From Salinigranum marinum (lineage in GTDB: Archaea > Halobacteriota > Halobacteria > Halobacteriales > Haloferacaceae), in NCBI RefSeq assembly GCF_024228675.1, contig NZ_CP100462.1, forward strand, positions 310,001-374,000: DNA of 64,000 nucleotides, written 5' to 3'. Under the pieces are notes generated by a model. It saw only the letters and a program-made list of their open reading frames with translations, did no database searches and was not told the origin of the DNA. Of this stretch, positions 1-64,000 are shown piece after piece. Both the position numbers and the translations under genes were made by a program. Numbering within the stretch: the first letter of the stretch is position 1; each line of letters starts with the position of its first letter.

Positions 1-1194
1 CACCGGACAATCGACATCACGATGCTCGTCTGGACGCTCATCATGGGCTTCGCCGTCGACGGCGAAGCCCGCACTATCGCCGGGTTTCAGCGGGCTTACT
101 CCGCAGCGACCAACCAGACTGTTGCCCGCTCCAGTTTTTACGACCGGTTCACACCAGCACTTGCGACACTGTTGAGCGACCTCCTCGAGCACGCTCTCGA
201 GGAGGTCGCGGTTCCCCACACGATCGCTCCCCAGTTCGAGTTGTTTCGTGAGGTGTTGATCGCCGATGCAACCGTCTTCCGGTTGCATCGGCTCCTCAGC
301 GAGTTTCCGGCGACTCACGCGGATCAGTCCGGCGCGAAGCTTCACCTCGTCCATAACGCGACGACACAGACGATCGAGCAGTTCCAGCTCACCGACGAAT
401 GCACCCACGAGAGCAGCCAGCTCCGCACGGGGAGCTGGCTGCGAGGCCGGTTGGTGCTGTTCGATCTCGGGTTCTACAATTTCCGTCGGTTCGCGTTGAT
501 CGAGGAAAACGGTGGGTTCTTCCTGACACGGCTGAAGTCGAACGCGAACCCGTTGATCGTCGGAGAACGGCGGAAATGGCGCGGGCGCGCCATTTCCTTG
601 CCAGGACGTCGCCTCCAGGACGTCCTGAGTGACCTCACACGGGAGATAATCGATGTGACCGTGGAGATCTCGTTCAAGCGGCGAGCATACGCTGGGAAGG
701 AGTCAACCGATTCGATGGAGGTTCGCGTCGTCGGTGTCCGCAACGAGGACACCGACGACTACCATCTGTACGTCACAAATCTCCCCGACGCGTTCACTCC
801 GAGGCAGATCGCGGCCCTGTACGGGTTGCGGTGGGAAGTGGAGTTGCTGTTCCGGGAACTGAAGTCGCTGTATGGGCTGGAGAAGTTCCAGACGAGTGAT
901 CCAGCGATCGTCCACCTGTTGGTGGTGGCGGCTCTGCTGACACTGACGGTCAGCAGAGCCTTGCTCGGCGTGTTTCAAGAGCTGTTTCCAGAGACGGTGT
1001 TCCCCCGTGAGCGCTGGGCGAAGACCTTCCGGTCTTTCGCCCAGCTCATCCTCGAAGATCTGGCACAGTCGCTCGGACATCCACCGCCGAATCTGTCGGA
1101 GCTGATGTTTCGTGACGCCCGCCAACCAGAGAAATCGCGGCTCTTACTCAGCGAACGAGTGGCTGAGGCCTTCATGAGGCGATCCAATGCTTAA
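1..1194 (+). CDS. IS4-family ISH8-group transposase, 5' end off window
   Basis: The reading frame is open from base 1 to the stop at 1194, and the first in-frame ATG at 22 is not the real start. Residues before it align with the region just before LVW in the complete 19991-21265 transposase of this window, so only about 30 N-terminal residues are missing. DDE features seen are the aspartate in IADATVFRLH and the C-terminal YREK-like stretch LRWEVELLFRELKSLYGLE. It catalyses cut-and-paste transposition of its own element. It is clearly diverged from the second copy, so the two are different ISs of one group rather than recent duplicates. Confidence 0.85.
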   Translation, partial: HRTIDITMLVWTLIMGFAVDGEARTIAGFQRAYSAATNQTVARSSFYDRFTPALATLLSDLLEHALEEVAVPHTIAPQFELFREVLIADATVFRLHRLLSEFPATHADQSGAKLHLVHNATTQTIEQFQLTDECTHESSQLRTGSWLRGRLVLFDLGFYNFRRFALIEENGGFFLTRLKSNANPLIVGERRKWRGRAISLPGRRLQDVLSDLTREIIDVTVEISFKRRAYAGKESTDSMEVRVVGVRNEDTDDYHLYVTNLPDAFTPRQIAALYGLRWEVELLFRELKSLYGLEKFQTSDPAIVHLLVVAALLTLTVSRALLGVFQELFPETVFPRERWAKTFRSFAQLILEDLAQSLGHPPPNLSELMFRDARQPEKSRLLLSERVAEAFMRRSNA

Positions 1195-1207
1195 CCGAAC
1201 ACCGATG
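1..1207 (+). mobile_element. IS4-family (ISH8 group) insertion sequence, right part
   Basis: This is the right-hand portion of an IS element; its left end lies outside the window. The transposase reads in from base 1, and the terminal repeat at about 1192-1207 (taaccgaacaccgatg) resembles the right end of the complete ISH8-type element at 19876-21278. The element cuts a minus-strand zinc-ribbon reading frame that begins at 1238. The target duplication cannot be checked because the left flank is missing. Confidence 0.75.
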
Positions 1208-1238
1208 CACCACAGTCCGGACACTGGCGCTCATCCAT
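1208..1238 (-). pseudogene. N-terminal fragment of a small zinc-ribbon protein cut by the IS
   Basis: Read on the minus strand, the frame starts at the ATG at 1238-1236 and gives MDERQCPDCGA before entering the IS end at 1207. The CPDCG knuckle right after the start is typical of small haloarchaeal zinc-ribbon proteins. The rest of the gene would lie beyond the IS, outside the window. Only 11 codons are visible, so the call rests on the motif and the start codon. Confidence 0.35.
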
Positions 1239-1476
1239 TGGTCTCAGCTCAGTATTGATACCAATTCATAAAAGGCCACATTCGGAATGTCACGCTTGGA
1301 AACACTGGGTGGGACCGAGCTTGGTCGACGTTTTTGAGTAGTCTGACGGACCCGGGAGTGCGAAATCCTCCGTGCCGATGGAACTGCAAGTCAGCTGTGA
1401 CCGGATTGCACGGAGCTGTTTCTGAGATTGGAACAGTGGTCTGTGGTTGATACACTGGCCCTCCTATCACTACGGT

Positions 1477-2190
1477 ATGACTCGGAGCCAACAGTTCGAT
1501 ACGGCAGAAGCTGGCGGCTGGTCACTAGCGAACCGTCTCTTCGGCGTCGGGTTTCGTCGTGAGACCTACGCGAACTTGGCGTATCTGCTCGCCCGGTTTC
1601 CGCTTGGCATCGCTTACTTCACGGTCTTGATAACCGGTCTTAGTCTGGGGGTGGGCCTGGTTCCGATGGTCGTCGGAATCCCGATACTGGCCGGTGTTCT
1701 CGCGCTTGGCGGCTGCATCGGGGTAGTCGAAGCGGAGCTCTTGACCCGACTCCGCGGGCGTGACGTGTCCGTCACCCTCGCCGACCCTCACGAACTGTCC
1801 ATAACGGAGTATCTGAAAACCGTCGCAACCACCCCCCGCAACTACCTGCTTGTCGCGTTCGGGTTTGCGTCGTTTGTCGTCGGTATTCCATTGTTCGTTG
1901 CCATTACGGTCGTGTTTTCGATTGGGTTCACGCTCGCAGCCACACCCTTCCTCTACTGGATCCCTGGTGTCGAATACGAGTTCACAGGCCTCCGTGGTAC
2001 CATTGAGATCGGGATGTTATCCGTCGACACCGGGTCTGTGGTCGGAGCCAGCATCAATACGCTTCCAGAGGCGCTGGCCGCGTCAGCGGTCGGTGTCGTC
2101 GTCTGTCTCGCAGGCCTGCACGCAGTCAACCTGAGCGCTTGGCTCCTCGCCGAGCTGACTGAGCGCCTACTCATGTTCCTGTCGGAGTGA
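1477..2190 (+). CDS. multi-pass membrane protein with 'putative sensor' (PF13796-like) domain
   Basis: A 237-residue protein from the ATG at 1477; an upstream in-frame ATG at 1447 adds ten residues without membrane character. Residues about 30-75 and 125-175 form two hydrophobic hairpins, and a last membrane segment lies near 205-225. The layout of a short cytoplasmic N-terminus, an LARFPLGIAYF-type first helix, a central polar loop and an AATPFLYW region matches the putative-sensor domain found alone in haloarchaea and fused to histidine kinases in actinobacteria. No kinase or regulator is adjacent, so a signalling role is only inferred. It stands alone between an IS and a decayed membrane-protein remnant. 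Confidence 0.6.
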   Translation: MTRSQQFDTAEAGGWSLANRLFGVGFRRETYANLAYLLARFPLGIAYFTVLITGLSLGVGLVPMVVGIPILAGVLALGGCIGVVEAELLTRLRGRDVSVTLADPHELSITEYLKTVATTPRNYLLVAFGFASFVVGIPLFVAITVVFSIGFTLAATPFLYWIPGVEYEFTGLRGTIEIGMLSVDTGSVVGASINTLPEALAASAVGVVVCLAGLHAVNLSAWLLAELTERLLMFLSE

Positions 2191-2247
2191 TCGTTCCCTG
2201 TCTTCATTTGGGACCGGTCTGTCGCCACACACGGCGGACTAACGTCA

Positions 2248-2470
2248 TAGGTGCTCGACAGCTCGCTCGGCGAACACTCCGACGAGCGCGATGCTCCCGC
2301 CGATGACCGTGTAGAGCGCCAGGATCGCACTGATTCCGTAGCCTTGGAGATATCCGATGCTCGATAGCCAGAGCATCGCGAGAACGCCGCTCAGACCCCG
2401 GTGATGACCGGCGTCAGTTCCTCCGGTGAGGTGTTCACGTCCTCACAGACGAGTCGCCCGGGCAAAATAA
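2248..2470 (-). pseudogene. frameshifted remnant of a small two-helix membrane protein
   Basis: On the minus strand a frame running through NTSPEELTPVITGV stops at a TGA near 2395, while the next frame continues as LSGVLAMLWLSSIGYLQGYG and then a second hydrophobic stretch ending AVEHL before a stop at 2248. Joining the two by a one-base shift gives a coherent protein of about 70 residues with two membrane segments. No convincing start codon was found upstream, so the gene is both frameshifted and possibly 5'-damaged. No family is assigned. Confidence 0.45.
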
Positions 2471-2489
2471 TTTGAGCACTCTACGTTCG

Positions 2490-3206
2490 TCAATCCTGAT
2501 GCTGAAGCACCGTTTCGACAGCGTCATCCTGCAACCATACTCTAGCGGCCCCAATCGGAAGGACATACGCGACTAGAACGACAGGCCCCGATACTGTGTC
2601 GGGGAGGACAAACGCAGCTGTCAACACGACAACAGTGGTGGGTACAATCACGTACACGGCGATGATGACGAACGTAGCGACCGGTCGAAGGCCGAGTTCG
2701 AGTGCCTCTGCTGGCGATCGGTCTCGATACGAGTGATCGACGAGGAACTCGCGCCAGACGCGTAGTAGTTGTGAGACACAGATAGCGAGTATCACGAGGC
2801 CGGCCGTCGGAGAGAGCAACGACGATATGCTCCGATCCACGACTGATACAAACATAGCAACAAAAAACAAGAAGAAAACGGTGTACGCAAACATGTTATT
2901 CACGATCAGACCGATATTTCGCGGATATATCGGCGGGAGAATTGGAACCGGTTGCACTGGGCTCGTTTCTTCACGCCACTTGTCAGCGTTGTGATCTTCC
3001 ACCGGCTGTGCTGCAAACAGTGCGGCGATCGCGAATAGAACAGCGACAACGACGATTTCACTCAGATAAATGAATATTAGCTCAACAACATCCCACTCGA
3101 GAAATAGGATCCCGATAGTAAGCAGTAGATGCATACCGATCGGCGAAAGGTAATCGGGAGGGATCCCAAGCCGTTCAGCTATCTCCGTTTCAGGCCTCCT
3201 CAACAT
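2490..3206 (-). CDS. DUF6498-like multi-pass membrane protein
   Basis: A 238-residue protein with five or six hydrophobic segments. The N-terminal part reads MHLLLTIGILFLEWDVVELI followed by IYLSEIVVVAVLF, a layout I associate from memory with DUF6498 haloarchaeal membrane proteins of unknown function. A polar loop at about residues 68-95 separates the first two helices from the rest. It is transcribed in the same direction as the next gene upstream (3221-3877), with only 14 bp between them, so the two probably form an operon. No catalytic motif is visible. Confidence 0.55.
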   Translation of the reverse strand: MLRRPETEIAERLGIPPDYLSPIGMHLLLTIGILFLEWDVVELIFIYLSEIVVVAVLFAIAALFAAQPVEDHNADKWREETSPVQPVPILPPIYPRNIGLIVNNMFAYTVFFLFFVAMFVSVVDRSISSLLSPTAGLVILAICVSQLLRVWREFLVDHSYRDRSPAEALELGLRPVATFVIIAVYVIVPTTVVVLTAAFVLPDTVSGPVVLVAYVLPIGAARVWLQDDAVETVLQHQD

Positions 3207-3220
3207 AACTGCCCTGTCGT

Positions 3221-3877
3221 TCAGATAGCGACGCCGTACTGTTCATTTCGCTCGACGACGACGAACCCTTGAGCTTCGAGCGCTTCGTCCCGGTACCGTT
3301 TTGCAACGATCCGTTGAGGAATGCGCCGCAGGCCGAATCGCCGATCCGCCGTGTACTCGTACTTTACGACGGTCCCATCGCCCCGCTTGTCGACGGTGAC
3401 GACGTACGTCGACCACGGCTGGCCGCCCACCGTGAGTTCCAACTCGATCCGACGGCCGCCCTCCGGCGTCCGATCCGTCCGTGTATCGACGGTCACCTCG
3501 ACCGACCGCAAGCCGAACAGATACGAGAGCCGGTACGTGACCGTCCCGTCTCCAGTAAGGATCTCGTCAGTAATCCCCCATTGAAACACGAGGATCGGCG
3601 GTGTCGGTCCCGTGAACGACTCGGCGACGGATTCGGCGTCCTCGTCGGTTCGGAGACGGACGGTTCCGCGTGATTCGATAATCGGGGCCCGTGCGACGAC
3701 GATCAGCAGTACCCCGACGACGACTGCGGGTACCAGCGATGTCGCAACGAACGTGCCGAGGAATCCAGCCGCGGCGAGCACGACGATCAGCGCACTCAGC
3801 GGTCGTTCACGTCTGAGATATCGCTTCGCAATGGCGAGTGCCTCCCGTGGCCGGTCGACGGGTCGTGTGGAGGGCAT
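3221..3877 (-). CDS. conserved haloarchaeal membrane-anchored protein
   Basis: The longest frame extends upstream to 4315, but its first 146 residues are Ser/Arg-rich non-coding-type sequence. The ATG at 3877 gives a 218-residue protein starting MPSTRPVDRPREALAI. Two adjacent hydrophobic helices (about residues 28-65) are followed by a soluble beta-rich domain of about 140 residues (VRLRTDEDAESVAESFTG, later VVTVDKRGDGTVVKYEY). The N-terminal hairpin plus soluble domain suggests a membrane-tethered cytoplasmic or external domain of unknown function. It is probably cotranscribed with 2490-3206 downstream. Confidence 0.6.
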   Translation of the reverse strand: MPSTRPVDRPREALAIAKRYLRRERPLSALIVVLAAAGFLGTFVATSLVPAVVVGVLLIVVARAPIIESRGTVRLRTDEDAESVAESFTGPTPPILVFQWGITDEILTGDGTVTYRLSYLFGLRSVEVTVDTRTDRTPEGGRRIELELTVGGQPWSTYVVTVDKRGDGTVVKYEYTADRRFGLRRIPQRIVAKRYRDEALEAQGFVVVERNEQYGVAI

Positions 3878-4005
3878 CGACAAATCATCAGTGTGGCGGT
3901 CAGTTAGTGGTGTTGGAAGCTTCTTCGCTGATTTGACCACCCGCATCGATCCGTGTGAATCCCCGGGCACTGACGAGTCGCGTCCACGGATGCCGGCGGA
4001 GAGCG

Positions 4006-4230
4006 CTACGCCGACTGGAATCGGCGTGAGACGTAGAGTAGAACAGCTCCGAACGTCGCAGTCACGACCGCCTCCGGAGTGACGACGGGCGGACAGAACT
4101 CCCCGGCCGTGCAAACCCGTAAACTGCCGACTATCTCGGTAACGATGAGAAACGCCCCACCGAGTAGCAGTATCGCCCGGGAGAGCCGGTCTAGATACGC
4201 TCGGAGTCGAGAGACGACGTCTGTACTCAC
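4006..4230 (-). CDS. small two-helix membrane protein
   Basis: A 74-residue protein starting MSTDVVSRLRAYLDRLSR. It has one hydrophobic segment (AILLLGGAFLIVTEIVG), a short extracytoplasmic-type loop with two cysteines (LRVCTAGEFCPP), a second segment (VVTATFGAVLLYV) and a basic C-terminus. It lies upstream of 3221-3877 in the same orientation with a 128-bp gap. The family is unknown; the two loop cysteines could form a disulfide. Confidence 0.55.
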   Translation of the reverse strand: MSTDVVSRLRAYLDRLSRAILLLGGAFLIVTEIVGSLRVCTAGEFCPPVVTPEAVVTATFGAVLLYVSRRFQSA

Positions 4231-4321
4231 ACGATGTCGCTACACGGCTACGACACTTCAAGATTAGCGGCCGGTTGCACTCTCCGAGCAGCGACGACCA
4301 CGCTGAAGTCGTCACGGCTCG

Positions 4322-4588
4322 TCACGGATGGGATCTGAGCAGTTCACCGGCACGTTCGGGGTCTGGAACGAACGCGATCGACGATCTCGGTTTCCGGGCG
4401 GACTCGCCGTCCCTGGAGTTGGAAATCCGATCGAAAAACACCGTTCCGGCGTCCAGCCAGAGCGGGCTACCGAACAGCCCGCGCTCGACCGAGACGTTCC
4501 GGACGCCGTCGTATGATACCGACCACTGTAGTCGTCCGAGGTATCGGTCGTACGCTACCAGCTTAGACTCGTAAAATTTGTACTCGAC
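4322..4588 (-). pseudogene. C-terminal fragment of a bacterial-PH-type domain protein, 5' end removed by an IS
   Basis: An open minus-strand frame runs without a start from the IS boundary at 4588 (VEYKFYESKLV) to a stop at 4322, giving about 88 residues. YDRYLGRLQWSVSYDGVRNV followed by a VERGLFGSPLWLDAGTVFF-like strand pattern resembles the end of a bPH-type membrane-associated domain. The 5' part was lost when the IS5-family element at 4589 inserted. It does not reappear on the far side of the IS complex, so part of the locus was deleted. Confidence 0.45.
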
Positions 4589-5071
4589 GGCTCTGTTGAA
4601 ATCCTCAGAGAGTTACAGATTCCCCCGGTAGTCTGACTGGATGCAGACCCTCCCGAAGTCGCGGTTGCTCCGGTTTGTTGAGCAGGCGTATCACTTGGCT
4701 CGTCGAGCTGTCGATCGCTACTCTTCGAAGTTCTCGAAACGACGGTACACACTCCACCAGCACATCGTCCTGCTCTGTCTCAAGGTGCGGAAGAATACAA
4801 CGTACCGAACCCTGCTTGACGAGCTGATCGAGATGCCTCGCATTCGGAGCGCCATCGACCTTGAGGAACTCCCGTCGCACTCAACGTTGTGTAAAGCGTT
4901 CAATCGACTCGATATGGCTGTCTGGCGTGTCCTCCTCAACCTCTCGATCACACTCCTCCCGACTAACGGTGTCGTCGGGATCGACGCCTCGGGATTTGAC
5001 CATAGTCACGCTTCGAAGCACTACACGAAGCGAACGAAGTTGACGATTCAGCAGTTGAAAGTCACACTGCT
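4589..5071 (+). mobile_element. older IS5-family element, left half (interrupted by 5072-7415)
   Basis: The terminal repeat ggctctgttgaaatcc begins at 4589. The element runs into its transposase gene and is split at 5071 by a second element of the same family; the sequence resumes at 7416. The expected right terminal repeat is not found after the transposase stop at 7813, so this copy has lost its right end. Confidence 0.8.
4641..5071 (+). pseudogene. IS5-family transposase, N-terminal half of the split copy
   Basis: Starts MQTLPKSRLLRFVEQAYHLA and reads in frame through the first catalytic region (GVVGIDASGFDHSHASKHYT) until it is broken after QQLKVTLL at 5071. The continuation is at 7416-7813. 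It is similar to the intact transposase at 5124-5945 but differs at many positions, so the inserted element is a related IS and not a tandem duplicate. It is inactive. Confidence 0.85.
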
Positions 5072-5123
5072 GGCTCTGTTGAAATCCTCAGAGAGTTACA
5101 TGTTCGTCCTGTAATTCCATGAG

Positions 5124-5945
5124 ATGAAGACCCTCCCGAAGTCGCAGATTCTGCGTTTTACTGAGAAGGCGATCCATCTGGCACGCCGAGCAGTCTCTCG
5201 ATACTCCTCGAAATTCTCTAAACACCGCTATACACTTCCGCAGCACGTTGTTCTACTGTGTCTCAAAGTTCGGAAGAATACGACCTACCGTGGACTGCTT
5301 GACGAGTTAATCGAGATGCCACGTATTCGTCGAGCTCTTGGATTAGCTGAACTACCTACGCCGTCAACGCTCTGTAAGGCGTTCAATCGGCTTGATATGG
5401 CTGTCTGGCGTGTTATATTGATTCTCTCAGCGACGCTACTTCCGACAAACGGTGTCGTTGGAGTCGATGCGTCAGGTTTCGACCGGAGTCATGCCTCGAA
5501 ACACTACACGAAACGGGCTGAGCTTACGATTCAGCAGCTCAAAGTGACACTGCTGGTCGATACGAAAGTGAACGCAATTCTCGATCTACACGTAACAACG
5601 ACACGAAAACACGATAGTCAGATCGCTCCATCGTTGATCAAACGCAACCCCGAGACCATCGATATTCTGCTCGGTGACAAAGGGTACGACGATCAAAAAA
5701 TCAGACGACTTGCCCGTCACCACGAGGTTCGGCCACTCATTAAGCACCGTGAGTTCACATCACTCCACAAGGCATGGAACGCACGCTTAGACGCTGATCT
5801 CTATGGCCAGAGAAGTCAATCAGAGACAGTCAACTCAACGCTCAAACGAAAGTACGGTGCGTTCGTTCGCTCACGACGGTGGTGGAAGCAGTTCCGGGAA
5901 CTCACTATCGCTTGTCTCGTTCATAATCTTGACCAGTCGCTCTGA
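5124..5945 (+). CDS. IS5-family transposase, intact
   Basis: A 273-residue DDE transposase starting MKTLPKSQILRFTEKAIHLA. The first catalytic aspartate is in GVVGVDASGFDRSHASKHYT (about residues 111-130), the second in LLGDKGYDDQK, and the glutamate is likely in QSETVNSTLKRKYGAFVR near the C-terminus. Length and motifs fit complete haloarchaeal IS5-family enzymes, so it may be active. It would act on the 16-bp ends at 5072 and 7400 and on related ends elsewhere in the window, including the 67-bp miniature element at 24069. Confidence 0.85.
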   Translation: MKTLPKSQILRFTEKAIHLARRAVSRYSSKFSKHRYTLPQHVVLLCLKVRKNTTYRGLLDELIEMPRIRRALGLAELPTPSTLCKAFNRLDMAVWRVILILSATLLPTNGVVGVDASGFDRSHASKHYTKRAELTIQQLKVTLLVDTKVNAILDLHVTTTRKHDSQIAPSLIKRNPETIDILLGDKGYDDQKIRRLARHHEVRPLIKHREFTSLHKAWNARLDADLYGQRSQSETVNSTLKRKYGAFVRSRRWWKQFRELTIACLVHNLDQSL

Positions 5946-6016
5946 GCGGTCTATACAGGGTATTCATCAAGTGCTTTGGTGTGCTTCCCCACGAGCTATT
6001 AAATTGTCGCTCATGT

Positions 6017-6997
6017 GTAGCAGATTGTTGATTTCAGAGAGTCGCTTCGACAGCGTGCTTGAGTGCTTGTCGACCGGGTTTTCTGAAGAGTTCGCTGCGT
6101 AGCTGGAAGGCGCGAAGATACTGTGTCAACTTGTCTTTCGAGATACCTCGATGGGGCGAGAGCCACCGTCGCGCCAGCGACGCGTGGCTCTCGCAGGTGT
6201 TCACGTGAACGTCTCCATCCGCGTATTCGCCGTCACCGTGGACGACGTATTCGCGGTCGAACTCGTCGTCGTCCTCTAGTGGGTCGTATGCCCGAAATCC
6301 ATCGGTGTAGACGGTCAGCGACTCCTCCTCGTGTTCTTCAAGGAGGAGTCGCACCGTCGATTCGTCGGCGGATTTCGCGGGAACGACGTATCGCTGTCCA
6401 GTTCCACGGTCAACGAGTGTGAAGATCGGCGGCTTGTCTTGATCGTACCTTCCGCGTCCGCGTTGTGAGAGTCCACGCGAGCGCGACTCTTGGTCGCGCT
6501 CGCGGCCTTTCAGTCCGGCAGAGACGTACAGTTCGTCGATCTCAACCGGTCCAACAAGTCGAGACGAGGCGCGTCGAGCGCTCTGGTAAAGCGCTCGACG
6601 CGCCGATGCATCGTCTTGTAGGTCACTCCGATCTCTCGCTGAAGTTGCCGGAGACTCGTGTTGAATCGCAAGAACGCGTAGATCGAGAACAACCACTTGC
6701 GGAGCGCAACCTTCGAGTGAGCGAAGATTGTGCCCGTCTTATCGTTGAACGTGCGGTCGCAATCCTTACACAGATAGCGTTGAAACGCCCCATAGCTGCC
6801 GTTTCTGACCGTCCGGTCAGAACGGCAGCGAGGGCAAGAAACACCGTCACGCCAGCGAACCTGCTGTAACAGGTCCGCTGCGAGCGATTCCGAGCTAAAC
6901 ACATCGAGCGGAATCATTCGTGTCGGACACCGCTACGCGGTGTCCTTGCTCTCTTCGATTCCAGAGCGACAGCTGAACGCTATCAACAATCTCCTAC
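6017..6997 (-). mobile_element. IS1595-family (ISH4 group) insertion sequence
   Basis: Imperfect terminal repeats gtagcagattgttgat (6017-6032) and atcaacaatctcctac (6982-6997, complement gtaggagattgttgat) enclose a minus-strand transposase. The length of about 0.98 kb suits ISH4-type elements. No target duplication is evident directly outside these ends. The element sits inside the larger 5072-7415 transposon. Confidence 0.65.
6034..6917 (-). pseudogene. IS1595-family (ISH4 group) transposase, frameshifted
   Basis: The N-terminal half (start 6917) has a zinc ribbon (CPRC and CKDC) and a helix-turn-helix region (TSLRQLQREIGVTYKTMHRR). Near 6555 the frame is lost, and the catalytic half continues in another frame as VGPVEIDELYVSAGLKGRER, then LTVYTDGFRAYDPL, then HVNTCESHASLARRWLSPHR up to the stop at 6034. 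A one-base change restores the family's usual order, so this is a simple frameshift. The element is probably immobile unless supplied with transposase in trans. Confidence 0.8.
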
Positions 6998-7030
6998 TGA
7001 AGAGCGTAAATTGTAAGGTTATAGAGGATA

Positions 7031-7294
7031 TTACTCTGAATCCCGAAGTAAAAGATAAATAACGATTACTAACAGCATCACATCAAGACCTACAATAACC
7101 GTCAGGGGTGTCCCGAATCCCCACTGCCACGCCCACTTGCTTTCACGCGATTTTGTATCCGTATACATCCATCGTCCGACAGTTGCCCAGAGAAACAGTA
7201 GCGCTATAACAACCAACAATTCGTTCTGTGCCACAACAACTCCCGGAAGGATCTCGTAGGTCGTTATCTGTATGATGGAGGGCCAGAGAGGCAT
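7031..7294 (-). CDS. small two-helix membrane protein carried inside the IS complex
   Basis: An 87-residue protein starting MPLWPSIIQITTYEILPG with two hydrophobic segments (LLVVIALLFLWATVG and PLTVIVGLDVMLLVIVIYLLL) separated by a polar loop with TDTKSRESKWAWQWG. It is notably AT-richer than neighbouring haloarchaeal genes, which suggests separate acquisition. It lies between the ISH4-type IS and the right terminal repeat of the surrounding transposon, so it moves with that unit. A TATA-like box sits about 20-30 bp before the ATG, as expected for a leaderless haloarchaeal transcript. Function unknown. Confidence 0.5.
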   Translation of the reverse strand: MPLWPSIIQITTYEILPGVVVAQNELLVVIALLFLWATVGRWMYTDTKSRESKWAWQWGFGTPLTVIVGLDVMLLVIVIYLLLRDSE

Positions 7295-7311
7295 ACTGTA
7301 AATTAATTACA

Positions 7312-7326
7312 CTGTATTTATAAAAT
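7312..7326 (-). promoter_or_regulatory. predicted archaeal TATA box for the 7031-7294 gene
   Basis: Read on the minus strand, tttataaatac lies roughly 20-30 bp upstream of the ATG at 7294. This spacing places the transcription start at or very near the start codon. Prediction from sequence pattern only. Confidence 0.45.
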
Positions 7327-7415
7327 ACCTGTTAATTGAGCTGGTAATCTGCAGTTTTCATCGACCGGCTGTTTCAGAAGAGATTATGTCTGAAGAATAG
7401 GATTTCAACAGAGCC

Positions 7416-7813
7416 ACACTGCTCGTGGACACGGAAGCGAATGCGATTCTTGATCTGCATGTGACGACGACCAGAAAACACGACTCACAAATCGCGCCGT
7501 CGCTCATCAAGCGGAATACCGGTGAGTAGCGATTCTCCTCGGTGACAAGGGATACGACGACCAGAAGATTCGCTCGTTAACTCGTAAAGAAGGGGGTCGT
7601 CCGCTCATCAAGCACCGCGAATTTTCTTCGCTCCACAAGGCATGGAACGCCCGGCTGGACACTGACCTCTACGGTCAACGTAGTCAGAACGAGACTGTGA
7701 ACTCTCGGCTGAAACGGAAATATGGTGCATTCGTCCGCTCACGACACTGGTGGAAGCAATTCCGTGAACTCGTTGTCAGCTGTCTCACTCACAACATCGA
7801 CAAGGCGCTCTAA
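7416..7813 (+). pseudogene. IS5-family transposase, C-terminal half of the split copy
   Basis: This continues the transposase interrupted at 5071: CACACTGCT is followed here by the codons for VDTEANAILDLHVTTTRKHD. It carries a second lesion: after IAPSLIKRN the frame reads TGE and a stop near 7529, where the intact copy reads PETIDILLGDKGYDDQ, indicating a small deletion and frameshift. Similarity resumes in another frame to the stop at 7811-7813. No right terminal repeat follows. Confidence 0.8.
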
Positions 7814-7878
7814 ACAGCGAATATCTACAAACGGTGAAGCGAAATGGACGGTAACATTTATCACGCTATCCGAATACT

Positions 7879-8784
7879 TCACTGCGATGTGATTCGTCCC
7901 GGCTGTACATTCGGATCGTGGTTTGGAAGTACCGCGACACAGTCCGAGCGGTCGGCCACGGAACGGACCCACTCCAGGGAGGTCCGTGCTGCTTCTCGGT
8001 CGGTTGTCAGACCAGGAATGGTCCCGTCTTGGAGTGACTGCTTTCCGTAGATGACGTCACTTGTCAGGAGAACCCAGCCCTCGGCTGTCCGTGCCAGAAT
8101 CGCAATCTGTCCCTCGTCGTGGCCCGGTGTCCAGATCAACTGTACTGCCCCGTCACCGAAAAGATCGTGTGAGCGGCCGAACGGACCGAGACCATTCTCC
8201 TCGAACCCAAATGGTGCGAACTCGATTCCGTCCCACATGTGGCCGGCGAGGAACCGATTCTGCGAAAACCGGCTCGTTGCATCAGCTAATGCTCGCTCGC
8301 TCACGAGAATTTCTGGCGCATCTCGAACCAAGTCGAGTCCGCTGACGTGGTCTGAGTGCATGTGTGTGATAACGACAGAGGCGAGGTCTGCCGGTGTGAG
8401 TTCCCTAGCGGCCAACTGCTCAGTCACTGCTTCACCGTCGGGAAGTCGGGCGTCGAACATCGACGAGAGTACCCTGCCGAGATGACCGCGTTCGTCGGTT
8501 CGAACGTCGGTATGCCATCCAGTGTCAACCAGTACTGGACCTTCCGGGTGCGAGATCAAGTACGCCGACACCGGCACCCGGACCCGATTCGAGTCCGACC
8601 GAAACCAGCCCGTTTCCGGGGCCGGATGCCAGGTCTGTTCCTCGTATGCGAGTGCGCGGTCGATGGCTACTGATCCAGTGTGTAGGACGTCGACAGTCAC
8701 GGTCGTCTGGTCGTGTTCAGTACTGGGAACTGCTGCCGCCTCTGGGATTGGTTCCATACGCTTTCCTATGAACCGACGTGTCAT
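7879..8784 (-). CDS. metallo-beta-lactamase-fold hydrolase (N-acyl-homoserine-lactonase-like)
   Basis: The start at 8784 (MTRRFIGKRMEPIP) gives about 301 residues; a start at 8757 is also possible. The zinc-binding motif HMHSDH lies at about residues 141-146 and is preceded by LVDTGWHTD. A downstream TPGHDEGQIAI supplies another histidine, LLTSDVIYG the bridging aspartate, and VLPNHDP a late histidine. The layout resembles the AttM/AiiB-type quorum-quenching lactonase subgroup, but substrate cannot be assigned. It is transcribed divergently from an HxlR regulator 85 bp away, which probably controls it. Confidence 0.8.
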   Translation of the reverse strand: MTRRFIGKRMEPIPEAAAVPSTEHDQTTVTVDVLHTGSVAIDRALAYEEQTWHPAPETGWFRSDSNRVRVPVSAYLISHPEGPVLVDTGWHTDVRTDERGHLGRVLSSMFDARLPDGEAVTEQLAARELTPADLASVVITHMHSDHVSGLDLVRDAPEILVSERALADATSRFSQNRFLAGHMWDGIEFAPFGFEENGLGPFGRSHDLFGDGAVQLIWTPGHDEGQIAILARTAEGWVLLTSDVIYGKQSLQDGTIPGLTTDREAARTSLEWVRSVADRSDCVAVLPNHDPNVQPGRITSQ

Positions 8785-8869
8785 AAAATAGTCAGTACAT
8801 CTACATGTAGCCACTACAGCTGCCAGTAGCGACAATACCATTATATTGGTTCGAGCAAGTAAGGAGGAT
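8785..8869. promoter_or_regulatory. divergent promoter region of the hydrolase and the HxlR regulator
   Basis: This 85-bp AT-rich gap between divergent starts contains ccattatattgg at about 8839-8850, a TATA-like stretch for the rightward gene, and cataaaatag near 8782-8791 on the other side. A shared operator for the HxlR protein is expected here, but no clear palindrome was identified. Confidence 0.4.
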
Positions 8870-9211
8870 ATGGCCCACGAGCATCCGGAGTACGATCCGG
8901 CGGACCGTGTCGCCGAGGATGCCGAGTTGGCCGAGTTTTTCGACTTACTCGGTCGGCCACATACGACGGCGATCCTCCGTCGCTTCGCCTGTGAAGCCGG
9001 GCCGTGGCGCTACTCGGAGCTACAGGAGACACTCGATATCTCTCCGACGACGCTCTCGAACCGGCTGGCCGCACTCACTGAGGCTGGCATCATCGACCGT
9101 GAGTCGTACGACGAGATTCCACCGCGGGTCGAGTACTCGACTACGGCAAAGGGCGAAGCGCTTCGCCCGCCGTTCGAGGAACTGTTGGTCTGGATCGACA
9201 GCTACGACTGA
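8870..9211 (+). CDS. HxlR-family winged helix-turn-helix regulator
   Basis: A 113-residue protein from the ATG at 8870 (MAHEHPEYDPADRV); an upstream ATG in frame at 8846 is less likely because it lies inside the promoter region. The core ELAEFFDLLGRPHTTAILRR, YSELQETLDISPTTLSNRLA and LTEAGIIDRESYDEIPPRVE is the standard HxlR wing layout, ending in a basic/aromatic tail. It is probably a local repressor or activator of the divergent hydrolase gene and may sense its substrate or redox state. Confidence 0.85.
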   Translation: MAHEHPEYDPADRVAEDAELAEFFDLLGRPHTTAILRRFACEAGPWRYSELQETLDISPTTLSNRLAALTEAGIIDRESYDEIPPRVEYSTTAKGEALRPPFEELLVWIDSYD

Positions 9212-9536
9212 CCTATCTGGCGGGCCGTAGGTGGTTATTCAGATCGGTGGATCTAGTGCGTATGGTAGCTGTACGCACGGTAGAGCTATCCGAGGACGAA
9301 CAATCACACTTCATTTGGATGGGACGGATTGATTGCGTATTGATCGGGCTCCCTCACTATCTCATCGACCCTACACAATTCGCGCTGTGTATTAATCACG
9401 GCTGGCGAAACCTGTCACCGATAGAGGGTTTCAACAAGGCCTTCGGATTCGTCATGCTGCATGACGAACTCGCTCAAGACCGAGCGTGTCTCCTGAGACA
9501 ACAAAATCTAAAATACATAGATTTCGTACTACAAGT
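9212..9536. other. intergenic region with a solitary IS5-type end
   Basis: No supported gene. Bases about 9422-9440 (agagggtttcaacaaggcc) match 17 of 19 positions of the complement of the left end of the miniature element at 24069. This looks like a relic of the same IS family. The AT-rich stretch just before 9537 (aaaatctaaaatacatag) probably holds the promoter of the DUF7437 gene. Confidence 0.4.
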
Positions 9537-10151
9537 ATGCCCACACTCACCGACCACGGCGGCACACCCTCAACTGAGGAAGCCAGTCCGAGGTCACTAG
9601 ATGATCTCGACGGCTTACTCGCCGCCACAACGTTGCTCCAGAATTCGCGGCTGGCCCGCGAGTACGTGTATCTCTGCTACTACGGCCCGACGACGATTCA
9701 GGAACTCATCGAGGAACTCGAGATCGCTCGTGCGACTGCGTACGACGACGTCGAACGACTGGAACGGCTCGGCGTCGTCGACCGCGACGAATCGACGCGC
9801 CCACATCGACTCACAGCGGCACCGTTCGCGTTTGTCGACGGGCGCGACGTCGCGATCACACCGACACTGATCCACGCTGTCGCGCTCACCGAGTTCGACG
9901 ACGACGCCGCATATTTCCACGACCGGCACGGACTGGGCACGCTCACAACTGCGGTCCAAGCGGCAGCGAAGTACTACGCGGGGGAACTCACGCAGCGGAT
10001 GGCCGCGACAGAGATGGGCGTCCAGCCCGCCGAAGGGATGGCCGTTATCTACGCTCTCCGCCCGGTTCTCGAGGCTGGCCGAGAACACGATCCGTACTTC
10101 GAGCAGCTGATCTCGTGCGCTCCGGACGCACTAGTCTTCGATGGAGAGTGA
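9537..10151 (+). CDS. DUF7437-type HTH protein, antitoxin-like partner of a PIN protein
   Basis: A 204-residue protein starting MPTLTDHGGTPSTEEASPRS. A wHTH region spans about residues 45-90 (TIQELIEELEIARATAYDDV, then ERLERLGVVDRD). A C-terminal alpha-helical domain follows (TAVQAAAKYYAGELTQRMAA). It ends 11 bp inside the following PIN-domain gene. DUF7437-PIN pairs recur in haloarchaea and are commonly regarded as candidate toxin-antitoxin modules, with this protein as the regulator or antitoxin. The partner toxin is frameshifted here. Confidence 0.7.
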   Translation: MPTLTDHGGTPSTEEASPRSLDDLDGLLAATTLLQNSRLAREYVYLCYYGPTTIQELIEELEIARATAYDDVERLERLGVVDRDESTRPHRLTAAPFAFVDGRDVAITPTLIHAVALTEFDDDAAYFHDRHGLGTLTTAVQAAAKYYAGELTQRMAATEMGVQPAEGMAVIYALRPVLEAGREHDPYFEQLISCAPDALVFDGE

Positions 10152-10661
10152 CGAACTCGGTCCCGGGGACGCCATCCTCGTCGATACGAACCTGTTCGTC
10201 GCTGTCGGTGGGGTAACCATCCGAAGTTCCAGAAACTTCGAGACTTTGCTGAGCGTGGACAACTCACGCTACTGGTTCCACAGCGAGTCAAACAGGAACT
10301 GAGTACGATGCACATCGCAGACCGGGTGGAGCGAGCAGTAGACGATGGGTGGGCAGAACTCATCGATCCGCCATCCCCGACGGACCCCGATGCAGTCGCA
10401 GCGATGGATTTCGTTCGTCGTGATATTGCGCGTCGGACGGGGAAGGAAGAGCATCGGGTCGAGAAGGCCGATACGGTGTTCGCGGGGCTGGCAATCGAGT
10501 TGTTGCGCGAGGGGAACCCACGAGTGGCTATTCTTACCGACGACCGGGTCGCTGCGGCGGCAATCGAGCGAGCGGTCGAACAGCAAGGGTACGACGAGTC
10601 AGTACTCGTGTTACGACGCGACGACATCGTCAACGGCGATGATGATGTCCGCGTCATTTGA
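10141..10661 (+). pseudogene. PIN-domain toxin, frameshifted
   Basis: The start overlaps the DUF7437 gene by 11 bp (MESDELGPGDAILVDTNLFV), with the first PIN aspartate in VDTNLF. After VAVGG, near 10211-10214, one base appears to be missing and the frame ends. The other frame continues HPKFQKLRDFAERGQLTLLV, then the segment with the RVEKADTVFAGLAIELL acidic residue and AILTDDRVAAAAIE, to a stop at 10661. All PIN motifs are present when the frames are joined. PIN proteins are metal-dependent RNases; this one is predicted inactive unless the frameshift is an assembly error. Confidence 0.75.
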
Positions 10662-10699
10662 ATACCGTCCTGACGAATGGTGCATCCCAGGGACAAGGA

Positions 10700-11692
10700 T
10701 TACACCTGATTCAAGTATCGTCTCCGTTGTTCCATTTTGTCGCGTTCTGTTCGCCGGTCGTAGTGTTCATTTAGAACCGCCATGGAGACGTTCGCTCTCG
10801 CACTGACGACCGGTTCGGGCACGTCCGAGTTCAACCAATGAGTAATCGCTCCGCGGCGGACAGTGGAGACACCGAAGACGGACATCCGAACGCTTGGCTC
10901 CGATCGGTTGTTGCCTCGCATTCGGATACTTCTCGGTCATGAGGACAGCTGGTGAACACGCAAGGACGTGTGATCGAATACACGTAGGCCTGTATAGTGG
11001 TGAGATGCGCTCGCCCCTTCGCAATAGAAAGCAGGGGGTGCTGACCATACTTGTCGACAGTATCTGGGCGTCGGTCCGCAATCCACGCATCCAGCACCGA
11101 ACACGTCTCTGCTGAGAGGGCAATAAATCGCTCTCCATCGAATTTGTTCTTGATCGGGGTTTCAGTCTCCGGACGGTGGCGAACATCCAGTGACATCTCC
11201 TCAGCATCGTAATCAGCTACATCTAATGCATGAACTGCACCCCTCCGAAGCAAAGCGTGCCACATGAGAAGAAACGTCACGTGCAGCTCAGACGCATATT
11301 CGTCGGTCGAGAGATAATCGAGGATTCCGTCTGCGACTTCCGAGTCGATCATCACATCCCGTGAATTCTCACCGTCGGCCAGACTTGGAGAGACGACCTT
11401 CGACCAGAGGTCTGTGGGAACCGCGTCGATGGTTCCGCACCACCGGATGAATACTCGCAACGTGTCCATCTGTGATTTCTCGGATGGTGGCGCGAGGTCG
11501 CCATCTGCACGACGCCACAATCGGTACCGGTGCAGCGTCCGTCCGGTCAGTTCGTTCAGGTTGTCGATTCTCTGCTCGTCGCACCACCGAACAAAATGTC
11601 CTAAGCGAGAAGAATGGGCGTATTGGGTCGCGTTTGCTAGTTCGGGGTCGAGTTCGAGACCCCCTCTCCAAGCGGTTCCGGCCGAACGCTTA
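10700..11692 (-). pseudogene. tyrosine recombinase (phage-type integrase), degenerate
   Basis: Minus-strand sequence homologous to haloarchaeal integrases runs from about 11692 with no start codon (an in-frame stop lies just upstream). It includes a SAM-like N-terminal domain (YAHSSRLGHFVRWCDEQRID), the first catalytic arginine region (MWHALLRRGAVHALDVADYD) and a zinc-like FTSCPHDREVSECEATTD segment. Near 10865-10875 a frameshift moves the catalytic end to another frame: STVRRGAITHWL and the tyrosine in NEHYDRRTERDKMEQRR. It is damaged at both the start and the core, so it is non-functional. It is a trace of an integrated element near hicBA. Confidence 0.75.
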
Positions 11693-11718
11693 TCCGAGGT
11701 TCCCGCTTACTTCGACAC

Positions 11719-11979
11719 ATGAGCACAGGCCGAGAGATTCGGCTCATCGAAGAAGACGACGGGTGGTCCGCCGTCGACGTCGAGACGAACGTCGCCAGCG
11801 GAGGCGACACTCGCGAGGAGGCGCTCGAGAACCTCGACGACGCGGTCGCGCTCCACCGCGGCGAAAAGGGTCGCCCCGTCACCGACGACGACCTCCGCGA
11901 GTGGGGAATCGACCCCGATGATGTCTCCGACGAGGTTTCGACGCCGGACGCTCCCTGGTTCGACGACGAGGCTGAATGA
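11719..11979 (+). CDS. hicB: HicB-family antitoxin
   Basis: An 86-residue protein starting MSTGREIRLIEEDDGWSAVD. It shows the partial RNase-H-like HicB fold (DVETNVASGGDTREEALENL, DDAVALH) and an acidic C-terminal tail; no DNA-binding domain is visible. It neutralises the HicA RNase encoded immediately downstream with a 4-bp overlap. The order antitoxin-toxin is common in haloarchaea. Confidence 0.8.
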   Translation: MSTGREIRLIEEDDGWSAVDVETNVASGGDTREEALENLDDAVALHRGEKGRPVTDDDLREWGIDPDDVSDEVSTPDAPWFDDEAE

Positions 11980-12221
11980 CGCGGCGACAGTTCACGGGAG
12001 AGGAGGTCGCAAAGGTTCTCATCGGGATGGGCTACACGCCGGTTGACCGCACCGGGAGCCACCTGAAGCTCCGATACGAACATCCGAAGACTGGCGAAAT
12101 CAGAAACGTCACCATCCCGCTCGGTGGCGAAATCCGAACTGGAACGCTCCGAAACATCGCCACACAGTGTGGCGCGAAGGATTTCGACTCCTGGTGCCGG
12201 TGGATCGACGAACATCGCTGA
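11976..12221 (+). CDS. hicA: HicA-family mRNA interferase toxin
   Basis: An 81-residue dsRBD-like protein, MTRRQFTGEEVAKVLIGMGY, with the catalytic histidine in TGSHLKL (about residue 29). It continues with PKTGEIRNVTIPLGGEIRTG and a C-terminal helix, matching full HicA length. It would cleave mRNA when not bound by HicB. Its start overlaps hicB by 4 bp (ATGA), so translation is coupled. It appears intact. Confidence 0.85.
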   Translation: MTRRQFTGEEVAKVLIGMGYTPVDRTGSHLKLRYEHPKTGEIRNVTIPLGGEIRTGTLRNIATQCGAKDFDSWCRWIDEHR

Positions 12222-12449
12222 CTCACTCGTCCCTCACGAGCGGCTGAAGCGTGTCGACGAGGTTCGGTACCCCTCCGTCGCGGACGAGCCGAGCTAAGAC
12301 AGGAGCGACACAGGTCACACAGCTCGGTATCCGAAAGACAACGACCCGTATCGCATCTCTTCGGCCTCAACCGAACGCTCCTCGTGGTATCGGAAGTATC
12401 GGAAAGGGCACGGTTCTGATTAAGTAGCCTCGCACGACAGTGTGCAGGT

Positions 12450-13475
12450 GTGATCCAAGACGCCCGTGTGTTGCAGCCGGAGTTCATCCCGAAGGAGGTC
12501 GCACACCGGGATGCAGAGGTCAACCACCTCTCACGGGCACTCGACCCTCTCACAGACGGTGATCCAGCCGAAACACCGCTCTTGCTCGGTCCCTCGGGAA
12601 CCGGGAAAACCTGCATCGCCCGCTTTACTGTCGACCGCCTCCGAGAGGCGATGCTCGAAGTCCAACACCAGTACGTGAACTGCTGGCAGGATTACACCCG
12701 CTTTCGCCTGCTGTACCGTCTCCTCGACGGAATCGGCCAGACGCTCGACGTCCACCGGCGCTCGACACCCAAGGACGAACTCCTCGACCGGCTCCACGCG
12801 TACGACGGGAAACCGTACGTCGTCATCCTCGACGAGGTGGATCAACTGGAGTCGACCGACGTGCTGTACGATCTCCACCGCATCCGTGGCGTCCATCCGA
12901 TCCTCATCGCGAACCGCGAGCGTGACCTGTTCTCCCAGCTCGACGACCGGGTTCGCAGTCGCCTCCAGAGCTCCGTCCGAATTCGATTCGACAAGTACGG
13001 CGTCGACGAACTGGTTGCGATCCTCTCCGATCGCGTTCACTGGGGACTTGACGAGGACGTGGTCGACGAGGCGTGTCTACGGTACATCGCCGACGCCGCA
13101 GCAGGCGACGCGCGCGTCTCGATCGGGATCTTGCGAGCGGCCGCACGGGAAGCACAGGGACACGGACTCGACCACATCCCGATGGACATCGTCGAAGAGG
13201 CAGTCCCCGAGGGCAAATCTGAGCTGAAACGGAAGGATCTGGAGAAACTGACGCCCCACCAGCGGACGGTGTACGAGATCATCGCCGAATCCGAAGAAGT
13301 GAGTCCCGGGACGCTGTACGACGAGTACCGCGAACGGGTCGATGATCCGAAGACCAAGCGCACGGTCCGAAACTACTGCTCGAAGCTCGAACAGTACAAC
13401 CTCATTCGCGCCGAGGGCCAGAAGCGGGGGCGACGATATCGACTCGCCCCACGAGCGCCCGACCCATCAAACTGA
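12450..13475 (+). CDS. Orc1/Cdc6-type AAA+ initiator protein
   Basis: A 341-residue protein from a GTG start (MIQDARVLQPEFIPKEVAHR). It has the Walker A motif LLGPSGTGKTCIARF (about residues 47-61), the Walker B motif VVILDEVDQLES (about 120-131), a sensor-1 region ILIANRERDLFSQLDDRVRS, sensor 2 in DARVSIGILRAAAREA and a C-terminal winged helix (LTPHQRTVYEIIAESEEVSP). It is a replication initiator family member, probably plasmid-type. No origin-recognition-box repeat of the usual haloarchaeal kind was recognised in the 228-bp upstream gap, only short ggtatcgga/agtatcgga repeats near 12390, so origin linkage is unproven. Confidence 0.85.
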   Translation: MIQDARVLQPEFIPKEVAHRDAEVNHLSRALDPLTDGDPAETPLLLGPSGTGKTCIARFTVDRLREAMLEVQHQYVNCWQDYTRFRLLYRLLDGIGQTLDVHRRSTPKDELLDRLHAYDGKPYVVILDEVDQLESTDVLYDLHRIRGVHPILIANRERDLFSQLDDRVRSRLQSSVRIRFDKYGVDELVAILSDRVHWGLDEDVVDEACLRYIADAAAGDARVSIGILRAAAREAQGHGLDHIPMDIVEEAVPEGKSELKRKDLEKLTPHQRTVYEIIAESEEVSPGTLYDEYRERVDDPKTKRTVRNYCSKLEQYNLIRAEGQKRGRRYRLAPRAPDPSN

Positions 13476-13510
13476 ACTTATGCGAGCCTGCGTGGCCGAG
13501 TTCTACCCGA

Positions 13511-13771
13511 TTACTCGCGGAGGCCAGCAAGCGCTGATCGAGCGGCATCGGGTCTCATCGGCTCGTTATAGATCGGAGAGCCTGGCTCCATGTGTGCACC
13601 TTCTTCGAGCGACCCGACATCGATTGGTGCGAAGCCGATCTCCTCGATGAGTCTCGCGACGGTCGCCTTCGCATCGGTATCGTCGCCTGCGATGAACAGA
13701 ACCAGTCGCTCTTCGAGCGGTGCATCCGGGTTCGCGTCGTCCCGAAGAGTCTCATAATACATCGTAGTCAA
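13511..13771 (-). pseudogene. C-terminal fragment of an NADPH-dependent F420 reductase-like protein
   Basis: Reads MTTMYYETLRDDANPDAPLE, then RLVLFIAGDDTDAKATVARL, GFAPIDVGSLEEG and MEPGSPIYN. This is the C-terminal end of the NpdG/F420-dependent NADP reductase-like family. The Rossmann half with the GxGxxG motif is missing; the frame enters the tnpB element at 13771. The first methionine shown is internal to the family's normal sequence, so this is a remnant rather than a short gene. Confidence 0.65.
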
Positions 13772-13774
13772 CTA

Positions 13775-13823
13775 CCCCACCCTACTTCGCTCACCCTGGC
13801 GGGTTCGCTCGTGGAGGGTGGGG
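13775..13823 (-). ncRNA. right-end hairpin, candidate 3' part of the TnpB guide (omega) RNA
   Basis: The 9-bp arms ccccaccct (13775-13783) and agggtgggg (13815-13823) form a strong hairpin at the 3' side of tnpB. In characterised IS200/605 elements the omega RNA scaffold overlaps the tnpB 3' end and the element's right end, and the guide is copied from the adjoining flank. Here that flank would be the NpdG-like fragment below 13771. The assignment rests on position and structure only. Confidence 0.4.
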
Positions 13824-15047
13824 CTTGTCCATGAACTCGGCCTCGAACCCGTCTGGGTGGGCGGTGAACCCGCCGCTCAGCGTCACTGTTCCGGACTTCA
13901 GGGCAAGCTGACTGTTGCCCGTCCGCCGAGACGACTGTTGGCCCCGACGGACATACCGCATTCCGATGTTCTTCGCCGCGTTGTAGTCTGCGTTCGCTTC
14001 CGACCCGCACTTCACGCACTGGAAGTCATTGCGAGTTGGGCGATTCTCGTCTGCGGTAAATCCACACGCGGCGCACCGCTTCGACGTGTACGCCGACCCC
14101 ACCTGTTTCACCGCGATGCCTTCCGGTTTGGCTTTATACTCAACTTGCTCGTAGAGCGTTCGGAACGCCCACTTGTGTCCCCACGACGCACCCGTGCGGT
14201 CGCGGATGTGGGTCAAGTCCTCGAACGCAATCACGTCGCACTCATAACGGCGTGCTTCGTTCACGATGGCGTTCGACGCTCGGTGGAGTACGTCGCGGAT
14301 GTATCGCAGTTCTCGGCCACTCGACTGTTCGAGCGTTCGGTGAGCGCTTCGTGTGCCGGTCTGTTGGAGCCCGGCGCGAACTGTCTCGAACTCGCGGAGG
14401 TTGTGGGTCAACTCCCGCCCGCTGACGAATGAGGCGGTGCTGGTGACGGCGAGGTTCTCCATGCCGAGATCGACCCCGAGGACCGTTCCGTCCTCGGCGG
14501 TGTTCCGTTCGGTATCGGTCTTGGGTCGGCGGAAGCCGATATGTAAAAAGTAGTCGCCGTCGCGGGCAGTGAGCGTGCTTTCGGTGACGCTCCATTCGGC
14601 GGAGTCGAGATACTGCCGTTGGTAGCCATCGTCGGCGTCGGGCAGCGCAAGGTCACATCGGACGCGACTCTCCGTGGTGGAGAGGGACACCGTGTCGTCG
14701 TCGAACAGCGTCATGGTCCGCGTATCGTATTTCACGGTCGGTGCGGTGAAGGTCGGCTTGCTGACTTTCTTGCCGTTGGACCGGTGTTCGAGACAGCCAG
14801 TGATGGCCTCTGCGGCCTGGTGAGTGGCGAGAATCGTGTGCTGACTCCCGAGGCCGGTGTGTTCGCGCACGTCGTCGTAGGCGAGGGGCTGGACGTCGCT
14901 TTTCGCGTTGCACCTGCCCCACGCCATGTCGGTGGCGAGTTGGCACCCGCGTTTCCACTCGGAAATGGTCTCCTCGAGCAACTCGCGTTGCTCACCGTCT
15001 ACCGAGAGGCGGGTTATTGCTGTCCGACGCACGTAGTCATCCGCCAC
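13791..15047 (-). CDS. tnpB: TnpB, RNA-guided RuvC-type nuclease of an IS1341-type element
   Basis: A 418-residue protein starting MADDYVRRTAITRLSVDGEQ. The RuvC-like catalytic residues are all present: aspartate in VLGVDLGMENLAV, glutamate in VIAFEDLTHI and aspartate in EANADYNAAKNIG. The zinc finger has CAAC and CVKC pairs. Length is normal and the frame is intact, so it could be an active guide-RNA nuclease. No tnpA is nearby, so it would need a transposase in trans. It lies exactly between two truncated genes. Confidence 0.9.
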   Translation of the reverse strand: MADDYVRRTAITRLSVDGEQRELLEETISEWKRGCQLATDMAWGRCNAKSDVQPLAYDDVREHTGLGSQHTILATHQAAEAITGCLEHRSNGKKVSKPTFTAPTVKYDTRTMTLFDDDTVSLSTTESRVRCDLALPDADDGYQRQYLDSAEWSVTESTLTARDGDYFLHIGFRRPKTDTERNTAEDGTVLGVDLGMENLAVTSTASFVSGRELTHNLREFETVRAGLQQTGTRSAHRTLEQSSGRELRYIRDVLHRASNAIVNEARRYECDVIAFEDLTHIRDRTGASWGHKWAFRTLYEQVEYKAKPEGIAVKQVGSAYTSKRCAACGFTADENRPTRNDFQCVKCGSEANADYNAAKNIGMRYVRRGQQSSRRTGNSQLALKSGTVTLSGGFTAHPDGFEAEFMDKPHPPRANPPG

Positions 15048-15179
15048 AGTTTCAACGTAGATACGTGGCGATATGTAGATTAGTGGTTGTAGCCAATACG
15101 AACGCGCTCCTCCCCTCCCTACTCACTCGCTTCGCTCGTTCGCTGAGGAAGGGGACTCCGCGCTACCGCTTCAGTTGAA

Positions 15180-15431
15180 TTGAATATCGTGTTCACCGGA
15201 AGCGTCGAGAACTGGACCCGGGACGAACTGGAGGAACTCGTTGAGCGCCACAGCGGTGACGCGACGGATAGCGTCTCCGGCAACACCGATTACCTCGTGG
15301 TCGGCGAGAATCCCGGCGAGACGAAACAGGAGGACGCCGAGACTAATGACGTCTCAGAACTCGACCCAGACGAATTCTTCGACTTGCTTGCGGATCGAGG
15401 CGTCGACCTCGAACGGGAGAACAGTTCATGA
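15180..15431 (+). pseudogene. BRCT-domain fragment, C-terminus of an NAD-dependent DNA ligase-type protein
   Basis: The first usable start is a TTG at 15180 giving NIVFTGSVENWTRDELEELV, then SVSGNTDYLVVGENPGETKQ and DPDEFFDLLADRGVDLE, a complete single BRCT domain of about 80 residues. This matches the C-terminal BRCT of haloarchaeal LigA-type ligases. The upstream domains are absent because the tnpB element ends about 8-10 bp before it. It could be a free-standing BRCT protein, but the missing promoter and sharp cut favour a remnant. It heads a DNA-repair block (polX, nfo). Confidence 0.6.
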
Positions 15432-15602
15432 TCCCAGAGCCAGATTCACGTTCTGCTGTCACTCGACCGTCGTCGATCTATTGGGCAATTAACGATCTCC
15501 TCGGGCACCACGTTCGACGTAATTCGTGGGAGAACCCCGACCTCGAGACACGATTACTTACCTGACGACTGCGATAGTCGGTGCAAGGAGGATCAGTTCG
15601 GG

Positions 15603-17324
15603 ATGAAGAACCAGGAGATCGCCACTACGCTCCGCGAGATCGCGGATTTCCTCGAAATCCAGGAGGTCGAGTACAAGCCGCGCGCCTATCGGACGGCCGC
15701 ACGGAATCTCGAGTCACTCTCGGAAGACATCGAAGACATCTACGAGCGCGGGGAACTCGAAGAGATCGAAGGCGTCGGGGAGTCGATCAGCGAGAAGATC
15801 GCGGAGTACCTCGAAACTGGGGAACTGGAGTACTACGAGGATCTCAAAGCGGACCTTCCCGTCGACATCGAGGCGATCACGAGCGTCGAGGGCGTCGGTC
15901 CAAAGACGGCCAAGAAACTGTACCTAGAACTCGATGTCCAGACGCTCGACGATCTCGAACACGCTGCCGAGGAGGGAGAGATTGCCGACCTCGAAGGGTT
16001 CGGCGAGAAGTCACAGCAGAACATCCTCGATCACATCGATCGGGCGAAAGAAAGCCAGGAGCGGATGCTTCTCGGTCGAGCGTTCCCGATCGCCCGGGAC
16101 GTCGAAAGCCGGCTTCACGACGCCGACGCCTTCGACCAAGTGGACATCGTGGGCTCGTTCCGACGGCGTCGACCCACCGTCGGCGATATCGACATCCTAG
16201 CGACCGCGTCCGATCCGAAGACAGCGATGGAGCGCTTCTGCACGCACGACGACGTCAAGGAGGTCCTCTCTCGAGGCGAGACGAAGTCGTCGGTCGTCGT
16301 CTCTGGTGACCTCCAGATGGATCTTCGGATCGTCGACGAGACGGAATACGGCGCGGCACTCGTCTATTTCACCGGCTCGAAGGACCACAACATCACGCTC
16401 AGGAATCAGGCGATCGACCGCGACTGGAAGCTCAACGAATACGGTCTCTTCGACGTCAGTGACGTCGACGACGGAGAGGGCGAACGGCGCGCTGGCGAGC
16501 GTCTCGCCGGGGAAACAGAGGACGATGTCTACGACACGCTGGACCTCGACTGGATTCCGCCAGAACTCCGCGAGGACACGGGTGAGGTCGACGCGGCGGC
16601 CGCGGGAGACCTCCCGAATCTGATCGAACTGGACGAGGTTCGCGGTGACTTACAGCTGCACACCGACTACTCCGACGGCTCTCATAGCGTCCGCGAGATG
16701 GCCGAGGCCGCAGCCGAGCGAGACCTCGAATACATCCTCGTTACCGATCACGGGCCGCATGCGCCGATTCCCAGCACACTCGATCAAGATTCATTCGAGG
16801 AACAGCACGCGGACATCGAAACGGTGAACGACGACCTCGACATCACGGTTCTCAAGGGAATCGAGGCCGAAATCACCGACTCGGGATTGGAACTGTCTGA
16901 CGACTGGTACGAGCACTGTGATCTGATTGTTGCGGGGATGCACAGCGATCCCTCCGATCCAACCGAGCGGGTGGTCACTGCGCTGCAGGATTTCCCCGTC
17001 GACATCTTTGCACACCCCTCGAACCGGTTGATCAACGAGCGAGAGCCGCTGGATCTCGATATGGAGACGGTGATGGAAACGGCTGCCGAGGAGGACGTCG
17101 CGATCGAGATCAACGCCCAGCCCGAACGGCTGGACCTCGATTGGGCGTCCGTCAAAGAATATCGCGATACTGTTTCGTACGTCGTCAGTACGGACGCGCA
17201 CACGACCGGCGAACTGGATTTCATGCATCTCGGGGTCTCGCAGGCCCGTCGCGGATGGTGTGAGGCGGGGAACGTCCTGAATGCGCGCTCACACGACGAT
17301 CTACTGCCGTTTTTCGAAGCGTGA
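15603..17324 (+). CDS. polX: PolX-type DNA polymerase/3'-5' exonuclease
   Basis: A 573-residue two-part enzyme starting MKNQEIATTLREIADFLEIQ. The helix-hairpin-helix region lies at about residues 45-145 (EIEGVGESISEKIAEYL, VEGVGPKTAKKLY). The polymerase-beta nucleotidyltransferase motif VGSFRRRRPTVGDIDIL is at about 182-198. The C-terminal PHP phosphoesterase starts at LQLHTDYSDGSHS (about 350) and continues through VTDHGPHA, AGMHSDPSDP and VVSTDAHTTGELDFM. It fills short gaps in base-excision repair. It is intact, next to nfo, and consistent with a repair cluster. Confidence 0.92.
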   Translation: MKNQEIATTLREIADFLEIQEVEYKPRAYRTAARNLESLSEDIEDIYERGELEEIEGVGESISEKIAEYLETGELEYYEDLKADLPVDIEAITSVEGVGPKTAKKLYLELDVQTLDDLEHAAEEGEIADLEGFGEKSQQNILDHIDRAKESQERMLLGRAFPIARDVESRLHDADAFDQVDIVGSFRRRRPTVGDIDILATASDPKTAMERFCTHDDVKEVLSRGETKSSVVVSGDLQMDLRIVDETEYGAALVYFTGSKDHNITLRNQAIDRDWKLNEYGLFDVSDVDDGEGERRAGERLAGETEDDVYDTLDLDWIPPELREDTGEVDAAAAGDLPNLIELDEVRGDLQLHTDYSDGSHSVREMAEAAAERDLEYILVTDHGPHAPIPSTLDQDSFEEQHADIETVNDDLDITVLKGIEAEITDSGLELSDDWYEHCDLIVAGMHSDPSDPTERVVTALQDFPVDIFAHPSNRLINEREPLDLDMETVMETAAEEDVAIEINAQPERLDLDWASVKEYRDTVSYVVSTDAHTTGELDFMHLGVSQARRGWCEAGNVLNARSHDDLLPFFEA

Positions 17325-17617
17325 TCAGGGGAGAGTTGAGAAATCTGGGTCGCTACTTTGAACCGCATCGCCGACGTTGTCGGATTCGCTCATGATTCAG
17401 TCTTCTTTCGTTCGCCAGACAGTTAGTCTTCTTATCGTTTTGGAAAGACCCAGATCTGTTTTAAACGATATAAGCGTCATTCCACCGGTCGGTGACCCAT
17501 GGTAATTCACCGATCAGATGAGATATCGGCTGGAGACAATCCCTCCATCTATATTGATTGCGAGAACCACGTCAAAAGTCGCGGGTGATTAACCTCGACC
17601 CGCATAATATCTAGTAT
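17325..17617. other. intergenic region, probable original nfo promoter
   Basis: No gene is supported. The last part (cgcataatatctagtat, ending at the ISH3 target repeat) originally lay directly before the nfo start codon at 19023, so this stretch probably contained the nfo promoter before ISH3 inserted. The AT-rich segment gttttaaacgatataag near 17457-17473 is another possible promoter element. Confidence 0.4.
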
Positions 17618-19019
17618 CAGTACTTCACGAAACTTCCTCGGCTAACCACCTCTGAAGCTTAAGTTCCGTGTCGAATCGACTCCACTATCGATCTTGACGA
17701 GGGGGTCACCGGAAGATCAAGAGAAGATCGTCGCTGTCGGCGGCGATCCGCCGCCGACGCGACAGCCTTGCCACTCACCGCAGGGGCGTACTCGATCGGT
17801 CGTTACCGGACGAACCGGTCGTCCGGCGGTCGGTTTGCGGGGACGGCCCGACGCGTCGCGAGGGCCGTCCACGCTGCCCGTCGGATCATGTTGGTGAACT
17901 CCTTATACGACCACTCCCAGAGGCGACGCCCGCCTCGGCGGGGCGTCGCCACATACTCCCAGTGCAGATACCGCCACACGTTCTGTACAGCAAACTCACT
18001 ACGACGTACAGCAGCCCGTACCGCCGGATCCTGTGTCGTAGTCGTCGCAATCGTTTGCTCGGAGAGTCGGTAGCTGGCCTCGATACCGAAAGCGTTTCGC
18101 GTAGTGGTATCGAGCGTCCGCGAGGAGAATTGATGAACGGCGCGTCAGCGGCGTAGCCGTGACGCGCCACGCCATGTTCGTCGTATCGTCCGTTCTGGTA
18201 GTACAGTCGATGTAGACGGGAAACTCGACGGTCCAGCTGTGACCGTCGAGTTTCGCCGTCATGTGTCGGTGAATCACGCGACTCCAGCCCTCGGAGAGTT
18301 CTTGCTTGATCGACTGACCCCACCGGATAATCGGGATGACGTACGCGTGGTTGTGCGCCTGCAGCAGCGTGAGACACTTGCTGTCGTAGAATTCTCGATC
18401 GAGGTAGACGGCCTTGACGCCGAGGTCAAGGCCGTCAAGGATACCGAGAAACTCGGCGAGGACGCTGCTGGCGGTGTCGCCGTCGACAAGACGGCGCACC
18501 GCCAGCGTGTGTAGCGTTTGTTCTTCACGCGTGCGTACAGCGTCGCGTACGCGTGGAATGCGGTTGTTCCACGCTTGGCTTCCGAGTGGTAGAGGCCCTC
18601 TGTGCCGTCTTCGTCACCGTAGTAGGGACGCAGGTGGAGGTCAGCGACGACCTCCACCTGCTTGGGAAGGGCATCGAGAATATCTCGCTGGAGGAGTGTG
18701 TTTCCGACTCGTTCGAGCTGTTCCAGCTCGAACTTCGTCCGAAGATGATAGAGGACGGCGTTGGCACGAGGGGAGTTAGCACTATTCTCACAAAGTGTCG
18801 AGATTGAGGTCCCGTCGGCGCACGCGCCGACGAGGACCTCACAGATCTCTTCCGACGTTATCTGAGCGTTCTCACCGAGAGTGATCGAAACTTCCTCGTC
18901 AAGGGTGTTGACGAGGAAGTTAAGAATCTGGTCCTCATGGAGTCTACTGTCTGCTTGCTGGGTTCTAAGCACACCTTCCGCAAGCAGACGTCTCAACTAA
19001 CCGGCTTCGTGAAGTACTG
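17618..19019 (-). mobile_element. ISH3-family insertion sequence
   Basis: Terminal repeats are cagtacttcacgaaac at 17618 and the complement of its near match (cagtacttcacgaagcc) ending at 19019. They are flanked by a 5-bp direct repeat agtat at 17613-17617 and 19020-19024. The 1402-bp length and 5-bp duplication fit the ISH3 group. The right-hand duplication overlaps the nfo start codon (agtatg). The transposase inside is frameshifted. Confidence 0.88.
17803..18996 (-). pseudogene. ISH3-family transposase with several frameshifts
   Basis: Starts MRRLLAEGVLRTQQADSRLH and follows the family through VEVVADLHLRPYYGDEDGTE and FHAYATLYARVKNKRYT. It then jumps frame to RRLVDGDTASSVLAEFLGIL and VKAVYLDREFYDSKCLTLL, then again to YYQNGRYDEHGVARHGYAAD, then to DARYHYAKRF, and so on to a stop at 17803. 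At least three indels are needed to rebuild the usual protein of about 390 residues. The number of lesions argues for true decay rather than one assembly error. Confidence 0.85.
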
Positions 19020-19022
19020 AGT

Positions 19023-19865
19023 ATGTTCAGGATCGGAGCACACGTTTCCATCTCCGATGGACTCGAGGCGGCCGTCGAACAGGAAGTCGAAGTGGGCGGA
19101 AACTGTGGGCAGATTTTCGTCGGATCCCCTCGGGGATGGGCGACCAGCGAGATTGACGAGACGGAGGCCGAAGCATTTCGAGACGCTGCTGACGAACAGG
19201 ACGTCGGTCCGTGGATCGTCCACGGCACATATCTCATCAACCTCGCGACGCCGAAAGATGACCTCGCGAGCAAGTCTATCGACTGTGTTCAGGACGAACT
19301 CGATGTGGCGGCGAAGCTGGACATCCCGTACTACGTGTTCCATCCCGGAGCGCATACCGGCGCCGGCGAGGAGACCGGCATCGGGAATGTCGGTGAGCGA
19401 CTGTCCGATGTCGACGTTCCGAACAACGTGACACTTCTGCTGGAGAACACAGCCGGAAAGGGCACCACTGTCGGCAAGCGACTCGAAGACCTCAATGACA
19501 TGGTGGAGACATCAGCCTACGAGTACGGTGATCTCGGGATCTGCCTCGATACGTGCCACCTCTTCGCTGCGGGGTACGACTTCACCGACGAAGCAGCGAT
19601 GGACGATCTCGTTGAGGAGGTCGATTCGACCGTCGGCATCGAGAACGTGCAGTATCTCCACCTCAACGACTCGAAACATCCGCTCGGCTCCGAGAAAGAC
19701 GAGCACGAGCACATCGGCGAGGGAGAAATCGGTGAGGCGGGCTTTCGCCAGTTCGTCAACCATGACGCACTTCGCGAGAAGCCGATGGTTCTCGAGACGC
19801 CCGAAGACGAGAAGGGATACGCGTGGAATATAGAGAAGGTGACGGAACTCCGAACAGACGACTGA
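19023..19865 (+). CDS. nfo: endonuclease IV (AP endonuclease)
   Basis: A 280-residue TIM-barrel enzyme, MFRIGAHVSISDGLEAAVEQ. Zinc-ligand regions of the Nfo family are all present: WIVHGTYLINLATP, YVFHPGAHTGAGEETG, LLENTAGKGTTVG, GICLDTCHLFAAGYD, LHLNDSKHPLGSEKDEHEHI and VLETP. It cleaves DNA at abasic sites in base-excision repair and works naturally with PolX upstream. The ISH3 element ends 3 bp before its ATG and an ISH8 element begins 10 bp after its stop, so its transcription must now start within or across ISH3. Confidence 0.92.
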   Translation: MFRIGAHVSISDGLEAAVEQEVEVGGNCGQIFVGSPRGWATSEIDETEAEAFRDAADEQDVGPWIVHGTYLINLATPKDDLASKSIDCVQDELDVAAKLDIPYYVFHPGAHTGAGEETGIGNVGERLSDVDVPNNVTLLLENTAGKGTTVGKRLEDLNDMVETSAYEYGDLGICLDTCHLFAAGYDFTDEAAMDDLVEEVDSTVGIENVQYLHLNDSKHPLGSEKDEHEHIGEGEIGEAGFRQFVNHDALREKPMVLETPEDEKGYAWNIEKVTELRTDD

Positions 19866-19875
19866 GGGGAACCTA

Positions 19876-21278
19876 CATCCGTCTTTAGTTAGGAGACGAA
19901 CCGCGTGACAGTAGCGGCTTATCGAGGCTACTTTTCGGAAGGAGTGAGGAGGAGAAGTCTGTGCACAACTCTCCGTCCTCACCTCGAATTATGCGTCGAC
20001 TCACTACGCTTTTTCCATCTGAGTTCCTCGAAGAGCACGCCGAGGAACTCGGCGTGGTCGAACGCAACAGGAAAACACAGATGCCCGCCCTCGTGTGGTC
20101 GTTCGTGTTCGGCTTCGCCGCAGGCGAGAGCCGAACACTCGCTGGATTCCGTCGCAGCTACAACGCTACCGCCGATGAACCGCTCTCTCCCGGCGGATTC
20201 CATCAGCGGTTGACGCCGACGTTTGCGGAGTATCTGCGCGACCTCGTCGAGCACGGCCTCGACGAGGTCGCTGTTCCCGACGCTGTTGACGCTGATATCG
20301 ACCGATTCAGGGACGTGATGATCGCTGATGGAACGGTGTTGCGGTTGCACGAGTTTCTCTCTGATGAGTTCCAAGCCCGTCACGAGGAGCAGGCTGGAGC
20401 GAAGCTCCACCTGCTCCACAACGCCACCGATGAGACGATTGAACGGATCGACGTGACAGACGAGAAAACGCACGACAGCACGCTGTTCAAGACAGGTTCG
20501 TGGCTACAAGGACGGCTGGTGTTGCTTGATCTGGCGTACTTCAAGTACCGCCGGTTCGCGTTGATCGACGAGAATGACGGCTACTTCGTGAGTCGGCTGA
20601 AGAAGAGCGCGAACCCGGTGATAACGGAGGAATTACGGGAATGGCGCGGGCGCGCCATTCCCTTGGAGGGCAAGCAGATCCACGATGTAGTCGATGATCT
20701 CTCGCGGAAGTATATCGACGTAGAGGTCGAAGCGGAGTTCAAGCGAGGCCAGTACGAGGGAACGCGCTCGCTGGATACGAAGCAATTCCGCGTCGTCGGC
20801 GTCCGCGATGAGGACGCCGACGACTACCATCTGTACATCACGAATCTGCCGCGAGATGAGTTCTTCCCAGAGGATCTAGCAACGTTGTATCGGTGTCGTT
20901 GGGAAGTAGAAACCCTGTTTCGTGAACTGAAGACGCAGTACGAGTTGGACGAGTTCGACACAAGCGACCCGGATGTAGTGAAAATTCTGCTGTATGCGGC
21001 GTTGCTGTCACTGCTGGTGAGCCGTGAGCTGTTGGATCTGGTTACCGAGCAGGCTGACGACGAGATCGTGTTTCCACCGGAACGCTGGGCGGCGACCTTC
21101 CGGTCGCACGCCCAGCTTATCCTCCACGAACTTGGTGAGTATCTCGGCTACTCGCCACCGCCGTTGCTGGAGCGGCTGATCGAGGATGCCCAGAAGATCC
21201 ACCAGCAACGAACGATACTCCAAGAGACGCTCGCTACCGCTACGCAACCGAGGTGTGAGGTCTAACTAAAGACGAATG
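19876..21278 (+). mobile_element. complete IS4-family (ISH8 group) insertion sequence
   Basis: Terminal repeats catccgtctttagttag (19876-19892) and ctaactaaagacgaatg (21262-21278) enclose a 1403-bp element. A perfect 10-bp target duplication ggggaaccta flanks it at 19866-19875 and 21279-21288. The size and 10-bp duplication agree with the ISH8 group. The intact ends, intact duplication and full-length transposase suggest a recent insertion between nfo and nrdJ. Confidence 0.93.
19991..21265 (+). CDS. IS4-family ISH8-group transposase, full length
   Basis: The ATG at 19991 (MRRLTTLFPSEFLEEHAEEL) gives 424 residues; the in-frame ATG at 19961 adds ten residues that look non-coding. DDE features are the aspartate in MIADGTVLRLHEF, the hydrophobic strand RLVLLDLAYFKYRRFALIDE and the YREK-type YRCRWEVETLFRELKTQYEL with the catalytic glutamate. 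It is intact and probably active on the flanking 17-bp ends. Confidence 0.92.
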   Translation: MRRLTTLFPSEFLEEHAEELGVVERNRKTQMPALVWSFVFGFAAGESRTLAGFRRSYNATADEPLSPGGFHQRLTPTFAEYLRDLVEHGLDEVAVPDAVDADIDRFRDVMIADGTVLRLHEFLSDEFQARHEEQAGAKLHLLHNATDETIERIDVTDEKTHDSTLFKTGSWLQGRLVLLDLAYFKYRRFALIDENDGYFVSRLKKSANPVITEELREWRGRAIPLEGKQIHDVVDDLSRKYIDVEVEAEFKRGQYEGTRSLDTKQFRVVGVRDEDADDYHLYITNLPRDEFFPEDLATLYRCRWEVETLFRELKTQYELDEFDTSDPDVVKILLYAALLSLLVSRELLDLVTEQADDEIVFPPERWAATFRSHAQLILHELGEYLGYSPPPLLERLIEDAQKIHQQRTILQETLATATQPRCEV

Positions 21279-21368
21279 GGGGAACCTATTTGCGAACGTG
21301 TCACTGGAGAATACTCTAATATTTTCAGAGTATGAGGTGTGAGACCATGTCTTAATACAACACACAAC

Positions 21369-23120
21369 ATGCCTAGACGTATGGGATCACTCGATAGTGT
21401 CGCTGAAACCGTCCTCCACCGGCGGTATCTGCAACAGGACGAGGAGGGAACCGTGATCGAAACGCCGGACGAGATGTTTCATCGTGTCGCGTCAAATCTC
21501 GCGAGGGCCGAGGCGCAGTTCGGTGGTGATGTCGAAACGACTGAAGAGCGGTTTTACGAGGCGATCAGCAATCTCGATTTTCTCCCGAATTCGCCGACGC
21601 TAATGAACGCTGGAACCGAGCTCCAGCAACTCGCCGCCTGCTTCGTCCTGCCGGTCGAGGACTCGATTGAGTCGATTTTCACAGCCGTCAAGCAAACGGC
21701 GCTCATCCACCAGAGCGGCGGTGGCACCGGGTTTTCGTTTTCGCGTCTCCGTCCCGAGGGCGACATCGTGAAGAAAACCGGCGGTGTCGCGTCGGGCCCG
21801 GTGAGCTTCATGAAAATCTTCGATGCGGCGACCGAGCAGATCAAGCAAGGAGGACGCCGCCGCGGCGCCAATATGGGCGTGCTCGACGTTATTCATCCCG
21901 ATATCGAGAAGTTCATCGCTGTCAAGTCGGACGATGACAACGATGACGTACTGCGGAATTTCAACCTCTCAGTGGCGACGACCGCCGAGTTCTGGGAGGC
22001 CTACGCGTCCGATGACTCCTACGAGATCATAAATCCAAGAACGGGCGCGGTTGTTCGACGAGCGGACCCTGACGCTATTCTCGATCAAATTTCCGAGGCA
22101 GCGTGGGAGGCCGGTGATCCGGGGATGTTGTTCCTCGATACGATCAACGAACACAATCCGACACCCCAGCTCGGGCGGATCGAAGCGACGAACCCCTGTG
22201 GCGAAGTGCCCGAACTCCCCTACGAGGCGTGTATCCTCGGATCGATTAACCTCGGCCACCACACGGACGGCGAGGAAGTCGACTGGGAGAAGCTCCGCGA
22301 GACTGTCCACCTCGCCGTGCGCTTTCTCGACAACGCCATCGAGATGTCGGAGTTTCCTGTTCCCGAGATCGAGGAAATGGTGACCAAAACGCGCAGACTG
22401 GGCCTCGGCGTGATGGGGTTTCAGGACATGCTCGTCGACCTCCGAATCCCCTACTTCTCCGAGGACACCGTCGAGTTCGCGGACGAGTTGATGACGTTCA
22501 TCCACGAGGAATCGTGGGCGGCGTCTCGGCAACTGGCGGACGAACGCGAGCCGTTCCCGGCGTGGGAAGACTCGATCCGGGAGGGGCCGATGCGGAACGC
22601 AACCACCACGACGATCGCCCCCACGGGGTCGATTTCACTCATCGCGGACTGTTCGGCCAGTATCGAACCCATCTACAACGTGGCCTACACGAAACAAGTG
22701 ATGGGCGGGCTGGAAATCATCAACGACCGCTTCGTCGACATTGCGACGGATCGAGGCTTCTACTCTGACGAACTCATCGAGGACCTCCACGGTCGAACTA
22801 CGATCCAAGACGTCGAGGAGATTCCTGACGACGTGAAGCTGCTATTCCAGACAGCCCACGATGTCCCTGCCGACCACCACCTCCGGGTGCAAGCGGCGTT
22901 CCAAGAACACGTCGATAACGCGGTGAGCAAGACCGTGAACCTGCCCCAATCCGCATCCGTCGACGACGTCAAAGAGATTTTTCTGTCCGCCCATGATCTC
23001 GACCTCAAAGGCATCACTGTCTTCCGAAGTGGGGCGAAATCCGAACAGGTGCTCGGTGAAAGCCCGCTCAAAGAAGAGTGCGTGGGCGAATGTGACTACG
23101 TTGCACCTCGCCAGGAGTAG
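21369..23120 (+). CDS. nrdJ: adenosylcobalamin-dependent (class II) ribonucleotide reductase
   Basis: From the ATG at 21369 (MPRRMGSLDSVAETVLHRRY), about 583 residues; a start at 21381 is also possible. The family core includes DFLPNSPTLMNAG, SGGGTGFSFSRLRPEG, ATNPCGEVPELPYEACILGS with the active-site cysteine, TTIAPTGSISLIADCSASIE and a C-terminal cysteine pair in KEECVGECDY that likely re-reduces the active site. It makes deoxyribonucleotides for replication and repair without oxygen or an iron subunit. The upstream IS sits 90 bp away and may have altered its promoter. Confidence 0.9.
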   Translation: MPRRMGSLDSVAETVLHRRYLQQDEEGTVIETPDEMFHRVASNLARAEAQFGGDVETTEERFYEAISNLDFLPNSPTLMNAGTELQQLAACFVLPVEDSIESIFTAVKQTALIHQSGGGTGFSFSRLRPEGDIVKKTGGVASGPVSFMKIFDAATEQIKQGGRRRGANMGVLDVIHPDIEKFIAVKSDDDNDDVLRNFNLSVATTAEFWEAYASDDSYEIINPRTGAVVRRADPDAILDQISEAAWEAGDPGMLFLDTINEHNPTPQLGRIEATNPCGEVPELPYEACILGSINLGHHTDGEEVDWEKLRETVHLAVRFLDNAIEMSEFPVPEIEEMVTKTRRLGLGVMGFQDMLVDLRIPYFSEDTVEFADELMTFIHEESWAASRQLADEREPFPAWEDSIREGPMRNATTTTIAPTGSISLIADCSASIEPIYNVAYTKQVMGGLEIINDRFVDIATDRGFYSDELIEDLHGRTTIQDVEEIPDDVKLLFQTAHDVPADHHLRVQAAFQEHVDNAVSKTVNLPQSASVDDVKEIFLSAHDLDLKGITVFRSGAKSEQVLGESPLKEECVGECDYVAPRQE

Positions 23121-23302
23121 TGAGAAGAAGCCACGTTTTCTCTGGTGGAGGAACGGAGCTGTCACCATCCGTGGCTCCCGAGTCGACTCACAAAGCGACT
23201 CGATTGGGTCGGATGACGCCTCGGAGTGCGTTCGGAACACCATATAACGATCTCGTCTCACCGAGCGAAGGTATAGGCTGCTGGCACCTGTGATGTCTCA
23301 CT

Positions 23303-23740
23303 ATGGGTGACGTGAATCTCGATCGCGCAATCGATCGTATGGTCGCGTTTCTCAGCGACCAGTTGGAGGAGGCCGGGAGTGAAGGATACGTCCTCGGAGT
23401 CAGGGGCGGACTCGACTCGGCAGTGGGAGCCACGCTCGCCGTCGAGGCGGTCGGGAGCGATGCCGTCACAGGCTTGATTCTGCCAGGTGCGCCGAGCGAC
23501 GACGATAATATCTATCGTGCCAGTCGTCGAAGGATTCCAAGAGCAGACGCCGTATAACGCGGAGCAGCTGGCAACGGGGAACGCTCGTGCTCGAACCAGG
23601 ATGGTTTTCGAGTACATGGAGGCGAATGTGAACGACCTCCTCGTACTGGGAACCACGAACAAAAGTGAGCTGCTGCTGGGCTACTTCACAAAGTATGGGG
23701 ACGGGAGAGTGGACCTGCGGCCGATGGCTGACCTGTACAA
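23303..23740 (+). pseudogene. NAD synthetase remnant with frameshift and truncation
   Basis: Starts MGDVNLDRAIDRMVAFLSDQ and shows the ATP-pyrophosphatase loop as VRGGLDSAVGATLAVEAV, where the family normally has SGG. Sequence is lost after LILPGAPSDDDN. Similarity resumes in another frame as IVPVVEGFQEQTPYNAEQLA, NARARTRMVFEYMEANVNDL and VLGTTNKSELLLGYFTKYGD, stopping at MADLYN near 23740. Both an internal deletion with frameshift and a missing C-terminus make it non-functional. It was the ammonia- or glutamine-dependent NadE step of NAD synthesis. Confidence 0.75.
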
Positions 23741-23964
23741 TGACGATCCCGCGTGCGGTCCTCCTCTCTATCGGTATCACGACGCTCCTGTACGTACTGG
23801 TTGGATTATCGGCGGTTGCGCTAGTTGACTGGCGCGTCCTGGACCGTTCGGCGTCGCCACTGGCAGAGGTTGCCCGGATCGGTTGGGGACCACTCGGGTC
23901 AACAGTGCTCGGTGCAATCGCTCTCTTCTCGACCACAAACACTGGGCCTTGTTTAGACGGTTAG
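23741..23964 (+). pseudogene. internal fragment of an APC-type amino-acid permease
   Basis: Directly after the NadE remnant, the frame reads PRAVLLSIGITTLLYVLVGL, SAVALVDWRVL and LGSTVLGAIALFSTTNT. These are two membrane helices of the kind found in the middle of APC-superfamily amino-acid transporters. Neither end of the permease gene is present; the fragment stops after GPCLDG at 23964. The direct join to nadE shows a deletion that fused two unrelated genes. Confidence 0.6.
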
Positions 23965-24068
23965 ACTCGGTCAGCCTGAGGAGTATCTCACTGGTATCGC
24001 CATACTAGTAGCTTCGGAGAAGTACCAAATCTACTAGAGACTGAAGCGGGACGGATTGGGTGTGCAAA

Positions 24069-24135
24069 GGCTCTGTTGAAACCCTCTGTATCTCACACGG
24101 TAGTATTGTCAGCTACTAAGGATTTCAATATAGCC
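24069..24135 (+). mobile_element. 67-bp miniature element (MITE) of the IS5-type family
   Basis: The ends ggctctgttgaaacc (24069-24083) and ggatttcaatatagcc (24120-24135) match, with few changes, the terminal repeats of the 5072-7415 transposon. Only about 36 bp lie between them, with no coding capacity. No clear 8-bp target duplication remains. It could be mobilised by the intact transposase at 5124-5945. Confidence 0.6.
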
Positions 24136-24197
24136 AGGGAGGTCCTCTCGTTACGCTGAGGGCTGAAACGGTCTGGTAGTACGGTACTCGACTGTCT

Positions 24198-24240
24198 TTA
24201 ACCAACAACAGCTGGAATTTTGGGGTCCGTTGTTGGTTAA
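24198..24240. repeat. palindrome ttaaccaac...gttggttaa, copy 1
   Basis: The 12-bp arms ttaaccaacaac (24198-24209) and gttgttggttaa (24229-24240) flank a 19-bp spacer. The same 9-10-bp arm core at similar spacing recurs at 53432-53472 and 55246-55286. Here it lies about 220 bp upstream of the giant operon. It could be an operator, a terminator or a recombination site. Confidence 0.7.
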
Positions 24241-24458
24241 TAGACTGTATTTCGTTCTCACATACGCCGTCCAACCGGAGTGTATGTAAGTATGATATAT
24301 TGTGGCGAAAATGGTCTGAAAACGCCGTCGTCTCGCTCGCGAAGCAACGTAGCCGGACGATCTGATTAAGATGATTTCGGTACCACTGGGCGCTGCGTAA
24401 CCGCTTCTCCGACTTCCCTCGCCGATAAAGCTATGTCACCGCCAGTCAGATTACGGTC

Positions 24459-24584
24459 ATGTTAGATTTCGAAAATATATCCGAGGGCGGGCGGGTTCTG
24501 ACCGACAGTGGCCTCGGCCGCAGGATCAACACGCGCGAACGCGACCGTACAGGGGTGGTGGGGCAGAAGGGGAGGCGGAAATGA
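24459..24584 (+). CDS. tiny leading ORF of the giant operon (41 aa)
   Basis: The ATG at 24459 opens a 41-codon frame beginning MLDFENISEGGRVLTDSGLG and ending in a very basic, arginine-rich tail (RRINTRERDRTG, GQKGRRK). Its TGA overlaps the next gene's ATG by 4 bp (ATGA). That junction type is repeated through the whole operon, which is the main reason to regard it as real. The basic tail is unusual among acidic haloarchaeal proteins. It may be a coupling leader peptide or a small component of the system. Confidence 0.45.
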   Translation: MLDFENISEGGRVLTDSGLGRRINTRERDRTGVVGQKGRRK

Positions 24585-27238
24585 GTGGAACAGTCGACGT
24601 GAGCACGCTCCCACTCGTTCTCGCGGGACCACTGCTCCGGCGTGTTGAGCCGACGAGCGTCGCAGTCTGGGTCGCCTTGCGGGAGCCACGGACGCTCACT
24701 CTCACTGTCTCGGACGGAACGAACTCGGTCCTTCAGGGCAACCCCCAGACGACGGTTCAGGTCGGCGAGCATCTCCACGTCGGTGTCATCACCGCCACGA
24801 CCACCGTCAGTGGACCTCTCGACCACGGGACGGTCTACGAGTACGAGATCGCGTTCGGGAACGGACAGACGCTCTCCACCGCGAACGTGCTGACAGGCGG
24901 CCTCGAATCGATTACGTATAATGAACAGGCCGGCCCGACGTTCTCGCTGCCACCGCCGGATCCGAACGACCTCCGACTCGTCCACTCCTCGTGTCGGAAG
25001 CCACACGGCGAGGGATTCGACGCGCTGCCGGCGGTCGACAAGATGATTGAATCGACGGCCCACGATGCCACCGCGCGGCCACACCAGCTGTTCCTCACCG
25101 GCGACCAGATATACGCCGACGATGTCGCCGATTCGTTACTCGCCCATCTCATCCCGCTCGGGTCGGCACTCCTCGGTAAGACGGAACGGTTCGAGACCGC
25201 AGACGGCCAGCAGACGATCGCCGACTTGCAACCGGGACAGCGTGCGACCGTTGCCGAACGTGACTGTGGGTTCAGTTCCGGCGAATCGAAGAGTCACCTC
25301 TTCGGGCTGGCAGAGTACTACGCGATGTACCTCGCGTGTTTCTCCGAGACGACGTGGCCGACGACAGTTCCCACGCCGGAGGACGTCCTACCGGAGGAGT
25401 ACGCGACTGCGATGCGGTTCATCCGCGAACTCGGCGACCCCTCGGCGTTCACCGACCCAGATGACTGGATTGAGAACGTCGGCCACATCGGCCACGTGCG
25501 GGAGCAACTGCAGAACGCGGGTCGATATGGTGACATGGTGTCATTCAGCACCGCCGCCTCAGAACTCGAAGAGTTCGCGGAGGCGAGACAGCGTGTCGAG
25601 CAGTTCGGGGCCGACCTTCCGAACGTCCGTCGGGCGCTCGCCAACGTCCCGACGTACATGATATTCGACGACCACGAAGTGACCGACGACTGGTTTCTCA
25701 ACGGTGCTTGGACCGAGCGGGTGCTCGGGAAATCGATGGGCAAGCAGGTCATCCAGAACGGTCTCGTCTCGTACGCCGTCTGTCAGGCCTGGGGGAACAC
25801 CCCCGAGCAGTTTGCGGCCGGAACCCGTGGCCGCACGTTACTCGACACCGTGACTGTCGACGGGAGTACTGCCGACCTCGATATCGACAGGGACGGGCTC
25901 GACGCCCTCCTCGACATCCCCTCGGTCGGCGGGGAGTCGTTGACCTGGCCGGCGGACCCGCTCGAGTGGCACTACTCGCTCTCGGGAACCGCCGACGGCA
26001 ACGGCGACCTGGGCCACGAGGCACTGGTCCTGAACACCCGGACGAGGCGAGGGTTCGACCCGGACGACGGGCTGGCGCCACCGGAGATTGTCAGTGCGGC
26101 GGCGCTCCAAACACAGCTTCCGGACGCCGCCGCGACTGCGAAGGTGACCGTTGTCATCTCGGCCGTGCCGGTGTGGAACCCACCGGTCGTGGATTTCGCT
26201 CAGGACCTCGCGTATTATCTCGGTGGGGCGGAGGCGGCAGACTACGAGCACTGGCGCCTTCAGCATGCCGCGAGAGAGCGACTCATCTCACGGTTAGCCC
26301 TGCGACGTCAGGCGCTCGCTGACTCCCCAGCGAGGTCACGCGTAATCTCACTCTCGGGAGATGTCCACTACGGGTTCGGCACCCGCGTTCAGTACTGGGC
26401 AGAAAAACCGTACGAAGCAGCCGATCAAGCGGTCACTGACCTCGTTGTCGCCGCGTTCACGGCCAGTGCCGCGAAGAACCAGGACTTGAAAACCTCGCTC
26501 CTCAACTCCTTCGGCTATCAGGCCGCGTGGATACTCCTCTACCCGTTCGTCTTCCTCATCGAAGGTGCGGTTAACCTGATACCCGACGTCGACATCGACG
26601 TTCCGAAACGAGAGGCACTGCTGCTCGCATACCCCCTCGCAAAGCTCCTGGACGGGATGCCCGAAGAGGTCGTCTTCGGCTGGAACGAACGCCCGGAGCA
26701 ACTCCGGCGATTTCTGCGTACGACTACCGAGGACCCCACGACGACACAGTTTAGCATGGATATCGGGACGTGGGAACTCGCACCAGCTCCGGAGCCCGAC
26801 TGGCGCTACCGGGTCGATTACGTCGATGGCGCGACGTACTACGACGAGAGCGAGACGCCGGAGACCGGTGTTGATGACTTTGCGATTCCGGAACACGACG
26901 GCACGGACCCACAGACCCGCGAGAAGGCGATGGCGACCTACTACGAAGCGGTCGACTGGTGGCGGCAGTGGGTGTACAACGAGGACCCCGGGCCATCGGA
27001 CCGGAGCGGCGAGTACGGTCACGGCGCCGAGATTGTCGGCGTGAACAACGTCGGCGAGATCGTCTTCGAGTGGGGGACGACAGACAAGCGGGCGATTCAG
27101 GCGCTCTGGTGGCGACTCGCGAACGACGAGGACCCTGACAAGCCCTTCCCATTCCCGTTCCCGCTGAGCAAGTACGTCGTCTCGCTCGAATACGACGATA
27201 GCGACCACCCGCGGCCGACGGCAGTGGTGGAGTCGTGA
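24581..27238 (+). CDS. PhoD-like metallophosphatase, first large gene of the giant operon
   Basis: An 885-residue protein. Residues about 10-110 form a fibronectin-like N-terminal domain (GPLLRRVEPTSVAVWVALRE) typical of PhoD-like enzymes. The catalytic domain follows: LVHSSCRKPHGEG near 135, LTGDQIYADDVADS near 172-185, IFDDHEVTDDW at about 361-371 and SLSGDVHYGFGTR at about 591-602. The metal ligands of the family appear present. Unlike typical PhoD proteins there is no Tat or other signal peptide, so it is probably cytoplasmic. One hydrophobic stretch near 660-680 (AAWILLYPFVFLIEGAVNLI) might touch a membrane. It overlaps the next gene by 4 bp. Confidence 0.8.
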   Translation: MSGTVDVSTLPLVLAGPLLRRVEPTSVAVWVALREPRTLTLTVSDGTNSVLQGNPQTTVQVGEHLHVGVITATTTVSGPLDHGTVYEYEIAFGNGQTLSTANVLTGGLESITYNEQAGPTFSLPPPDPNDLRLVHSSCRKPHGEGFDALPAVDKMIESTAHDATARPHQLFLTGDQIYADDVADSLLAHLIPLGSALLGKTERFETADGQQTIADLQPGQRATVAERDCGFSSGESKSHLFGLAEYYAMYLACFSETTWPTTVPTPEDVLPEEYATAMRFIRELGDPSAFTDPDDWIENVGHIGHVREQLQNAGRYGDMVSFSTAASELEEFAEARQRVEQFGADLPNVRRALANVPTYMIFDDHEVTDDWFLNGAWTERVLGKSMGKQVIQNGLVSYAVCQAWGNTPEQFAAGTRGRTLLDTVTVDGSTADLDIDRDGLDALLDIPSVGGESLTWPADPLEWHYSLSGTADGNGDLGHEALVLNTRTRRGFDPDDGLAPPEIVSAAALQTQLPDAAATAKVTVVISAVPVWNPPVVDFAQDLAYYLGGAEAADYEHWRLQHAARERLISRLALRRQALADSPARSRVISLSGDVHYGFGTRVQYWAEKPYEAADQAVTDLVVAAFTASAAKNQDLKTSLLNSFGYQAAWILLYPFVFLIEGAVNLIPDVDIDVPKREALLLAYPLAKLLDGMPEEVVFGWNERPEQLRRFLRTTTEDPTTTQFSMDIGTWELAPAPEPDWRYRVDYVDGATYYDESETPETGVDDFAIPEHDGTDPQTREKAMATYYEAVDWWRQWVYNEDPGPSDRSGEYGHGAEIVGVNNVGEIVFEWGTTDKRAIQALWWRLANDEDPDKPFPFPFPLSKYVVSLEYDDSDHPRPTAVVES

Positions 27239-30200
27239 GTCCCGAGACAACGGCCCTCGAGGAGTTCCTCGCGCCGCTCAAACAGGCCATCGAGAGCGAA
27301 CACGCACGCCATCGACTGTTCGGGACTATCGGCTGGGATGTCGAGGCGCTCCCGCAAGCGACAGTCGTGGAGGCGCTCGAGGCGGTCGTGACGGCCGCCG
27401 AGGACCTCGCCGGGTTCATCGAGGACCCACCGGATTCGCTCGGGGAGTTCCTCGACGCGCTTGAGGCGGCGTCGACGCTCGTCGACGCGATGGCCGGTCT
27501 GGAGGAGGCGCTCGACGACACTGCGGGCGTCCCCGTGGAGATATACGCGGCTTTCGGCGAAGACCTCTTCACCCTCCTCGTCGTCGGCTTCCTCCGGACA
27601 CACCACCCTGTGGCGCTCCAGGTGGCCACGTTCCTGACGCTTCTCCGGCCCGCGACGCCGGCGACCCGCCCGACGCTCACGCTCGACGATGGGACCGTCG
27701 TCCGGTACGCCTCACCCGCTCTCGATTTCGACTTCGGCCACGTCGTCGACCTCCTCACCGACCCCGTAGACACGCTCAAAGCCGAGTACGGACTCACCGG
27801 GTCACTGGACGAACCCGACCTGCGAGAGCGACTCACCGAGGAGATACTTCCGATGCTCACCGCACTGTTCTACGCGACGGGGATGCCGGTCGAGTACGGC
27901 CCCGGATCGACTACCGAGGACCTCGAGCTCCCGTTCGCCGACCGTGGGACGGACCTGGGCTGGGTTCGTGTCCGGTTCGAGGCCGGTGAGGCCGAGTTCT
28001 CTGTTCGCGTCCACGTCCTCTTCGACGACGCCGACGGAGTCACGCTCGTGGTCGTTCCGAACGGGAGTACCGACGTCCCGATGCAGGTCGGACGGTGGGC
28101 GTTCACCATCGCGGCCGATTCGGACGGCGGAGCGCTCGCCATCGATACGGGAGGCGGCTCCGACGCCGTCACGTTCGACGGTGCCGACGGTCATCTGAAC
28201 GTCTCGCTCACCGCCGTCAGACTCCCTGACGACTCCGGTGCCGCGTTCCGTGTCGGTGGTCGTGAGGGGACGCGACTGGAGGTTGGCCGTCTCGAAGTCG
28301 ACGGCACCGCCGACATCAGCTCGACACAGGAGTACGGTGTCATGGCCCGTGCACGGGAGTCGACGTTCGCGCTCGAACCCGGTGACGGCGACAGTTTCCT
28401 GCGCAAGGTGTTCCCGGAGGGAATGGCGACTGACTTCGACCTCGGCCTCGGCTGGTCGACGAGTCGCGGTGTCCATCTGGAGGGGAGCGGCGCCTTAGAG
28501 TTAGAGCTCCCACTACACGTCTCGCTTGGGGAGTTCCTGTCGATGGACGGGCTGTCCGTCGGTGTGCTGCCCGGCGGGACCGGCGAGACCGACCCAGGCA
28601 CTGACGGTCGGCGGGTGCCTGTCTACATTGGGACGACGGCGAGCGCCCAACTGGGTCCCATCGCGGCGACAATCGAAGGGGTCGGGCTCGAGGTATCGCT
28701 CTCGTTCCCCGAGGACGGGGACGGAAACCTCGGGCCTATCCACGCGGACATCGGATTCAAACCACCCAACGGGGTCGGCCTCGCGGTCGATGCGAGTGCC
28801 GTCGTCGGCGGAGGGTATCTCTACTTCGACCACGAACAGCAACGGTACGCTGGCGTTCTGACGCTCACCGTCGGGAGTCTCACCCTCAATGCCGTCGGGC
28901 TCTTGACGACGCAGCTCCCGGACGGCTCGGATGGGTTCTCCCTGCTGATCATCATCACCGGTGAGTTCCCACCACTGCAGCTCGGATTCGGGTTCACGCT
29001 GAACGCAGTTGGCGGACTCTTAGGGATCAATCGCGGAGCGCGTGTCGACCCACTCCGTGCTGGTGTGAAGGACAACAGCATCAAGTCGGTGCTGTTCCCT
29101 GACGACCCGATTCGGAACGCCCCGACGCTCATCAGCGACCTCCGTCGGTTCTTCCCACCCACACCGGACCAGCACGTCTTCGGCCCGATGGCCGAGCTTG
29201 GGTGGGGGACGCCGACCATCGTTCGCGCCCAGCTCGGGCTGTTGCTCGAACTTCCGTCGCCGGTCAGGTTACTGATACTCGGTCGGATACAGGCGGCGCT
29301 CCCAACACCGGAGGCGCCGCTTCTGTTGCTCCAGATGAACGCCCTCGGCGTGATTAACTTCGATGAGGGGACGGCGTCTGTCGACGCCAGCCTGTACGAC
29401 TCTCGGGTCGTCGCCTACACCCTCACCGGCGACATGGCGATGCGGACCAACTGGGGTGACGACCCCGGGTTCGGGCTGGCTGTCGGCGGGTTCCACCCGA
29501 AGTTCCAGCCGCCACCGGAGTTTCCCCCGCTCGCACGGGTGGCTGTCGCGTTGGCGAGCGGCGACAACCCACGACTCCGGATGGAAGGCTACTTCGCACT
29601 GACGAGCAACACCGTCCAGGTCGGTGCGGCAGTCGACGCCTACGCCAAGGCCGCCGGGTTCTCGGTCAGCGGCCATCTCGGCTTCGACGCCCTCTTCCAG
29701 TTCGACCCGTTCAGATTCCTAATCGATTTCGCTGCCCACGTCAGGGTTCGGGGGATGGGGCTCTCGCTCGGGCTCGGCCTTGAAGGCTCGCTCGAAGGCC
29801 CGTCCCCATGGCGAGTCAAGGGGAAGGCGTACATCGACCTCTTCCTCTTCAGCGCGACCGTCAAAGTGAACGCGACCATCGGCAGCGCGGCGTCGTCGCC
29901 CGGTATCCCCCCGGCGGAGGTGTTCACCGAGTTCCGTGCCGCACTCAGCGAGCCGGGCAACTGGAGTGCACAGCTCCCCCGCGGCGGTGACTCACTCGTC
30001 ACGCTCCGCGAGGTTGCGGCCGAGGAGACGCAGCTGTTGGCCCATCCGCTTGGCGACATCGAGGTGGTCCAGCGGGTGGTGCCGCTCGACGTCGCTATCG
30101 AGCGATACGGAAACGCCGAGCCCGCCGACTACGATACGTTCCGTGTCGGCGATATCACCGTTGCCGGCCAGACAATCGACGACGAGCGTCACGAACTCGA

Positions 30201-30738
30201 CGCTCAGTTCGCCCCCGCACAGTTCTTCGACATGACCAACGCCGAGAAGCTCTCTGCGCCATCGTTCGAGCGGTTCGCGGCCGGTTATCGGGTGAGCACC
30301 GGCGCGCTGGCGTTCGGTGGGAAACCGACCGCGACGAACGAGTCGCTCGGTGACCAAATCGTCGAAGCGACCCTCGAGTACGAGAGCGTCTACGTCGACG
30401 AAGAGGAGAACGACGTCCCGTTCTACACGTTCATCTCACCTCGCGTCGTGACCGCACTCAGCGAGGTGAGTGCCGTCGCCACGAGCGACGCTCGGACGAC
30501 AGGGTCGGTGAAGTTCACCGGGGGGACGAGCGATGCGGTCTCCGTTGAGGACACTGGCTACACCGTCGTCACAACCGACTCGTTCGAACACGTCTCCGCG
30601 ACCGGTGTCGACGCCTCGGGAACCACCTACACACAGGCGAAACAGGCGCGCGACGCGTATCTCGCCGAGATCCCTGACGCCGACGTCCAGGTCGTCACAG
30701 CACACGAACTGGCCGGGGCCGACGGAGGTGGCTCGTGA
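27235..30738 (+). CDS. DUF6603-type large beta-rich protein of the giant operon
   Basis: A 1167-residue protein from a GTG start that overlaps the previous stop by 4 bp. An alpha-helical N-terminal part (residues about 1-190) is followed by long beta-strand-rich sequence with alternating hydrophobic residues. The conserved block GFGFTLNAVGGLLGINRGAR (about 585-604), then ELGWGTPTIVRAQLGLLLEL and ILGRIQAALPTPEAPLLLLQ, fits DUF6603. Strands such as MGLSLGLGLEGSLEGPSPWR near 840-860 are glycine-rich, almost porin- or sheet-like. There is no signal peptide. Function unknown; structural or shell-like roles are only guesses. Confidence 0.65.
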   Translation: MSPETTALEEFLAPLKQAIESEHARHRLFGTIGWDVEALPQATVVEALEAVVTAAEDLAGFIEDPPDSLGEFLDALEAASTLVDAMAGLEEALDDTAGVPVEIYAAFGEDLFTLLVVGFLRTHHPVALQVATFLTLLRPATPATRPTLTLDDGTVVRYASPALDFDFGHVVDLLTDPVDTLKAEYGLTGSLDEPDLRERLTEEILPMLTALFYATGMPVEYGPGSTTEDLELPFADRGTDLGWVRVRFEAGEAEFSVRVHVLFDDADGVTLVVVPNGSTDVPMQVGRWAFTIAADSDGGALAIDTGGGSDAVTFDGADGHLNVSLTAVRLPDDSGAAFRVGGREGTRLEVGRLEVDGTADISSTQEYGVMARARESTFALEPGDGDSFLRKVFPEGMATDFDLGLGWSTSRGVHLEGSGALELELPLHVSLGEFLSMDGLSVGVLPGGTGETDPGTDGRRVPVYIGTTASAQLGPIAATIEGVGLEVSLSFPEDGDGNLGPIHADIGFKPPNGVGLAVDASAVVGGGYLYFDHEQQRYAGVLTLTVGSLTLNAVGLLTTQLPDGSDGFSLLIIITGEFPPLQLGFGFTLNAVGGLLGINRGARVDPLRAGVKDNSIKSVLFPDDPIRNAPTLISDLRRFFPPTPDQHVFGPMAELGWGTPTIVRAQLGLLLELPSPVRLLILGRIQAALPTPEAPLLLLQMNALGVINFDEGTASVDASLYDSRVVAYTLTGDMAMRTNWGDDPGFGLAVGGFHPKFQPPPEFPPLARVAVALASGDNPRLRMEGYFALTSNTVQVGAAVDAYAKAAGFSVSGHLGFDALFQFDPFRFLIDFAAHVRVRGMGLSLGLGLEGSLEGPSPWRVKGKAYIDLFLFSATVKVNATIGSAASSPGIPPAEVFTEFRAALSEPGNWSAQLPRGGDSLVTLREVAAEETQLLAHPLGDIEVVQRVVPLDVAIERYGNAEPADYDTFRVGDITVAGQTIDDERHELDAQFAPAQFFDMTNAEKLSAPSFERFAAGYRVSTGALAFGGKPTATNESLGDQIVEATLEYESVYVDEEENDVPFYTFISPRVVTALSEVSAVATSDARTTGSVKFTGGTSDAVSVEDTGYTVVTTDSFEHVSATGVDASGTTYTQAKQARDAYLAEIPDADVQVVTAHELAGADGGGS

Positions 30739-33700
30739 GCCAGCGAGCCGAGTACCGGTTCGTCCCCTGGCTTCGACGCGGGTTCATCCCGTCGACGACG
30801 GACCCGCTCGATGGCCCGATAGCGGATCCGAGTCAGTTTGCCGTCCGTCTGACACCGGAGGCAGAGCGCAACGGGACCACGAGTCCTGAGACCCCGGAAA
30901 CGGTCGACATCCGGATGTACGGCCCGGGAGACGTGCTCGGCTTCGACCATCGACAGGTCGTGCGAACCGAGCCTGAACCGCAGACACCGGAGTTCACCCC
31001 GAACTACTTCCCGATGGTCGAGTTCGACACGCCGACGCTTCCGTGGCTGTTCAGCCCGGCCAAGGCGACGGCCGAGGGGAAGCTCCGCCCCTGGATGACG
31101 CTCGTCGTCGTTCGCGAGCAGGACGGCGTCTCCCTGACGACTGGGACTCGGCGTGAGACACCCGTACTCGAAATCGCGGGTGACGCCGACCCCGCCGCGG
31201 AACTGCCGGACCTCTCGGAGTCGTGGGCGTGGGCGCACGTCCAGGTCGTCGGCGACCCGAGTTCGGGCGCAACTGAGGCGACCTGGTTGACCGACGAGCT
31301 AGCGCGTGACTCCGTCAGGACGCTCTCCAGGCTGGTCGCCCCACGCCGGCTCCAACCGGACACGTCGTACCTCGCGTGCGTCGTCCCGACGTTCGAACCG
31401 GGACGACGCGCGGGCCTCGGCCTGGAGCCGTATCCGAACACGGGCGACGACGAGACGGAAACCGGTTCCGTCACCCCGGCGTGGGAGATAGACGCTGCCC
31501 CCTCGTCCATCCAGCTTCCCGTCTACTTCTCCTGGCGGTTCTCGACCGGGCCAGCGGGGGATTTCGAGGCGCTCGTCCGTCGCCTCGACGCGGAACAGCT
31601 GACGTCAGTCGGCTTCCGCGACATCGATGCCACCGACCCCGGGCCCCCGGAGCTGTTCGATTACAGCCCGACAGACGTCCGAGTCGAGGGCGCGCTGCGA
31701 GCGATTGGTCTCGATCAGGTTCCCTACCCGAGTCAGAACCGCAGCGACCTGGCTGGCATCCTCGGTCAGGTCGACGAGTCGGCGACCCCTCCGACGTTCG
31801 GCCCGCCGGTGTACGGGGAGAGACACGCCGGTGTTCCGTTACCGTCCGTCGACGCGCGGACCGACGCCGGTGCGGTTCCGTGGCTTCGGGAACTGAACGT
31901 CGACCCGAGACACCGAATCGCCGGCGGCTACGGGACGCAGGTGGTCCAGCACGAACAGGAGGCGCTGATGCGGTCGGCCTGGGAGCAAGTGGGTGACGTC
32001 AGACGGGCGAACGAACTGCTCGCCCGGGCACAGTTGGCCCGCGCGGCGTCGGCCGGAATCCACGACGACCTCACGGCACTGTCACCGGCTGACTTGCTGA
32101 CGGTCACCGGCCCGATGCACGCTCGCGTCAGCGACGAGGAGACGGTCCACGCGACTGTCGAGGCGAGCCGTGTCCCCCGCGGCGTGCTCTCGCTCTCGTT
32201 CCGCCGACTATCACGGCCTGGTGGCCCCCTTGGGAAGCGACTTCGACGAGCCGCAGGCGGAACGAACCCGCTTGCTCCGGCGTCGGTACTCGAAACCTTC
32301 GACCGGCCCGACGACCATCCAGGAGGCCCCTTCCTCGTCGAGTCGGAGAGCCCGCCGAATGGGACCGTCGTCATCGAACCTGGAACCAAGCGGCGCCCGG
32401 AGGTCACGGAACTCTGTACGGCTCTCGGCGACGCCATCTCCAAATCGGGCGGCCCCTGGCCACCGGCGTGGGCCCCAGAGCTCGAGGGACGTGACTTGCG
32501 TCAGAGACTAAATGGCTGGTGTGCGACTGCCGCCCGGTCGCGCGAACAGCTCCACGCGGCGCTCAAGCAACACGACACCGACAGTCTCGATAAGCGCTAC
32601 CAGGCCGTTTTCGACCGGCTCCGTGACGCTCACCGCTGTCTCTGTGAGGACGGGCTGGAAACTCTCGAGGCGGCCCTCGACGAGAGCGACCCACGAGGAG
32701 AAGTCGCTGCGCTCGCGAGACTCATCGAGTGCTATCGCGACTACGAGACGGCACTCTCGGATCTGGACTACCTGCTCACCCTGACCGAGATGCAGGAGCA
32801 GGAACCGGTCGGTGAGGCCTTCGAAGCGCTCGAAGAGGTGCTGTCGGAGCTGGCCACCCTCCTCAGACGCCGGGCACTCACGCATCTCGACGAGGACTTC
32901 TGCCAGGTTTCGCTCGACCGATTCCGAGCCGTCGAGGAGCGCCCAGATATCAAGGAGGCACGTCTCACCGCGCTCAGAAACGTCTGCCGACTGCTGTGCG
33001 GTGACGAGGAGTCGGGAACGCCGGGGCTCGTCGCAGAGTTGCTCGTGTGGGTGCGGTCCAGTGGGTCGTCCGCGCACCGACTCTCGAGCGTCCTGTTCCG
33101 GGAACTCGTACGGATACTCACAGTCGTGGCTGACCTGCTTTCTCGTCTCGAGGCGTCGGTTGAGACGTCGGCTGACGACGGCGAGACGCGAAACGTCGTG
33201 CGAGCGCTCCGGTCGATTTGTGCCGACCTCGAACTGCTCGTCACGTTCCTCACCGCCGTGATTGGGGCTCCGGAAGACCCCGTGGCAGCCCGACATCGGT
33301 CGATAGTCTGTGACCCACGGCCACCGTTCCCGTCGGCTAGGCCCGATGCCAGACTCGGTGACCCCACCCTTGTCGAACCACTCTCCCCGCTCGCCGACCT
33401 CGTCTCCGGGGCTACCGACCCGGAGATGACCGTGACCGCAAGAGTCGCCGGCCGAATCAACGCCGTCGACCCGGACCGAACCGACGGTGACCCCCTCGAC
33501 GTCATCATGGCCGCTCCGGAGTTCCCACAGCCGATGTACGAATCACTCCGTGACCTTGACGTCGAACACTTCCTCCCAGGGGTGGCTGACGTGCCACCTG
33601 ACAGCATCGGCCTCCTGGAGACCAACCCCGAGTTCGTCGCGGCACACCTCGTTGGGCTGAACCACGAGATGGCCCGCGAACTCAACTGGCGAGAGTACCC

Positions 33701-34424
33701 CACGGATCGGCGAGGGACTTACTTCAAGCGGTTCTGGGACCGCCGTGGCGCCGTCCCGCCCAAAACAGGAAGTGACCTCGATGACATCGACGACATCCAC
33801 ACCTGGGGTATCGGCGACGACGCAACCGCGCTCGGCGATGACCTCCTCGGTGGGGGCGAAACCAGCGACGCTGTCGTGTTGCTCCGTGGCGAGCTACTCC
33901 GTCGCTATCCGAACACCATCGTCTACGCGGTGGGCGCTGAGATGGTCGATGGTACGCGAACGCCACTTCTCTCACCGGACAGCCCGACGCCAGAACCCGG
34001 GACACAGGGCGTCCGGTATCCGGTTTTCAGAGGGACGATTGACCCGGATATCACGTTCCTGGGATTCGACCGCACGGCCGAGCAGTTCAGAGACGGAGAC
34101 GAGGATGCATCGGCGGGCTACTTTATCGTCATCGAAGAGCCCCCGGGCGAACCCCGTCTCGGCCTAGATACGGTCGTCGAGAACGGCCACGAAGACGGTC
34201 CGTTCGCGTGGGACGACCTGACGTGGACGGACGTCGCCCCCGGTGGCGACCCGGACGCGCTCTCGTACGTCCCGGTTCCGGCGACAGGCCCGCCCGGGGT
34301 CGACTCGCCCCCGATGACACCATTCGAATGGGGAAAGAACGGCGCCCACATGGCCGGGATTACCTGGCAACAGCCGTTCAGAATCGCGTTTCACGCGACT
34401 GACCTCCTCCCGGAGGACACCTGA
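30735..34424 (+). CDS. 1229-aa protein of unknown function, giant operon
   Basis: GTG start overlapping the previous stop by 4 bp. The N-terminal 450 residues are mixed alpha/beta (RFVPWLRRGFIPSTTDPLDG, ARDSVRTLSRLVAPRRLQPD). A central helical, coiled-coil-prone region spans about residues 610-830 (LARLIECYRDYETALSDLDY, VLSELATLLRRRALTHLDED). A strongly conserved-looking C-terminal part contains GLLETNPEFVAAHLVGLNHE followed by MARELNWREYPTDRRGTYF (about 958-999), then an IHTWG motif and LLRGELLRRYPNTIVYAV (about 1049-1066). No signal peptide or enzyme motif is recognised. Similar motifs are remembered from uncharacterised bacterial proteins; no search was possible. Confidence 0.6.
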   Translation: MSQRAEYRFVPWLRRGFIPSTTDPLDGPIADPSQFAVRLTPEAERNGTTSPETPETVDIRMYGPGDVLGFDHRQVVRTEPEPQTPEFTPNYFPMVEFDTPTLPWLFSPAKATAEGKLRPWMTLVVVREQDGVSLTTGTRRETPVLEIAGDADPAAELPDLSESWAWAHVQVVGDPSSGATEATWLTDELARDSVRTLSRLVAPRRLQPDTSYLACVVPTFEPGRRAGLGLEPYPNTGDDETETGSVTPAWEIDAAPSSIQLPVYFSWRFSTGPAGDFEALVRRLDAEQLTSVGFRDIDATDPGPPELFDYSPTDVRVEGALRAIGLDQVPYPSQNRSDLAGILGQVDESATPPTFGPPVYGERHAGVPLPSVDARTDAGAVPWLRELNVDPRHRIAGGYGTQVVQHEQEALMRSAWEQVGDVRRANELLARAQLARAASAGIHDDLTALSPADLLTVTGPMHARVSDEETVHATVEASRVPRGVLSLSFRRLSRPGGPLGKRLRRAAGGTNPLAPASVLETFDRPDDHPGGPFLVESESPPNGTVVIEPGTKRRPEVTELCTALGDAISKSGGPWPPAWAPELEGRDLRQRLNGWCATAARSREQLHAALKQHDTDSLDKRYQAVFDRLRDAHRCLCEDGLETLEAALDESDPRGEVAALARLIECYRDYETALSDLDYLLTLTEMQEQEPVGEAFEALEEVLSELATLLRRRALTHLDEDFCQVSLDRFRAVEERPDIKEARLTALRNVCRLLCGDEESGTPGLVAELLVWVRSSGSSAHRLSSVLFRELVRILTVVADLLSRLEASVETSADDGETRNVVRALRSICADLELLVTFLTAVIGAPEDPVAARHRSIVCDPRPPFPSARPDARLGDPTLVEPLSPLADLVSGATDPEMTVTARVAGRINAVDPDRTDGDPLDVIMAAPEFPQPMYESLRDLDVEHFLPGVADVPPDSIGLLETNPEFVAAHLVGLNHEMARELNWREYPTDRRGTYFKRFWDRRGAVPPKTGSDLDDIDDIHTWGIGDDATALGDDLLGGGETSDAVVLLRGELLRRYPNTIVYAVGAEMVDGTRTPLLSPDSPTPEPGTQGVRYPVFRGTIDPDITFLGFDRTAEQFRDGDEDASAGYFIVIEEPPGEPRLGLDTVVENGHEDGPFAWDDLTWTDVAPGGDPDALSYVPVPATGPPGVDSPPMTPFEWGKNGAHMAGITWQQPFRIAFHATDLLPEDT

Positions 34425-34425
34425 T

Positions 34426-34536
34426 ATGCAACCGACACCGACAGCAGCCACCCGATGTAACACGGCCGAACCGTCAGCAAGTCAATCGAACCGACGCGGC
34501 GGAACGATTCCTGCCGAGAACGGGAGCGCACTGTGA
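34426..34536 (+). CDS. tiny coupling ORF between the 1229-aa and 2322-aa genes (36 aa)
   Basis: The ATG at 34426, one base after the previous stop, opens a 36-codon frame (MQPTPTAATRCNTAEPSASQ, then RRGGTIPAENGSAL). Its TGA overlaps the GTG start of the 2322-aa gene by 4 bp. Without it there would be a 108-bp untranslated gap in an operon where the large genes otherwise overlap. It is either a real mini-protein or a translational bridge. Sequence composition is Thr/Ser/Pro-rich, with no recognised family. Confidence 0.4.
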   Translation: MQPTPTAATRCNTAEPSASQSNRRGGTIPAENGSAL

Positions 34537-37500
34537 GCGCGAGTACCCACCGGAGTGCGGTCCGCGAGGCCCGCGAACTCCGGGCGCGTCTGGAGGCCCA
34601 ACGGCTCGATGCGACCGCCGCGTTCGAGCGGACCGAGGGGGCCGTCGCGTCGATTCGACGCGGGACTGGAAGTACCGACGGAACCGGAGCGACCACCGGC
34701 CTGGTCGACGCGTTCGAACCGCTCGAACGAGGAGCGTTCGAAGCCGCGGTCGAGTCGCTGTCGACACTCAGCGACGCGTACCGACCGAGTGCGATGGAGT
34801 CGGCGCGTGGGAAGGCACTCACTGCGTACGAGAAGCGCCCGATGCGCCGACGGCACGGGAGGAGACGGGGGAGAGTGCCATCGGAGCGCCGACAAGACGA
34901 CAGGCAGTTCAGACAGGCGTTCGGCCGTATGGTCGATTTGTTCGGCGAGCGGCTTTCGGCTCAGGCTGAGACACGTCTCGAACTGCTCGTTCGACTCTAC
35001 CGCACCACGACGGACGACCCCCGCTTCGAACAGACGCTCAAAGAGATCGATGAGGCCTACACGGCGGTGTTCACGGACGCCCTCGACGAACCGCTTGCGC
35101 GGGTTCGCGACCTGTTTGGTGACGAGGCTACAGGCGCCGAACCCGCCATCGAACGCTTCGAAACCGCATACCACGCCGACGATTCGGTCGACGCAGCCGA
35201 AGCGCTTGCTGACCTCACGGCTACCTTCGAGTCGGTCGTCCGGTCCGTCCTCGATGCTTGGCGGGCCGAGTTCGTCACGGCTATCGACGAGACCGATACC
35301 GTCGCTGTCGAGGCAGGATTCGACCGCCTCAGAGACCGACTTCGAGGGGCGAACAGCCGCCTCGAAGACGCCGAGAGACGACTCACGGAGGCGCTCGAAC
35401 GATACGTCGAGCTGCTCCCGACTGACCCTGACGCGGTCCTGTCGGAACTCTCCGAAGCCGACCCGGTCGTCCTGTTCCCAGTTCAACTCGAGACCCGCTT
35501 TGAACGCGACGCCAGCGGTGACGTCTCGGCGTTACAGATTCGAGTGTACCCCGACGATATCCACGTCGAGAGCCACGAGCGGACGCTCACCGACGCCGAG
35601 CGCGTCCTCGGCGTCCGGTTCTGGGCACACTGCTGGTGGGCGTGCCACGAGACAGACGGTGAGAGCGTCGCACAGTTCGTCCCGGAATCGGGGGTTGTCG
35701 CGGATGCGTTCGCCGAATTCGACCTCGGGGTGCTCCCGAATGCCGCTGCCTCCCGGTACGACGCGGTGAAAGAGCGCGCCTGGAGCAACCTGGTCGACCG
35801 GCTCGGCACCGAACGAGCCGGATGGGTGAAGACAGCGACGGCACCGCCTGCCGGCGTCACATCGGTCCTGCTCGACGGGCCGGTCCCACCGGCCGAGGTT
35901 CCGGCTGTCGACTTCGAGATGCTCGGTGAGGACGTCGTCTCGAGTCCCGGCTCCTGGACGCAGGTCCCGCGAGCGCGACTCCTCCCGGACCGCTGGGTTG
36001 TCTCTGTGACGACAGAAACCGAACGCCGGACCGTAGTTGGGGCGACGATTCCAGAACCCCTCCCGCTAGGTCCCGACCCCGACCCCGTCGGGGCGGCTGT
36101 CGGCGACACGGAGACCGACCCGGCGACAGACACCGGCGGCCTCCACGACGACGACGGCGCCAAGTGGCTCGTCGACTTCGAACGGGCCAGGGCAGTCGGG
36201 ATGGGTGTCGAACTCCCGATAATCGCCGCCGACGTTCCGTCTGAGGGGCTCGACGTTGTGGTCGTCGGCGTGAAGACGTCGATAGACGACGCGGAGAGTG
36301 CCGAGGCGCTCCGTGACCTCTTCGAGGACCACCACTACACGGACGGGTTGTCGATGCTCGCGTCGGGCACACCGACGAACGCGACAGCGGACGGGTCGCC
36401 GCCGTTCGCTACGAGCGACGACGCGACGGCGGCGCTCCCGGTCGAGTGTGGCCGGTCGCTCCTCGAGACGGAGTCGACCACGACAGCCCTCGATGGGGCA
36501 GTCGTTCCGGACGGAGCGCGACTCGCTCGCTTGCTCGCTATCGATGCCGACAGACTGAGTGGCGACACTGAAGCACACGTCTTCGCCCACGTCGACGGCG
36601 CCGGCGGGACGGCAGACGCCGATGCGCTCCACATGAACACCGCGCTGTGGTCCGCCACGTGGGGGACGTACGTGCCGAACATGCTGTTCCCGCGCGGGTG
36701 GGTTGGAAACGACTTCGGCGACTACGACACCGCCCTCGACTGGCTGGGCGGCTTCCGCGAGCACTTCCTCGAATACGTTCGCGCCGACGGGCCGTTTCCG
36801 ACGCTCCGTGTTGGGCGGCAGCCGTACGGCGTTCTCCCGACGACGGCGCTTGGCGCGTGGAGTGACGCACCGATGACGCCGACACCGGAGCCGTTCCCCG
36901 GCCCAGAAGGTGGGTACGACTCGCGGCAGACGAGATATCCGGTTGTGACAGACACGCTCCGGGACATCCTCTTCGAGGACGGGCAGTTCGACGCCGGACT
37001 CCTCCCGTTCTGGGAGGCCTCCGTCGGTGGCGTCCCCCACGTCGAGGACGGGACGACCGGGTCGCTACTGGAGCTGTTGAGTATGAGCGCGACCGCGTAC
37101 GGCTATCGCGGCCACAACCTGTTCAGCGTGCGGGGGCTCTGGCACTCGCTGACTGGGACGCCGACGCCACCACCTGACCAGTTCGCGACCGCCATTGGAA
37201 ATCTCCTGTCGAGCCTCGAGAGCGGCGTCGCGGTCGAACTGATGACGGCGTTCGGCGTCGACGTGACGAAGGTCCCACGCATCGTCTCACTGCTCTACGG
37301 CCCGCCGAACCCCCGACATTACGGGGCGACGACAGGGCCGCTCGAACCGCTCGTCGGCCCCGAGATGGATGCGTGGTTCAGTCGCTTGCAAAACGGGGCA
37401 GTCTCGATCCTCTCGGGACTCCCGAGTGACGAGTCACCGCTTGAGGGACTCGACTTCGAGCTGAAACACTCGTTTTCCGAAGATCTCACGCGTCTCTACG

Positions 37501-40500
37501 GTTCTCTCTTCTACCAGTCCAGTCCCTCGTTGCTCGGGAAGCTCCTCACGTACGCGACGCTTCAGGAGTACGCCCTCGCCAGGGTCCGCCTGGAGAGCCG
37601 GTTCCGTCGAGAGACGACGGATGAACTCGGTCGCGATACGATGGCCCCGCTCTGGCGACTCCTCCCTGAGCCCGATGTGTACACCGACACCGAGGAGAGC
37701 CTTCTGGACAGACTCGACGACGAAGTCCCGCCGTTACTGGCACGGCATCCGGAACTCAGAGTCGACGACGAGGAGGCCAAAGAGAGAGACGTGGACTACC
37801 ACGAGGCCCTCGAGGTTGCGAAGGCGGTGACCGACCCGGCGCTGGAGGTCGACGCCACGTTCCGCGAGTTCATGACCGCGCTCGCTTACTTCGAAGGCAG
37901 GGGCGCCGACCAGTCGACGCTCACTCACCTCTTCACCGGCACACTCGACCTCGCCACTCACCGTGTCGATGCGTGGGCGACATCGCTCGCGACACGTCGT
38001 CTCGACGAGATCAGAACGGCACAGGAACAGACGGGCGAAAATCCGGGCGTCCACATCGGTGGGTACGGAACGGTCACGGGACTCAGACCCGACGAGAAGG
38101 ACTCGCTCGGCTACCTCCACGCGCCCTCGCTCTCGCAGGCGACGACCGGGGCCGTTCTCCGGAGCGGTTCCCTCTCCACCGACGGTGAGCGGCGCTCGAT
38201 GCTCGACCTCGATCTCTCGGCCGAACGGGTTCGAAAGGCGACGACACTGTTCGACGGACTGCGGACCGGCCAGTCGCTCGGTGCCCTGCTCGGCTATCGG
38301 TTCGAGCGCGCACTCCACGAGCGTGGTCTCGACGTCTACGTCCCCGAGTTCCGCCGGCTTGAACCAGGGGTCGCCGGCAAACTCGATCGGTCGGGCGACG
38401 AACCAGACACCGAGCGGACTGCCGACACGGTCGACGGGGTGGCACTCGTTCGGCGTGCGGAAGGGTCCGGACAGTGGGCAGACATCTCCGCCAGCGACCG
38501 CATTCCGTGGGGGGAGGCCGTCGATTCTACGGTCTCTGAATCGACCCCCTTACCGCCGCGCCCAGGGCCGACAACCGACGAGGGAGACGCCGACCCCGAC
38601 TACCTCGGTCTCAGCCAGGCGCTCGACGAACTCGTCGACATCGTCGACAGCGTTCGAGATGTCCTCGTCGCGGAGAGTGTCCACGGTCTCGTCACGGGCC
38701 GCCCGATGCAGGGAGGGGCCTCCCTCGACGCGCTCGCACGCGGCGAGGCTCCGCCCCAAGTGACGTTCACCCAGACACCGCGAAGCGGTGTTGGCATCAC
38801 CCACCGCCTGCTGGTCCTGTTCGACGACCCGTCCACCCTCAGTGACGGCGATAATCCGACGACTCCATGGCCGGAGACGGCCCGGGCGGCCGCCGAACCG
38901 ACGTTGAACGCCTGGTTCGCCACGCTCCTGCCGGACCCTGACACGACCGTCTGTCTGTGTGAGGTGGACCGAAACGATGGGACGCCGCCGACACCGCTCG
39001 TGATCACGCTCGGGGAACTAGCCGTGGCTCCGATGGACCTCCTCGTCACGGACGAGGCCGTGACCACGACGCAGCGCTCGGCGCTCGAAGAACGGATTCG
39101 CCACCGTGTGAGTCGCGCCCGGGGGTTGAGTGGCGACCACGAACTCCGCCTCCGATTCGACCGCCCGACGGCGTGGATTGAGACCTACTCCGCAGCGTCG
39201 TTCGAGCGGGCGGACCCCGCCCAGACAGTGCCAGACCTCACAGCCGCGACCGACCTCGGATCAGTGCTGGAACTCGTCCGCGTCGGGCACGAACTGGTCG
39301 CTGGCGGGCGGGCAGCCGATGCGACCGACCTGACGCTTCCGACCGCCGAGACGGAACACGGCGGCGTGGACGCGGCGGCGTTGCGCGCCCGGGCCGACAC
39401 CGCGACTGCCCAGCTGTCCACGGTGACAACCGACCTCGACGAACCGTTGGAGTTCCTCCGGCCTCGCCGCCCGGACGAGGAGCCGGGAGACGGAAGGGCC
39501 ACGCCCGAAGCGGAGCAGACGCCCGTCCCGACGGAGCCGAGTACGGTAGAGCGACTCGACGTGGTTGCCGACGCCCTGGGCGCGGTATCTACGCGGCTCG
39601 GAACGCTGGCAGATTCGAACGCACCCACCGCGGCGACGGTGTATGGCTCCGTCTCAGAGGTGGCGACAGCACTCGCGGGCGTCGACGAGGGGCACCTCTA
39701 CGACGCCATCGACGAACTCGCCGGCGCGCTCGCGGGCCCCCTCGCGGTGTTCGCCACCGTCGGCGACCGGGTCGAACTCGAAGCGGTCGCCGGCCAGACG
39801 GTCTCAGGCGCGACCGTCGCCACAGAGGGGACGACACTCCGTATCCGACTGGGGGGGACCGACACGGAACTCCTGCGGACGGAGACGGCAACGGTAGCGG
39901 TCGATGGTACGTTCCAAGCCACGTTCGACCTGTCTGCCGTTCCGGTGGGGACGGCAGTCGACGTCTCCATCGAGACGGCGACCGAGACGCTCACGGCGGC
40001 CGACGGCGTCGTCGTCGACGCCATCACCGGGACGCTGTCGACACCGGCGCTCAGCCCGCCAAAAACGGAGCCTCTGGAGGCGTACCGTCGCCCGATGGCG
40101 ACGCTGGTCGCGGTGGAGTCCGAACTTGCCACACTCGCGTCAGCGCTCGAAGCTGTCGACACCACGGCCTTGCGGTCGACGCTTGACGCACAGCCGTGGG
40201 CTGACCTCGCCACGAGGCCCGGCTGGCAGAACGACTGGTCGACCGACACGCCAGTCAGAGTCGAGACAACGCTCGAACTCGTCGACGCACGGCTGCCCGG
40301 GTTCGGCACACCGGAGACGACGAGCGACCCCTGGAACTCCCTCGTGGCGCTGGTCGACGTGCTGCCGGCCGAGGTGAACCTCGTCGAACTGTCGGCAAAC
40401 GAGCGAGCCGAAATGGCGGCTCACCTCTCCGATGCGGTGGACGGGGACGACCGAGCGACGTGGACGGCTGCCGTCTCGACGCTCGATGCGGCGCTCGAAG

Positions 40501-41501
40501 CCGACGCCGCGTCGCTCGCGACGGGCATCGACGAGGGACCCGCGTCGATTGTGGCTGCCGGGTTCGCCCTCGTCGAAGCGGTCCGTGGCGCACTTGTCGA
40601 CGCAGCGGCGTTCCTCGAGGACGGCCTGCCGGTCTCGGCGAACGGGGCCGCGACGGGTGGTGAACGGAAGGCACTCGTCAGGCAAGCCGTCTCGGTTGCC
40701 CAGACGCTGACGAGTCGGAGTGAGGCCGCAACGGATGCCGCCAGCGACGTGACCCCCGACACACAGCTCGCACGTCTCACCACGATATTCGGTGAGTCGT
40801 TCCCAGTACTTCCACCGTTCGAGACCGCGAACACGGCTGAACTCGACTTGGCGCTGACCGAGAGCCACCACCAGGTCCTTCGGGGTGACGACCCACTGGC
40901 GGCTGAGACGTGGGTCGACCGAGTTGGTCGCGTCCGCGATGCGCCCGCGACACTCGGGACTCTCCTGACATACGGGGACGCCGTCGGGACGACCGGCGGT
41001 GTCGGTGCGTCCCGATATCGGCTCGGCCAGCTGCCGTACGAGCCGACCGCGACGTGGATTGGCCTCGAATCAGCGACCGAGCGCCACCTCGGTGGGCGAC
41101 TCTCTCTCGTCGTCCATCCGGCGCTCGGGACCGACGGAGACCCGTACGCCGGGCTGTTCGTCGACGAGTGGGTCGAAGTGATTCCGGAACCCCAGGAGAC
41201 GACCGGCGTCGCGTTCAACTACGACAGCCCCGGGAACCGGCCGCCGCAGTCCGTTCTGGTGGCGGTTCCGCCCAACGACGCCGGCTGGTCGATTGGAACA
41301 TTGGAGGAGACGGTCGTCGAGACGATGTCGCTCGCCCACTCTCGGATGGTCGATTCGGACGCTCTCGGTGAGTTGGGACACTTCCTCCCCGCGTTGACGT
41401 ACGCACAACCCGACGACGCACCCGGGAGTCCGGAACGGGTCGCAGTCTCGTTCGACGACTTGATCGTTCCGGAGGCTGGCGCCGACGAGGGAGGTGAGTG
41501 A
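34533..41501 (+). CDS. 2322-aa giant protein of unknown function
   Basis: GTG start (SASTHRSAVREARELRARLE). Residues 1-300 are helical and charged. The conserved core begins DPVVLFPVQLETRFE (about 310). It continues with WSATWGTYVPNMLFPRGWVG (about 706), LRVGRQPYGVLPTTALGAWS (about 758), GYLHAPSLSQATTGAVLRSG (about 1194) and RTGQSLGALLGYRFERALHE (about 1243). A beta-rich Ig-like stretch lies near 1755-1820 (TVSGATVATEGTTLRIRLGG). The end contains LSLVVHPALGTDGDPYAGLF and VDEWVEVIPEPQETTGVAFN. No signal peptide, transmembrane helix or known catalytic motif was seen. At about 7 kb it is the largest gene of the window. Confidence 0.6.
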   Translation: MSASTHRSAVREARELRARLEAQRLDATAAFERTEGAVASIRRGTGSTDGTGATTGLVDAFEPLERGAFEAAVESLSTLSDAYRPSAMESARGKALTAYEKRPMRRRHGRRRGRVPSERRQDDRQFRQAFGRMVDLFGERLSAQAETRLELLVRLYRTTTDDPRFEQTLKEIDEAYTAVFTDALDEPLARVRDLFGDEATGAEPAIERFETAYHADDSVDAAEALADLTATFESVVRSVLDAWRAEFVTAIDETDTVAVEAGFDRLRDRLRGANSRLEDAERRLTEALERYVELLPTDPDAVLSELSEADPVVLFPVQLETRFERDASGDVSALQIRVYPDDIHVESHERTLTDAERVLGVRFWAHCWWACHETDGESVAQFVPESGVVADAFAEFDLGVLPNAAASRYDAVKERAWSNLVDRLGTERAGWVKTATAPPAGVTSVLLDGPVPPAEVPAVDFEMLGEDVVSSPGSWTQVPRARLLPDRWVVSVTTETERRTVVGATIPEPLPLGPDPDPVGAAVGDTETDPATDTGGLHDDDGAKWLVDFERARAVGMGVELPIIAADVPSEGLDVVVVGVKTSIDDAESAEALRDLFEDHHYTDGLSMLASGTPTNATADGSPPFATSDDATAALPVECGRSLLETESTTTALDGAVVPDGARLARLLAIDADRLSGDTEAHVFAHVDGAGGTADADALHMNTALWSATWGTYVPNMLFPRGWVGNDFGDYDTALDWLGGFREHFLEYVRADGPFPTLRVGRQPYGVLPTTALGAWSDAPMTPTPEPFPGPEGGYDSRQTRYPVVTDTLRDILFEDGQFDAGLLPFWEASVGGVPHVEDGTTGSLLELLSMSATAYGYRGHNLFSVRGLWHSLTGTPTPPPDQFATAIGNLLSSLESGVAVELMTAFGVDVTKVPRIVSLLYGPPNPRHYGATTGPLEPLVGPEMDAWFSRLQNGAVSILSGLPSDESPLEGLDFELKHSFSEDLTRLYGSLFYQSSPSLLGKLLTYATLQEYALARVRLESRFRRETTDELGRDTMAPLWRLLPEPDVYTDTEESLLDRLDDEVPPLLARHPELRVDDEEAKERDVDYHEALEVAKAVTDPALEVDATFREFMTALAYFEGRGADQSTLTHLFTGTLDLATHRVDAWATSLATRRLDEIRTAQEQTGENPGVHIGGYGTVTGLRPDEKDSLGYLHAPSLSQATTGAVLRSGSLSTDGERRSMLDLDLSAERVRKATTLFDGLRTGQSLGALLGYRFERALHERGLDVYVPEFRRLEPGVAGKLDRSGDEPDTERTADTVDGVALVRRAEGSGQWADISASDRIPWGEAVDSTVSESTPLPPRPGPTTDEGDADPDYLGLSQALDELVDIVDSVRDVLVAESVHGLVTGRPMQGGASLDALARGEAPPQVTFTQTPRSGVGITHRLLVLFDDPSTLSDGDNPTTPWPETARAAAEPTLNAWFATLLPDPDTTVCLCEVDRNDGTPPTPLVITLGELAVAPMDLLVTDEAVTTTQRSALEERIRHRVSRARGLSGDHELRLRFDRPTAWIETYSAASFERADPAQTVPDLTAATDLGSVLELVRVGHELVAGGRAADATDLTLPTAETEHGGVDAAALRARADTATAQLSTVTTDLDEPLEFLRPRRPDEEPGDGRATPEAEQTPVPTEPSTVERLDVVADALGAVSTRLGTLADSNAPTAATVYGSVSEVATALAGVDEGHLYDAIDELAGALAGPLAVFATVGDRVELEAVAGQTVSGATVATEGTTLRIRLGGTDTELLRTETATVAVDGTFQATFDLSAVPVGTAVDVSIETATETLTAADGVVVDAITGTLSTPALSPPKTEPLEAYRRPMATLVAVESELATLASALEAVDTTALRSTLDAQPWADLATRPGWQNDWSTDTPVRVETTLELVDARLPGFGTPETTSDPWNSLVALVDVLPAEVNLVELSANERAEMAAHLSDAVDGDDRATWTAAVSTLDAALEADAASLATGIDEGPASIVAAGFALVEAVRGALVDAAAFLEDGLPVSANGAATGGERKALVRQAVSVAQTLTSRSEAATDAASDVTPDTQLARLTTIFGESFPVLPPFETANTAELDLALTESHHQVLRGDDPLAAETWVDRVGRVRDAPATLGTLLTYGDAVGTTGGVGASRYRLGQLPYEPTATWIGLESATERHLGGRLSLVVHPALGTDGDPYAGLFVDEWVEVIPEPQETTGVAFNYDSPGNRPPQSVLVAVPPNDAGWSIGTLEETVVETMSLAHSRMVDSDALGELGHFLPALTYAQPDDAPGSPERVAVSFDDLIVPEAGADEGGE

Positions 41502-44217
41502 GATGCGCTCGCCCACCTCGTGGACCAGACTCGAACCACGGACCAGGGACCGTGAACTCAGCGAGGCGCTTCGTGCCCCCGTCCGTGACCCGCTGTGGCT
41601 GCTCGGCCGACAGTGGCAACTCGGCGAGTTCGCCGGCGAGGACGCCGGAACCCCGGTCCGGACAACGATGTCGATTCGACACCACCACCTCACGCGGTAT
41701 CGACTCGGCGACGGAGCCGTAGAGCGGTATCAGACGGGAGGCCCGACACCATCCCCGCCCCTAGAGGCACTCGTCGAACGGCAGCAGGTCCGGCCGCCGG
41801 CAGCAGAGTCGCTCGATGAGGGGCGAGACATCAAGCTCGCTGCCGAGGCTGGCCAGCGGTTCATCGCCCTCCTCGCCGACGAAGGCATCGGGGCTGAGCC
41901 GACCGACTTCGCGGAGAGCGACCTGGGTGAGTATACCGACGTCGGCGTGACCGATCTCCTGCTGGACCCCGACCCGTCGACGCTCCGGGGCGACCCTGCG
42001 AGCGAGCGGTATCTCGCCGTGGTCGCCGGTCGGGTACTCGACGGCGACGCGCTGTATCGTGTCGTCCAGAAGGCGCTGCCAGCGGCGAGTGGGAGTGCCG
42101 ACCCCACCGTTCCACTACCGGAGCCGACGCCAGGGCCAGTCGACGACCAGGCGTACCGACGAGCGTTCGAGCGCTTCCGTGACTGGTATGCGGACTGCTA
42201 CAGCGAGCCCGAACCGTCGGCCGATGGCTGGGATGACGACCGCTTGGAACACCGGTTCGAGGTCGGAGTCGGTGACGCCACCGACGGCTTCGTGTTCGGC
42301 GCCGAGGAGTACCGTGGCGGTCGTCTCGACTGGTACGCCTTCGACCACGAGCCGACAGCGTCGCTGGCGGTTCCGCCGGAACTCCTGCTCGAGTCGGACG
42401 TCCTGCGTGACCTCCTCGAACGCTCCGGGTCACTGGCAGACCTCCTCGACAGCCCCCTCCCAACGGACGGGGGGTCTGACTCGATTGCGGCCGACGGAGA
42501 CGGTGTCGAGACGAGTCTGGAAGATGCGACGACGGACGGCGGGACAACCGAAACGACGACCACAACGGAGGTGACAGTCGACACGACGCCGACGCGGCTC
42601 CGGTACAAGGGGATGCCCGCTCCCCGTTGGTGGGAACTCGAAGACGGCGCGGTCAACTTAGACCTCATCGACGCCGCCCCGGAGGACCTCTCACGGCTCC
42701 TCTTGCTCGAATATGGGGTCCTCTACGGCAACGACTGGTTCCAACTCCCGATCAACACCCCTGTCGGAACGTTCACCACAGTCGAGGAGATGCGCGTGAC
42801 GGACTCGTTCGGCACCGAAACGGTCGTGGGGCACACCTCGGAGGCGACCACCGCAGAGACCGAGACAGACGCCGACACCGACGAGTCAGCCCCCTGGCGA
42901 CTCTTCGAGTTCGAGACGTCGACCGGCCACGGGCTCCTCTTGCCGCCGGTCGTCGCGGGACTGCTCGAGAGCGACCCGGTCGAGGAGGTCCAGTTCGTCC
43001 GCGACGAACTCGTCAACGTCGCCTGGGCTCTCGAAGAACACGTCGAAGGCCCGCTCGGGCGACCGATTGATAGACACGAACTCGACCAGGAACGGGATGC
43101 TGAGCGTGGCGACGACCAGTTTGGACTCCCTGTCGCGTCGGTCGCAGACGTCGAGTACACGCTCGCAACGGACGTTCCGGACTACTGGCTTCCCCTGCTC
43201 CCCGTTCAGGGCCCGGATTCGCAGGTCGAACTCCGACTCGCGGAGTTGCTCGATGGCTCCGGCCGGACGAGTGAGTCGTGGGGACGACTGTTGGATGCCG
43301 ACCTTTCGGTGCCTGAAGAGGAAATCCCACGCTCGGGGACGGCCGTCAGGCGGAGCTACCAGCTGGCACGATGGGTCGACGGCTCGACCCACCTCTGGAG
43401 CGGTCGTCGGACGGACCCCGGACGCGGAGAGGGGACGAGCGGGCTGAGGTTCGACATCACAGCGGATCGTGAGGGTCACTCGAACGGTGTCAGTCGAGCG
43501 GCGAGCGCAAGCGACGATGCTCCGGTCGCGGTCGTCTCGCTGCAGTCCCGCCCGCCAATGACTGTCCCGGACCGGCTGAACGAGGAGTACCTGGTCCTCC
43601 AGAACGTGAGCGGGCGCCCCCTAAACGTGACCGACTGGACACTCACGGACACAGCGAACCACAGCTACACGTTCGGACAGCGCACGCTGGCTCCGGCCGA
43701 TATCGTCGTTGTTCGCTCCGGGTTGGGTCCGACCGACGACAGCGTCGTCCATCTGGACTCGCCGGGACCCATCTGGAACGACACTGCCGACGAGGTCCGG
43801 CTCTACGACGAGCGCGGCATGCTCGTACTCTCACAGTCGTACCCCGACCTCTCCGGTGTCGTCCCCGACAGTCCGGTCGCGGTCGAGCCAACACACGTCG
43901 ATGCCAGCGGTGACGACCACGACTCGCTCGCGGACGAGTACATCAGCATCCAGAACACCACCGACCCGGACGGCGGCGAGACGGTCGATCTGTCCGGATG
44001 GGTTGTCCGCGACATCGCGGACCACCGGTACGTCTTCCCCGACGATTCCCACTCGGAACTCGCGCCCGGGAGCCGGATTCGACTCAGAACCGGCTCTGGA
44101 GTCGATACGGACGAGGACCGGTACTGGGGCCAGTCCCGTGCCGTCTGGAACAACCGAGACGACGCCATCCTGCTGTTCGACCCGGACGGACGGTTGATGG
44201 CCGGCGCGGTGTACTGA
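41494..44217 (+). CDS. 907-aa protein with two C-terminal lamin-tail domains, last gene of the giant operon
   Basis: GTG at 41494 overlaps the previous stop by 8 bp; an ATG at 41503 is the alternative start. The N-terminal signature DPLWLLGRQWQLGEFAGEDA lies at about residues 33-52. A Thr/Asp-rich linker near 330-365 precedes MPAPRWWELEDGAVNLDLID and LLLLEYGVLYGNDWFQLPIN. Two lamin-tail-type (LTD) beta-sandwich repeats close the protein: LNEEYLVLQNVSGRPLNVTD to WNDTADEVRLYDERG, and LADEYISIQNTTDPDGGE to WNNRDDAILLFDPDG. LTDs often mediate attachment in secreted or surface proteins, yet no signal peptide is present here. Confidence 0.65.
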   Translation: MSEMRSPTSWTRLEPRTRDRELSEALRAPVRDPLWLLGRQWQLGEFAGEDAGTPVRTTMSIRHHHLTRYRLGDGAVERYQTGGPTPSPPLEALVERQQVRPPAAESLDEGRDIKLAAEAGQRFIALLADEGIGAEPTDFAESDLGEYTDVGVTDLLLDPDPSTLRGDPASERYLAVVAGRVLDGDALYRVVQKALPAASGSADPTVPLPEPTPGPVDDQAYRRAFERFRDWYADCYSEPEPSADGWDDDRLEHRFEVGVGDATDGFVFGAEEYRGGRLDWYAFDHEPTASLAVPPELLLESDVLRDLLERSGSLADLLDSPLPTDGGSDSIAADGDGVETSLEDATTDGGTTETTTTTEVTVDTTPTRLRYKGMPAPRWWELEDGAVNLDLIDAAPEDLSRLLLLEYGVLYGNDWFQLPINTPVGTFTTVEEMRVTDSFGTETVVGHTSEATTAETETDADTDESAPWRLFEFETSTGHGLLLPPVVAGLLESDPVEEVQFVRDELVNVAWALEEHVEGPLGRPIDRHELDQERDAERGDDQFGLPVASVADVEYTLATDVPDYWLPLLPVQGPDSQVELRLAELLDGSGRTSESWGRLLDADLSVPEEEIPRSGTAVRRSYQLARWVDGSTHLWSGRRTDPGRGEGTSGLRFDITADREGHSNGVSRAASASDDAPVAVVSLQSRPPMTVPDRLNEEYLVLQNVSGRPLNVTDWTLTDTANHSYTFGQRTLAPADIVVVRSGLGPTDDSVVHLDSPGPIWNDTADEVRLYDERGMLVLSQSYPDLSGVVPDSPVAVEPTHVDASGDDHDSLADEYISIQNTTDPDGGETVDLSGWVVRDIADHRYVFPDDSHSELAPGSRIRLRTGSGVDTDEDRYWGQSRAVWNNRDDAILLFDPDGRLMAGAVY

Positions 44218-44308
44218 GCCCGGACGACTTCGGCTATGCAGCACCGAACGAGCCAACGAGAGACTCGCTGTGCTACGGGTCGCTACAGGTCTACTCAGTC
44301 GTCAGACA

Positions 44309-45150
44309 TCACCAATCACCACTCGTGCGGTCGCCCTGTTCGGCGGTCGATCGGTCGACGATGGTCAGGGTGCTGTCCCGGCGGGTTTCGAACGTCGGGT
44401 CACCGTTGTACCATCGTTTCACGACATCCTCACATCGAACCACGTCACCCTCTCGCAGTTCTGGATGGCGGTGTGAACGGACCAGCGTCCGGCCGTCGTC
44501 CGTCGGGTCGGGCGTCGGTCGCGTCTCGTCCCACTCGCTCTTTTTCCAGATTGCGAACTTCATCACGCCGGTATCGTCGCTCAGTAGACCGGCCTGCTTG
44601 ATCGCGGGATGGGTATTCTCGAACAATCGGAGGACGGTCCCCTGGGTCGAGAATCGCCCCCGCGTCGATTTCACAGCCGTGTACCGGACGTTGCCGACCG
44701 TCAGGACGTTCCGTGGGTCGGTCGCCTCGGCATCGGCCTGACGAAGCAGCGCCTGGGTCGGCTCGGCGCCGTTGTGGAGCCGCTTCGCGAGTTCGATTCC
44801 GAGCGTGAGTCGGGATTTGCGAATCTCGGCGACGTGGTCGAACTCGTCGCTCAGCAGTCGGTCAACCATCTGGGTGACCTGGTCGTGCTGGGCGGGGTCG
44901 AGTTCGACGAGCGGTCGGATTCGTTCGCGATACGCCGCAGCCGCGCGTTCGGCACGAGCGTCGGCGAGTTGGTCCGGCGACGGACGCAGTGACGCGTACT
45001 CGTCGTACCGGTTGGCCAGCCACTTCGCATGGCCCACGAGTTCGACTGCTCCTGGCTGGATGTCCGGGTCGGTCCGGGCAGTCAGGATGCCGTCGGTCAC
45101 CCGGCGAATCTCGGCTGTGACAGCGAGGGAGTACTCGATCGATTCGGTCC
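44309..45150 (-). pseudogene. OB-fold (RPA-like) nucleic-acid-binding protein, 5' end missing
   Basis: A minus-strand frame of about 280 residues from the junction near 45150 to the stop at 44309. Recognisable parts are YSLAVTAEIRRVTDGILTAR, a helical middle (RKSRLTLGIELAKRLHNGAE) and an OB-fold-like end: STRGRFSTQGTVLRLFENTH, IKQAGLLSDDTGVMKFAIWK and REGDVVRCEDVVKRWYNG. The frame extends to 45379, but that upstream part is the antisense of another gene remnant, and no proper start exists. It looks truncated exactly where the acyl-CoA synthetase remnant begins. A role in ssDNA binding is inferred. Confidence 0.55.
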
Positions 45151-45252
45151 CCCAAGACGGCGACCGGGAAGTTCGACAAGAAAGTGCTGAGAGAGGAGTA
45201 CGCCGACCACGACGTCGAGCCACGCGACGAGGCCGCCCCGGAAGAGGAGTAG
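45151..45252 (+). pseudogene. C-terminal remnant of an AMP-forming acyl-CoA synthetase
   Basis: The frame reads PKTATGKFDKKVLREEYADH followed by an acidic tail and a stop at 45250-45252. PKTxTGKxxKxxLR is the invariant C-terminal motif of acyl-adenylate-forming enzymes, containing the catalytic lysine. About 500 upstream residues are missing; the remnant abuts the 5'-less OB-fold gene at about 45150, marking a deletion or insertion junction. Confidence 0.7.
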
Positions 45253-45493
45253 GGAACGGAAAGTAGAACAGTCCGAGGGCGTTTCGACGGCTGACGGGAC
45301 GTCGATCCCTATCCAGACGTGTCCACTCGGAACACTTCGAGTCACGTCTGTTCCCACGATCCGACGTCCGACTTCCCAATATTCGAAACCGATACTGACT
45401 GCATTAGTTCTCAGGGGGTCGGTTATCAGCGAAAATAATTTTGAGGAGGCGTTTATATTGTTGTTCTCCAGACCCTCTAGAGATGTTTACAGT
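45253..45493 (+). promoter_or_regulatory. upstream region and predicted TATA box of the surface-protein gene
   Basis: This gap holds no supported gene. The AT-rich stretch gcgaaaataattttgagg (about 45429-45446) is followed by gtttatattg (45451-45460), a good archaeal TATA-type sequence 25-35 bp before a short ORF at 45494 and about 170 bp before the surface protein's GTG. It probably drives rightward transcription of both. Confidence 0.45.
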
Positions 45494-45610
45494 ATGTACA
45501 ATCCAACAACAGCCTCGAACGGACGTGCGGTCGGAACCGACGGCCGGGTGGGGCCCAGAGGGCCGAGCACCGGCATCACGGACCTGCCGGACGATCCACT
45601 GGGATGGTAA
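45494..45610 (+). CDS. possible 38-aa ORF upstream of the surface-protein gene
   Basis: The ATG at 45494 opens a frame beginning MYNPTTASNGRAVGTDGRVG and ending ITDLPDDPLGW. It lies about 35 bp downstream of the TATA-like box, in the position of a leaderless first gene, and 18 bp before the GTG of the large surface protein. There is no homology clue. Its place resembles the tiny ORFs in front of two genes of the giant operon. Confidence 0.3.
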   Translation: MYNPTTASNGRAVGTDGRVGPRGPSTGITDLPDDPLGW

Positions 45611-45628
45611 CTCCCCCGGGGCGGGACC

Positions 45629-48600
45629 GTGAGCGCCGGGACACGGCAGTCGCTCGCGACGCTCGCAGTCGTCGCCGTGGTCGTCATCGCGAGCGTAGCT
45701 GGCGTCACGGCTGTCGCGAGCGCTGCCGACACGACACAGCCGACTGCGAGCGCGACCGTCGACGACGCGACGCTCTTCCTGGGGAGCTGGGCTGCGTTCG
45801 ACGCCAGCGGCTCGACGGACAACGTCGGCGTCGACAGCTACTCGTGGGAGTTCGGTGACGGCACCACGGGAACCGGCCCGACGCCGAACCACACGTACAC
45901 GAGTCCGGGCGAGTACACCGCGACGGTGACAGTGAGCGACGCCGCCGGGAACACGGATACGGCGACGGTGACGGTCACCGTAGAGAACACCAACCCCACC
46001 TACCACGGCGGGCCAGCGCGTCTCGGTAACTACCCGAACCAGCAGGGGCCATCGTCGACCCCAGAAGAAGTCTGGAACCTCACCGACGGGACGCCGCTGG
46101 TGATGCAGCCGACTATCGTGGACGGAACGCTGTACGTCGCGTTCCACGACGGCGGGAAACTGTACGCGCTCGAACCCGAAACCGGCGCAGAACAGTGGAG
46201 CGCCACGCCAGGCGGGTCGTCGGGCTCGACGTGGACCACGCCCACGTACGCGAACGGCGTGCTCTACATCGGTACCAACGACTACAAGCTCCACGCGATC
46301 GACGCCGCGACCGGCACCGAACTGTGGAACTACTCGACACAGACCAACGTTCGCTCGGCTCCGGCTGTGGTCGACGGTGTCGTCTACTTCGGCAGCAACG
46401 ACGGCAACATGACCGCAGTCGACGCTTCGACCGGCAAGGAGCTGTGGTACTACACCGAGTACCAGCCTGTCCTCGTCGAATCGAACCCCGCGGTGGTGGA
46501 CGGCGTCGTCTACTTCGGGAGCGACGCCGACAACGTCACCGCACTCGACGCCGACACGGGGGCGAAACTCTGGAACTTCTCTACGGTCGATGAGGTCCAG
46601 TCCGATCCGACCGTCGTCGACGGGACCGTCTTCATCGGGAGTGACAGCACGTCGGGCGAAACGTCCGGTGACGGCCAGGTGTACGCGTTGAACGCCACCG
46701 ACGGTACCAAGCGGTGGAATCACACGATGCCTGGCGACGTCGACGCCGGTGTGGCGTACGCCGACGGCATCGTCTACGCCGGGAGCCGAGGGGGGACCCT
46801 CGATGCGTTGAACGCCACCGACGGCAGCGTCGAGTGGAGCGTCGCCGGGCAGGACTTCCGTGGCGCGCCGGTCATCGCGGGCGGCGTCCTCTACATCAGC
46901 GATTTCGGCAACAGCACGGTCCATGCGTTCGACGCGACGACCGGCGATGAGCTGTGGTGGTACGACTCGCCGACGGGTAACCTGTACGCGACGCCGCTGG
47001 TGTGGAACGGCTCCCTCTACTACGGGAGCGTTTCGCACTTCTACGCCCTCGGGTCGCCGCTGGTGTCGTCCATCGCCGTCACGAACCCCGAGAGTCAGAA
47101 CGTCACCGTCACCGTCGAAACCGTCGAACAGCTGAGTTCGATCGACGTGTCGATCTCCGGTGCGGAGACGGCGTCAGTCGCGCTGGGCGACTTCACCGAA
47201 ACCCAGAACGAGGGGACATACGTCTACACCCACACCCACGAGGGCAGCACGGACGGGACGTACACCGCAACGGTCGACAGCGCGTCGGGCACCGGAGGCA
47301 GTAGCGACAGCGGACAGTCCGACAGCGTCGCCGTCGACACGACGACGCCAGTGATTTCGGGGTTCAGCGCGACGAACGCCCCCGGGCGGGACGTCTCGGT
47401 CACGTTCGACTCGGACGAGTCGCTCGGCACCATCGCGGTCGGTATCTCGGGCGCAGAGACCGCGTCGCTCAAAACCGCCGACTTCTCCGAGAGCGGAAAC
47501 GGCCCGTACAGCTACACAGCGACGTACAGCGGGAGCGTCGACGGCGACTACACCGCGACGCTCACGACCGCCACTGACGCCGCCGACAACGACGGTGCCG
47601 CCGCCCAGAGCGACACAGTCACGGTCGACGCCGGGGCTCCGGACGTCGCCAACTACAGCGTCGCCAACCCGACGGGCGCGTTCGTCAACGTGAGCTTCGA
47701 CGCGAACGAGTCGCTCTCGACGATCTCGGTTTCGGTGACCGGTCCCGAGACGGAGACGCTCACGGAGACGTCGTTCTCCGAGTCGTTCGACGGGGAGCGG
47801 AACCGGTACAACTACACGGCGACGACCCAGGTCGGTACGAGCGGAGACTACACGGCGACGCTCGACAGCGCCGTCGACGGCGCGGGCAAGGACGGCGCCT
47901 CGGGCGAGTCGGGCACCGTCACGATCGACGCGAGCACGCCGACGATCTCGTCGTACACCGTCACCAATCCCTCCGCAAAGGACGTCCAGGTGTCGTTCGA
48001 CGCCGACGAGCGGATCGACTCCGTCGGGGCCACCGTTTCGGGCGCGGAGTCGGCCACGCTCGGGACCGTCGATTTTACCGAGACGGACAACGGAGACGGG
48101 ACGTACACGTACGCGGCGACGTACTCCGGGAGCGCGGACGGGAGCTACACGGTCACCCTCGACTGGGCGCAGGACGCCGCCGGTAACGACGGCGCCAGCG
48201 GGCAGAGCGACAGCGTCCCGATCGGACAGGCGGTCGTCTCGTCGAGCATGGCGTACGTCTCGGGGTCGAAGCCGACCATGAACGACCTCGCGCTCGACGC
48301 CTCGTTCTCCGGCGGGCTCCTGCAGGTGCAGGTGAAGAACGACACGGCGAGTGTGTTCGACTTCTCGACCGAGGAGGACTACGAACTCGCCGGCCACGGT
48401 GCCGACTCGACGACCGTGCTCCGGCTCAACCTCACCGTCTCGGGGTTCGTCCCGCGGGCGCTGATCGGCAGCGCCCGTAACGTGACGTGGACGCGGACGA
48501 ACAACGGTGACGGCACCTGGAACGTCTCGATCGAAGGATCACCGGCGGCCGTCGAGTCGTACTTCGCCTCGGACGGGTCGACGCCGCAGACGTGGGACGG

Positions 48601-50557
48601 GACGATCCAGGCGAACGAGTCACAGGACGCGGCGATGACGTTCGCCGTCGACGACCTCGGCGTGATGAGCGCGACCTACCGCGAGCGGCTGAACGGGTCG
48701 GTCATGACGACAGACGCACAGGAGTTCGGTGCACCCGTCTACAACGCGACGGGATCGAACGACAAGGTCGAACTCCTCGTGAGCGCGCCGCACTTCGCGA
48801 AGGACGGCTCGGTCAACGACGGCTTCTTCGAGGCGTACCTTCCGCCGGCCATACTCACTGACTGGGGAGTCACCGCGGCGGACCTCACCGGCCAGTTCGA
48901 CGACGCCGACCACGAGAGCACGGTCACGGCGACGAACGACGGCGGCGCGCGGGTCGACTTCGACATCCACTACTCCGAGGGGAACGCAGCGGTGACCATC
49001 GACACGACGCCCCCGACCATCTCGTCGTTCGCGGTCACGACGCCGGCGAGCGACGAACTCACGGTGACTCTTTCGGCGGACAGCCGGCTATCCACGCTCA
49101 GCGTGGGCGTGAGCGGCCCGGAGACGGCGACCCTCACGCTCGGCGACTTCACCGAGTCCGGGAGCGGCCCCTACACCTACACCGGGACGTTCACGCCGTC
49201 GACGAGCGGTGACTACACCGCGACGCTCGACACCGCTGCCGACGCCGCCGGAAACGACGGTGCTGGCGGCGAGTCGGCGAGCGCGAGTCTGACCGTGGCG
49301 TCGTCCTCGGCCGGGAGCAGCGGATCGAGCGACAGCGACAGTGGAAGCGGAGACGACACCGAGACAACGGAGTTCACCGACGACACGTCCAGCGGGACGA
49401 CCGTGTCAGTCAGCGACGACACGTCCGGCGACGAGGCCACTGACAGTGACTCCGAGTCGACCGGTGACGAACCGGTCGCGTCCGAGTCGGCTCCCGACCG
49501 CAAGCGGATCGAGGTCAGCGGTGCTCGGGCGAACGTTCCGGTGCGTATCAAGCTCTCACAGGACGCCGCCGGTGAAGGGAACACCGGAGCAGCGTCCGAC
49601 GAGGCACCACCCGACGGTTCCGCGGTTCCCGATGAGCCGTCGCGTCAGAACGTCCGGGCCGACGGCCTCGACCTGACGCTCACGCGCGGCCGCGACGCGT
49701 CGCTGACCGTCGAGACGCGGGAAGCGACGCCGCTGACGAGCGGCTCCGACGGGCAGGACACGACGGTGGACCGGACAACCGAGAAGTTCGACGACACGGA
49801 CAGACGGTTCGTGACCGAGACGGGGGCTCGGCCGCTGGGGTACATCGAGGTCGGTCACGACGTGCCGGACACCGAGATCAGCGCCGTGACTCACCACTTC
49901 CGCGTCCGGAAATCGTACCTCGACGCCGCCGAGGTCGGGTCCGACGAGGTCCAGCTATACCGTGACGAGACCACCGGCTGGCGCGGACTGGAGACGAACG
50001 TCGTCGACGAGACGGACGAATTCTACGTCTTCGCGGCCGATTCGCCTGGCCTGTCCCTCTTCACCATCGGAGTCCGCACCGCGACGTTCGACCTCCAAGA
50101 GGTCGAGATCGTCGGAGACCGTGCTCGCGCGCCCGGCGACGAACTGGTCGTCGAGGCGACGGTCACGAACGTGGGTAACGAGGCAGGTAGCTACACCGCC
50201 TCGCTCGGTCTCGACGACGACTCCGTCGCGGAGACGACCATCGATCTCGCGCCAGGAGCGACCCGGACGATCCGACTGCGAACGACGCTCCCCGAGACGG
50301 TGGGGGACCGTGTCGTTACCCTCGGCTCCCGAGAGGTCGCGCGGCTGTCGATCGGCCGTCCCACGAACACCAAGAGGATTGAGACGGACATCTCGGTGAC
50401 CGGTGGCACGGAGCCAACGCCCGATGGCGGGGCCGAATCAGTCGACGGCGACACCGGTCAGTCGGGGTCCATCCCGACGGTCCTCCTGATCGTCGTCTCG
50501 CTCGGGTCGCTCATCGGGGCCGGCTGGGCGTGGCGACGGCGCGAACGCAGTGAGTGA
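45629..50557 (+). CDS. large secreted surface protein: PKD, PQQ beta-propeller, Ig-like repeats, PGF-pre-PGF, CARDB
   Basis: A 1642-residue protein from a GTG start. A Sec-type signal peptide covers about 1-35 (LATLAVVAVVVIASVAGVTA). A PKD domain lies at about 40-118 (SYSWEFGDGTTGTGPTPNHT). PQQ-type propeller repeats at about 135-478 have recurring LYALEPETGAEQW and VYFGSNDGNMTAVDASTG patterns. Five or so Ig-like repeats follow at about 480-870 and again near 1120-1220 (NDGASGQSDSV-type endings). After a Ser/Asp linker come a PGF-pre-PGF domain (VTHHFRVRKSYLDAAEVGSD, about 1396-1483), a CARDB domain and a C-terminal membrane anchor (about 1614-1636) with a basic tail. It probably acts in cell-surface adhesion or binding. 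Confidence 0.85.
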   Translation: MSAGTRQSLATLAVVAVVVIASVAGVTAVASAADTTQPTASATVDDATLFLGSWAAFDASGSTDNVGVDSYSWEFGDGTTGTGPTPNHTYTSPGEYTATVTVSDAAGNTDTATVTVTVENTNPTYHGGPARLGNYPNQQGPSSTPEEVWNLTDGTPLVMQPTIVDGTLYVAFHDGGKLYALEPETGAEQWSATPGGSSGSTWTTPTYANGVLYIGTNDYKLHAIDAATGTELWNYSTQTNVRSAPAVVDGVVYFGSNDGNMTAVDASTGKELWYYTEYQPVLVESNPAVVDGVVYFGSDADNVTALDADTGAKLWNFSTVDEVQSDPTVVDGTVFIGSDSTSGETSGDGQVYALNATDGTKRWNHTMPGDVDAGVAYADGIVYAGSRGGTLDALNATDGSVEWSVAGQDFRGAPVIAGGVLYISDFGNSTVHAFDATTGDELWWYDSPTGNLYATPLVWNGSLYYGSVSHFYALGSPLVSSIAVTNPESQNVTVTVETVEQLSSIDVSISGAETASVALGDFTETQNEGTYVYTHTHEGSTDGTYTATVDSASGTGGSSDSGQSDSVAVDTTTPVISGFSATNAPGRDVSVTFDSDESLGTIAVGISGAETASLKTADFSESGNGPYSYTATYSGSVDGDYTATLTTATDAADNDGAAAQSDTVTVDAGAPDVANYSVANPTGAFVNVSFDANESLSTISVSVTGPETETLTETSFSESFDGERNRYNYTATTQVGTSGDYTATLDSAVDGAGKDGASGESGTVTIDASTPTISSYTVTNPSAKDVQVSFDADERIDSVGATVSGAESATLGTVDFTETDNGDGTYTYAATYSGSADGSYTVTLDWAQDAAGNDGASGQSDSVPIGQAVVSSSMAYVSGSKPTMNDLALDASFSGGLLQVQVKNDTASVFDFSTEEDYELAGHGADSTTVLRLNLTVSGFVPRALIGSARNVTWTRTNNGDGTWNVSIEGSPAAVESYFASDGSTPQTWDGTIQANESQDAAMTFAVDDLGVMSATYRERLNGSVMTTDAQEFGAPVYNATGSNDKVELLVSAPHFAKDGSVNDGFFEAYLPPAILTDWGVTAADLTGQFDDADHESTVTATNDGGARVDFDIHYSEGNAAVTIDTTPPTISSFAVTTPASDELTVTLSADSRLSTLSVGVSGPETATLTLGDFTESGSGPYTYTGTFTPSTSGDYTATLDTAADAAGNDGAGGESASASLTVASSSAGSSGSSDSDSGSGDDTETTEFTDDTSSGTTVSVSDDTSGDEATDSDSESTGDEPVASESAPDRKRIEVSGARANVPVRIKLSQDAAGEGNTGAASDEAPPDGSAVPDEPSRQNVRADGLDLTLTRGRDASLTVETREATPLTSGSDGQDTTVDRTTEKFDDTDRRFVTETGARPLGYIEVGHDVPDTEISAVTHHFRVRKSYLDAAEVGSDEVQLYRDETTGWRGLETNVVDETDEFYVFAADSPGLSLFTIGVRTATFDLQEVEIVGDRARAPGDELVVEATVTNVGNEAGSYTASLGLDDDSVAETTIDLAPGATRTIRLRTTLPETVGDRVVTLGSREVARLSIGRPTNTKRIETDISVTGGTEPTPDGGAESVDGDTGQSGSIPTVLLIVVSLGSLIGAGWAWRRRERSE

Positions 50558-50636
50558 TCGATCGATACACACACTGCACGAGACCGATCCAGCCACCGTC
50601 ACGAACTGTTTTCACCGTCCACCCCGACGGACGGAC

Positions 50637-51038
50637 ATGGACCTCCTCGACGCCGCTCCCGTCCCCGAGCGCGCCCACGACGTCAAGCAGCGGGCCCGCG
50701 AGTTCGCCGCCGAACGGATCGAACCAGTGGCCGCCGACTACCCCGCCTCCGGCGAATACCCGTGGGACGTCCTCGAAACCGGCATGGACGCGGGGCTGGT
50801 CGCGGGGGACATCGGCGAGGAGTGGGGTGGAGAGGGCTTCGACCTCCTCGAACAGCCCGCCATCGCCAAGGAGACGTACCGGGCCGACGCGGGCATCGCG
50901 CTCACCCTCCATCTCGCGAGCTTCGGCTGTACTATCGTCGAGAAGTACGGCAGCGAGGCCCAGAAGGAGACGTGGCTCGAACCGGTGGCCGCCAACGAGC
51001 AGATTTCGCGGCCCGACGCTCCGAGACAAACGTCTTGA
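50637..51038 (+). pseudogene. acyl-CoA dehydrogenase, N-terminal fragment
   Basis: From the ATG at 50637 (MDLLDAAPVPERAHDVKQRA) through AGLVAGDIGEEWGGEGFDLL and ALTLHLASFGCTIVEKYGSE, this is the N-terminal helical domain of acyl-CoA dehydrogenases. Similarity ends near 51012 (VAANEQISRPD), after about 125 of the usual 380 residues, where an IS630-type transposase fragment begins on the other strand. The FAD-binding and catalytic parts are gone, so it cannot function in beta-oxidation. Confidence 0.75.
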
Positions 51039-51160
51039 TTGGCATCATCGTTTGTCGGGTGACGCGTGCTCACCTTCTCATCATCTGTTTCGGCGAGGAG
51101 ACGGTCGAGGTCGTCCTCGCTCAAGTGACGGACGATCTCTTTGTTCCGATCTCCACTCAT
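51013..51160 (-). pseudogene. N-terminal fragment of an IS630-type transposase
   Basis: Starts at 51160 with MSGDRNKEIVRHLSEDDLDR and continues LLAETDDEKVS, the usual opening of haloarchaeal IS630-type transposase or its helix-turn-helix protein. Similarity is lost after about 32 residues, near the break in the acyl-CoA dehydrogenase fragment. No terminal repeats were recognised. Confidence 0.4.
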
Positions 51161-51300
51161 GGCTCACATGTCTTGATCCATGATTAAAAGTCACCTTGGT
51201 TACTAAAGGACGGTATTCTGTGTGGATGCACTTCAGAATAATCCGATTTCTATCGAAATCGGTGGTGAACCTCGAAAGTAGTGATATAGAGCATCTATTC
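51161..51300. other. intergenic stretch with a short perfect hairpin
   Basis: No gene is seen. A perfect hairpin ccgatttc-tatc-gaaatcgg lies at 51243-51262; it may be a terminator or the end of the IS630 remnant. Confidence 0.35.
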
Positions 51301-51304
51301 AGCA

Positions 51305-51453
51305 TTTTCGAGGTGGAGCCCCCGACTTCAAGGAGCGAACGGAGTGAGCGAGGAGGTCGGGGAGGAACCCGACATGGGACGACGCAACCGGCATATTCGC
51401 TCCTTTCGCTACGCTTCGGTTGCTCCTTGAGGCCGAAGGCTCCACCTCGAAAA
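51305..51453. repeat. 149-bp element with 16-bp perfect inverted repeats
   Basis: The arms ttttcgaggtggagcc (51305-51320) and ggctccacctcgaaaa (51438-51453) are exact complements. The interior includes aggagcgaacggagtgagcg and other self-complementary stretches like those at tnpB element ends and in the 61.6-61.9 kb region. It interrupts a minus-strand acidic reading frame (51470-51657). It looks like a MITE or a tnpB-type element relic. Confidence 0.55.
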
Positions 51454-51469
51454 ACGATGAATCGCCGCC

Positions 51470-51657
51470 CGGAACGTTGACGGCGGACCGGTGGCGTCAG
51501 GCGTGTCAGACTCGTCTTCTTCGGACATCGATACCGTCTCATCATCCGGCGATTGATCAGGTGTCGGACCGTCTTGCGGACTGGTCGACGACGGATCGGC
51601 CGATGGATCTTCGAGTTCGTCGCTATCTGCGCTCTCTGGGGGTGTTTCTGTACTCAT
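51470..51657 (-). pseudogene. acidic N-terminal fragment, cut by the inverted-repeat element
   Basis: The ATG at 51657 gives MSTETPPESADSDELEDPSA followed by more Ser/Asp/Pro-rich sequence, up to SDTPDATGPP, before the reading frame enters the inverted-repeat element. This is a typical disordered N-terminus of a haloarchaeal protein. It is orphaned here. It could be the missing start of a gene such as the 5'-less OB-fold gene at 44309-45150, but that is speculation. Confidence 0.35.
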
Positions 51658-51830
51658 GGTTGATGGTAAGAGCAGCAACTAGGAGTGGGGAATAAGAGTC
51701 GATGGAATCGGTACCGAGTCGACTCCGACTCTCCCTCACCCCCTTCGGGACGGTAAATTCGCGAATACGACAGGATTAGCAAGAAGCCGCACTGCGACTG
51801 GTTTGAAGACCGATTACGAACTACCTCGAA

Positions 51831-51917
51831 ACATGACCTGGGGAACACTGCGGGACACCTACGTCGCTGCGCTCCAGCACGACTTAGTAGACCTACCCGA
51901 TCAAGCAGCCTTGGTCG
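51831..51917 (+). pseudogene. DUF488-like N-terminal fragment
   Basis: MTWGTLRDTYVAALQHDLVD followed by LPDQAALVGVVRSP resembles the opening of haloarchaeal DUF488-type proteins (VGVVRRPT). Similarity stops at about 51917, where an unrelated open frame takes over in a different phase. Only about 30 residues remain. Confidence 0.45.
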
Positions 51918-52299
51918 GAGTCGTCAGATCGCCAATGCCCTGTCCCAGGGCGACCGGCTCAACGAGGCGGCACAGGCGGACAACCGGCGGTCGCTCCGAG
52001 ACGATATCGTCGACGAGCTGGCAGCGATCGACGCCGGCGACCGACAGAAAACCGTGAGCGTGTGGGACGGCGATCTCGCAGCGTTCGTCGCGGTGCTCGA
52101 TCGAGATACGAATGCTGAGCATCGCGCGGCGGTCGGGCACGCCCTGCGGGAGGCCCTGGGGCGCGACGACGACGACAGCGACGTCGATCGGAGTGAGGTC
52201 CTCCGCCTGGCGCTCCGACTCGGGTTCACCGAGGCAGCGCCCGAGTATCTCGACACGCTCCGGGAGGCGATCGGCGACCACGCCGCTGATCGCCTATAG
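51918..52299 (+). pseudogene. C-terminal part of an uncharacterised helical acidic protein
   Basis: A start-less frame reads SRQIANALSQGDRLNEAAQA, DDIVDELAAIDAGDRQKTVS, VWDGDLAAFVAVLDRDTNAE, LGRDDDDSDVDRSEVLRLAL and ends AIGDHAADRL at 52299. It is helical and typical of plasmid-borne haloarchaeal hypothetical proteins. The GTG at 52054 could act as a late start for an 81-residue product. It is fused to the DUF488 fragment, so the 5' part is missing. Confidence 0.4.
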
Positions 52300-52365
52300 G
52301 AATTCCTGTAGCACCGTAAATCGCGGCTCAGATTGCTTTTGGACTTCCTACAGGATTTCCTATAG
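52294..52365. repeat. 18-bp inverted repeat, 36-bp spacer
   Basis: The arms ctataggaattcctgtag (52294-52311) and ctacaggatttcctatag (52348-52365) are complementary at 17 of 18 positions. Each arm is itself partly palindromic (ctatagg-aattcc-tgtag). The left arm overlaps the stop of the preceding reading frame. It could be a terminator, an operator pair or a recombination site. Confidence 0.55.
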
Positions 52366-52549
52366 ACTCAAGAAACCTCGTGAATCGGAGATACAATCAC
52401 TCACTGTGAGATAGAGAGAATGGGTTCAGCAGAACTGCCCGTTTCTGTCGGGGTCTGATGGACAAGCCGCATTCGAAGTCGGCAGCGGAAGAGCGACGTA
52501 CGCTCTCTTCGGCGAGGATTCAAGACCCAGGAGTGCCTATTAGAATTCA
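52366..52549. other. intergenic region upstream of the DUF433/DUF5615 pair
   Basis: No gene. The AT-rich stretch just before 52550 (gtgcctattagaattcaATG) may contain promoter elements for the pair. Nothing else is recognised. Confidence 0.35.
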
Positions 52550-52840
52550 ATGGCGACCCAGCAGTATCGAATCGTCTCCGCCGAGGACTCAGAGATTCAC
52601 GGGGAGCCCCACATAGAGGGGAGCCGCGTCACCGTCCGAGATGTGCATGGGCGCGTCGAAGAGCGCGGACTCGCCCCCGAGCGAGTCGCCGAGCGATACA
52701 ACCTGGATATCGCAGACATCTACGAGGCGCTCGCGTATTATCACAACAATCCCGAGGAGATGCGGCGGGTCGAGAAGCGCCACGAGCGAGCCGCCACCGA
52801 AGCGAAAGCGCGGTCGTCACTCACGCCACCCGATCGCTGA
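52550..52840 (+). CDS. DUF433 antitoxin-type protein
   Basis: A 96-residue protein starting MATQQYRIVSAEDSEIHGEP with the DUF433 core HIEGSRVTVRDVHGRVEERG and ERYNLDIADIYEALAYYHNN. It lies 3 bp before a DUF5615 gene, the usual partner. DUF433-DUF5615 pairs are predicted toxin-antitoxin modules in which DUF433 is the antitoxin. It appears complete, while its partner is truncated. Confidence 0.75.
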   Translation: MATQQYRIVSAEDSEIHGEPHIEGSRVTVRDVHGRVEERGLAPERVAERYNLDIADIYEALAYYHNNPEEMRRVEKRHERAATEAKARSSLTPPDR

Positions 52841-52843
52841 TCG

Positions 52844-53077
52844 ATGGCGTATCGGCTCATCCTCGACGAAAACGTCGAACGTGAAGTGTTCCATCGGCTT
52901 GAGAACTACGGGCACGACGTCGAGCATGTCGATTTCGTGCCCGAGCTCGGGAAGGGGACTGCCGACCATCCGATCGCGCAGTATTCGCTCGACACTGATC
53001 GTGTGATTGTGACGTACGACGACGACTTCGTACCCAGCGCAGCCATCACGTCGACGATGGTCCGTGGGACGGTCTGA
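52844..53077 (+). pseudogene. DUF5615 (PIN-like) toxin, C-terminally truncated
   Basis: Reads MAYRLILDENVEREVFHRLE, NYGHDVEHVDF and TDRVIVTYDDDFV. These provide the first PIN-like aspartate (LDEN) and the second acidic cluster (YDDDF). After about residue 65 the family's last helices are missing; the frame instead runs into the antisense of a minus-strand gene fragment and stops at 53077. The last catalytic part is lost, so activity is unlikely. Confidence 0.65.
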
Positions 53078-53379
53078 TGGTCGTCCGGGAAGAACACCCG
53101 GAAGCGGGTACACGATTCCTGCGGTGGGACAGTCTCCCACCAGTCCTCGCTGGAGCCCCAGCTATCGAACATCGCCTCGTCGCTCCCGTAGCCGACCGTG
53201 ACGCCGTCGATCGGCGACCAGTCAGTCGGCAGGTGGTCTGCCTGCCCTTCGAGTATCCGGAGAACGGCGTATCGAAGGTACTCGTGGGCCTAGTTGTCCG
53301 TCGTTCGAGCGATCTGATTGTGCTGCTCGGCGACGTGCTCGGCTTCCCCGAGGACCGTCGTGAGATAGGGTTCAGTCAT
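53034..53379 (-). pseudogene. minus-strand gene fragment with an in-frame stop
   Basis: The ATG at 53379 opens MTEPYLTTVLGEAEHVAEQH, then an amber stop at 53290-53292 follows TTDN. In the same frame the sequence goes on convincingly with AHEYLRYAVLRILEGQADHL, VGYGSDEAMFDSWGSSEDWW and RFRVFFPDDHQTVPRTIVDV, up to about 53034, where it meets the truncated DUF5615 gene. It is thus damaged twice, by a nonsense codon and a 3' truncation. No family was recognised. Confidence 0.5.
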
Positions 53380-53431
53380 GATTCGACAGAGGTCAGAATG
53401 TCCCTCCGCCCCTCAGCGGGCGCTGATAGAC

Positions 53432-53472
53432 TTAACCAACATCGTCGGCTGAACCTCCGCTCTGTTGGTTAA
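53432..53472. repeat. palindrome ttaaccaaca...tgttggttaa, copy 2
   Basis: The 10-bp arms at 53432-53441 and 53463-53472 flank a 21-bp spacer. It lies 55 bp downstream of the abiEii stop and mirrors copy 3 (55246-55286) upstream of abiEi, so the two bracket the AbiE module. Copy 1 is at 24198-24240. Confidence 0.7.
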
Positions 53473-53527
53473 AGATCGGGCTACCGAATCCGGTTCCTCC
53501 CGGTCGGCCATCAAAAGCGTCTACGAC

Positions 53528-54331
53528 CTACGGCGACCCCTGCTGCGAGATCGTCGTGTCCAACCGTTCCCAGACCGTCTCGAACGCTGGCGGTTCGCCG
53601 GTGAGGTCCGGGAGTGTCGTCTCCCACTGCTGGCGGATCTCGTCCCGCTGGTCCTCCGGAAGTCCCCCCGACAGATCGACGGTGAGTCCATCGTGTTCGC
53701 ACTTCGCCTCGAACGCGGGTTGAACCTCGGCAAAGTCAATTGTGACCGACTCGGTTTCGAGCAACTGGTAGAGGTCGTAGTAGTCGCGAGCAGCCCCCCG
53801 CTGGTAGATCGCGCGAAGCTTTTCCGCGAAAATTTCCTCAACGCTGTAGGCCTGCAAGTCGAACTCGGGGATGTCCTCGTAGGCGTGGGTATGCTGGACC
53901 GGTTCGAGGGCGACGTGCTTGTCGACCATCACGTCGATGCTGGTCGTGTTGGGATGGCCGAGGACAGCACGATACTGGATGCTGATGTCGACGTAGTGGG
54001 TTGGATAATGCTCCTGCCGGGATTCGTGATGCTCTCGAATCGTGAACTCGATTCCGGAGCGATCGGTGACCGTCTCAAGTAGCGCTCGCAACTCGCTCTT
54101 TGACCCCTGATACTGGCCTGCGACGCCGAAGTCAAGCTCCTCGGAGTACCGCCACGAGCGCGGGAAATACAGCTTGCTCAGCGCGGTACCGCCCTTGAAC
54201 AGGAGATTGTCACCGTAGTCGCTGGTGAAGATGCCCCAGAGAAGCCAGGAGTTCACGTAGTTCTTCTCGGCGTACCCCTGGCGGACGCCGAGCTCACGAG
54301 CGAGAACCCGGAGCCGATCTTGGCTGATCAT
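53528..54331 (-). CDS. abiEii: AbiEii/AbiGii-type nucleotidyltransferase toxin
   Basis: A 267-residue protein, MISQDRLRVLARELGVRQGY. The nucleotidyltransferase signature LLFKGGTALSKLYF (about residues 43-56) is followed by RYSEELDFGV, where the family usually has SxDLDF, so the first acidic ligand is glutamate instead of aspartate. The conserved VEEIFAEKLRAIYQRGAARD YYDLYQL block is present. AbiEii toxins modify nucleic-acid targets and cause growth arrest or phage abortive infection. It follows abiEi with a 5-bp gap. Confidence 0.85.
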   Translation of the reverse strand: MISQDRLRVLARELGVRQGYAEKNYVNSWLLWGIFTSDYGDNLLFKGGTALSKLYFPRSWRYSEELDFGVAGQYQGSKSELRALLETVTDRSGIEFTIREHHESRQEHYPTHYVDISIQYRAVLGHPNTTSIDVMVDKHVALEPVQHTHAYEDIPEFDLQAYSVEEIFAEKLRAIYQRGAARDYYDLYQLLETESVTIDFAEVQPAFEAKCEHDGLTVDLSGGLPEDQRDEIRQQWETTLPDLTGEPPAFETVWERLDTTISQQGSP

Positions 54332-54336
54332 CGCGA

Positions 54337-55167
54337 TCAGGACTCCGACGGCTCCAGCGCGGCTGGTTCGACGTTAACCCGGAGGTGGTACGTGCTGTCT
54401 GTCGATCCGGTCTCGGGACGCGTGGGATCCAGCAGAGAATAGCCACTTGTGAACGACGCGCCGAGCGCCTCTCGGGTGGGAAGGTCGATGCCGAGCTGGT
54501 CGGCGAGGTAAACGATCCGCTTGGTCGCGGCACCGTTGTCGAGGCGCTCGAGATACTCGCCGACGGTTTCCCAGGCACAGCCCTGCTCGTCGGCGGCGCG
54601 CATTGCGCTCGCGAGCTCGCGGATGCCGCCACAGAACTCGGGATGGTCCGCGCAATCGACGAGTGTCTTCTCCAGGTCGCTGACCTGGACGGTAGTCCCC
54701 TCGACGGAGGTCGGTGTCGTGCCGAAGAACTTCCGCTCGGTGACCGTCGTGACGCGGTACGGCACGCCGTGAATCTCCCGGCTCTGGGCCCGGGTTGGTG
54801 TCACGACGTAGACTGTCCGGGGTACCTGTTCGGTCAGCCCGTGGTGGCTGAGCGCGCTGTAGTAGCCGATGTACATTGGCTCGGCGACGTGGGCGGCGAT
54901 GAGGTACTCATGGGTCGTGTACATGGACTTCTCGCCGGCCGCGAGCGGGATGATGAGGTATGTTCCCGTGAAGAGTCGGTCGAGCCACCCCTTCTCCGTG
55001 AGTCGGGACGCGATCTCCCGGGCGGCGTTCGGAGCTACTTCCAGGGTCGTCTCGATGTCGTCGGCCGAGATGATCTGGTGGCCCTCAGCGGCAAGCCGCG
55101 AGAGGAGCCGACTCTCCCGAGTTGAGAGCCCCTGCCGATTACTTTGCGTTTGTTCTATGGCTCCCAT
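54337..55167 (-). CDS. abiEi: AbiEi-type antitoxin/autorepressor
   Basis: The start at 55167 (MGAIEQTQSNRQGLSTRESR) gives 276 residues; an upstream in-frame ATG at 55221 adds 18 unlikely residues. It has an N-terminal winged helix (QIISADDIETTLEVAPNAAR, EIASRLTEKGWLDRL) and the AbiEi central fold (MYIGYYSALSHHGLTEQVPR, TVYVVTP, EKTLVDCADHPEFCGG). AbiEi neutralises AbiEii in type IV systems and represses its own operon through inverted repeats. The palindrome at 55246-55286, about 80 bp upstream, is a plausible operator. Confidence 0.8.
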   Translation of the reverse strand: MGAIEQTQSNRQGLSTRESRLLSRLAAEGHQIISADDIETTLEVAPNAAREIASRLTEKGWLDRLFTGTYLIIPLAAGEKSMYTTHEYLIAAHVAEPMYIGYYSALSHHGLTEQVPRTVYVVTPTRAQSREIHGVPYRVTTVTERKFFGTTPTSVEGTTVQVSDLEKTLVDCADHPEFCGGIRELASAMRAADEQGCAWETVGEYLERLDNGAATKRIVYLADQLGIDLPTREALGASFTSGYSLLDPTRPETGSTDSTYHLRVNVEPAALEPSES

Positions 55168-55245
55168 ACCTGCGTTTCGTACATAGAATATACAACTATA
55201 CCGACTTGAGTGTTGTGCCACCGCTCGCTGACGGGCCCAACCTGG

Positions 55246-55286
55246 TTAACCAACGGAAGGAGATTACGGGGAAGAATGTTGGTTAA
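55246..55286. repeat. palindrome ttaaccaac...gttggttaa, copy 3
   Basis: The 9-bp arms at 55246-55254 and 55278-55286 flank a 23-bp spacer. It sits between the stop of the ArdC-like gene (55290) and the abiEi start (55167). It could serve as AbiEi operator, as terminator of the ArdC-like gene, or as a module boundary with copy 2. Confidence 0.7.
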
Positions 55287-55289
55287 GAG

Positions 55290-56222
55290 TTACTCTCTCG
55301 CTTCGAGTGTGTCGATGACTTCCTGCGCCGACGTACTGATCCGTCCAAGCCGCTCGCGAACAACCTCGGGATCGTCCGACTCCCAGGCTGCGAGGTAGAA
55401 CGCCGAGCCGCTGGTATCGAGTCCGCAGTACCGCCCGACGACGTACGCGACGGCTTCGGCCTCGACTTCGCGTTTCGACCGCTCGGTGTCGTCGTCGACG
55501 TCGAAGTGGAGCAGGGCGTGCGCGTACTCATGAATCAACGTCCGGGCGAGATCAGCGTCGTTCTCCCGATCTCGAACCTCGACACGCGGCTGCATATCGA
55601 CGAGACTCAGCTGCTCGCAGATGCCCTTTGCCTCACCGTGGGTCCACTTGTCGGCCGGAATGATCTGCGCCGTCACGCCGAGTTCATCCGCGGCGTCGGT
55701 CAGTTGACCAACGAGGTCGCCAGCGTCCCCAGTCGCCTCAGTGTCGAGGTCGGGGAGCGGCTCACCGTCGGTCTGGGAGATGTCAAACACCGGTGCGGGT
55801 CTGAATCCAACGAGCCCCTTCGACCACTCTTCAGGCGGTGTCTCGTCGTAGTCACAGTCGCTGCTCTTGTGGTAGCTCGGCGAGTTCTCGCACTCTGGGC
55901 ACTGGTTCGTGATGATTGGTGCCCAGATCCAGATCGCGCTTTCGCCCTCCTGGACGTGCCGGTCAAAGTCTTCTTGCCATGTCCGATAGCCCGCCACGCG
56001 GGTCGCCTCGGGACACTGGCGCTTGATCAGGAGCGTATTTCGGTAGGAATAGTCGTGGAACCGGCTCTGGACATCGAGCCACTCCTGGAACTCCGTGCTG
56101 GATTGCGCCTCGTCGACGCCGGCGACGAGGTCGTTGATCCACTGTTCGATGGTGCTGTTCATCTCGTCCGATCGCGTGTCGGTCTCGTCGAAGGAGACCG
56201 ACGAGTCACTGGTCGTAGCCAT
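55290..56222 (-). CDS. ArdC-like ssDNA-binding domain with a zinc-metallopeptidase domain
   Basis: A 310-residue protein. The N-terminal ArdC-like domain (FQEWLDVQSRFHDYSYRNTL, LIKRQCPEATRVAGYRTWQE) contains an inserted cysteine pair CPEC with a later SSDCDYD. The C-terminal IrrE-type peptidase motif is TLIHEYAHALLHF, with a downstream glutamate-rich REVEAEAVAYVVGRYCGLD. ArdC-type proteins protect incoming plasmid DNA or act as antirestriction factors; the peptidase may cleave a regulator. Such genes are common in mobile haloarchaeal plasmids. It is intact. Confidence 0.75.
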   Translation of the reverse strand: MATTSDSSVSFDETDTRSDEMNSTIEQWINDLVAGVDEAQSSTEFQEWLDVQSRFHDYSYRNTLLIKRQCPEATRVAGYRTWQEDFDRHVQEGESAIWIWAPIITNQCPECENSPSYHKSSDCDYDETPPEEWSKGLVGFRPAPVFDISQTDGEPLPDLDTEATGDAGDLVGQLTDAADELGVTAQIIPADKWTHGEAKGICEQLSLVDMQPRVEVRDRENDADLARTLIHEYAHALLHFDVDDDTERSKREVEAEAVAYVVGRYCGLDTSGSAFYLAAWESDDPEVVRERLGRISTSAQEVIDTLEARE

Positions 56223-56309
56223 GATTTCACTGAATCGAGTTCACCGCAATCGCGTCAGTTTAGAACGCGCCGCACCCCTCTGGGGCGAACAAACAACCTC
56301 CCCTGAGTG

Positions 56310-56657
56310 TCACCGGAGTTCGTGTGGTTCGTCCGCGAACCCGACTGTAACGAGGTACTCGAGATACTCGTCGAACCGCTCGACGTCGCTGGGTGTGTCT
56401 GTCGCGAGGTGGCGTGCCCACTCGATGGCCCACTGGAATGCGGGGTCGGTCCCACCCTTTCCGTGGATATACCACCAGCGGGCCGCTTTCAGCACGACGA
56501 GCGGATTCGTCGGCGGATGCTCGCTTGCTAGTCCACAGGTGATCGACTGGATCTCCTCAGGAACGTCTGCTGGATCCACCTCGGACGTCTGGGTGTTCGG
56601 TAGGTCGATTGGAATCTGATCGATTGAGATGTCACTCGGATGCTGCTGTTGACTCAT
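56310..56657 (-). CDS. conserved haloarchaeal plasmid-type protein of unknown function
   Basis: A 115-residue protein, MSQQQHPSDISIDQIPIDLP, with an acidic disordered N-terminus and a helical C-terminal half (NPLVVLKAARWWYIHGKGGT, FQWAIEWARHLATDTPSDVE, RFDEYLEYLVTVGF). No known motif. It lies upstream of the ArdC-like gene in the same orientation with an 87-bp gap. Confidence 0.55.
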   Translation of the reverse strand: MSQQQHPSDISIDQIPIDLPNTQTSEVDPADVPEEIQSITCGLASEHPPTNPLVVLKAARWWYIHGKGGTDPAFQWAIEWARHLATDTPSDVERFDEYLEYLVTVGFADEPHELR

Positions 56658-56822
56658 GTAGAATCACTCTCTTGTAGGCTCTCTTTCGAGCCCTCACCCC
56701 TTTCAGGGGACGAAAAACTAGCCGCTGTGTCGCTGTACTGCGAAGCACAGCCGCTCTACTCAGGACACGATTTGCGACATCGGCGAAATTGGTAAGTTCA
56801 CAAGCAGATAATCACCAATTAG

Positions 56823-57119
56823 ATGACCGCATCGAAGGCTGATTTGTGGACTACATGGCTTGACAATACCCTTCTTGAAGATATTCGTGACCCGAGTCGG
56901 CCGGATCCCGTTCCCTTCCTTACTGCGGTTGATGGAGGATTTGCCACCACCAATGCGCTCGACCGTTATCGGTATGGTAAGAATGATGGCGAATATTTGT
57001 ATTTCATCTACTTAGCGGACGAGCCAATCAATATCCATGTCGTGAATCGTCGTGATACCAGCGTTGATGAGTCGGGTGTTTGGTGGTTCAAGACGCTGTT
57101 CCGGTGTGAGGCCGTCTGA
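56823..57119 (+). CDS. short AT-rich ORF of unknown function, possibly truncated
   Basis: A 98-codon frame, MTASKADLWTTWLDNTLLED, DALDRYRYGKN-like middle and GEYLYFIYLADEPI. The base composition is AT-richer than its neighbours, suggesting separate origin. From about 57030 on, the opposite strand has a better-looking reading frame, so the last third may not be genuine. No family recognised. Confidence 0.35.
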   Translation: MTASKADLWTTWLDNTLLEDIRDPSRPDPVPFLTAVDGGFATTNALDRYRYGKNDGEYLYFIYLADEPINIHVVNRRDTSVDESGVWWFKTLFRCEAV

Positions 57120-57149
57120 TTCGACGGAGAGATTCGACGAGTTACTCAT
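57012..57149 (-). pseudogene. possible N-terminal fragment of a small protein
   Basis: From the ATG at 57149, MSNSSNLSVESDGLTPEQRL is followed by NTRLINAGITTIHDMDIDWL. This looks like a genuine protein start that is lost where the opposing ORF 56823-57119 becomes convincing. The call is weak. Confidence 0.25.
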
Positions 57150-57235
57150 TTTTGTTCGCCTCCGCTCTCTCAAGGCGACGATAAACAGCGGCCAGGCCAC
57201 TCCCGATCGAAGAAATTCTTTGTCAGAACTCTAAG

Positions 57236-57895
57236 TTAGTTTGGACGGTAGTTCGCGTCAGTGTCGACGCTGTCGTATATGCGGCCGAGCATGTCGAGCG
57301 CCGACTGGAAGTGCGCATAGTGCTCGTTTGCGAACGCCACGGTTTCTTTGAGTGGGATGACGGGCCGTCCGTCGACCATCTCGTTCTCAATCTGTGGCCG
57401 CGGCTCGAGTACCACCTGTATCGCACCATTGAGGTCGTCGGCGGGCTGGCGTTCCTGTGCGGTCGGGATTCTGAACCGATCGAAGAACGCCGTCCAGGCC
57501 TTGAGATTGGACTCGTGAACGGCGATGAACAGCGGATAGTCCTCTGGGTCGCGAGCGACCTGGTAGCCACCGCGGGTCCAGACGTAGACCGCATCGATGC
57601 CAGTGTATGCATACTCCATCCCCGCGAACTGCGGGAGGACATACACCTCCGTGATGGATGGCGGCGAGATGTCTGCTGACGCCGTCAGGAATTCGAGACC
57701 AACATCTCGGAGCGTTTGATCGACGAGATGAAGCCCATCGTCGTACGCGACGTAGCCTGCATCCTCGAGGCGGTTCACGACGCGACGGATCGTCTCTCGG
57801 TTCTCGTCGATCTTCCGCGCGACGCCGGAGATGGAATCTCCTGGGTCAAGCGCGAGAATGACCTTGAGTTCCTTCTCACCACACACTTCGTACAT
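57236..57895 (-). CDS. winged helix-turn-helix regulator of unknown target
   Basis: The start at 57895 (MYEVCGEKELKVILALDPGD) gives 219 residues; the frame extends to 58027, but the extension is low-complexity and overlaps the next gene. An N-terminal HTH covers about residues 18-60 (SISGVARKIDENRETIRRVV, NRLEDAGYVAYDD). A C-terminal domain follows (YAYTGIDAVYVWTRGGYQVA, IAVHESNLKAWTAFFDRFRI), reminiscent of a nucleotidyltransferase-like sensor, but this is uncertain. It is encoded next to DUF7389 and DUF6166 genes, a common plasmid neighbourhood. Confidence 0.6.
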   Translation of the reverse strand: MYEVCGEKELKVILALDPGDSISGVARKIDENRETIRRVVNRLEDAGYVAYDDGLHLVDQTLRDVGLEFLTASADISPPSITEVYVLPQFAGMEYAYTGIDAVYVWTRGGYQVARDPEDYPLFIAVHESNLKAWTAFFDRFRIPTAQERQPADDLNGAIQVVLEPRPQIENEMVDGRPVIPLKETVAFANEHYAHFQSALDMLGRIYDSVDTDANYRPN

Positions 57896-57935
57896 CCTAT
57901 GGTTACACAATTCTGTGCAATACTCAAAAGAAGTA

Positions 57936-58214
57936 CTATTCGTGTGGGTCGGCTGGCTGGATCTGGCGAGCGTCCTCAGCGAGGTCGTGGATATACTCGC
58001 GGAGGGTTTCCATATCCTCGCGGGCATCTTCGAGCGTCTTGCCCTTCACTTTGGCCGTGATCTTGTCTTGATCGCGGGTGCCAGTACCGCGAGTGAGTTT
58101 GACGGTGAGTGAGACGCCGACATCGCTTCGCTCGACGTACTTGATTGGTGCCTGACGCTCACGGTTCTGCGGCGATTCTGCGCCCGTACGAGGCTGTTGG
58201 GTGTGTTCTGACAT
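57936..58214 (-). CDS. DUF7389-type protein
   Basis: A 92-residue protein, MSEHTQQPRTGAESPQNRER, with conserved KYVERSDVGVSLTVKLTRGT and TRDQDKITAKVKGKTLEDAR. The middle is beta-rich and the end helical (DMETLREYIHDLAEDARQ). It is a small cytoplasmic haloarchaeal protein of unknown role, located 19 bp downstream of the DUF6166 gene and probably cotranscribed with it. Confidence 0.65.
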   Translation of the reverse strand: MSEHTQQPRTGAESPQNRERQAPIKYVERSDVGVSLTVKLTRGTGTRDQDKITAKVKGKTLEDAREDMETLREYIHDLAEDARQIQPADPHE

Positions 58215-58233
58215 TGATTGCTCTCTGTGATCG

Positions 58234-58638
58234 TTAGTTGACGGACGGTGCGACTGGATCGTCGACTATCTCACAAAGGGCTGCATCTATCTCGCGTCCC
58301 GTGAGTCGCCAGCAGCCGTCAGGTCCTGTACACTTTAGCTGGCTCACTACTTTGGTCTTGAACGCCTTGTACTCCGCCAGTGCCACCTCCTCATCGTCAG
58401 TGTAATCGAGCAGAAGGGCGAGTGCGAGTTGGGCCGGCCCGCTGCCACCATATCCCCATTCGAAGCCCGAAGGACTGTGATTCGCCTGCTCGAGACTCCG
58501 CTCTGGCGTGAGCTGTTCTTGGTCCGATTGCTTCTCGACAATGGCGCGGCCTCGACGACGGTAACCGACGTAGATGACGTCGGGATCAGCTGAGGTCCGT
58601 GACTGTACGTGCGAGCGTGGGTCGCTGATTCCACTCAT
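58234..58638 (-). CDS. DUF6166-type protein
   Basis: A 134-residue protein with the family's signature VIYVGYRRRGRAIVEK, LTPERSLEQANHSPSGFEWG, YGGSGPAQLALALLLDYTDD and FKTKVVSQL. DUF6166 proteins are widespread on haloarchaeal plasmids; function is unknown. It is cotranscribed with the DUF7389 gene and divergent from the Mrr-type gene at 58761. Confidence 0.75.
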   Translation of the reverse strand: MSGISDPRSHVQSRTSADPDVIYVGYRRRGRAIVEKQSDQEQLTPERSLEQANHSPSGFEWGYGGSGPAQLALALLLDYTDDEEVALAEYKAFKTKVVSQLKCTGPDGCWRLTGREIDAALCEIVDDPVAPSVN

Positions 58639-58760
58639 AGGTTAGTTCGCGGGAGGCTCGTTCGATCACCCCCGCACCCCTCTCGGGGGTTCAAAAACAA
58701 CACGGGGCTGCGTTCGGCAACGTATTTGGCAGTTGCAACGTACTGTCCACATAATTCGGG

Positions 58761-59957
58761 ATGGCTGTACTGGACGATCTCTCAGGGTTCGAGTTTGAGG
58801 ACGTGATAGAGGACGTCTTCCGAAATCTCGGGTACGAGAACGTCCGTCAGGCTGAGCGAACCGCTGACGAGGGCCGAGACGTCATCATGGAGGAGGTCGT
58901 CGACGGCACCCGGCGCGCGATCATCGTGGAGTGCAAGCACACGGGGACGGTCGGGCGGCCGGTCGTTCAGAAGCTCCACTCCGCCATCGCGACGTTCGAC
59001 TTCGACGGCCCGAAACGTGGGATGGTCGTCACGACTGGCCGGTTCACGAACCCTGCCCAGGAGTACGCCGACCGCCTCCAGCAGAACGACGACCCACACC
59101 CAATCGAGCTGCTCGACGGCGAGGACCTCCGGGAGATCGCCGACGAGATCGGCCTTGACCTCTACAACGGTCGCATCGAGATCCTCTGCGACGAGACGCT
59201 CCGCCCGTACGACCCGGCCGCCGACGTCGACGCGGCCGTCGCGGAGGCGTTCCGCGATATCGAGAACATCGAGGCTGCCGACCTCCCAGACCCACACTCA
59301 TCGGTGACGTTCCGCCCGGTGGTCGCGGTCACCGCGGACACGAACGCCGTCTTCGAGACGTCGGTGGGCGTCATCCACCGGATCAACGACCGGACCCGAT
59401 TCGTCGCCCACGCTGAACGCGGGCAGCCACAGGTTGTCGACGAGGACGTCGCGACGCTGGTCACCGAGAACCTCCACGCGACGGTCGATCTCGACGCCGA
59501 GCAGTCCGCGGAGGTTTTCGACGACGTCGAGGAGAACCGGTTCGACCAGACACAGACCGAGTACAAGGAGTGGGCCGTCGAGCGGCCGAGGGCTTTCAAA
59601 GAGTTACGCCTGCGGTTCCGTGTTCAGTTCACTGAGAACCTGCGTCGCGACCGTCCCGATCCGAACGCCATCGACTGCCGTGACATCGTGGTCTGCAGCG
59701 GCCGTCCGAAACGGGACGACGTCGACGAGGATCTGGTGGATGACCTCCCGAACGATTGCGTCCCCGTATCGATCGACAACCGTGGCCATCGTGCCATCGA
59801 GATGTGCATCCGAGTTATCTGTCCGGGGAGTAGCAGCTCGTTCGAGCATGCGCTCACAGACTGTGTTGACGGATGCGTGCCCGGGATTGCCAGTTCGTTC
59901 CCGGACGTCGTACACTGTCGCGTGATCGGTCATTCCTCAGCCGGTGGTTCCAGATAG
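58761..59957 (+). CDS. Mrr-type restriction endonuclease
   Basis: A 398-residue protein with an N-terminal Mrr/REase-like fold: FEFEDVIEDVFRNLGYENVR, catalytic aspartate in DEGRDVIM (residue 40) and E-x-K in IIVECKH (residues 57-59), followed by Q in VVQKLHSAI. The central and C-terminal parts (about 150-398) are a specificity-like domain of unknown type. The last about 10 residues overlap the 3' end of the convergent PemK gene by 28 bp. It probably cuts modified or foreign DNA; no methylase is adjacent, which suits a type IV enzyme. Confidence 0.75.
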   Translation: MAVLDDLSGFEFEDVIEDVFRNLGYENVRQAERTADEGRDVIMEEVVDGTRRAIIVECKHTGTVGRPVVQKLHSAIATFDFDGPKRGMVVTTGRFTNPAQEYADRLQQNDDPHPIELLDGEDLREIADEIGLDLYNGRIEILCDETLRPYDPAADVDAAVAEAFRDIENIEAADLPDPHSSVTFRPVVAVTADTNAVFETSVGVIHRINDRTRFVAHAERGQPQVVDEDVATLVTENLHATVDLDAEQSAEVFDDVEENRFDQTQTEYKEWAVERPRAFKELRLRFRVQFTENLRRDRPDPNAIDCRDIVVCSGRPKRDDVDEDLVDDLPNDCVPVSIDNRGHRAIEMCIRVICPGSSSSFEHALTDCVDGCVPGIASSFPDVVHCRVIGHSSAGGSR

Positions 59958-60271
59958 TGCTTGAGCGCGTCGACGACGGTCTGGACGAACGACTCTTCGA
60001 GGCGACCCTGTCGTCGAACGATCGCGGCGTGCTTCGGCGACGCGACCACCCACGGTGAGGCGTAACTCTGTCGGGGCATCCCGCCCTCAACCCAATCAGC
60101 GTCATCCAGGGGGATCCCTTCGTCGTGGGGTGTCGTCGTCAGTGTGACCGTTATGTACTCCTCGTCGCCGAACGGGTGCCTGTCGTTGTTCAGAATCAGC
60201 CACGGACGCGGGTTCTCACCCGACTTGAACGGGTCCGGCCCCCAGACGACATCCCCGCGCTGATAGCTCAT
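59930..60271 (-). CDS. PemK/MazF-family toxin, module 1
   Basis: A 113-residue protein, MSYQRGDVVWGPDPFKSGEN, PRPWLILNNDRHPFGDEEYI, TVTLTTTPHDEGIPL and RQSYASPWVVASPKHAAI. This is the SH3-like barrel of PemK/MazF RNases, with the usual RPWLIL strand and SxxxP loop. It is preceded by a winged-helix gene with a 4-bp overlap, replacing the usual AbrB or ribbon-helix-helix antitoxin. A paralogous module lies at 62353-63050. Confidence 0.8.
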   Translation of the reverse strand: MSYQRGDVVWGPDPFKSGENPRPWLILNNDRHPFGDEEYITVTLTTTPHDEGIPLDDADWVEGGMPRQSYASPWVVASPKHAAIVRRQGRLEESFVQTVVDALKHYLEPPAEE

Positions 60272-60633
60272 TCAGTCGCCTCGTCCTCGTCGTCGACGGC
60301 GTGTTCTAGCCATTCGTCCATGTCCTCCTCACCGAAGCGGTCGTTCGCGGCCCGCGTGCTCTCGACCATACTCGTGTAGGCGGCGACGTCGTCGGCCTCG
60401 CCGAGCGCCCAGTAGTTGCCTTTGTGGCGGACGAGCCCGCGATCTTCGAGACGTGAGAGGACGACGCTGATGCTCCCGGTGTTCACGTCGGTCGCGTCGC
60501 GAATTTCGCTCTGGGTGAACGCCTGGTCGGGATACGTGGCGAGGAACCGCATCACGCGGTCGGCGTTGGTCTCCCCATTGTGCTTGAGGCGGTCCTCGGG
60601 GGAGGCTTCGAAGGTCTCGATGTCGATGGGCAT
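60268..60633 (-). CDS. winged-helix (MarR-like) antitoxin candidate, module 1
   Basis: The start at 60633 (MPIDIETFEASPEDRLKHNG) gives 121 residues; the frame reaches 60723, but the extra part is unlike the paralogue. The wHTH is DRVMRFLATYPDQAFTQSEI, RDATDVNTGSISVVLSRLED, RGLVRHKGNYWAL. An acidic C-terminal tail (FGEEDMDEWLEHAVDDEDEA) could bind the basic surface of the toxin. It is translationally coupled to pemK. Its sister protein at 62353 shares the layout. Confidence 0.7.
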   Translation of the reverse strand: MPIDIETFEASPEDRLKHNGETNADRVMRFLATYPDQAFTQSEIRDATDVNTGSISVVLSRLEDRGLVRHKGNYWALGEADDVAAYTSMVESTRAANDRFGEEDMDEWLEHAVDDEDEATE

Positions 60634-60723
60634 ATGTATTTCTTTGTCGGTGAGTGTATTAGGTGTATTGGCGTATTTTCTGATCGAGTTGGCTGATGGA
60701 TACCACTGGGGGAACTGAATCAC

Positions 60724-61395
60724 CTACTGCTCGACCAAATGCGCCTCGAGATCGCGCGTCCAGTACGTCGCGAGCCCGCCCGGGCTACACCGCTCGCACA
60801 GCTGCAACGGGCCTTCAAGATGACCGAGTTCGACGCGGAAGCGCGTCAGCGCCGCGAGTGCTTCCCACGCCATCCGCCCGCCTGGAAGCCGCTCTTCTGA
60901 CGCCTGCTTCAACAACGCCGCCGCGTCCGTCGTAACGAACCCCGGGAGTCCCAGGTTGCCCACGATCATCTGGATGTCACGGAGTCCCTCGTTGAGCCGG
61001 ATCGCACGCTTTGACTCCATCTGGAACCGCTTGTGCCGACGCCGCAGCCGTCCGAACTTGTCCTTCTGCGCCTTCGTCAACGAGTTTCCGTACCCGTCCG
61101 ACCCGAGAAAGAATGTCGTGTGCAGACCTCGATCGACGCGCAGTTGAGTCGTCCGCTCGAGACTCCACTCGACCGGGCCGTTCCCGACTTCGCCCTGCTT
61201 GTGCACACTCGGGCTCATCTCTCGTGCGATGGCATCCTCGTCGACCACGAGGCCACACGCCTCACACACCGTCTCGATCTGGACTCGCACCACCCGGCCA
61301 CCGCATTCATCACACCGATCCGTCCGGCGTTCCGCGTTCTGTTCTCGCGCCTGTGCGTCCGAAACTTCTTGTCCGATAGCGTAACTACTACTCAT
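60724..61395 (-). CDS. short TFIIB-like transcription factor
   Basis: A 223-residue protein with a TFIIB zinc ribbon CDECGGRVVRVQIETVCEAC (about residues 29-48) and the B-reader/linker pattern (GPVEWSLERTTQLRVDRGLH, GNSLTKAQKDKFGRLRRRHK). About half of the first cyclin fold follows (RDIQMIVGNLGLPGFVTTDA, LLKQASEERLPGG). The second cyclin repeat is absent and the end (ERCSPGGLATYWTRDLEAHL) is unrelated. Normal TFBs have about 310 residues. It is either a truncated gene or a specialised short TFB that may compete for RNA polymerase. Confidence 0.7.
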   Translation of the reverse strand: MSSSYAIGQEVSDAQAREQNAERRTDRCDECGGRVVRVQIETVCEACGLVVDEDAIAREMSPSVHKQGEVGNGPVEWSLERTTQLRVDRGLHTTFFLGSDGYGNSLTKAQKDKFGRLRRRHKRFQMESKRAIRLNEGLRDIQMIVGNLGLPGFVTTDAAALLKQASEERLPGGRMAWEALAALTRFRVELGHLEGPLQLCERCSPGGLATYWTRDLEAHLVEQ

Positions 61396-61560
61396 TGGGT
61401 TACTTGCCCGAAGGCGCGTCCTCTACCGCGTCTTCACCGACACTCACCTCTACATGAGTTCCATCTCCGTCCAGCAGTTCTCGACACCGACTGCGTCTCG
61501 CTCGCGCCTTCGAGTGCCCCTCCGGGGCGCGAGCGAGACGCCTGATCGCGAGTGAAACCA
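61396..61560. other. intergenic, upstream of the short TFB gene
   Basis: No gene is supported. It contains the presumed promoter of the TFB-like gene (gttacttgcc and cgtaactactactcat around 61380-61410) and leads into the hairpin-rich block. Confidence 0.35.
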
Positions 61561-61980
61561 ACCAGCCGCGCGCACCGGAGGCGGGGACCTGAGCGGCCAG
61601 CGGAGTGAGGCTCGTCGCGTTCCGAGCAGTGCGCGGTTCGAGCGGTAGTGAGAACCGCGATGCGAGCGGCGAGAGCGCGGAACGCTGTTCCGCGGACATT
61701 CGAGCGGGCGGAGCCCGCGAGAAGGAGCCGCGAGCAAGCGCAGGAACCGACCGCCTCACCCGCTGGCGCACCGGAAAGGTGCGAGCGAAGCGAGGGACGA
61801 ACAGCGTGAGTCCCTCAAAGCGAGCAGTGGAACCGCGAGCGAGGCGAGGTGCGAGTGTAACGAGCACGTCGGGAGTCCCCGTCTCGGGGAGGTGAGCGAA
61901 GCGCGGAACGAACGCAGTGAGTTCCGCGAGGCGAACGGCGAGAGCGCGGGACCCGCTTTCACCGCACCCCTTCCGGCTCG
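61561..61980. repeat. hairpin-rich block with shared loop sequence
   Basis: At least four hairpins were found: cgcggttc/gaaccgcg (61632-61659), cgcggaac/gttccgcg (61676-61694), agggac/gtccct (61793-61815) and cgcggaac/gttccgcg (61902-61928). Three of them have loops of the type gagcggtagtga, gaacagcgtga and gaacgcagtga. Stem sequences differ while the loop pattern is kept. The reading frames across this block are low-complexity Arg/Ala/Ser and not real genes. Confidence 0.65.
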
Positions 61981-62352
61981 GACTCGTCCGAGCGGACTCT
62001 CGAGTCGCCAATTCCCTCTTACTCGTGGGTGGTGTACTGTTCCAGGGATTGGCGTTTGGGGCCTCCATAGACGGGGTAGCTGGATTAGTGGCTTGAGTGG
62101 TAGTTGCGCAAAATCCTAGTTCGGCTCAAGTCTCCTCTGGTAGCTGGCAGAATGGTGCTGCTGAATGCGCGGCGTAAGTCGGGTGTGTATGTCTCTGGGA
62201 CGAACCCTATTCTTTGGCTCCTCCACCTTCCCTGGGCGCGAACGGTGTCCATATCGACCTGACTATGCACAATGGTGGATGGCTGTCGCGGGAAAGAGTC
62301 TGGAGCCAGAAGACTGATTACGCTCGTCAACATACAATTACAGTAGATTACA
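61981..62352. other. intergenic region before TA module 2
   Basis: No gene or RNA is supported over about 370 bp. The last 40 bp are AT-rich (gtcaacatacaattacagta), consistent with a promoter for the winged-helix gene at 62353. Confidence 0.4.
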
Positions 62353-62715
62353 ATGCCTGTCGATTTCGAGAGTTACCATCCGAGTAACCTTCCAAATGAG
62401 GGGACAAACGGGCGACGGATCCTCGAACACCTCGCACAATATCCCGAGCTCGGGTTCACGCCGAGTGAACTCGCCGACGAACTCGATATCTCCCGGGGAA
62501 GTGTTGGGACGACACTGAGTCGCCTCGAAGAGCGAGGACTCGTCCGACACAAAGGTGAGTATTGGGCGATCAATATCGAGGCGTACGACGCCCAAACAGC
62601 CAGTGAGATCGGCCTCCGGTCAGTTGCTGACCAATTCGAGGGCGATCACTATGATACGAACCCCGACTGGGACGCTGAACTCCCAGATGTTGACGCTGAG
62701 ACGAGTGGCGAGTGA
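62353..62715 (+). CDS. winged-helix (MarR-like) antitoxin candidate, module 2
   Basis: A 120-residue protein, MPVDFESYHPSNLPNEGTNG, with wHTH RRILEHLAQYPELGFTPSEL, ADELDISRGSVGTTLSRLEE, RGLVRHKGEYWAI. It ends in an acidic tail (DWDAELPDVDAETSGE). It is the same layout as 60268-60633. Its TGA and the toxin's ATG share one base (TGATG), so translation is coupled. Confidence 0.7.
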   Translation: MPVDFESYHPSNLPNEGTNGRRILEHLAQYPELGFTPSELADELDISRGSVGTTLSRLEERGLVRHKGEYWAINIEAYDAQTASEIGLRSVADQFEGDHYDTNPDWDAELPDVDAETSGE

Positions 62716-63050
62716 TGCTTCGACGTGGAAGCATCGTCGTCGCATCCGATCCCTACGGACATACTCCTCGACGACCCTACCTCATCTTGAGCGACGAGAC
62801 ACACCCATTTGCGGGTGAGCAGTACATCGCCGCCGGTATCACGACGAAAGAGTACTCACCATCGATTTCGTTGGAGGGACGGTTCGTCGAAGGTGGCCTC
62901 TCGGAACAATCATTTGTCTCCCCCTGGGCTGTCGTCTCCCTTCGCGAGGCCGATATCGAGCGTGCCGTGGCAATTGTCGACCAAACGGTGACGAGAACCG
63001 CGGCGGAACAACTGGCCCGATTCGTTGGATACGACCCGACCGACTCGTAG
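62715..63050 (+). CDS. PemK/MazF-family toxin, module 2
   Basis: From the ATG at 62715 (a GTG at 62712 is in frame), MLRRGSIVVASDPYGHTPRR, PYLILSDETHPFAGEQYIAA, EGGLSEQSFVSPWAVVSLRE. It is clearly paralogous to 59930-60271, keeping the RP-YLIL strand, the EGG(M/L)..QS and SPW motifs. Predicted SH3-barrel endoribonuclease. The two modules face opposite directions around the TFB gene and hairpin block. Confidence 0.75.
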   Translation: MLRRGSIVVASDPYGHTPRRPYLILSDETHPFAGEQYIAAGITTKEYSPSISLEGRFVEGGLSEQSFVSPWAVVSLREADIERAVAIVDQTVTRTAAEQLARFVGYDPTDS

Positions 63051-63076
63051 TCATACGGTTCGGAGCGACAGGTGGC

Positions 63077-64000
63077 TCACGCTGGGCGGCGCCGCATATA
63101 TCGCATCCAAAACACCGCGAAGATCCCGAGCACCAGCCACTCGACGAAGATCATCACGTTCGAAACTGCATCACTCAGATAGCCGACGACCTCGATCGCG
63201 TCAACGACGACCGAAGCGCTCGAAACGCTCACCGCCTGCGTTCGCAGGTAGTAGGTCGAATGCGACTCCCACCAGTCGTCGCCAGTGAATCGCGCCTGGA
63301 CGATTGGGCTGTTGATGTCGACCGTCGCGGTGCCACTCGCGTCAGTGACCACAACGGGGACCGTTGCTCCATCGACGAAGATTTCTCGTCCGCTGACCGG
63401 ATTGCCGTCCGTGTCGCTGAGGATGATTTCGGCGGCCCCTGCCCCGTCGTCGATCGTTACGTTCAGCACTGGCTCTTTGTAACGCGTGACCTGCCTGTCC
63501 GTCGTAACCGGCATTCCCCAGACGTCGACGGAACTGGCGGAAACTGATTCCCCGGTCACATCACCTGTACTCTTCAGCACCCCCGCGTACTGGTTGTACA
63601 GGGGAGTCGGGTTGGTGTTCTCCGTCGCGACGATCGTGGTCGGAAGCGGCGTTGCCGCGACCGACCCGCTCTCCGCGACTCGGGTAGTCTCCCACCAGAT
63701 ACGACGGTCTGCGGGCTGGTCGGCGAGGACACTCACGTTCGCGGGACTCATCCGGTACCGCAGCATCGCCGGGTACCGCCCCTTGTAAGAGTGTGATGCG
63801 GCGACCTCCGACGTCCCGCTCTCGCTTCGTTCCTCGACAGCAGTATTCCGTGAGACCGAAAAGAACCGCCACGGAGCGGTCACGTACACCGTCTTATCGC
63901 CGACCTGGACCTCGACGTACTCCCAGCCGGCTGCGCCAGCGGCCAGCCCCTGTTGCCCCGTGGAGTCCCGCGGGTGTTCGAGCGGGCCGTGCCCGCGAGA
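63077..64000 (-). CDS. membrane-anchored protein with Ig-like domain, 5' end off window
   Basis: The frame is open to base 64000 on the minus strand (GPLEHPRDSTGQQGLAAGAA and GWEYVEVQVGDKTVYVTAPW precede the first ATG at 63889), so the start is outside. A predicted extracellular part includes an Ig-like or carboxypeptidase-regulatory-type domain (ILSDTDGNPVSGREIFVDGA, VTDASGTATVDI). A C-terminal membrane helix (IFVEWLVLGIFAVFWMRYM) ends in basic residues. It is a surface protein with a cytoplasmic tail of a few residues. Similar proteins occur in haloarchaeal mobile elements; function unknown. Confidence 0.6.
   Translation of the reverse strand, partial: SRGHGPLEHPRDSTGQQGLAAGAAGWEYVEVQVGDKTVYVTAPWRFFSVSRNTAVEERSESGTSEVAASHSYKGRYPAMLRYRMSPANVSVLADQPADRRIWWETTRVAESGSVAATPLPTTIVATENTNPTPLYNQYAGVLKSTGDVTGESVSASSVDVWGMPVTTDRQVTRYKEPVLNVTIDDGAGAAEIILSDTDGNPVSGREIFVDGATVPVVVTDASGTATVDINSPIVQARFTGDDWWESHSTYYLRTQAVSVSSASVVVDAIEVVGYLSDAVSNVMIFVEWLVLGIFAVFWMRYMRRRPA

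What the first reader, a model, noticed from the sequence alone, without database searches (positions are those of the whole stretch)
24459..44217. Giant translationally coupled operon: PhoD-like phosphatase, DUF6603 protein and three very large proteins
Five large genes (885, 1167, 1229, 2322, 907 aa) plus two tiny ORFs occupy 19.8 kb on one strand, with 4- or 8-bp start/stop overlaps at nearly every junction. That arrangement points to fixed stoichiometry and a shared assembly. Only the first (PhoD-like phosphatase motifs), second (DUF6603) and last (lamin-tail domains) give any family hint. The middle proteins carry long conserved-looking motifs but no known enzyme signature. None has a signal peptide. 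A cytoplasmic multi-protein machine or particle is possible; a phosphodiesterase/phosphatase effector with structural partners is one inference. The gene set is intact while nearly all neighbours are decayed, which suggests selection or recent arrival.
Basis: partly seen in the sequence, partly recalled or inferred. Interest (0 to 1): 0.9.

Follow-up and report, generated by a model that had tools for sequence, protein, structure and literature searches.

The report
Conserved four-protein chassis with swappable enzyme
A salt-loving archaeon carries a block of giant genes in which four always-together proteins of unknown function travel with one interchangeable enzyme (here a phosphatase; elsewhere proteases, phospholipase-like enzymes or copper oxidases), an undescribed molecular system shared by archaea and many bacteria that may carry enzymes to targets outside the cell.

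Summary
The five large ORFs and the 4/8-bp junctions are real. Genes 2-5 (DUF6603 protein P2, then P3, P4, P5) are an obligate unit. Among 103 loci from haloarchaea and many bacterial phyla, 95 hold all four on one strand; the 8 exceptions lie at contig or record ends. In 391 genomes of the class, the 18 with a strong DUF6603 match are exactly the 18 with a strong P3 match. Gene 1 (PhoD) is not core: the gene in that position is swapped between loci (trypsin-like, subtilase, M64, M14, papain-motif, PLD-like, copper oxidase, tyrosinase), at least 28 times on a P3 tree. No core protein has a signal-like N-terminus, yet P3-P5 and some enzymes carry surface or sugar-binding domains. AlphaFold gives P2 a long-stranded, barrel-like sheet whose best matches are membrane beta-barrels; P3 has two Ig-like halves around helices, with a hydrophobic segment in 27 bacterial relatives. 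Best reading: a leaderless, multi-protein, enzyme-carrying complex acting at surfaces or membranes outside the producer. The anatomy is shown; export, target and function are inferred. No relatives in the phage records or viral contigs searched; no paper found naming DUF6603.

The parts
24459..24584 (+). tiny ORF, 41 aa, overlapping the PhoD start by 4 bp; probably not a gene or only a translational leader
   Evidence: sequence; no independent support
24581..27238 (+). P1, exchangeable enzyme module: PhoD-like phosphatase, 885 aa, with PhoD motifs (SSC, GDQIYADD, DDHEVTDDW, SGDVH)
   Evidence: Pfam PF09423 E=2.3e-10; motifs conserved in cluster 3; about 11 of 103 loci have this type
27235..30738 (+). 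P2, DUF6603 protein, 1167 aa: N-terminal helical part, then a large amphipathic beta-sheet/barrel-like core
   Evidence: Pfam PF20248 E=3.9e-139; AlphaFold pLDDT mostly about 90 over 460-882; best structural matches are membrane beta-barrels; alternating faces
28585..30243 (+). DUF6603 domain of P2 (aa 451-1003)
30735..34424 (+). P3, core subunit of unknown function, 1229 aa; modelled homologue has two Ig-like halves around a helical middle
   Evidence: 207 relatives found in species-level genomes; AlphaFold of a 934-aa homologue, pLDDT 87
34426..34536 (+). tiny ORF, 36 aa, bridging P3 and P4; no room for it in most relatives
   Evidence: sequence; junction statistics
34533..41501 (+). P4, largest core subunit, 2322 aa (about 1360-2000 aa in most bacteria)
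   Evidence: found in all 103 loci
39765..40019 (+). BGTF haloarchaeal surface domain inserted in P4 (aa 1745-1829)
   Evidence: NCBIfam NF045517 E=1.7e-15
41494..44217 (+). P5, core subunit, 907 aa (core about 570 aa) with lineage-specific binding domains
43897..44205 (+). lamin-tail domain of P5 (aa 802-904, best stretch); a second matched stretch is present in the protein
   Evidence: Pfam PF00932, two stretches, E=1.7e-29

Best explanation
The operon encodes one multi-protein complex. P2-P5 are a fixed chassis; the first gene is an exchangeable enzyme that the chassis carries. The enzyme lacks an export signal, so I infer that the complex assembles in the cytoplasm and leaves by a non-Sec route (lysis or an unknown exporter), and that variable binding domains on P5, P4, P3 or the enzyme fix it to a surface. 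There the barrel-like P2, and in some bacteria the hydrophobic segment of P3, engage a membrane so that the enzyme acts at or across it. Shown: obligate four-gene unit, tight coupling, enzyme exchange, absence of leaders, inserted binding domains, predicted folds. Inferred: physical complex, export, membrane engagement, target.
For: 95/103 loci hold all four core genes on one strand; the 8 others lie at contig or record ends. Exactly the same 18 of 391 genomes have strong DUF6603 and P3 matches. First-gene classes by HMM and motif: trypsin-like 15, PhoD 10, subtilase 8, M64 7, papain-motif 4, PLD-like 3, kelch/galactose-oxidase 3, M14 1, plus one tyrosinase and a VioB-type ferritin-like protein in two loci. 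The type changes at least 28 times on the P3 tree, including well-supported sister pairs. Two unrelated protease groups share a C-terminal domain of about 110 aa. 0 of 343 core proteins and no identified enzyme module has a signal-like N-terminus. Inserted domains: PA14 and F5/8-C (P5), lamin tail and laminin-G (P5), BGTF (P4), FG-GAP (P3), peptidoglycan-binding (enzyme). P2 model resembles membrane beta-barrels, Z up to 14.4; strands average 12.5 residues with one hydrophobic face conserved over 45 sequences. Hydrophobic segment or hairpin in P3 of 27 bacterial loci.
Against: No experiment shows secretion or a particle. Beta-barrel matches have high rmsd (11-13 A) and low TM-scores, and amphipathic strands also occur in soluble sheets. 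P3 hydrophobic segments could simply anchor the complex in the producer's own membrane. No immunity-type partner gene is conserved, which a self-damaging toxin would need. P4 and P5 were not modelled. 29 first genes stay unclassified (three of them named later), and two recurrent types (A and C) have no recognised enzyme motif.
Confidence: 0.42

Rival explanations
1. An intracellular or membrane-attached enzyme scaffold: the chassis anchors one enzyme at the producer's cytoplasmic membrane (via the P3 hydrophobic segment) and controls its access to substrate or to lipid held in the P2 beta-groove.
For: No leaders on any core protein; P3 hydrophobic segment with K/R/W-rich N-side in 27 bacterial loci; P2 also matches apoB100 and LptD, lipid-handling beta proteins.
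Against: Inserted PA14, F5/8-C, laminin-G, BGTF, FG-GAP and peptidoglycan-binding domains are typical of extracellular proteins; the window P3 and the haloarchaeal P3 lack the segment.
Confidence: 0.25
2. A surface-bound or released digestive complex for nutrients (phosphate, peptides, lipids), not aimed at other cells.
For: Most identified modules are hydrolases of kinds that cells normally secrete: PhoD, serine, metallo and cysteine peptidases, PLD-like; no immunity gene seen.
Against: Copper oxidase, tyrosinase and ferritin-like modules are poor nutrient enzymes; digestive exoenzymes normally keep Sec/Tat leaders, absent here; a barrel-like protein is not needed for digestion.
Confidence: 0.2
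3. A phage tail or contractile-injection derivative.
For: Large co-directional structural-type genes; one PHROG 'tail protein' hit, but only to the lamin-tail part of P5.
Against: No relative of P2 in 50,697 phage records or of P3 among 2.9 million viral contigs; no viral structural match for P3; no sheath, tube, baseplate or ATPase match in Pfam/PHROGs.
Confidence: 0.04
4. No single system: large genes brought together by chance.
For: Each core gene is of unknown function.
Against: Obligate co-occurrence across domains of life.
Confidence: 0.01

Closest known systems
Tc (ABC) toxin complexes
   Same: Giant multi-subunit proteins; a fixed chassis with a non-conserved enzyme (PMC6868009, abstract); release by lysis of specialised cells has been shown for one member (PMC10847048, abstract).
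   Different: No Rhs/YD, SpvB, VRP1 or TcA/TcB Pfam match in P1-P5; enzyme is a separate gene, not a TcC tail; present in archaea; the pore candidate here is beta-sheet, not the alpha-helical TcA channel (the latter from general knowledge).
Polymorphic toxin systems
   Same: Exchangeable catalytic module beside a conserved carrier.
   Different: Module is a separate gene, identified types are ordinary hydrolases/oxidases, and no conserved immunity gene was seen.
Hypervariable Ig-domain module of Thermococcales (PMC8416519)
   Same: Archaeal module with one large gene and variable partner genes.
   Different: Different gene content by its abstract; only the abstract was seen and no sequence comparison was made.
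Pfam DUF6603 (PF20248)
   Same: P2 is a full member.
   Different: The family has no described function; no paper in the library names it.

Membership tests
DUF6603 (PF20248) | profile match above the curated cut-off | tested here: met
   464.9 bits against 27
PhoD-like phosphatase (PF09423) | profile match above the cut-off and PhoD motifs | tested here: met
   40.5 bits against 27; motifs conserved in cluster 3; activity not tested
Tc toxin complex | TcB/TcC Rhs-YD cocoon and TcA domains | tested here: not met
   no such Pfam match in P1-P5 at E<=1
Tc toxin complex | pore-forming translocator | tested here: inconclusive
   P2 barrel-like model only
Polymorphic toxin system | exchangeable catalytic module on a conserved carrier | tested here: met
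Polymorphic toxin system | dedicated immunity gene | tested here: inconclusive
   no downstream gene recurs widely across loci; very small genes not examined
Contractile injection system / phage tail | sheath, tube, baseplate, ATPase genes | tested here: not met
   no match in Pfam/PHROGs apart from the lamin-tail part; no relatives in viral contigs
Outer-membrane beta-barrel | closed transmembrane barrel | tested here: inconclusive
   Z 14.4 but rmsd 11.7 A
Outer-membrane beta-barrel | Sec signal peptide | tested here: not met
   hydropathy rule: 0 of 85 P2 proteins
Known anti-phage defence systems | PADLOC model match | tested here: not met
   P1-P4 none; P5 only through its lamin-tail part; generic subtilase/DrmC-like hits for other enzyme modules

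The most novel reading that the evidence does not exclude
A previously undescribed, leaderless protein-delivery machine shared by archaea and bacteria: P2 is a beta-barrel that inserts into the target membrane, P3-P5 form the carrier and targeting parts, and any of at least eight unrelated enzymes can be loaded as payload.
Probability: 0.25. Interest if true: 0.95.

Novelty: categorically new. Interest (0 to 1): 0.82.

Why it matters
A four-protein set kept together across archaea and many bacterial phyla, with its enzyme repeatedly exchanged, is a strong sign of a general machine that, as far as the searches here show, has not been described. If it carries enzymes outside cells it would be a further delivery principle beside Tc toxins, contractile systems and polymorphic toxins, and it would give DUF6603 a role. 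The system is readily testable in cultured non-pathogens.

Tried and rejected
Sequence-profile searches of P2-P5 against the PDB gave only coiled-coil, designed-helix or marginal matches. hhalign among P2-P5 gave no relatedness between core subunits. P3 model against PDB and viral models: no match at E<=0.001, only partial Ig/CopC-like matches with Z about 6; this does not exclude known folds for single domains. No P2 match in phages. Paper searches for DUF6603, PhoD-like with polymorphic toxin, PhoD-like with haloarchaea, and the BGTF domain returned nothing. A cluster of 14 opposite-strand ORFs downstream was set aside as probable antisense artefacts over P5, after the six-frame search found P5 there.

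Full report
OBSERVATION. The five ORFs are at the stated coordinates with the stated lengths. Coupled junctions are ATGA or GTGA at 24581, 27235, 30735 and 34533, and GTGAGTGA at 41494-41501. Two of these couple to tiny ORFs of 41 and 36 codons that have no independent support. Pfam finds PhoD in P1, DUF6603 in P2 and two lamin-tail stretches in P5. NCBIfam adds a haloarchaeal BGTF surface domain in P4, aa 1745-1829. P3 has no confident family in Pfam, NCBIfam or PHROGs.

CORE. P3 was used as the tracer. It occurs on plasmids of haloarchaea, Streptomyces, Gemmatirosa, Rhizobium, Nocardia and Paraburkholderia. A profile found 207 relatives in the species-level genome collection, of which 80 loci were kept, from haloarchaea, Actinomycetota, Bacteroidota, Chloroflexota, Pseudomonadota, Planctomycetota, Acidobacteria and others. 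With plasmid and genome loci, 103 loci were scanned in six frames with profiles of P1-P5. All four core families are present in 95, on one strand; the other eight lie at contig or record ends. These loci were chosen by P3, so the independent test matters: over 391 genomes of the class, 18 have strong DUF6603 (E<1e-100) and the same 18 have strong P3. Four more genomes have only weak DUF6603-like stretches in other giant proteins. Two loci (L144, L148) have a rearranged order.

EXCHANGEABLE FIRST GENE. The gene directly before P2 is usually close to it but belongs to many families. Pfam identifies subtilase, M64 and M14 peptidases, PLD, kelch/galactose oxidase and PKD and, in further loci, tyrosinase and a VioB-type ferritin-like protein. 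Consensus motifs agree with active enzymes in several groups: H/D/GDSG for the trypsin-like group, ID-G/HGT/GTSxxAP for subtilases, HExxHxxLxDEY for M64, PhoD motifs, and a DQGxTxxC motif with a later HxxT in a haloarchaeal group that Pfam does not name (reading the last as papain-like is inference). Counts among loci with an upstream candidate are; 29 remained unclassified there, partly because the frame choice is automatic. On a FastTree of P3 the type changes at least 28 times, including starred sister pairs such as trypsin/subtilase (L152/L133) and papain-motif/unknown A (L042/G217). A C-terminal domain of about 110 aa is shared by the trypsin-like group and two subtilases, a possible docking tail.

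LOCATION. None of 343 core proteins has a hydrophobic N-terminal segment, and of 68 first-gene proteins only three do, none in an enzyme class (a simple hydropathy rule, not a trained predictor). Yet extracellular-type domains are inserted: PA14 and F5/8-C in P5 of Caulobacter zeae, FG-GAP in P3 and peptidoglycan-binding in the enzyme of Streptomyces longwoodensis, lamin tail in three and laminin-G in one of 53 P5 proteins, BGTF in P4 of further haloarchaea. In 27 bacterial loci P3 has a strongly hydrophobic segment or hairpin near residue 600-660; haloarchaeal P3 lacks it, but the haloarchaeal first genes of group A mostly have a hydrophobic segment of their own.

FOLDS. P2 of the window was modelled with 45 rows: mean pLDDT 76, mostly about 90 over 460-882, with some 22 long antiparallel strands. 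The best matches are the Mtr complex barrel, maltoporin, MOMP, LptD and ushers, Z up to 14.4 but rmsd mostly 11-13 A, with apoB100 also listed. Strands average 12.5 residues with a conserved hydrophobic face (+2.4) and a more polar face (-0.9), against 6.4 residues in P3. This fits a membrane barrel or a lipid-holding groove; coordinates were not at hand to tell which side faces in. P3 (Verrucomicrobium homologue, 54 rows) is confident, pLDDT 87, pTM 0.77, with two Ig/CopC-like halves around helices and no overall match in PDB or viral models.

INTERPRETATION. The anatomy is firm: a fixed chassis and an exchangeable enzyme. The mechanism is inference: assembly without leaders, release by lysis or an unknown route as described for a Tc toxin (PMC10847048), targeting by variable binding domains, membrane engagement by P2 or the P3 hydrophobic segment. 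Rivals are a membrane-attached scaffold in the producer and a surface digestive complex. No immunity gene was recognised, which tells against a self-harming toxin. It is not a Tc toxin by sequence, not a contractile system, not a listed defence system.

NOVELTY. No paper in the library holds the term DUF6603, and no sequence relative of the core with a solved structure was found. I therefore call the system categorically new, while its function remains unproven. The library lacks most subscription papers and all preprints, so an earlier description under another name cannot be excluded.

Noticed in passing
L116, L117, L118, L132, L143, L147, L150, L154: In one actinobacterial group the DUF6603 region spans about 6 kb with repeated profile coverage, suggesting tandem or duplicated P2 genes.
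   Followed up: partly
G108:C11:304433-305683, G348:C39:140582-141883, G380:C6:444901-445203, G050:C1:2693563-2694006: Weak DUF6603-like stretches in other giant open frames (2300-2900 aa) of haloarchaea in which no P3 match was found; possible distant relatives.
   Followed up: no
L037, L040, L141, L143, L152, L154 upstream of P2: Tandem trypsin-like first genes, two or three in a row, sharing the C-terminal domain.
   Followed up: no
G028, G046, G254, G213, G327, G329 upstream of the first gene: A further large co-directional gene (about 1200-1600 aa, cluster 2; a member in L123 has PKD repeats) precedes the usual first gene in several haloarchaea.
   Followed up: no
45629-50557: Large predicted surface protein (1642 aa) with a hydrophobic N-terminus and a C-terminal membrane-like end, downstream of the operon; apparently separate.
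   Followed up: no
24001-50000 against the rest of the window: The operon and the surface gene after it have about 60-69% G+C, the flanks mostly 53-62%, consistent with arrival or a mosaic replicon.
   Followed up: no
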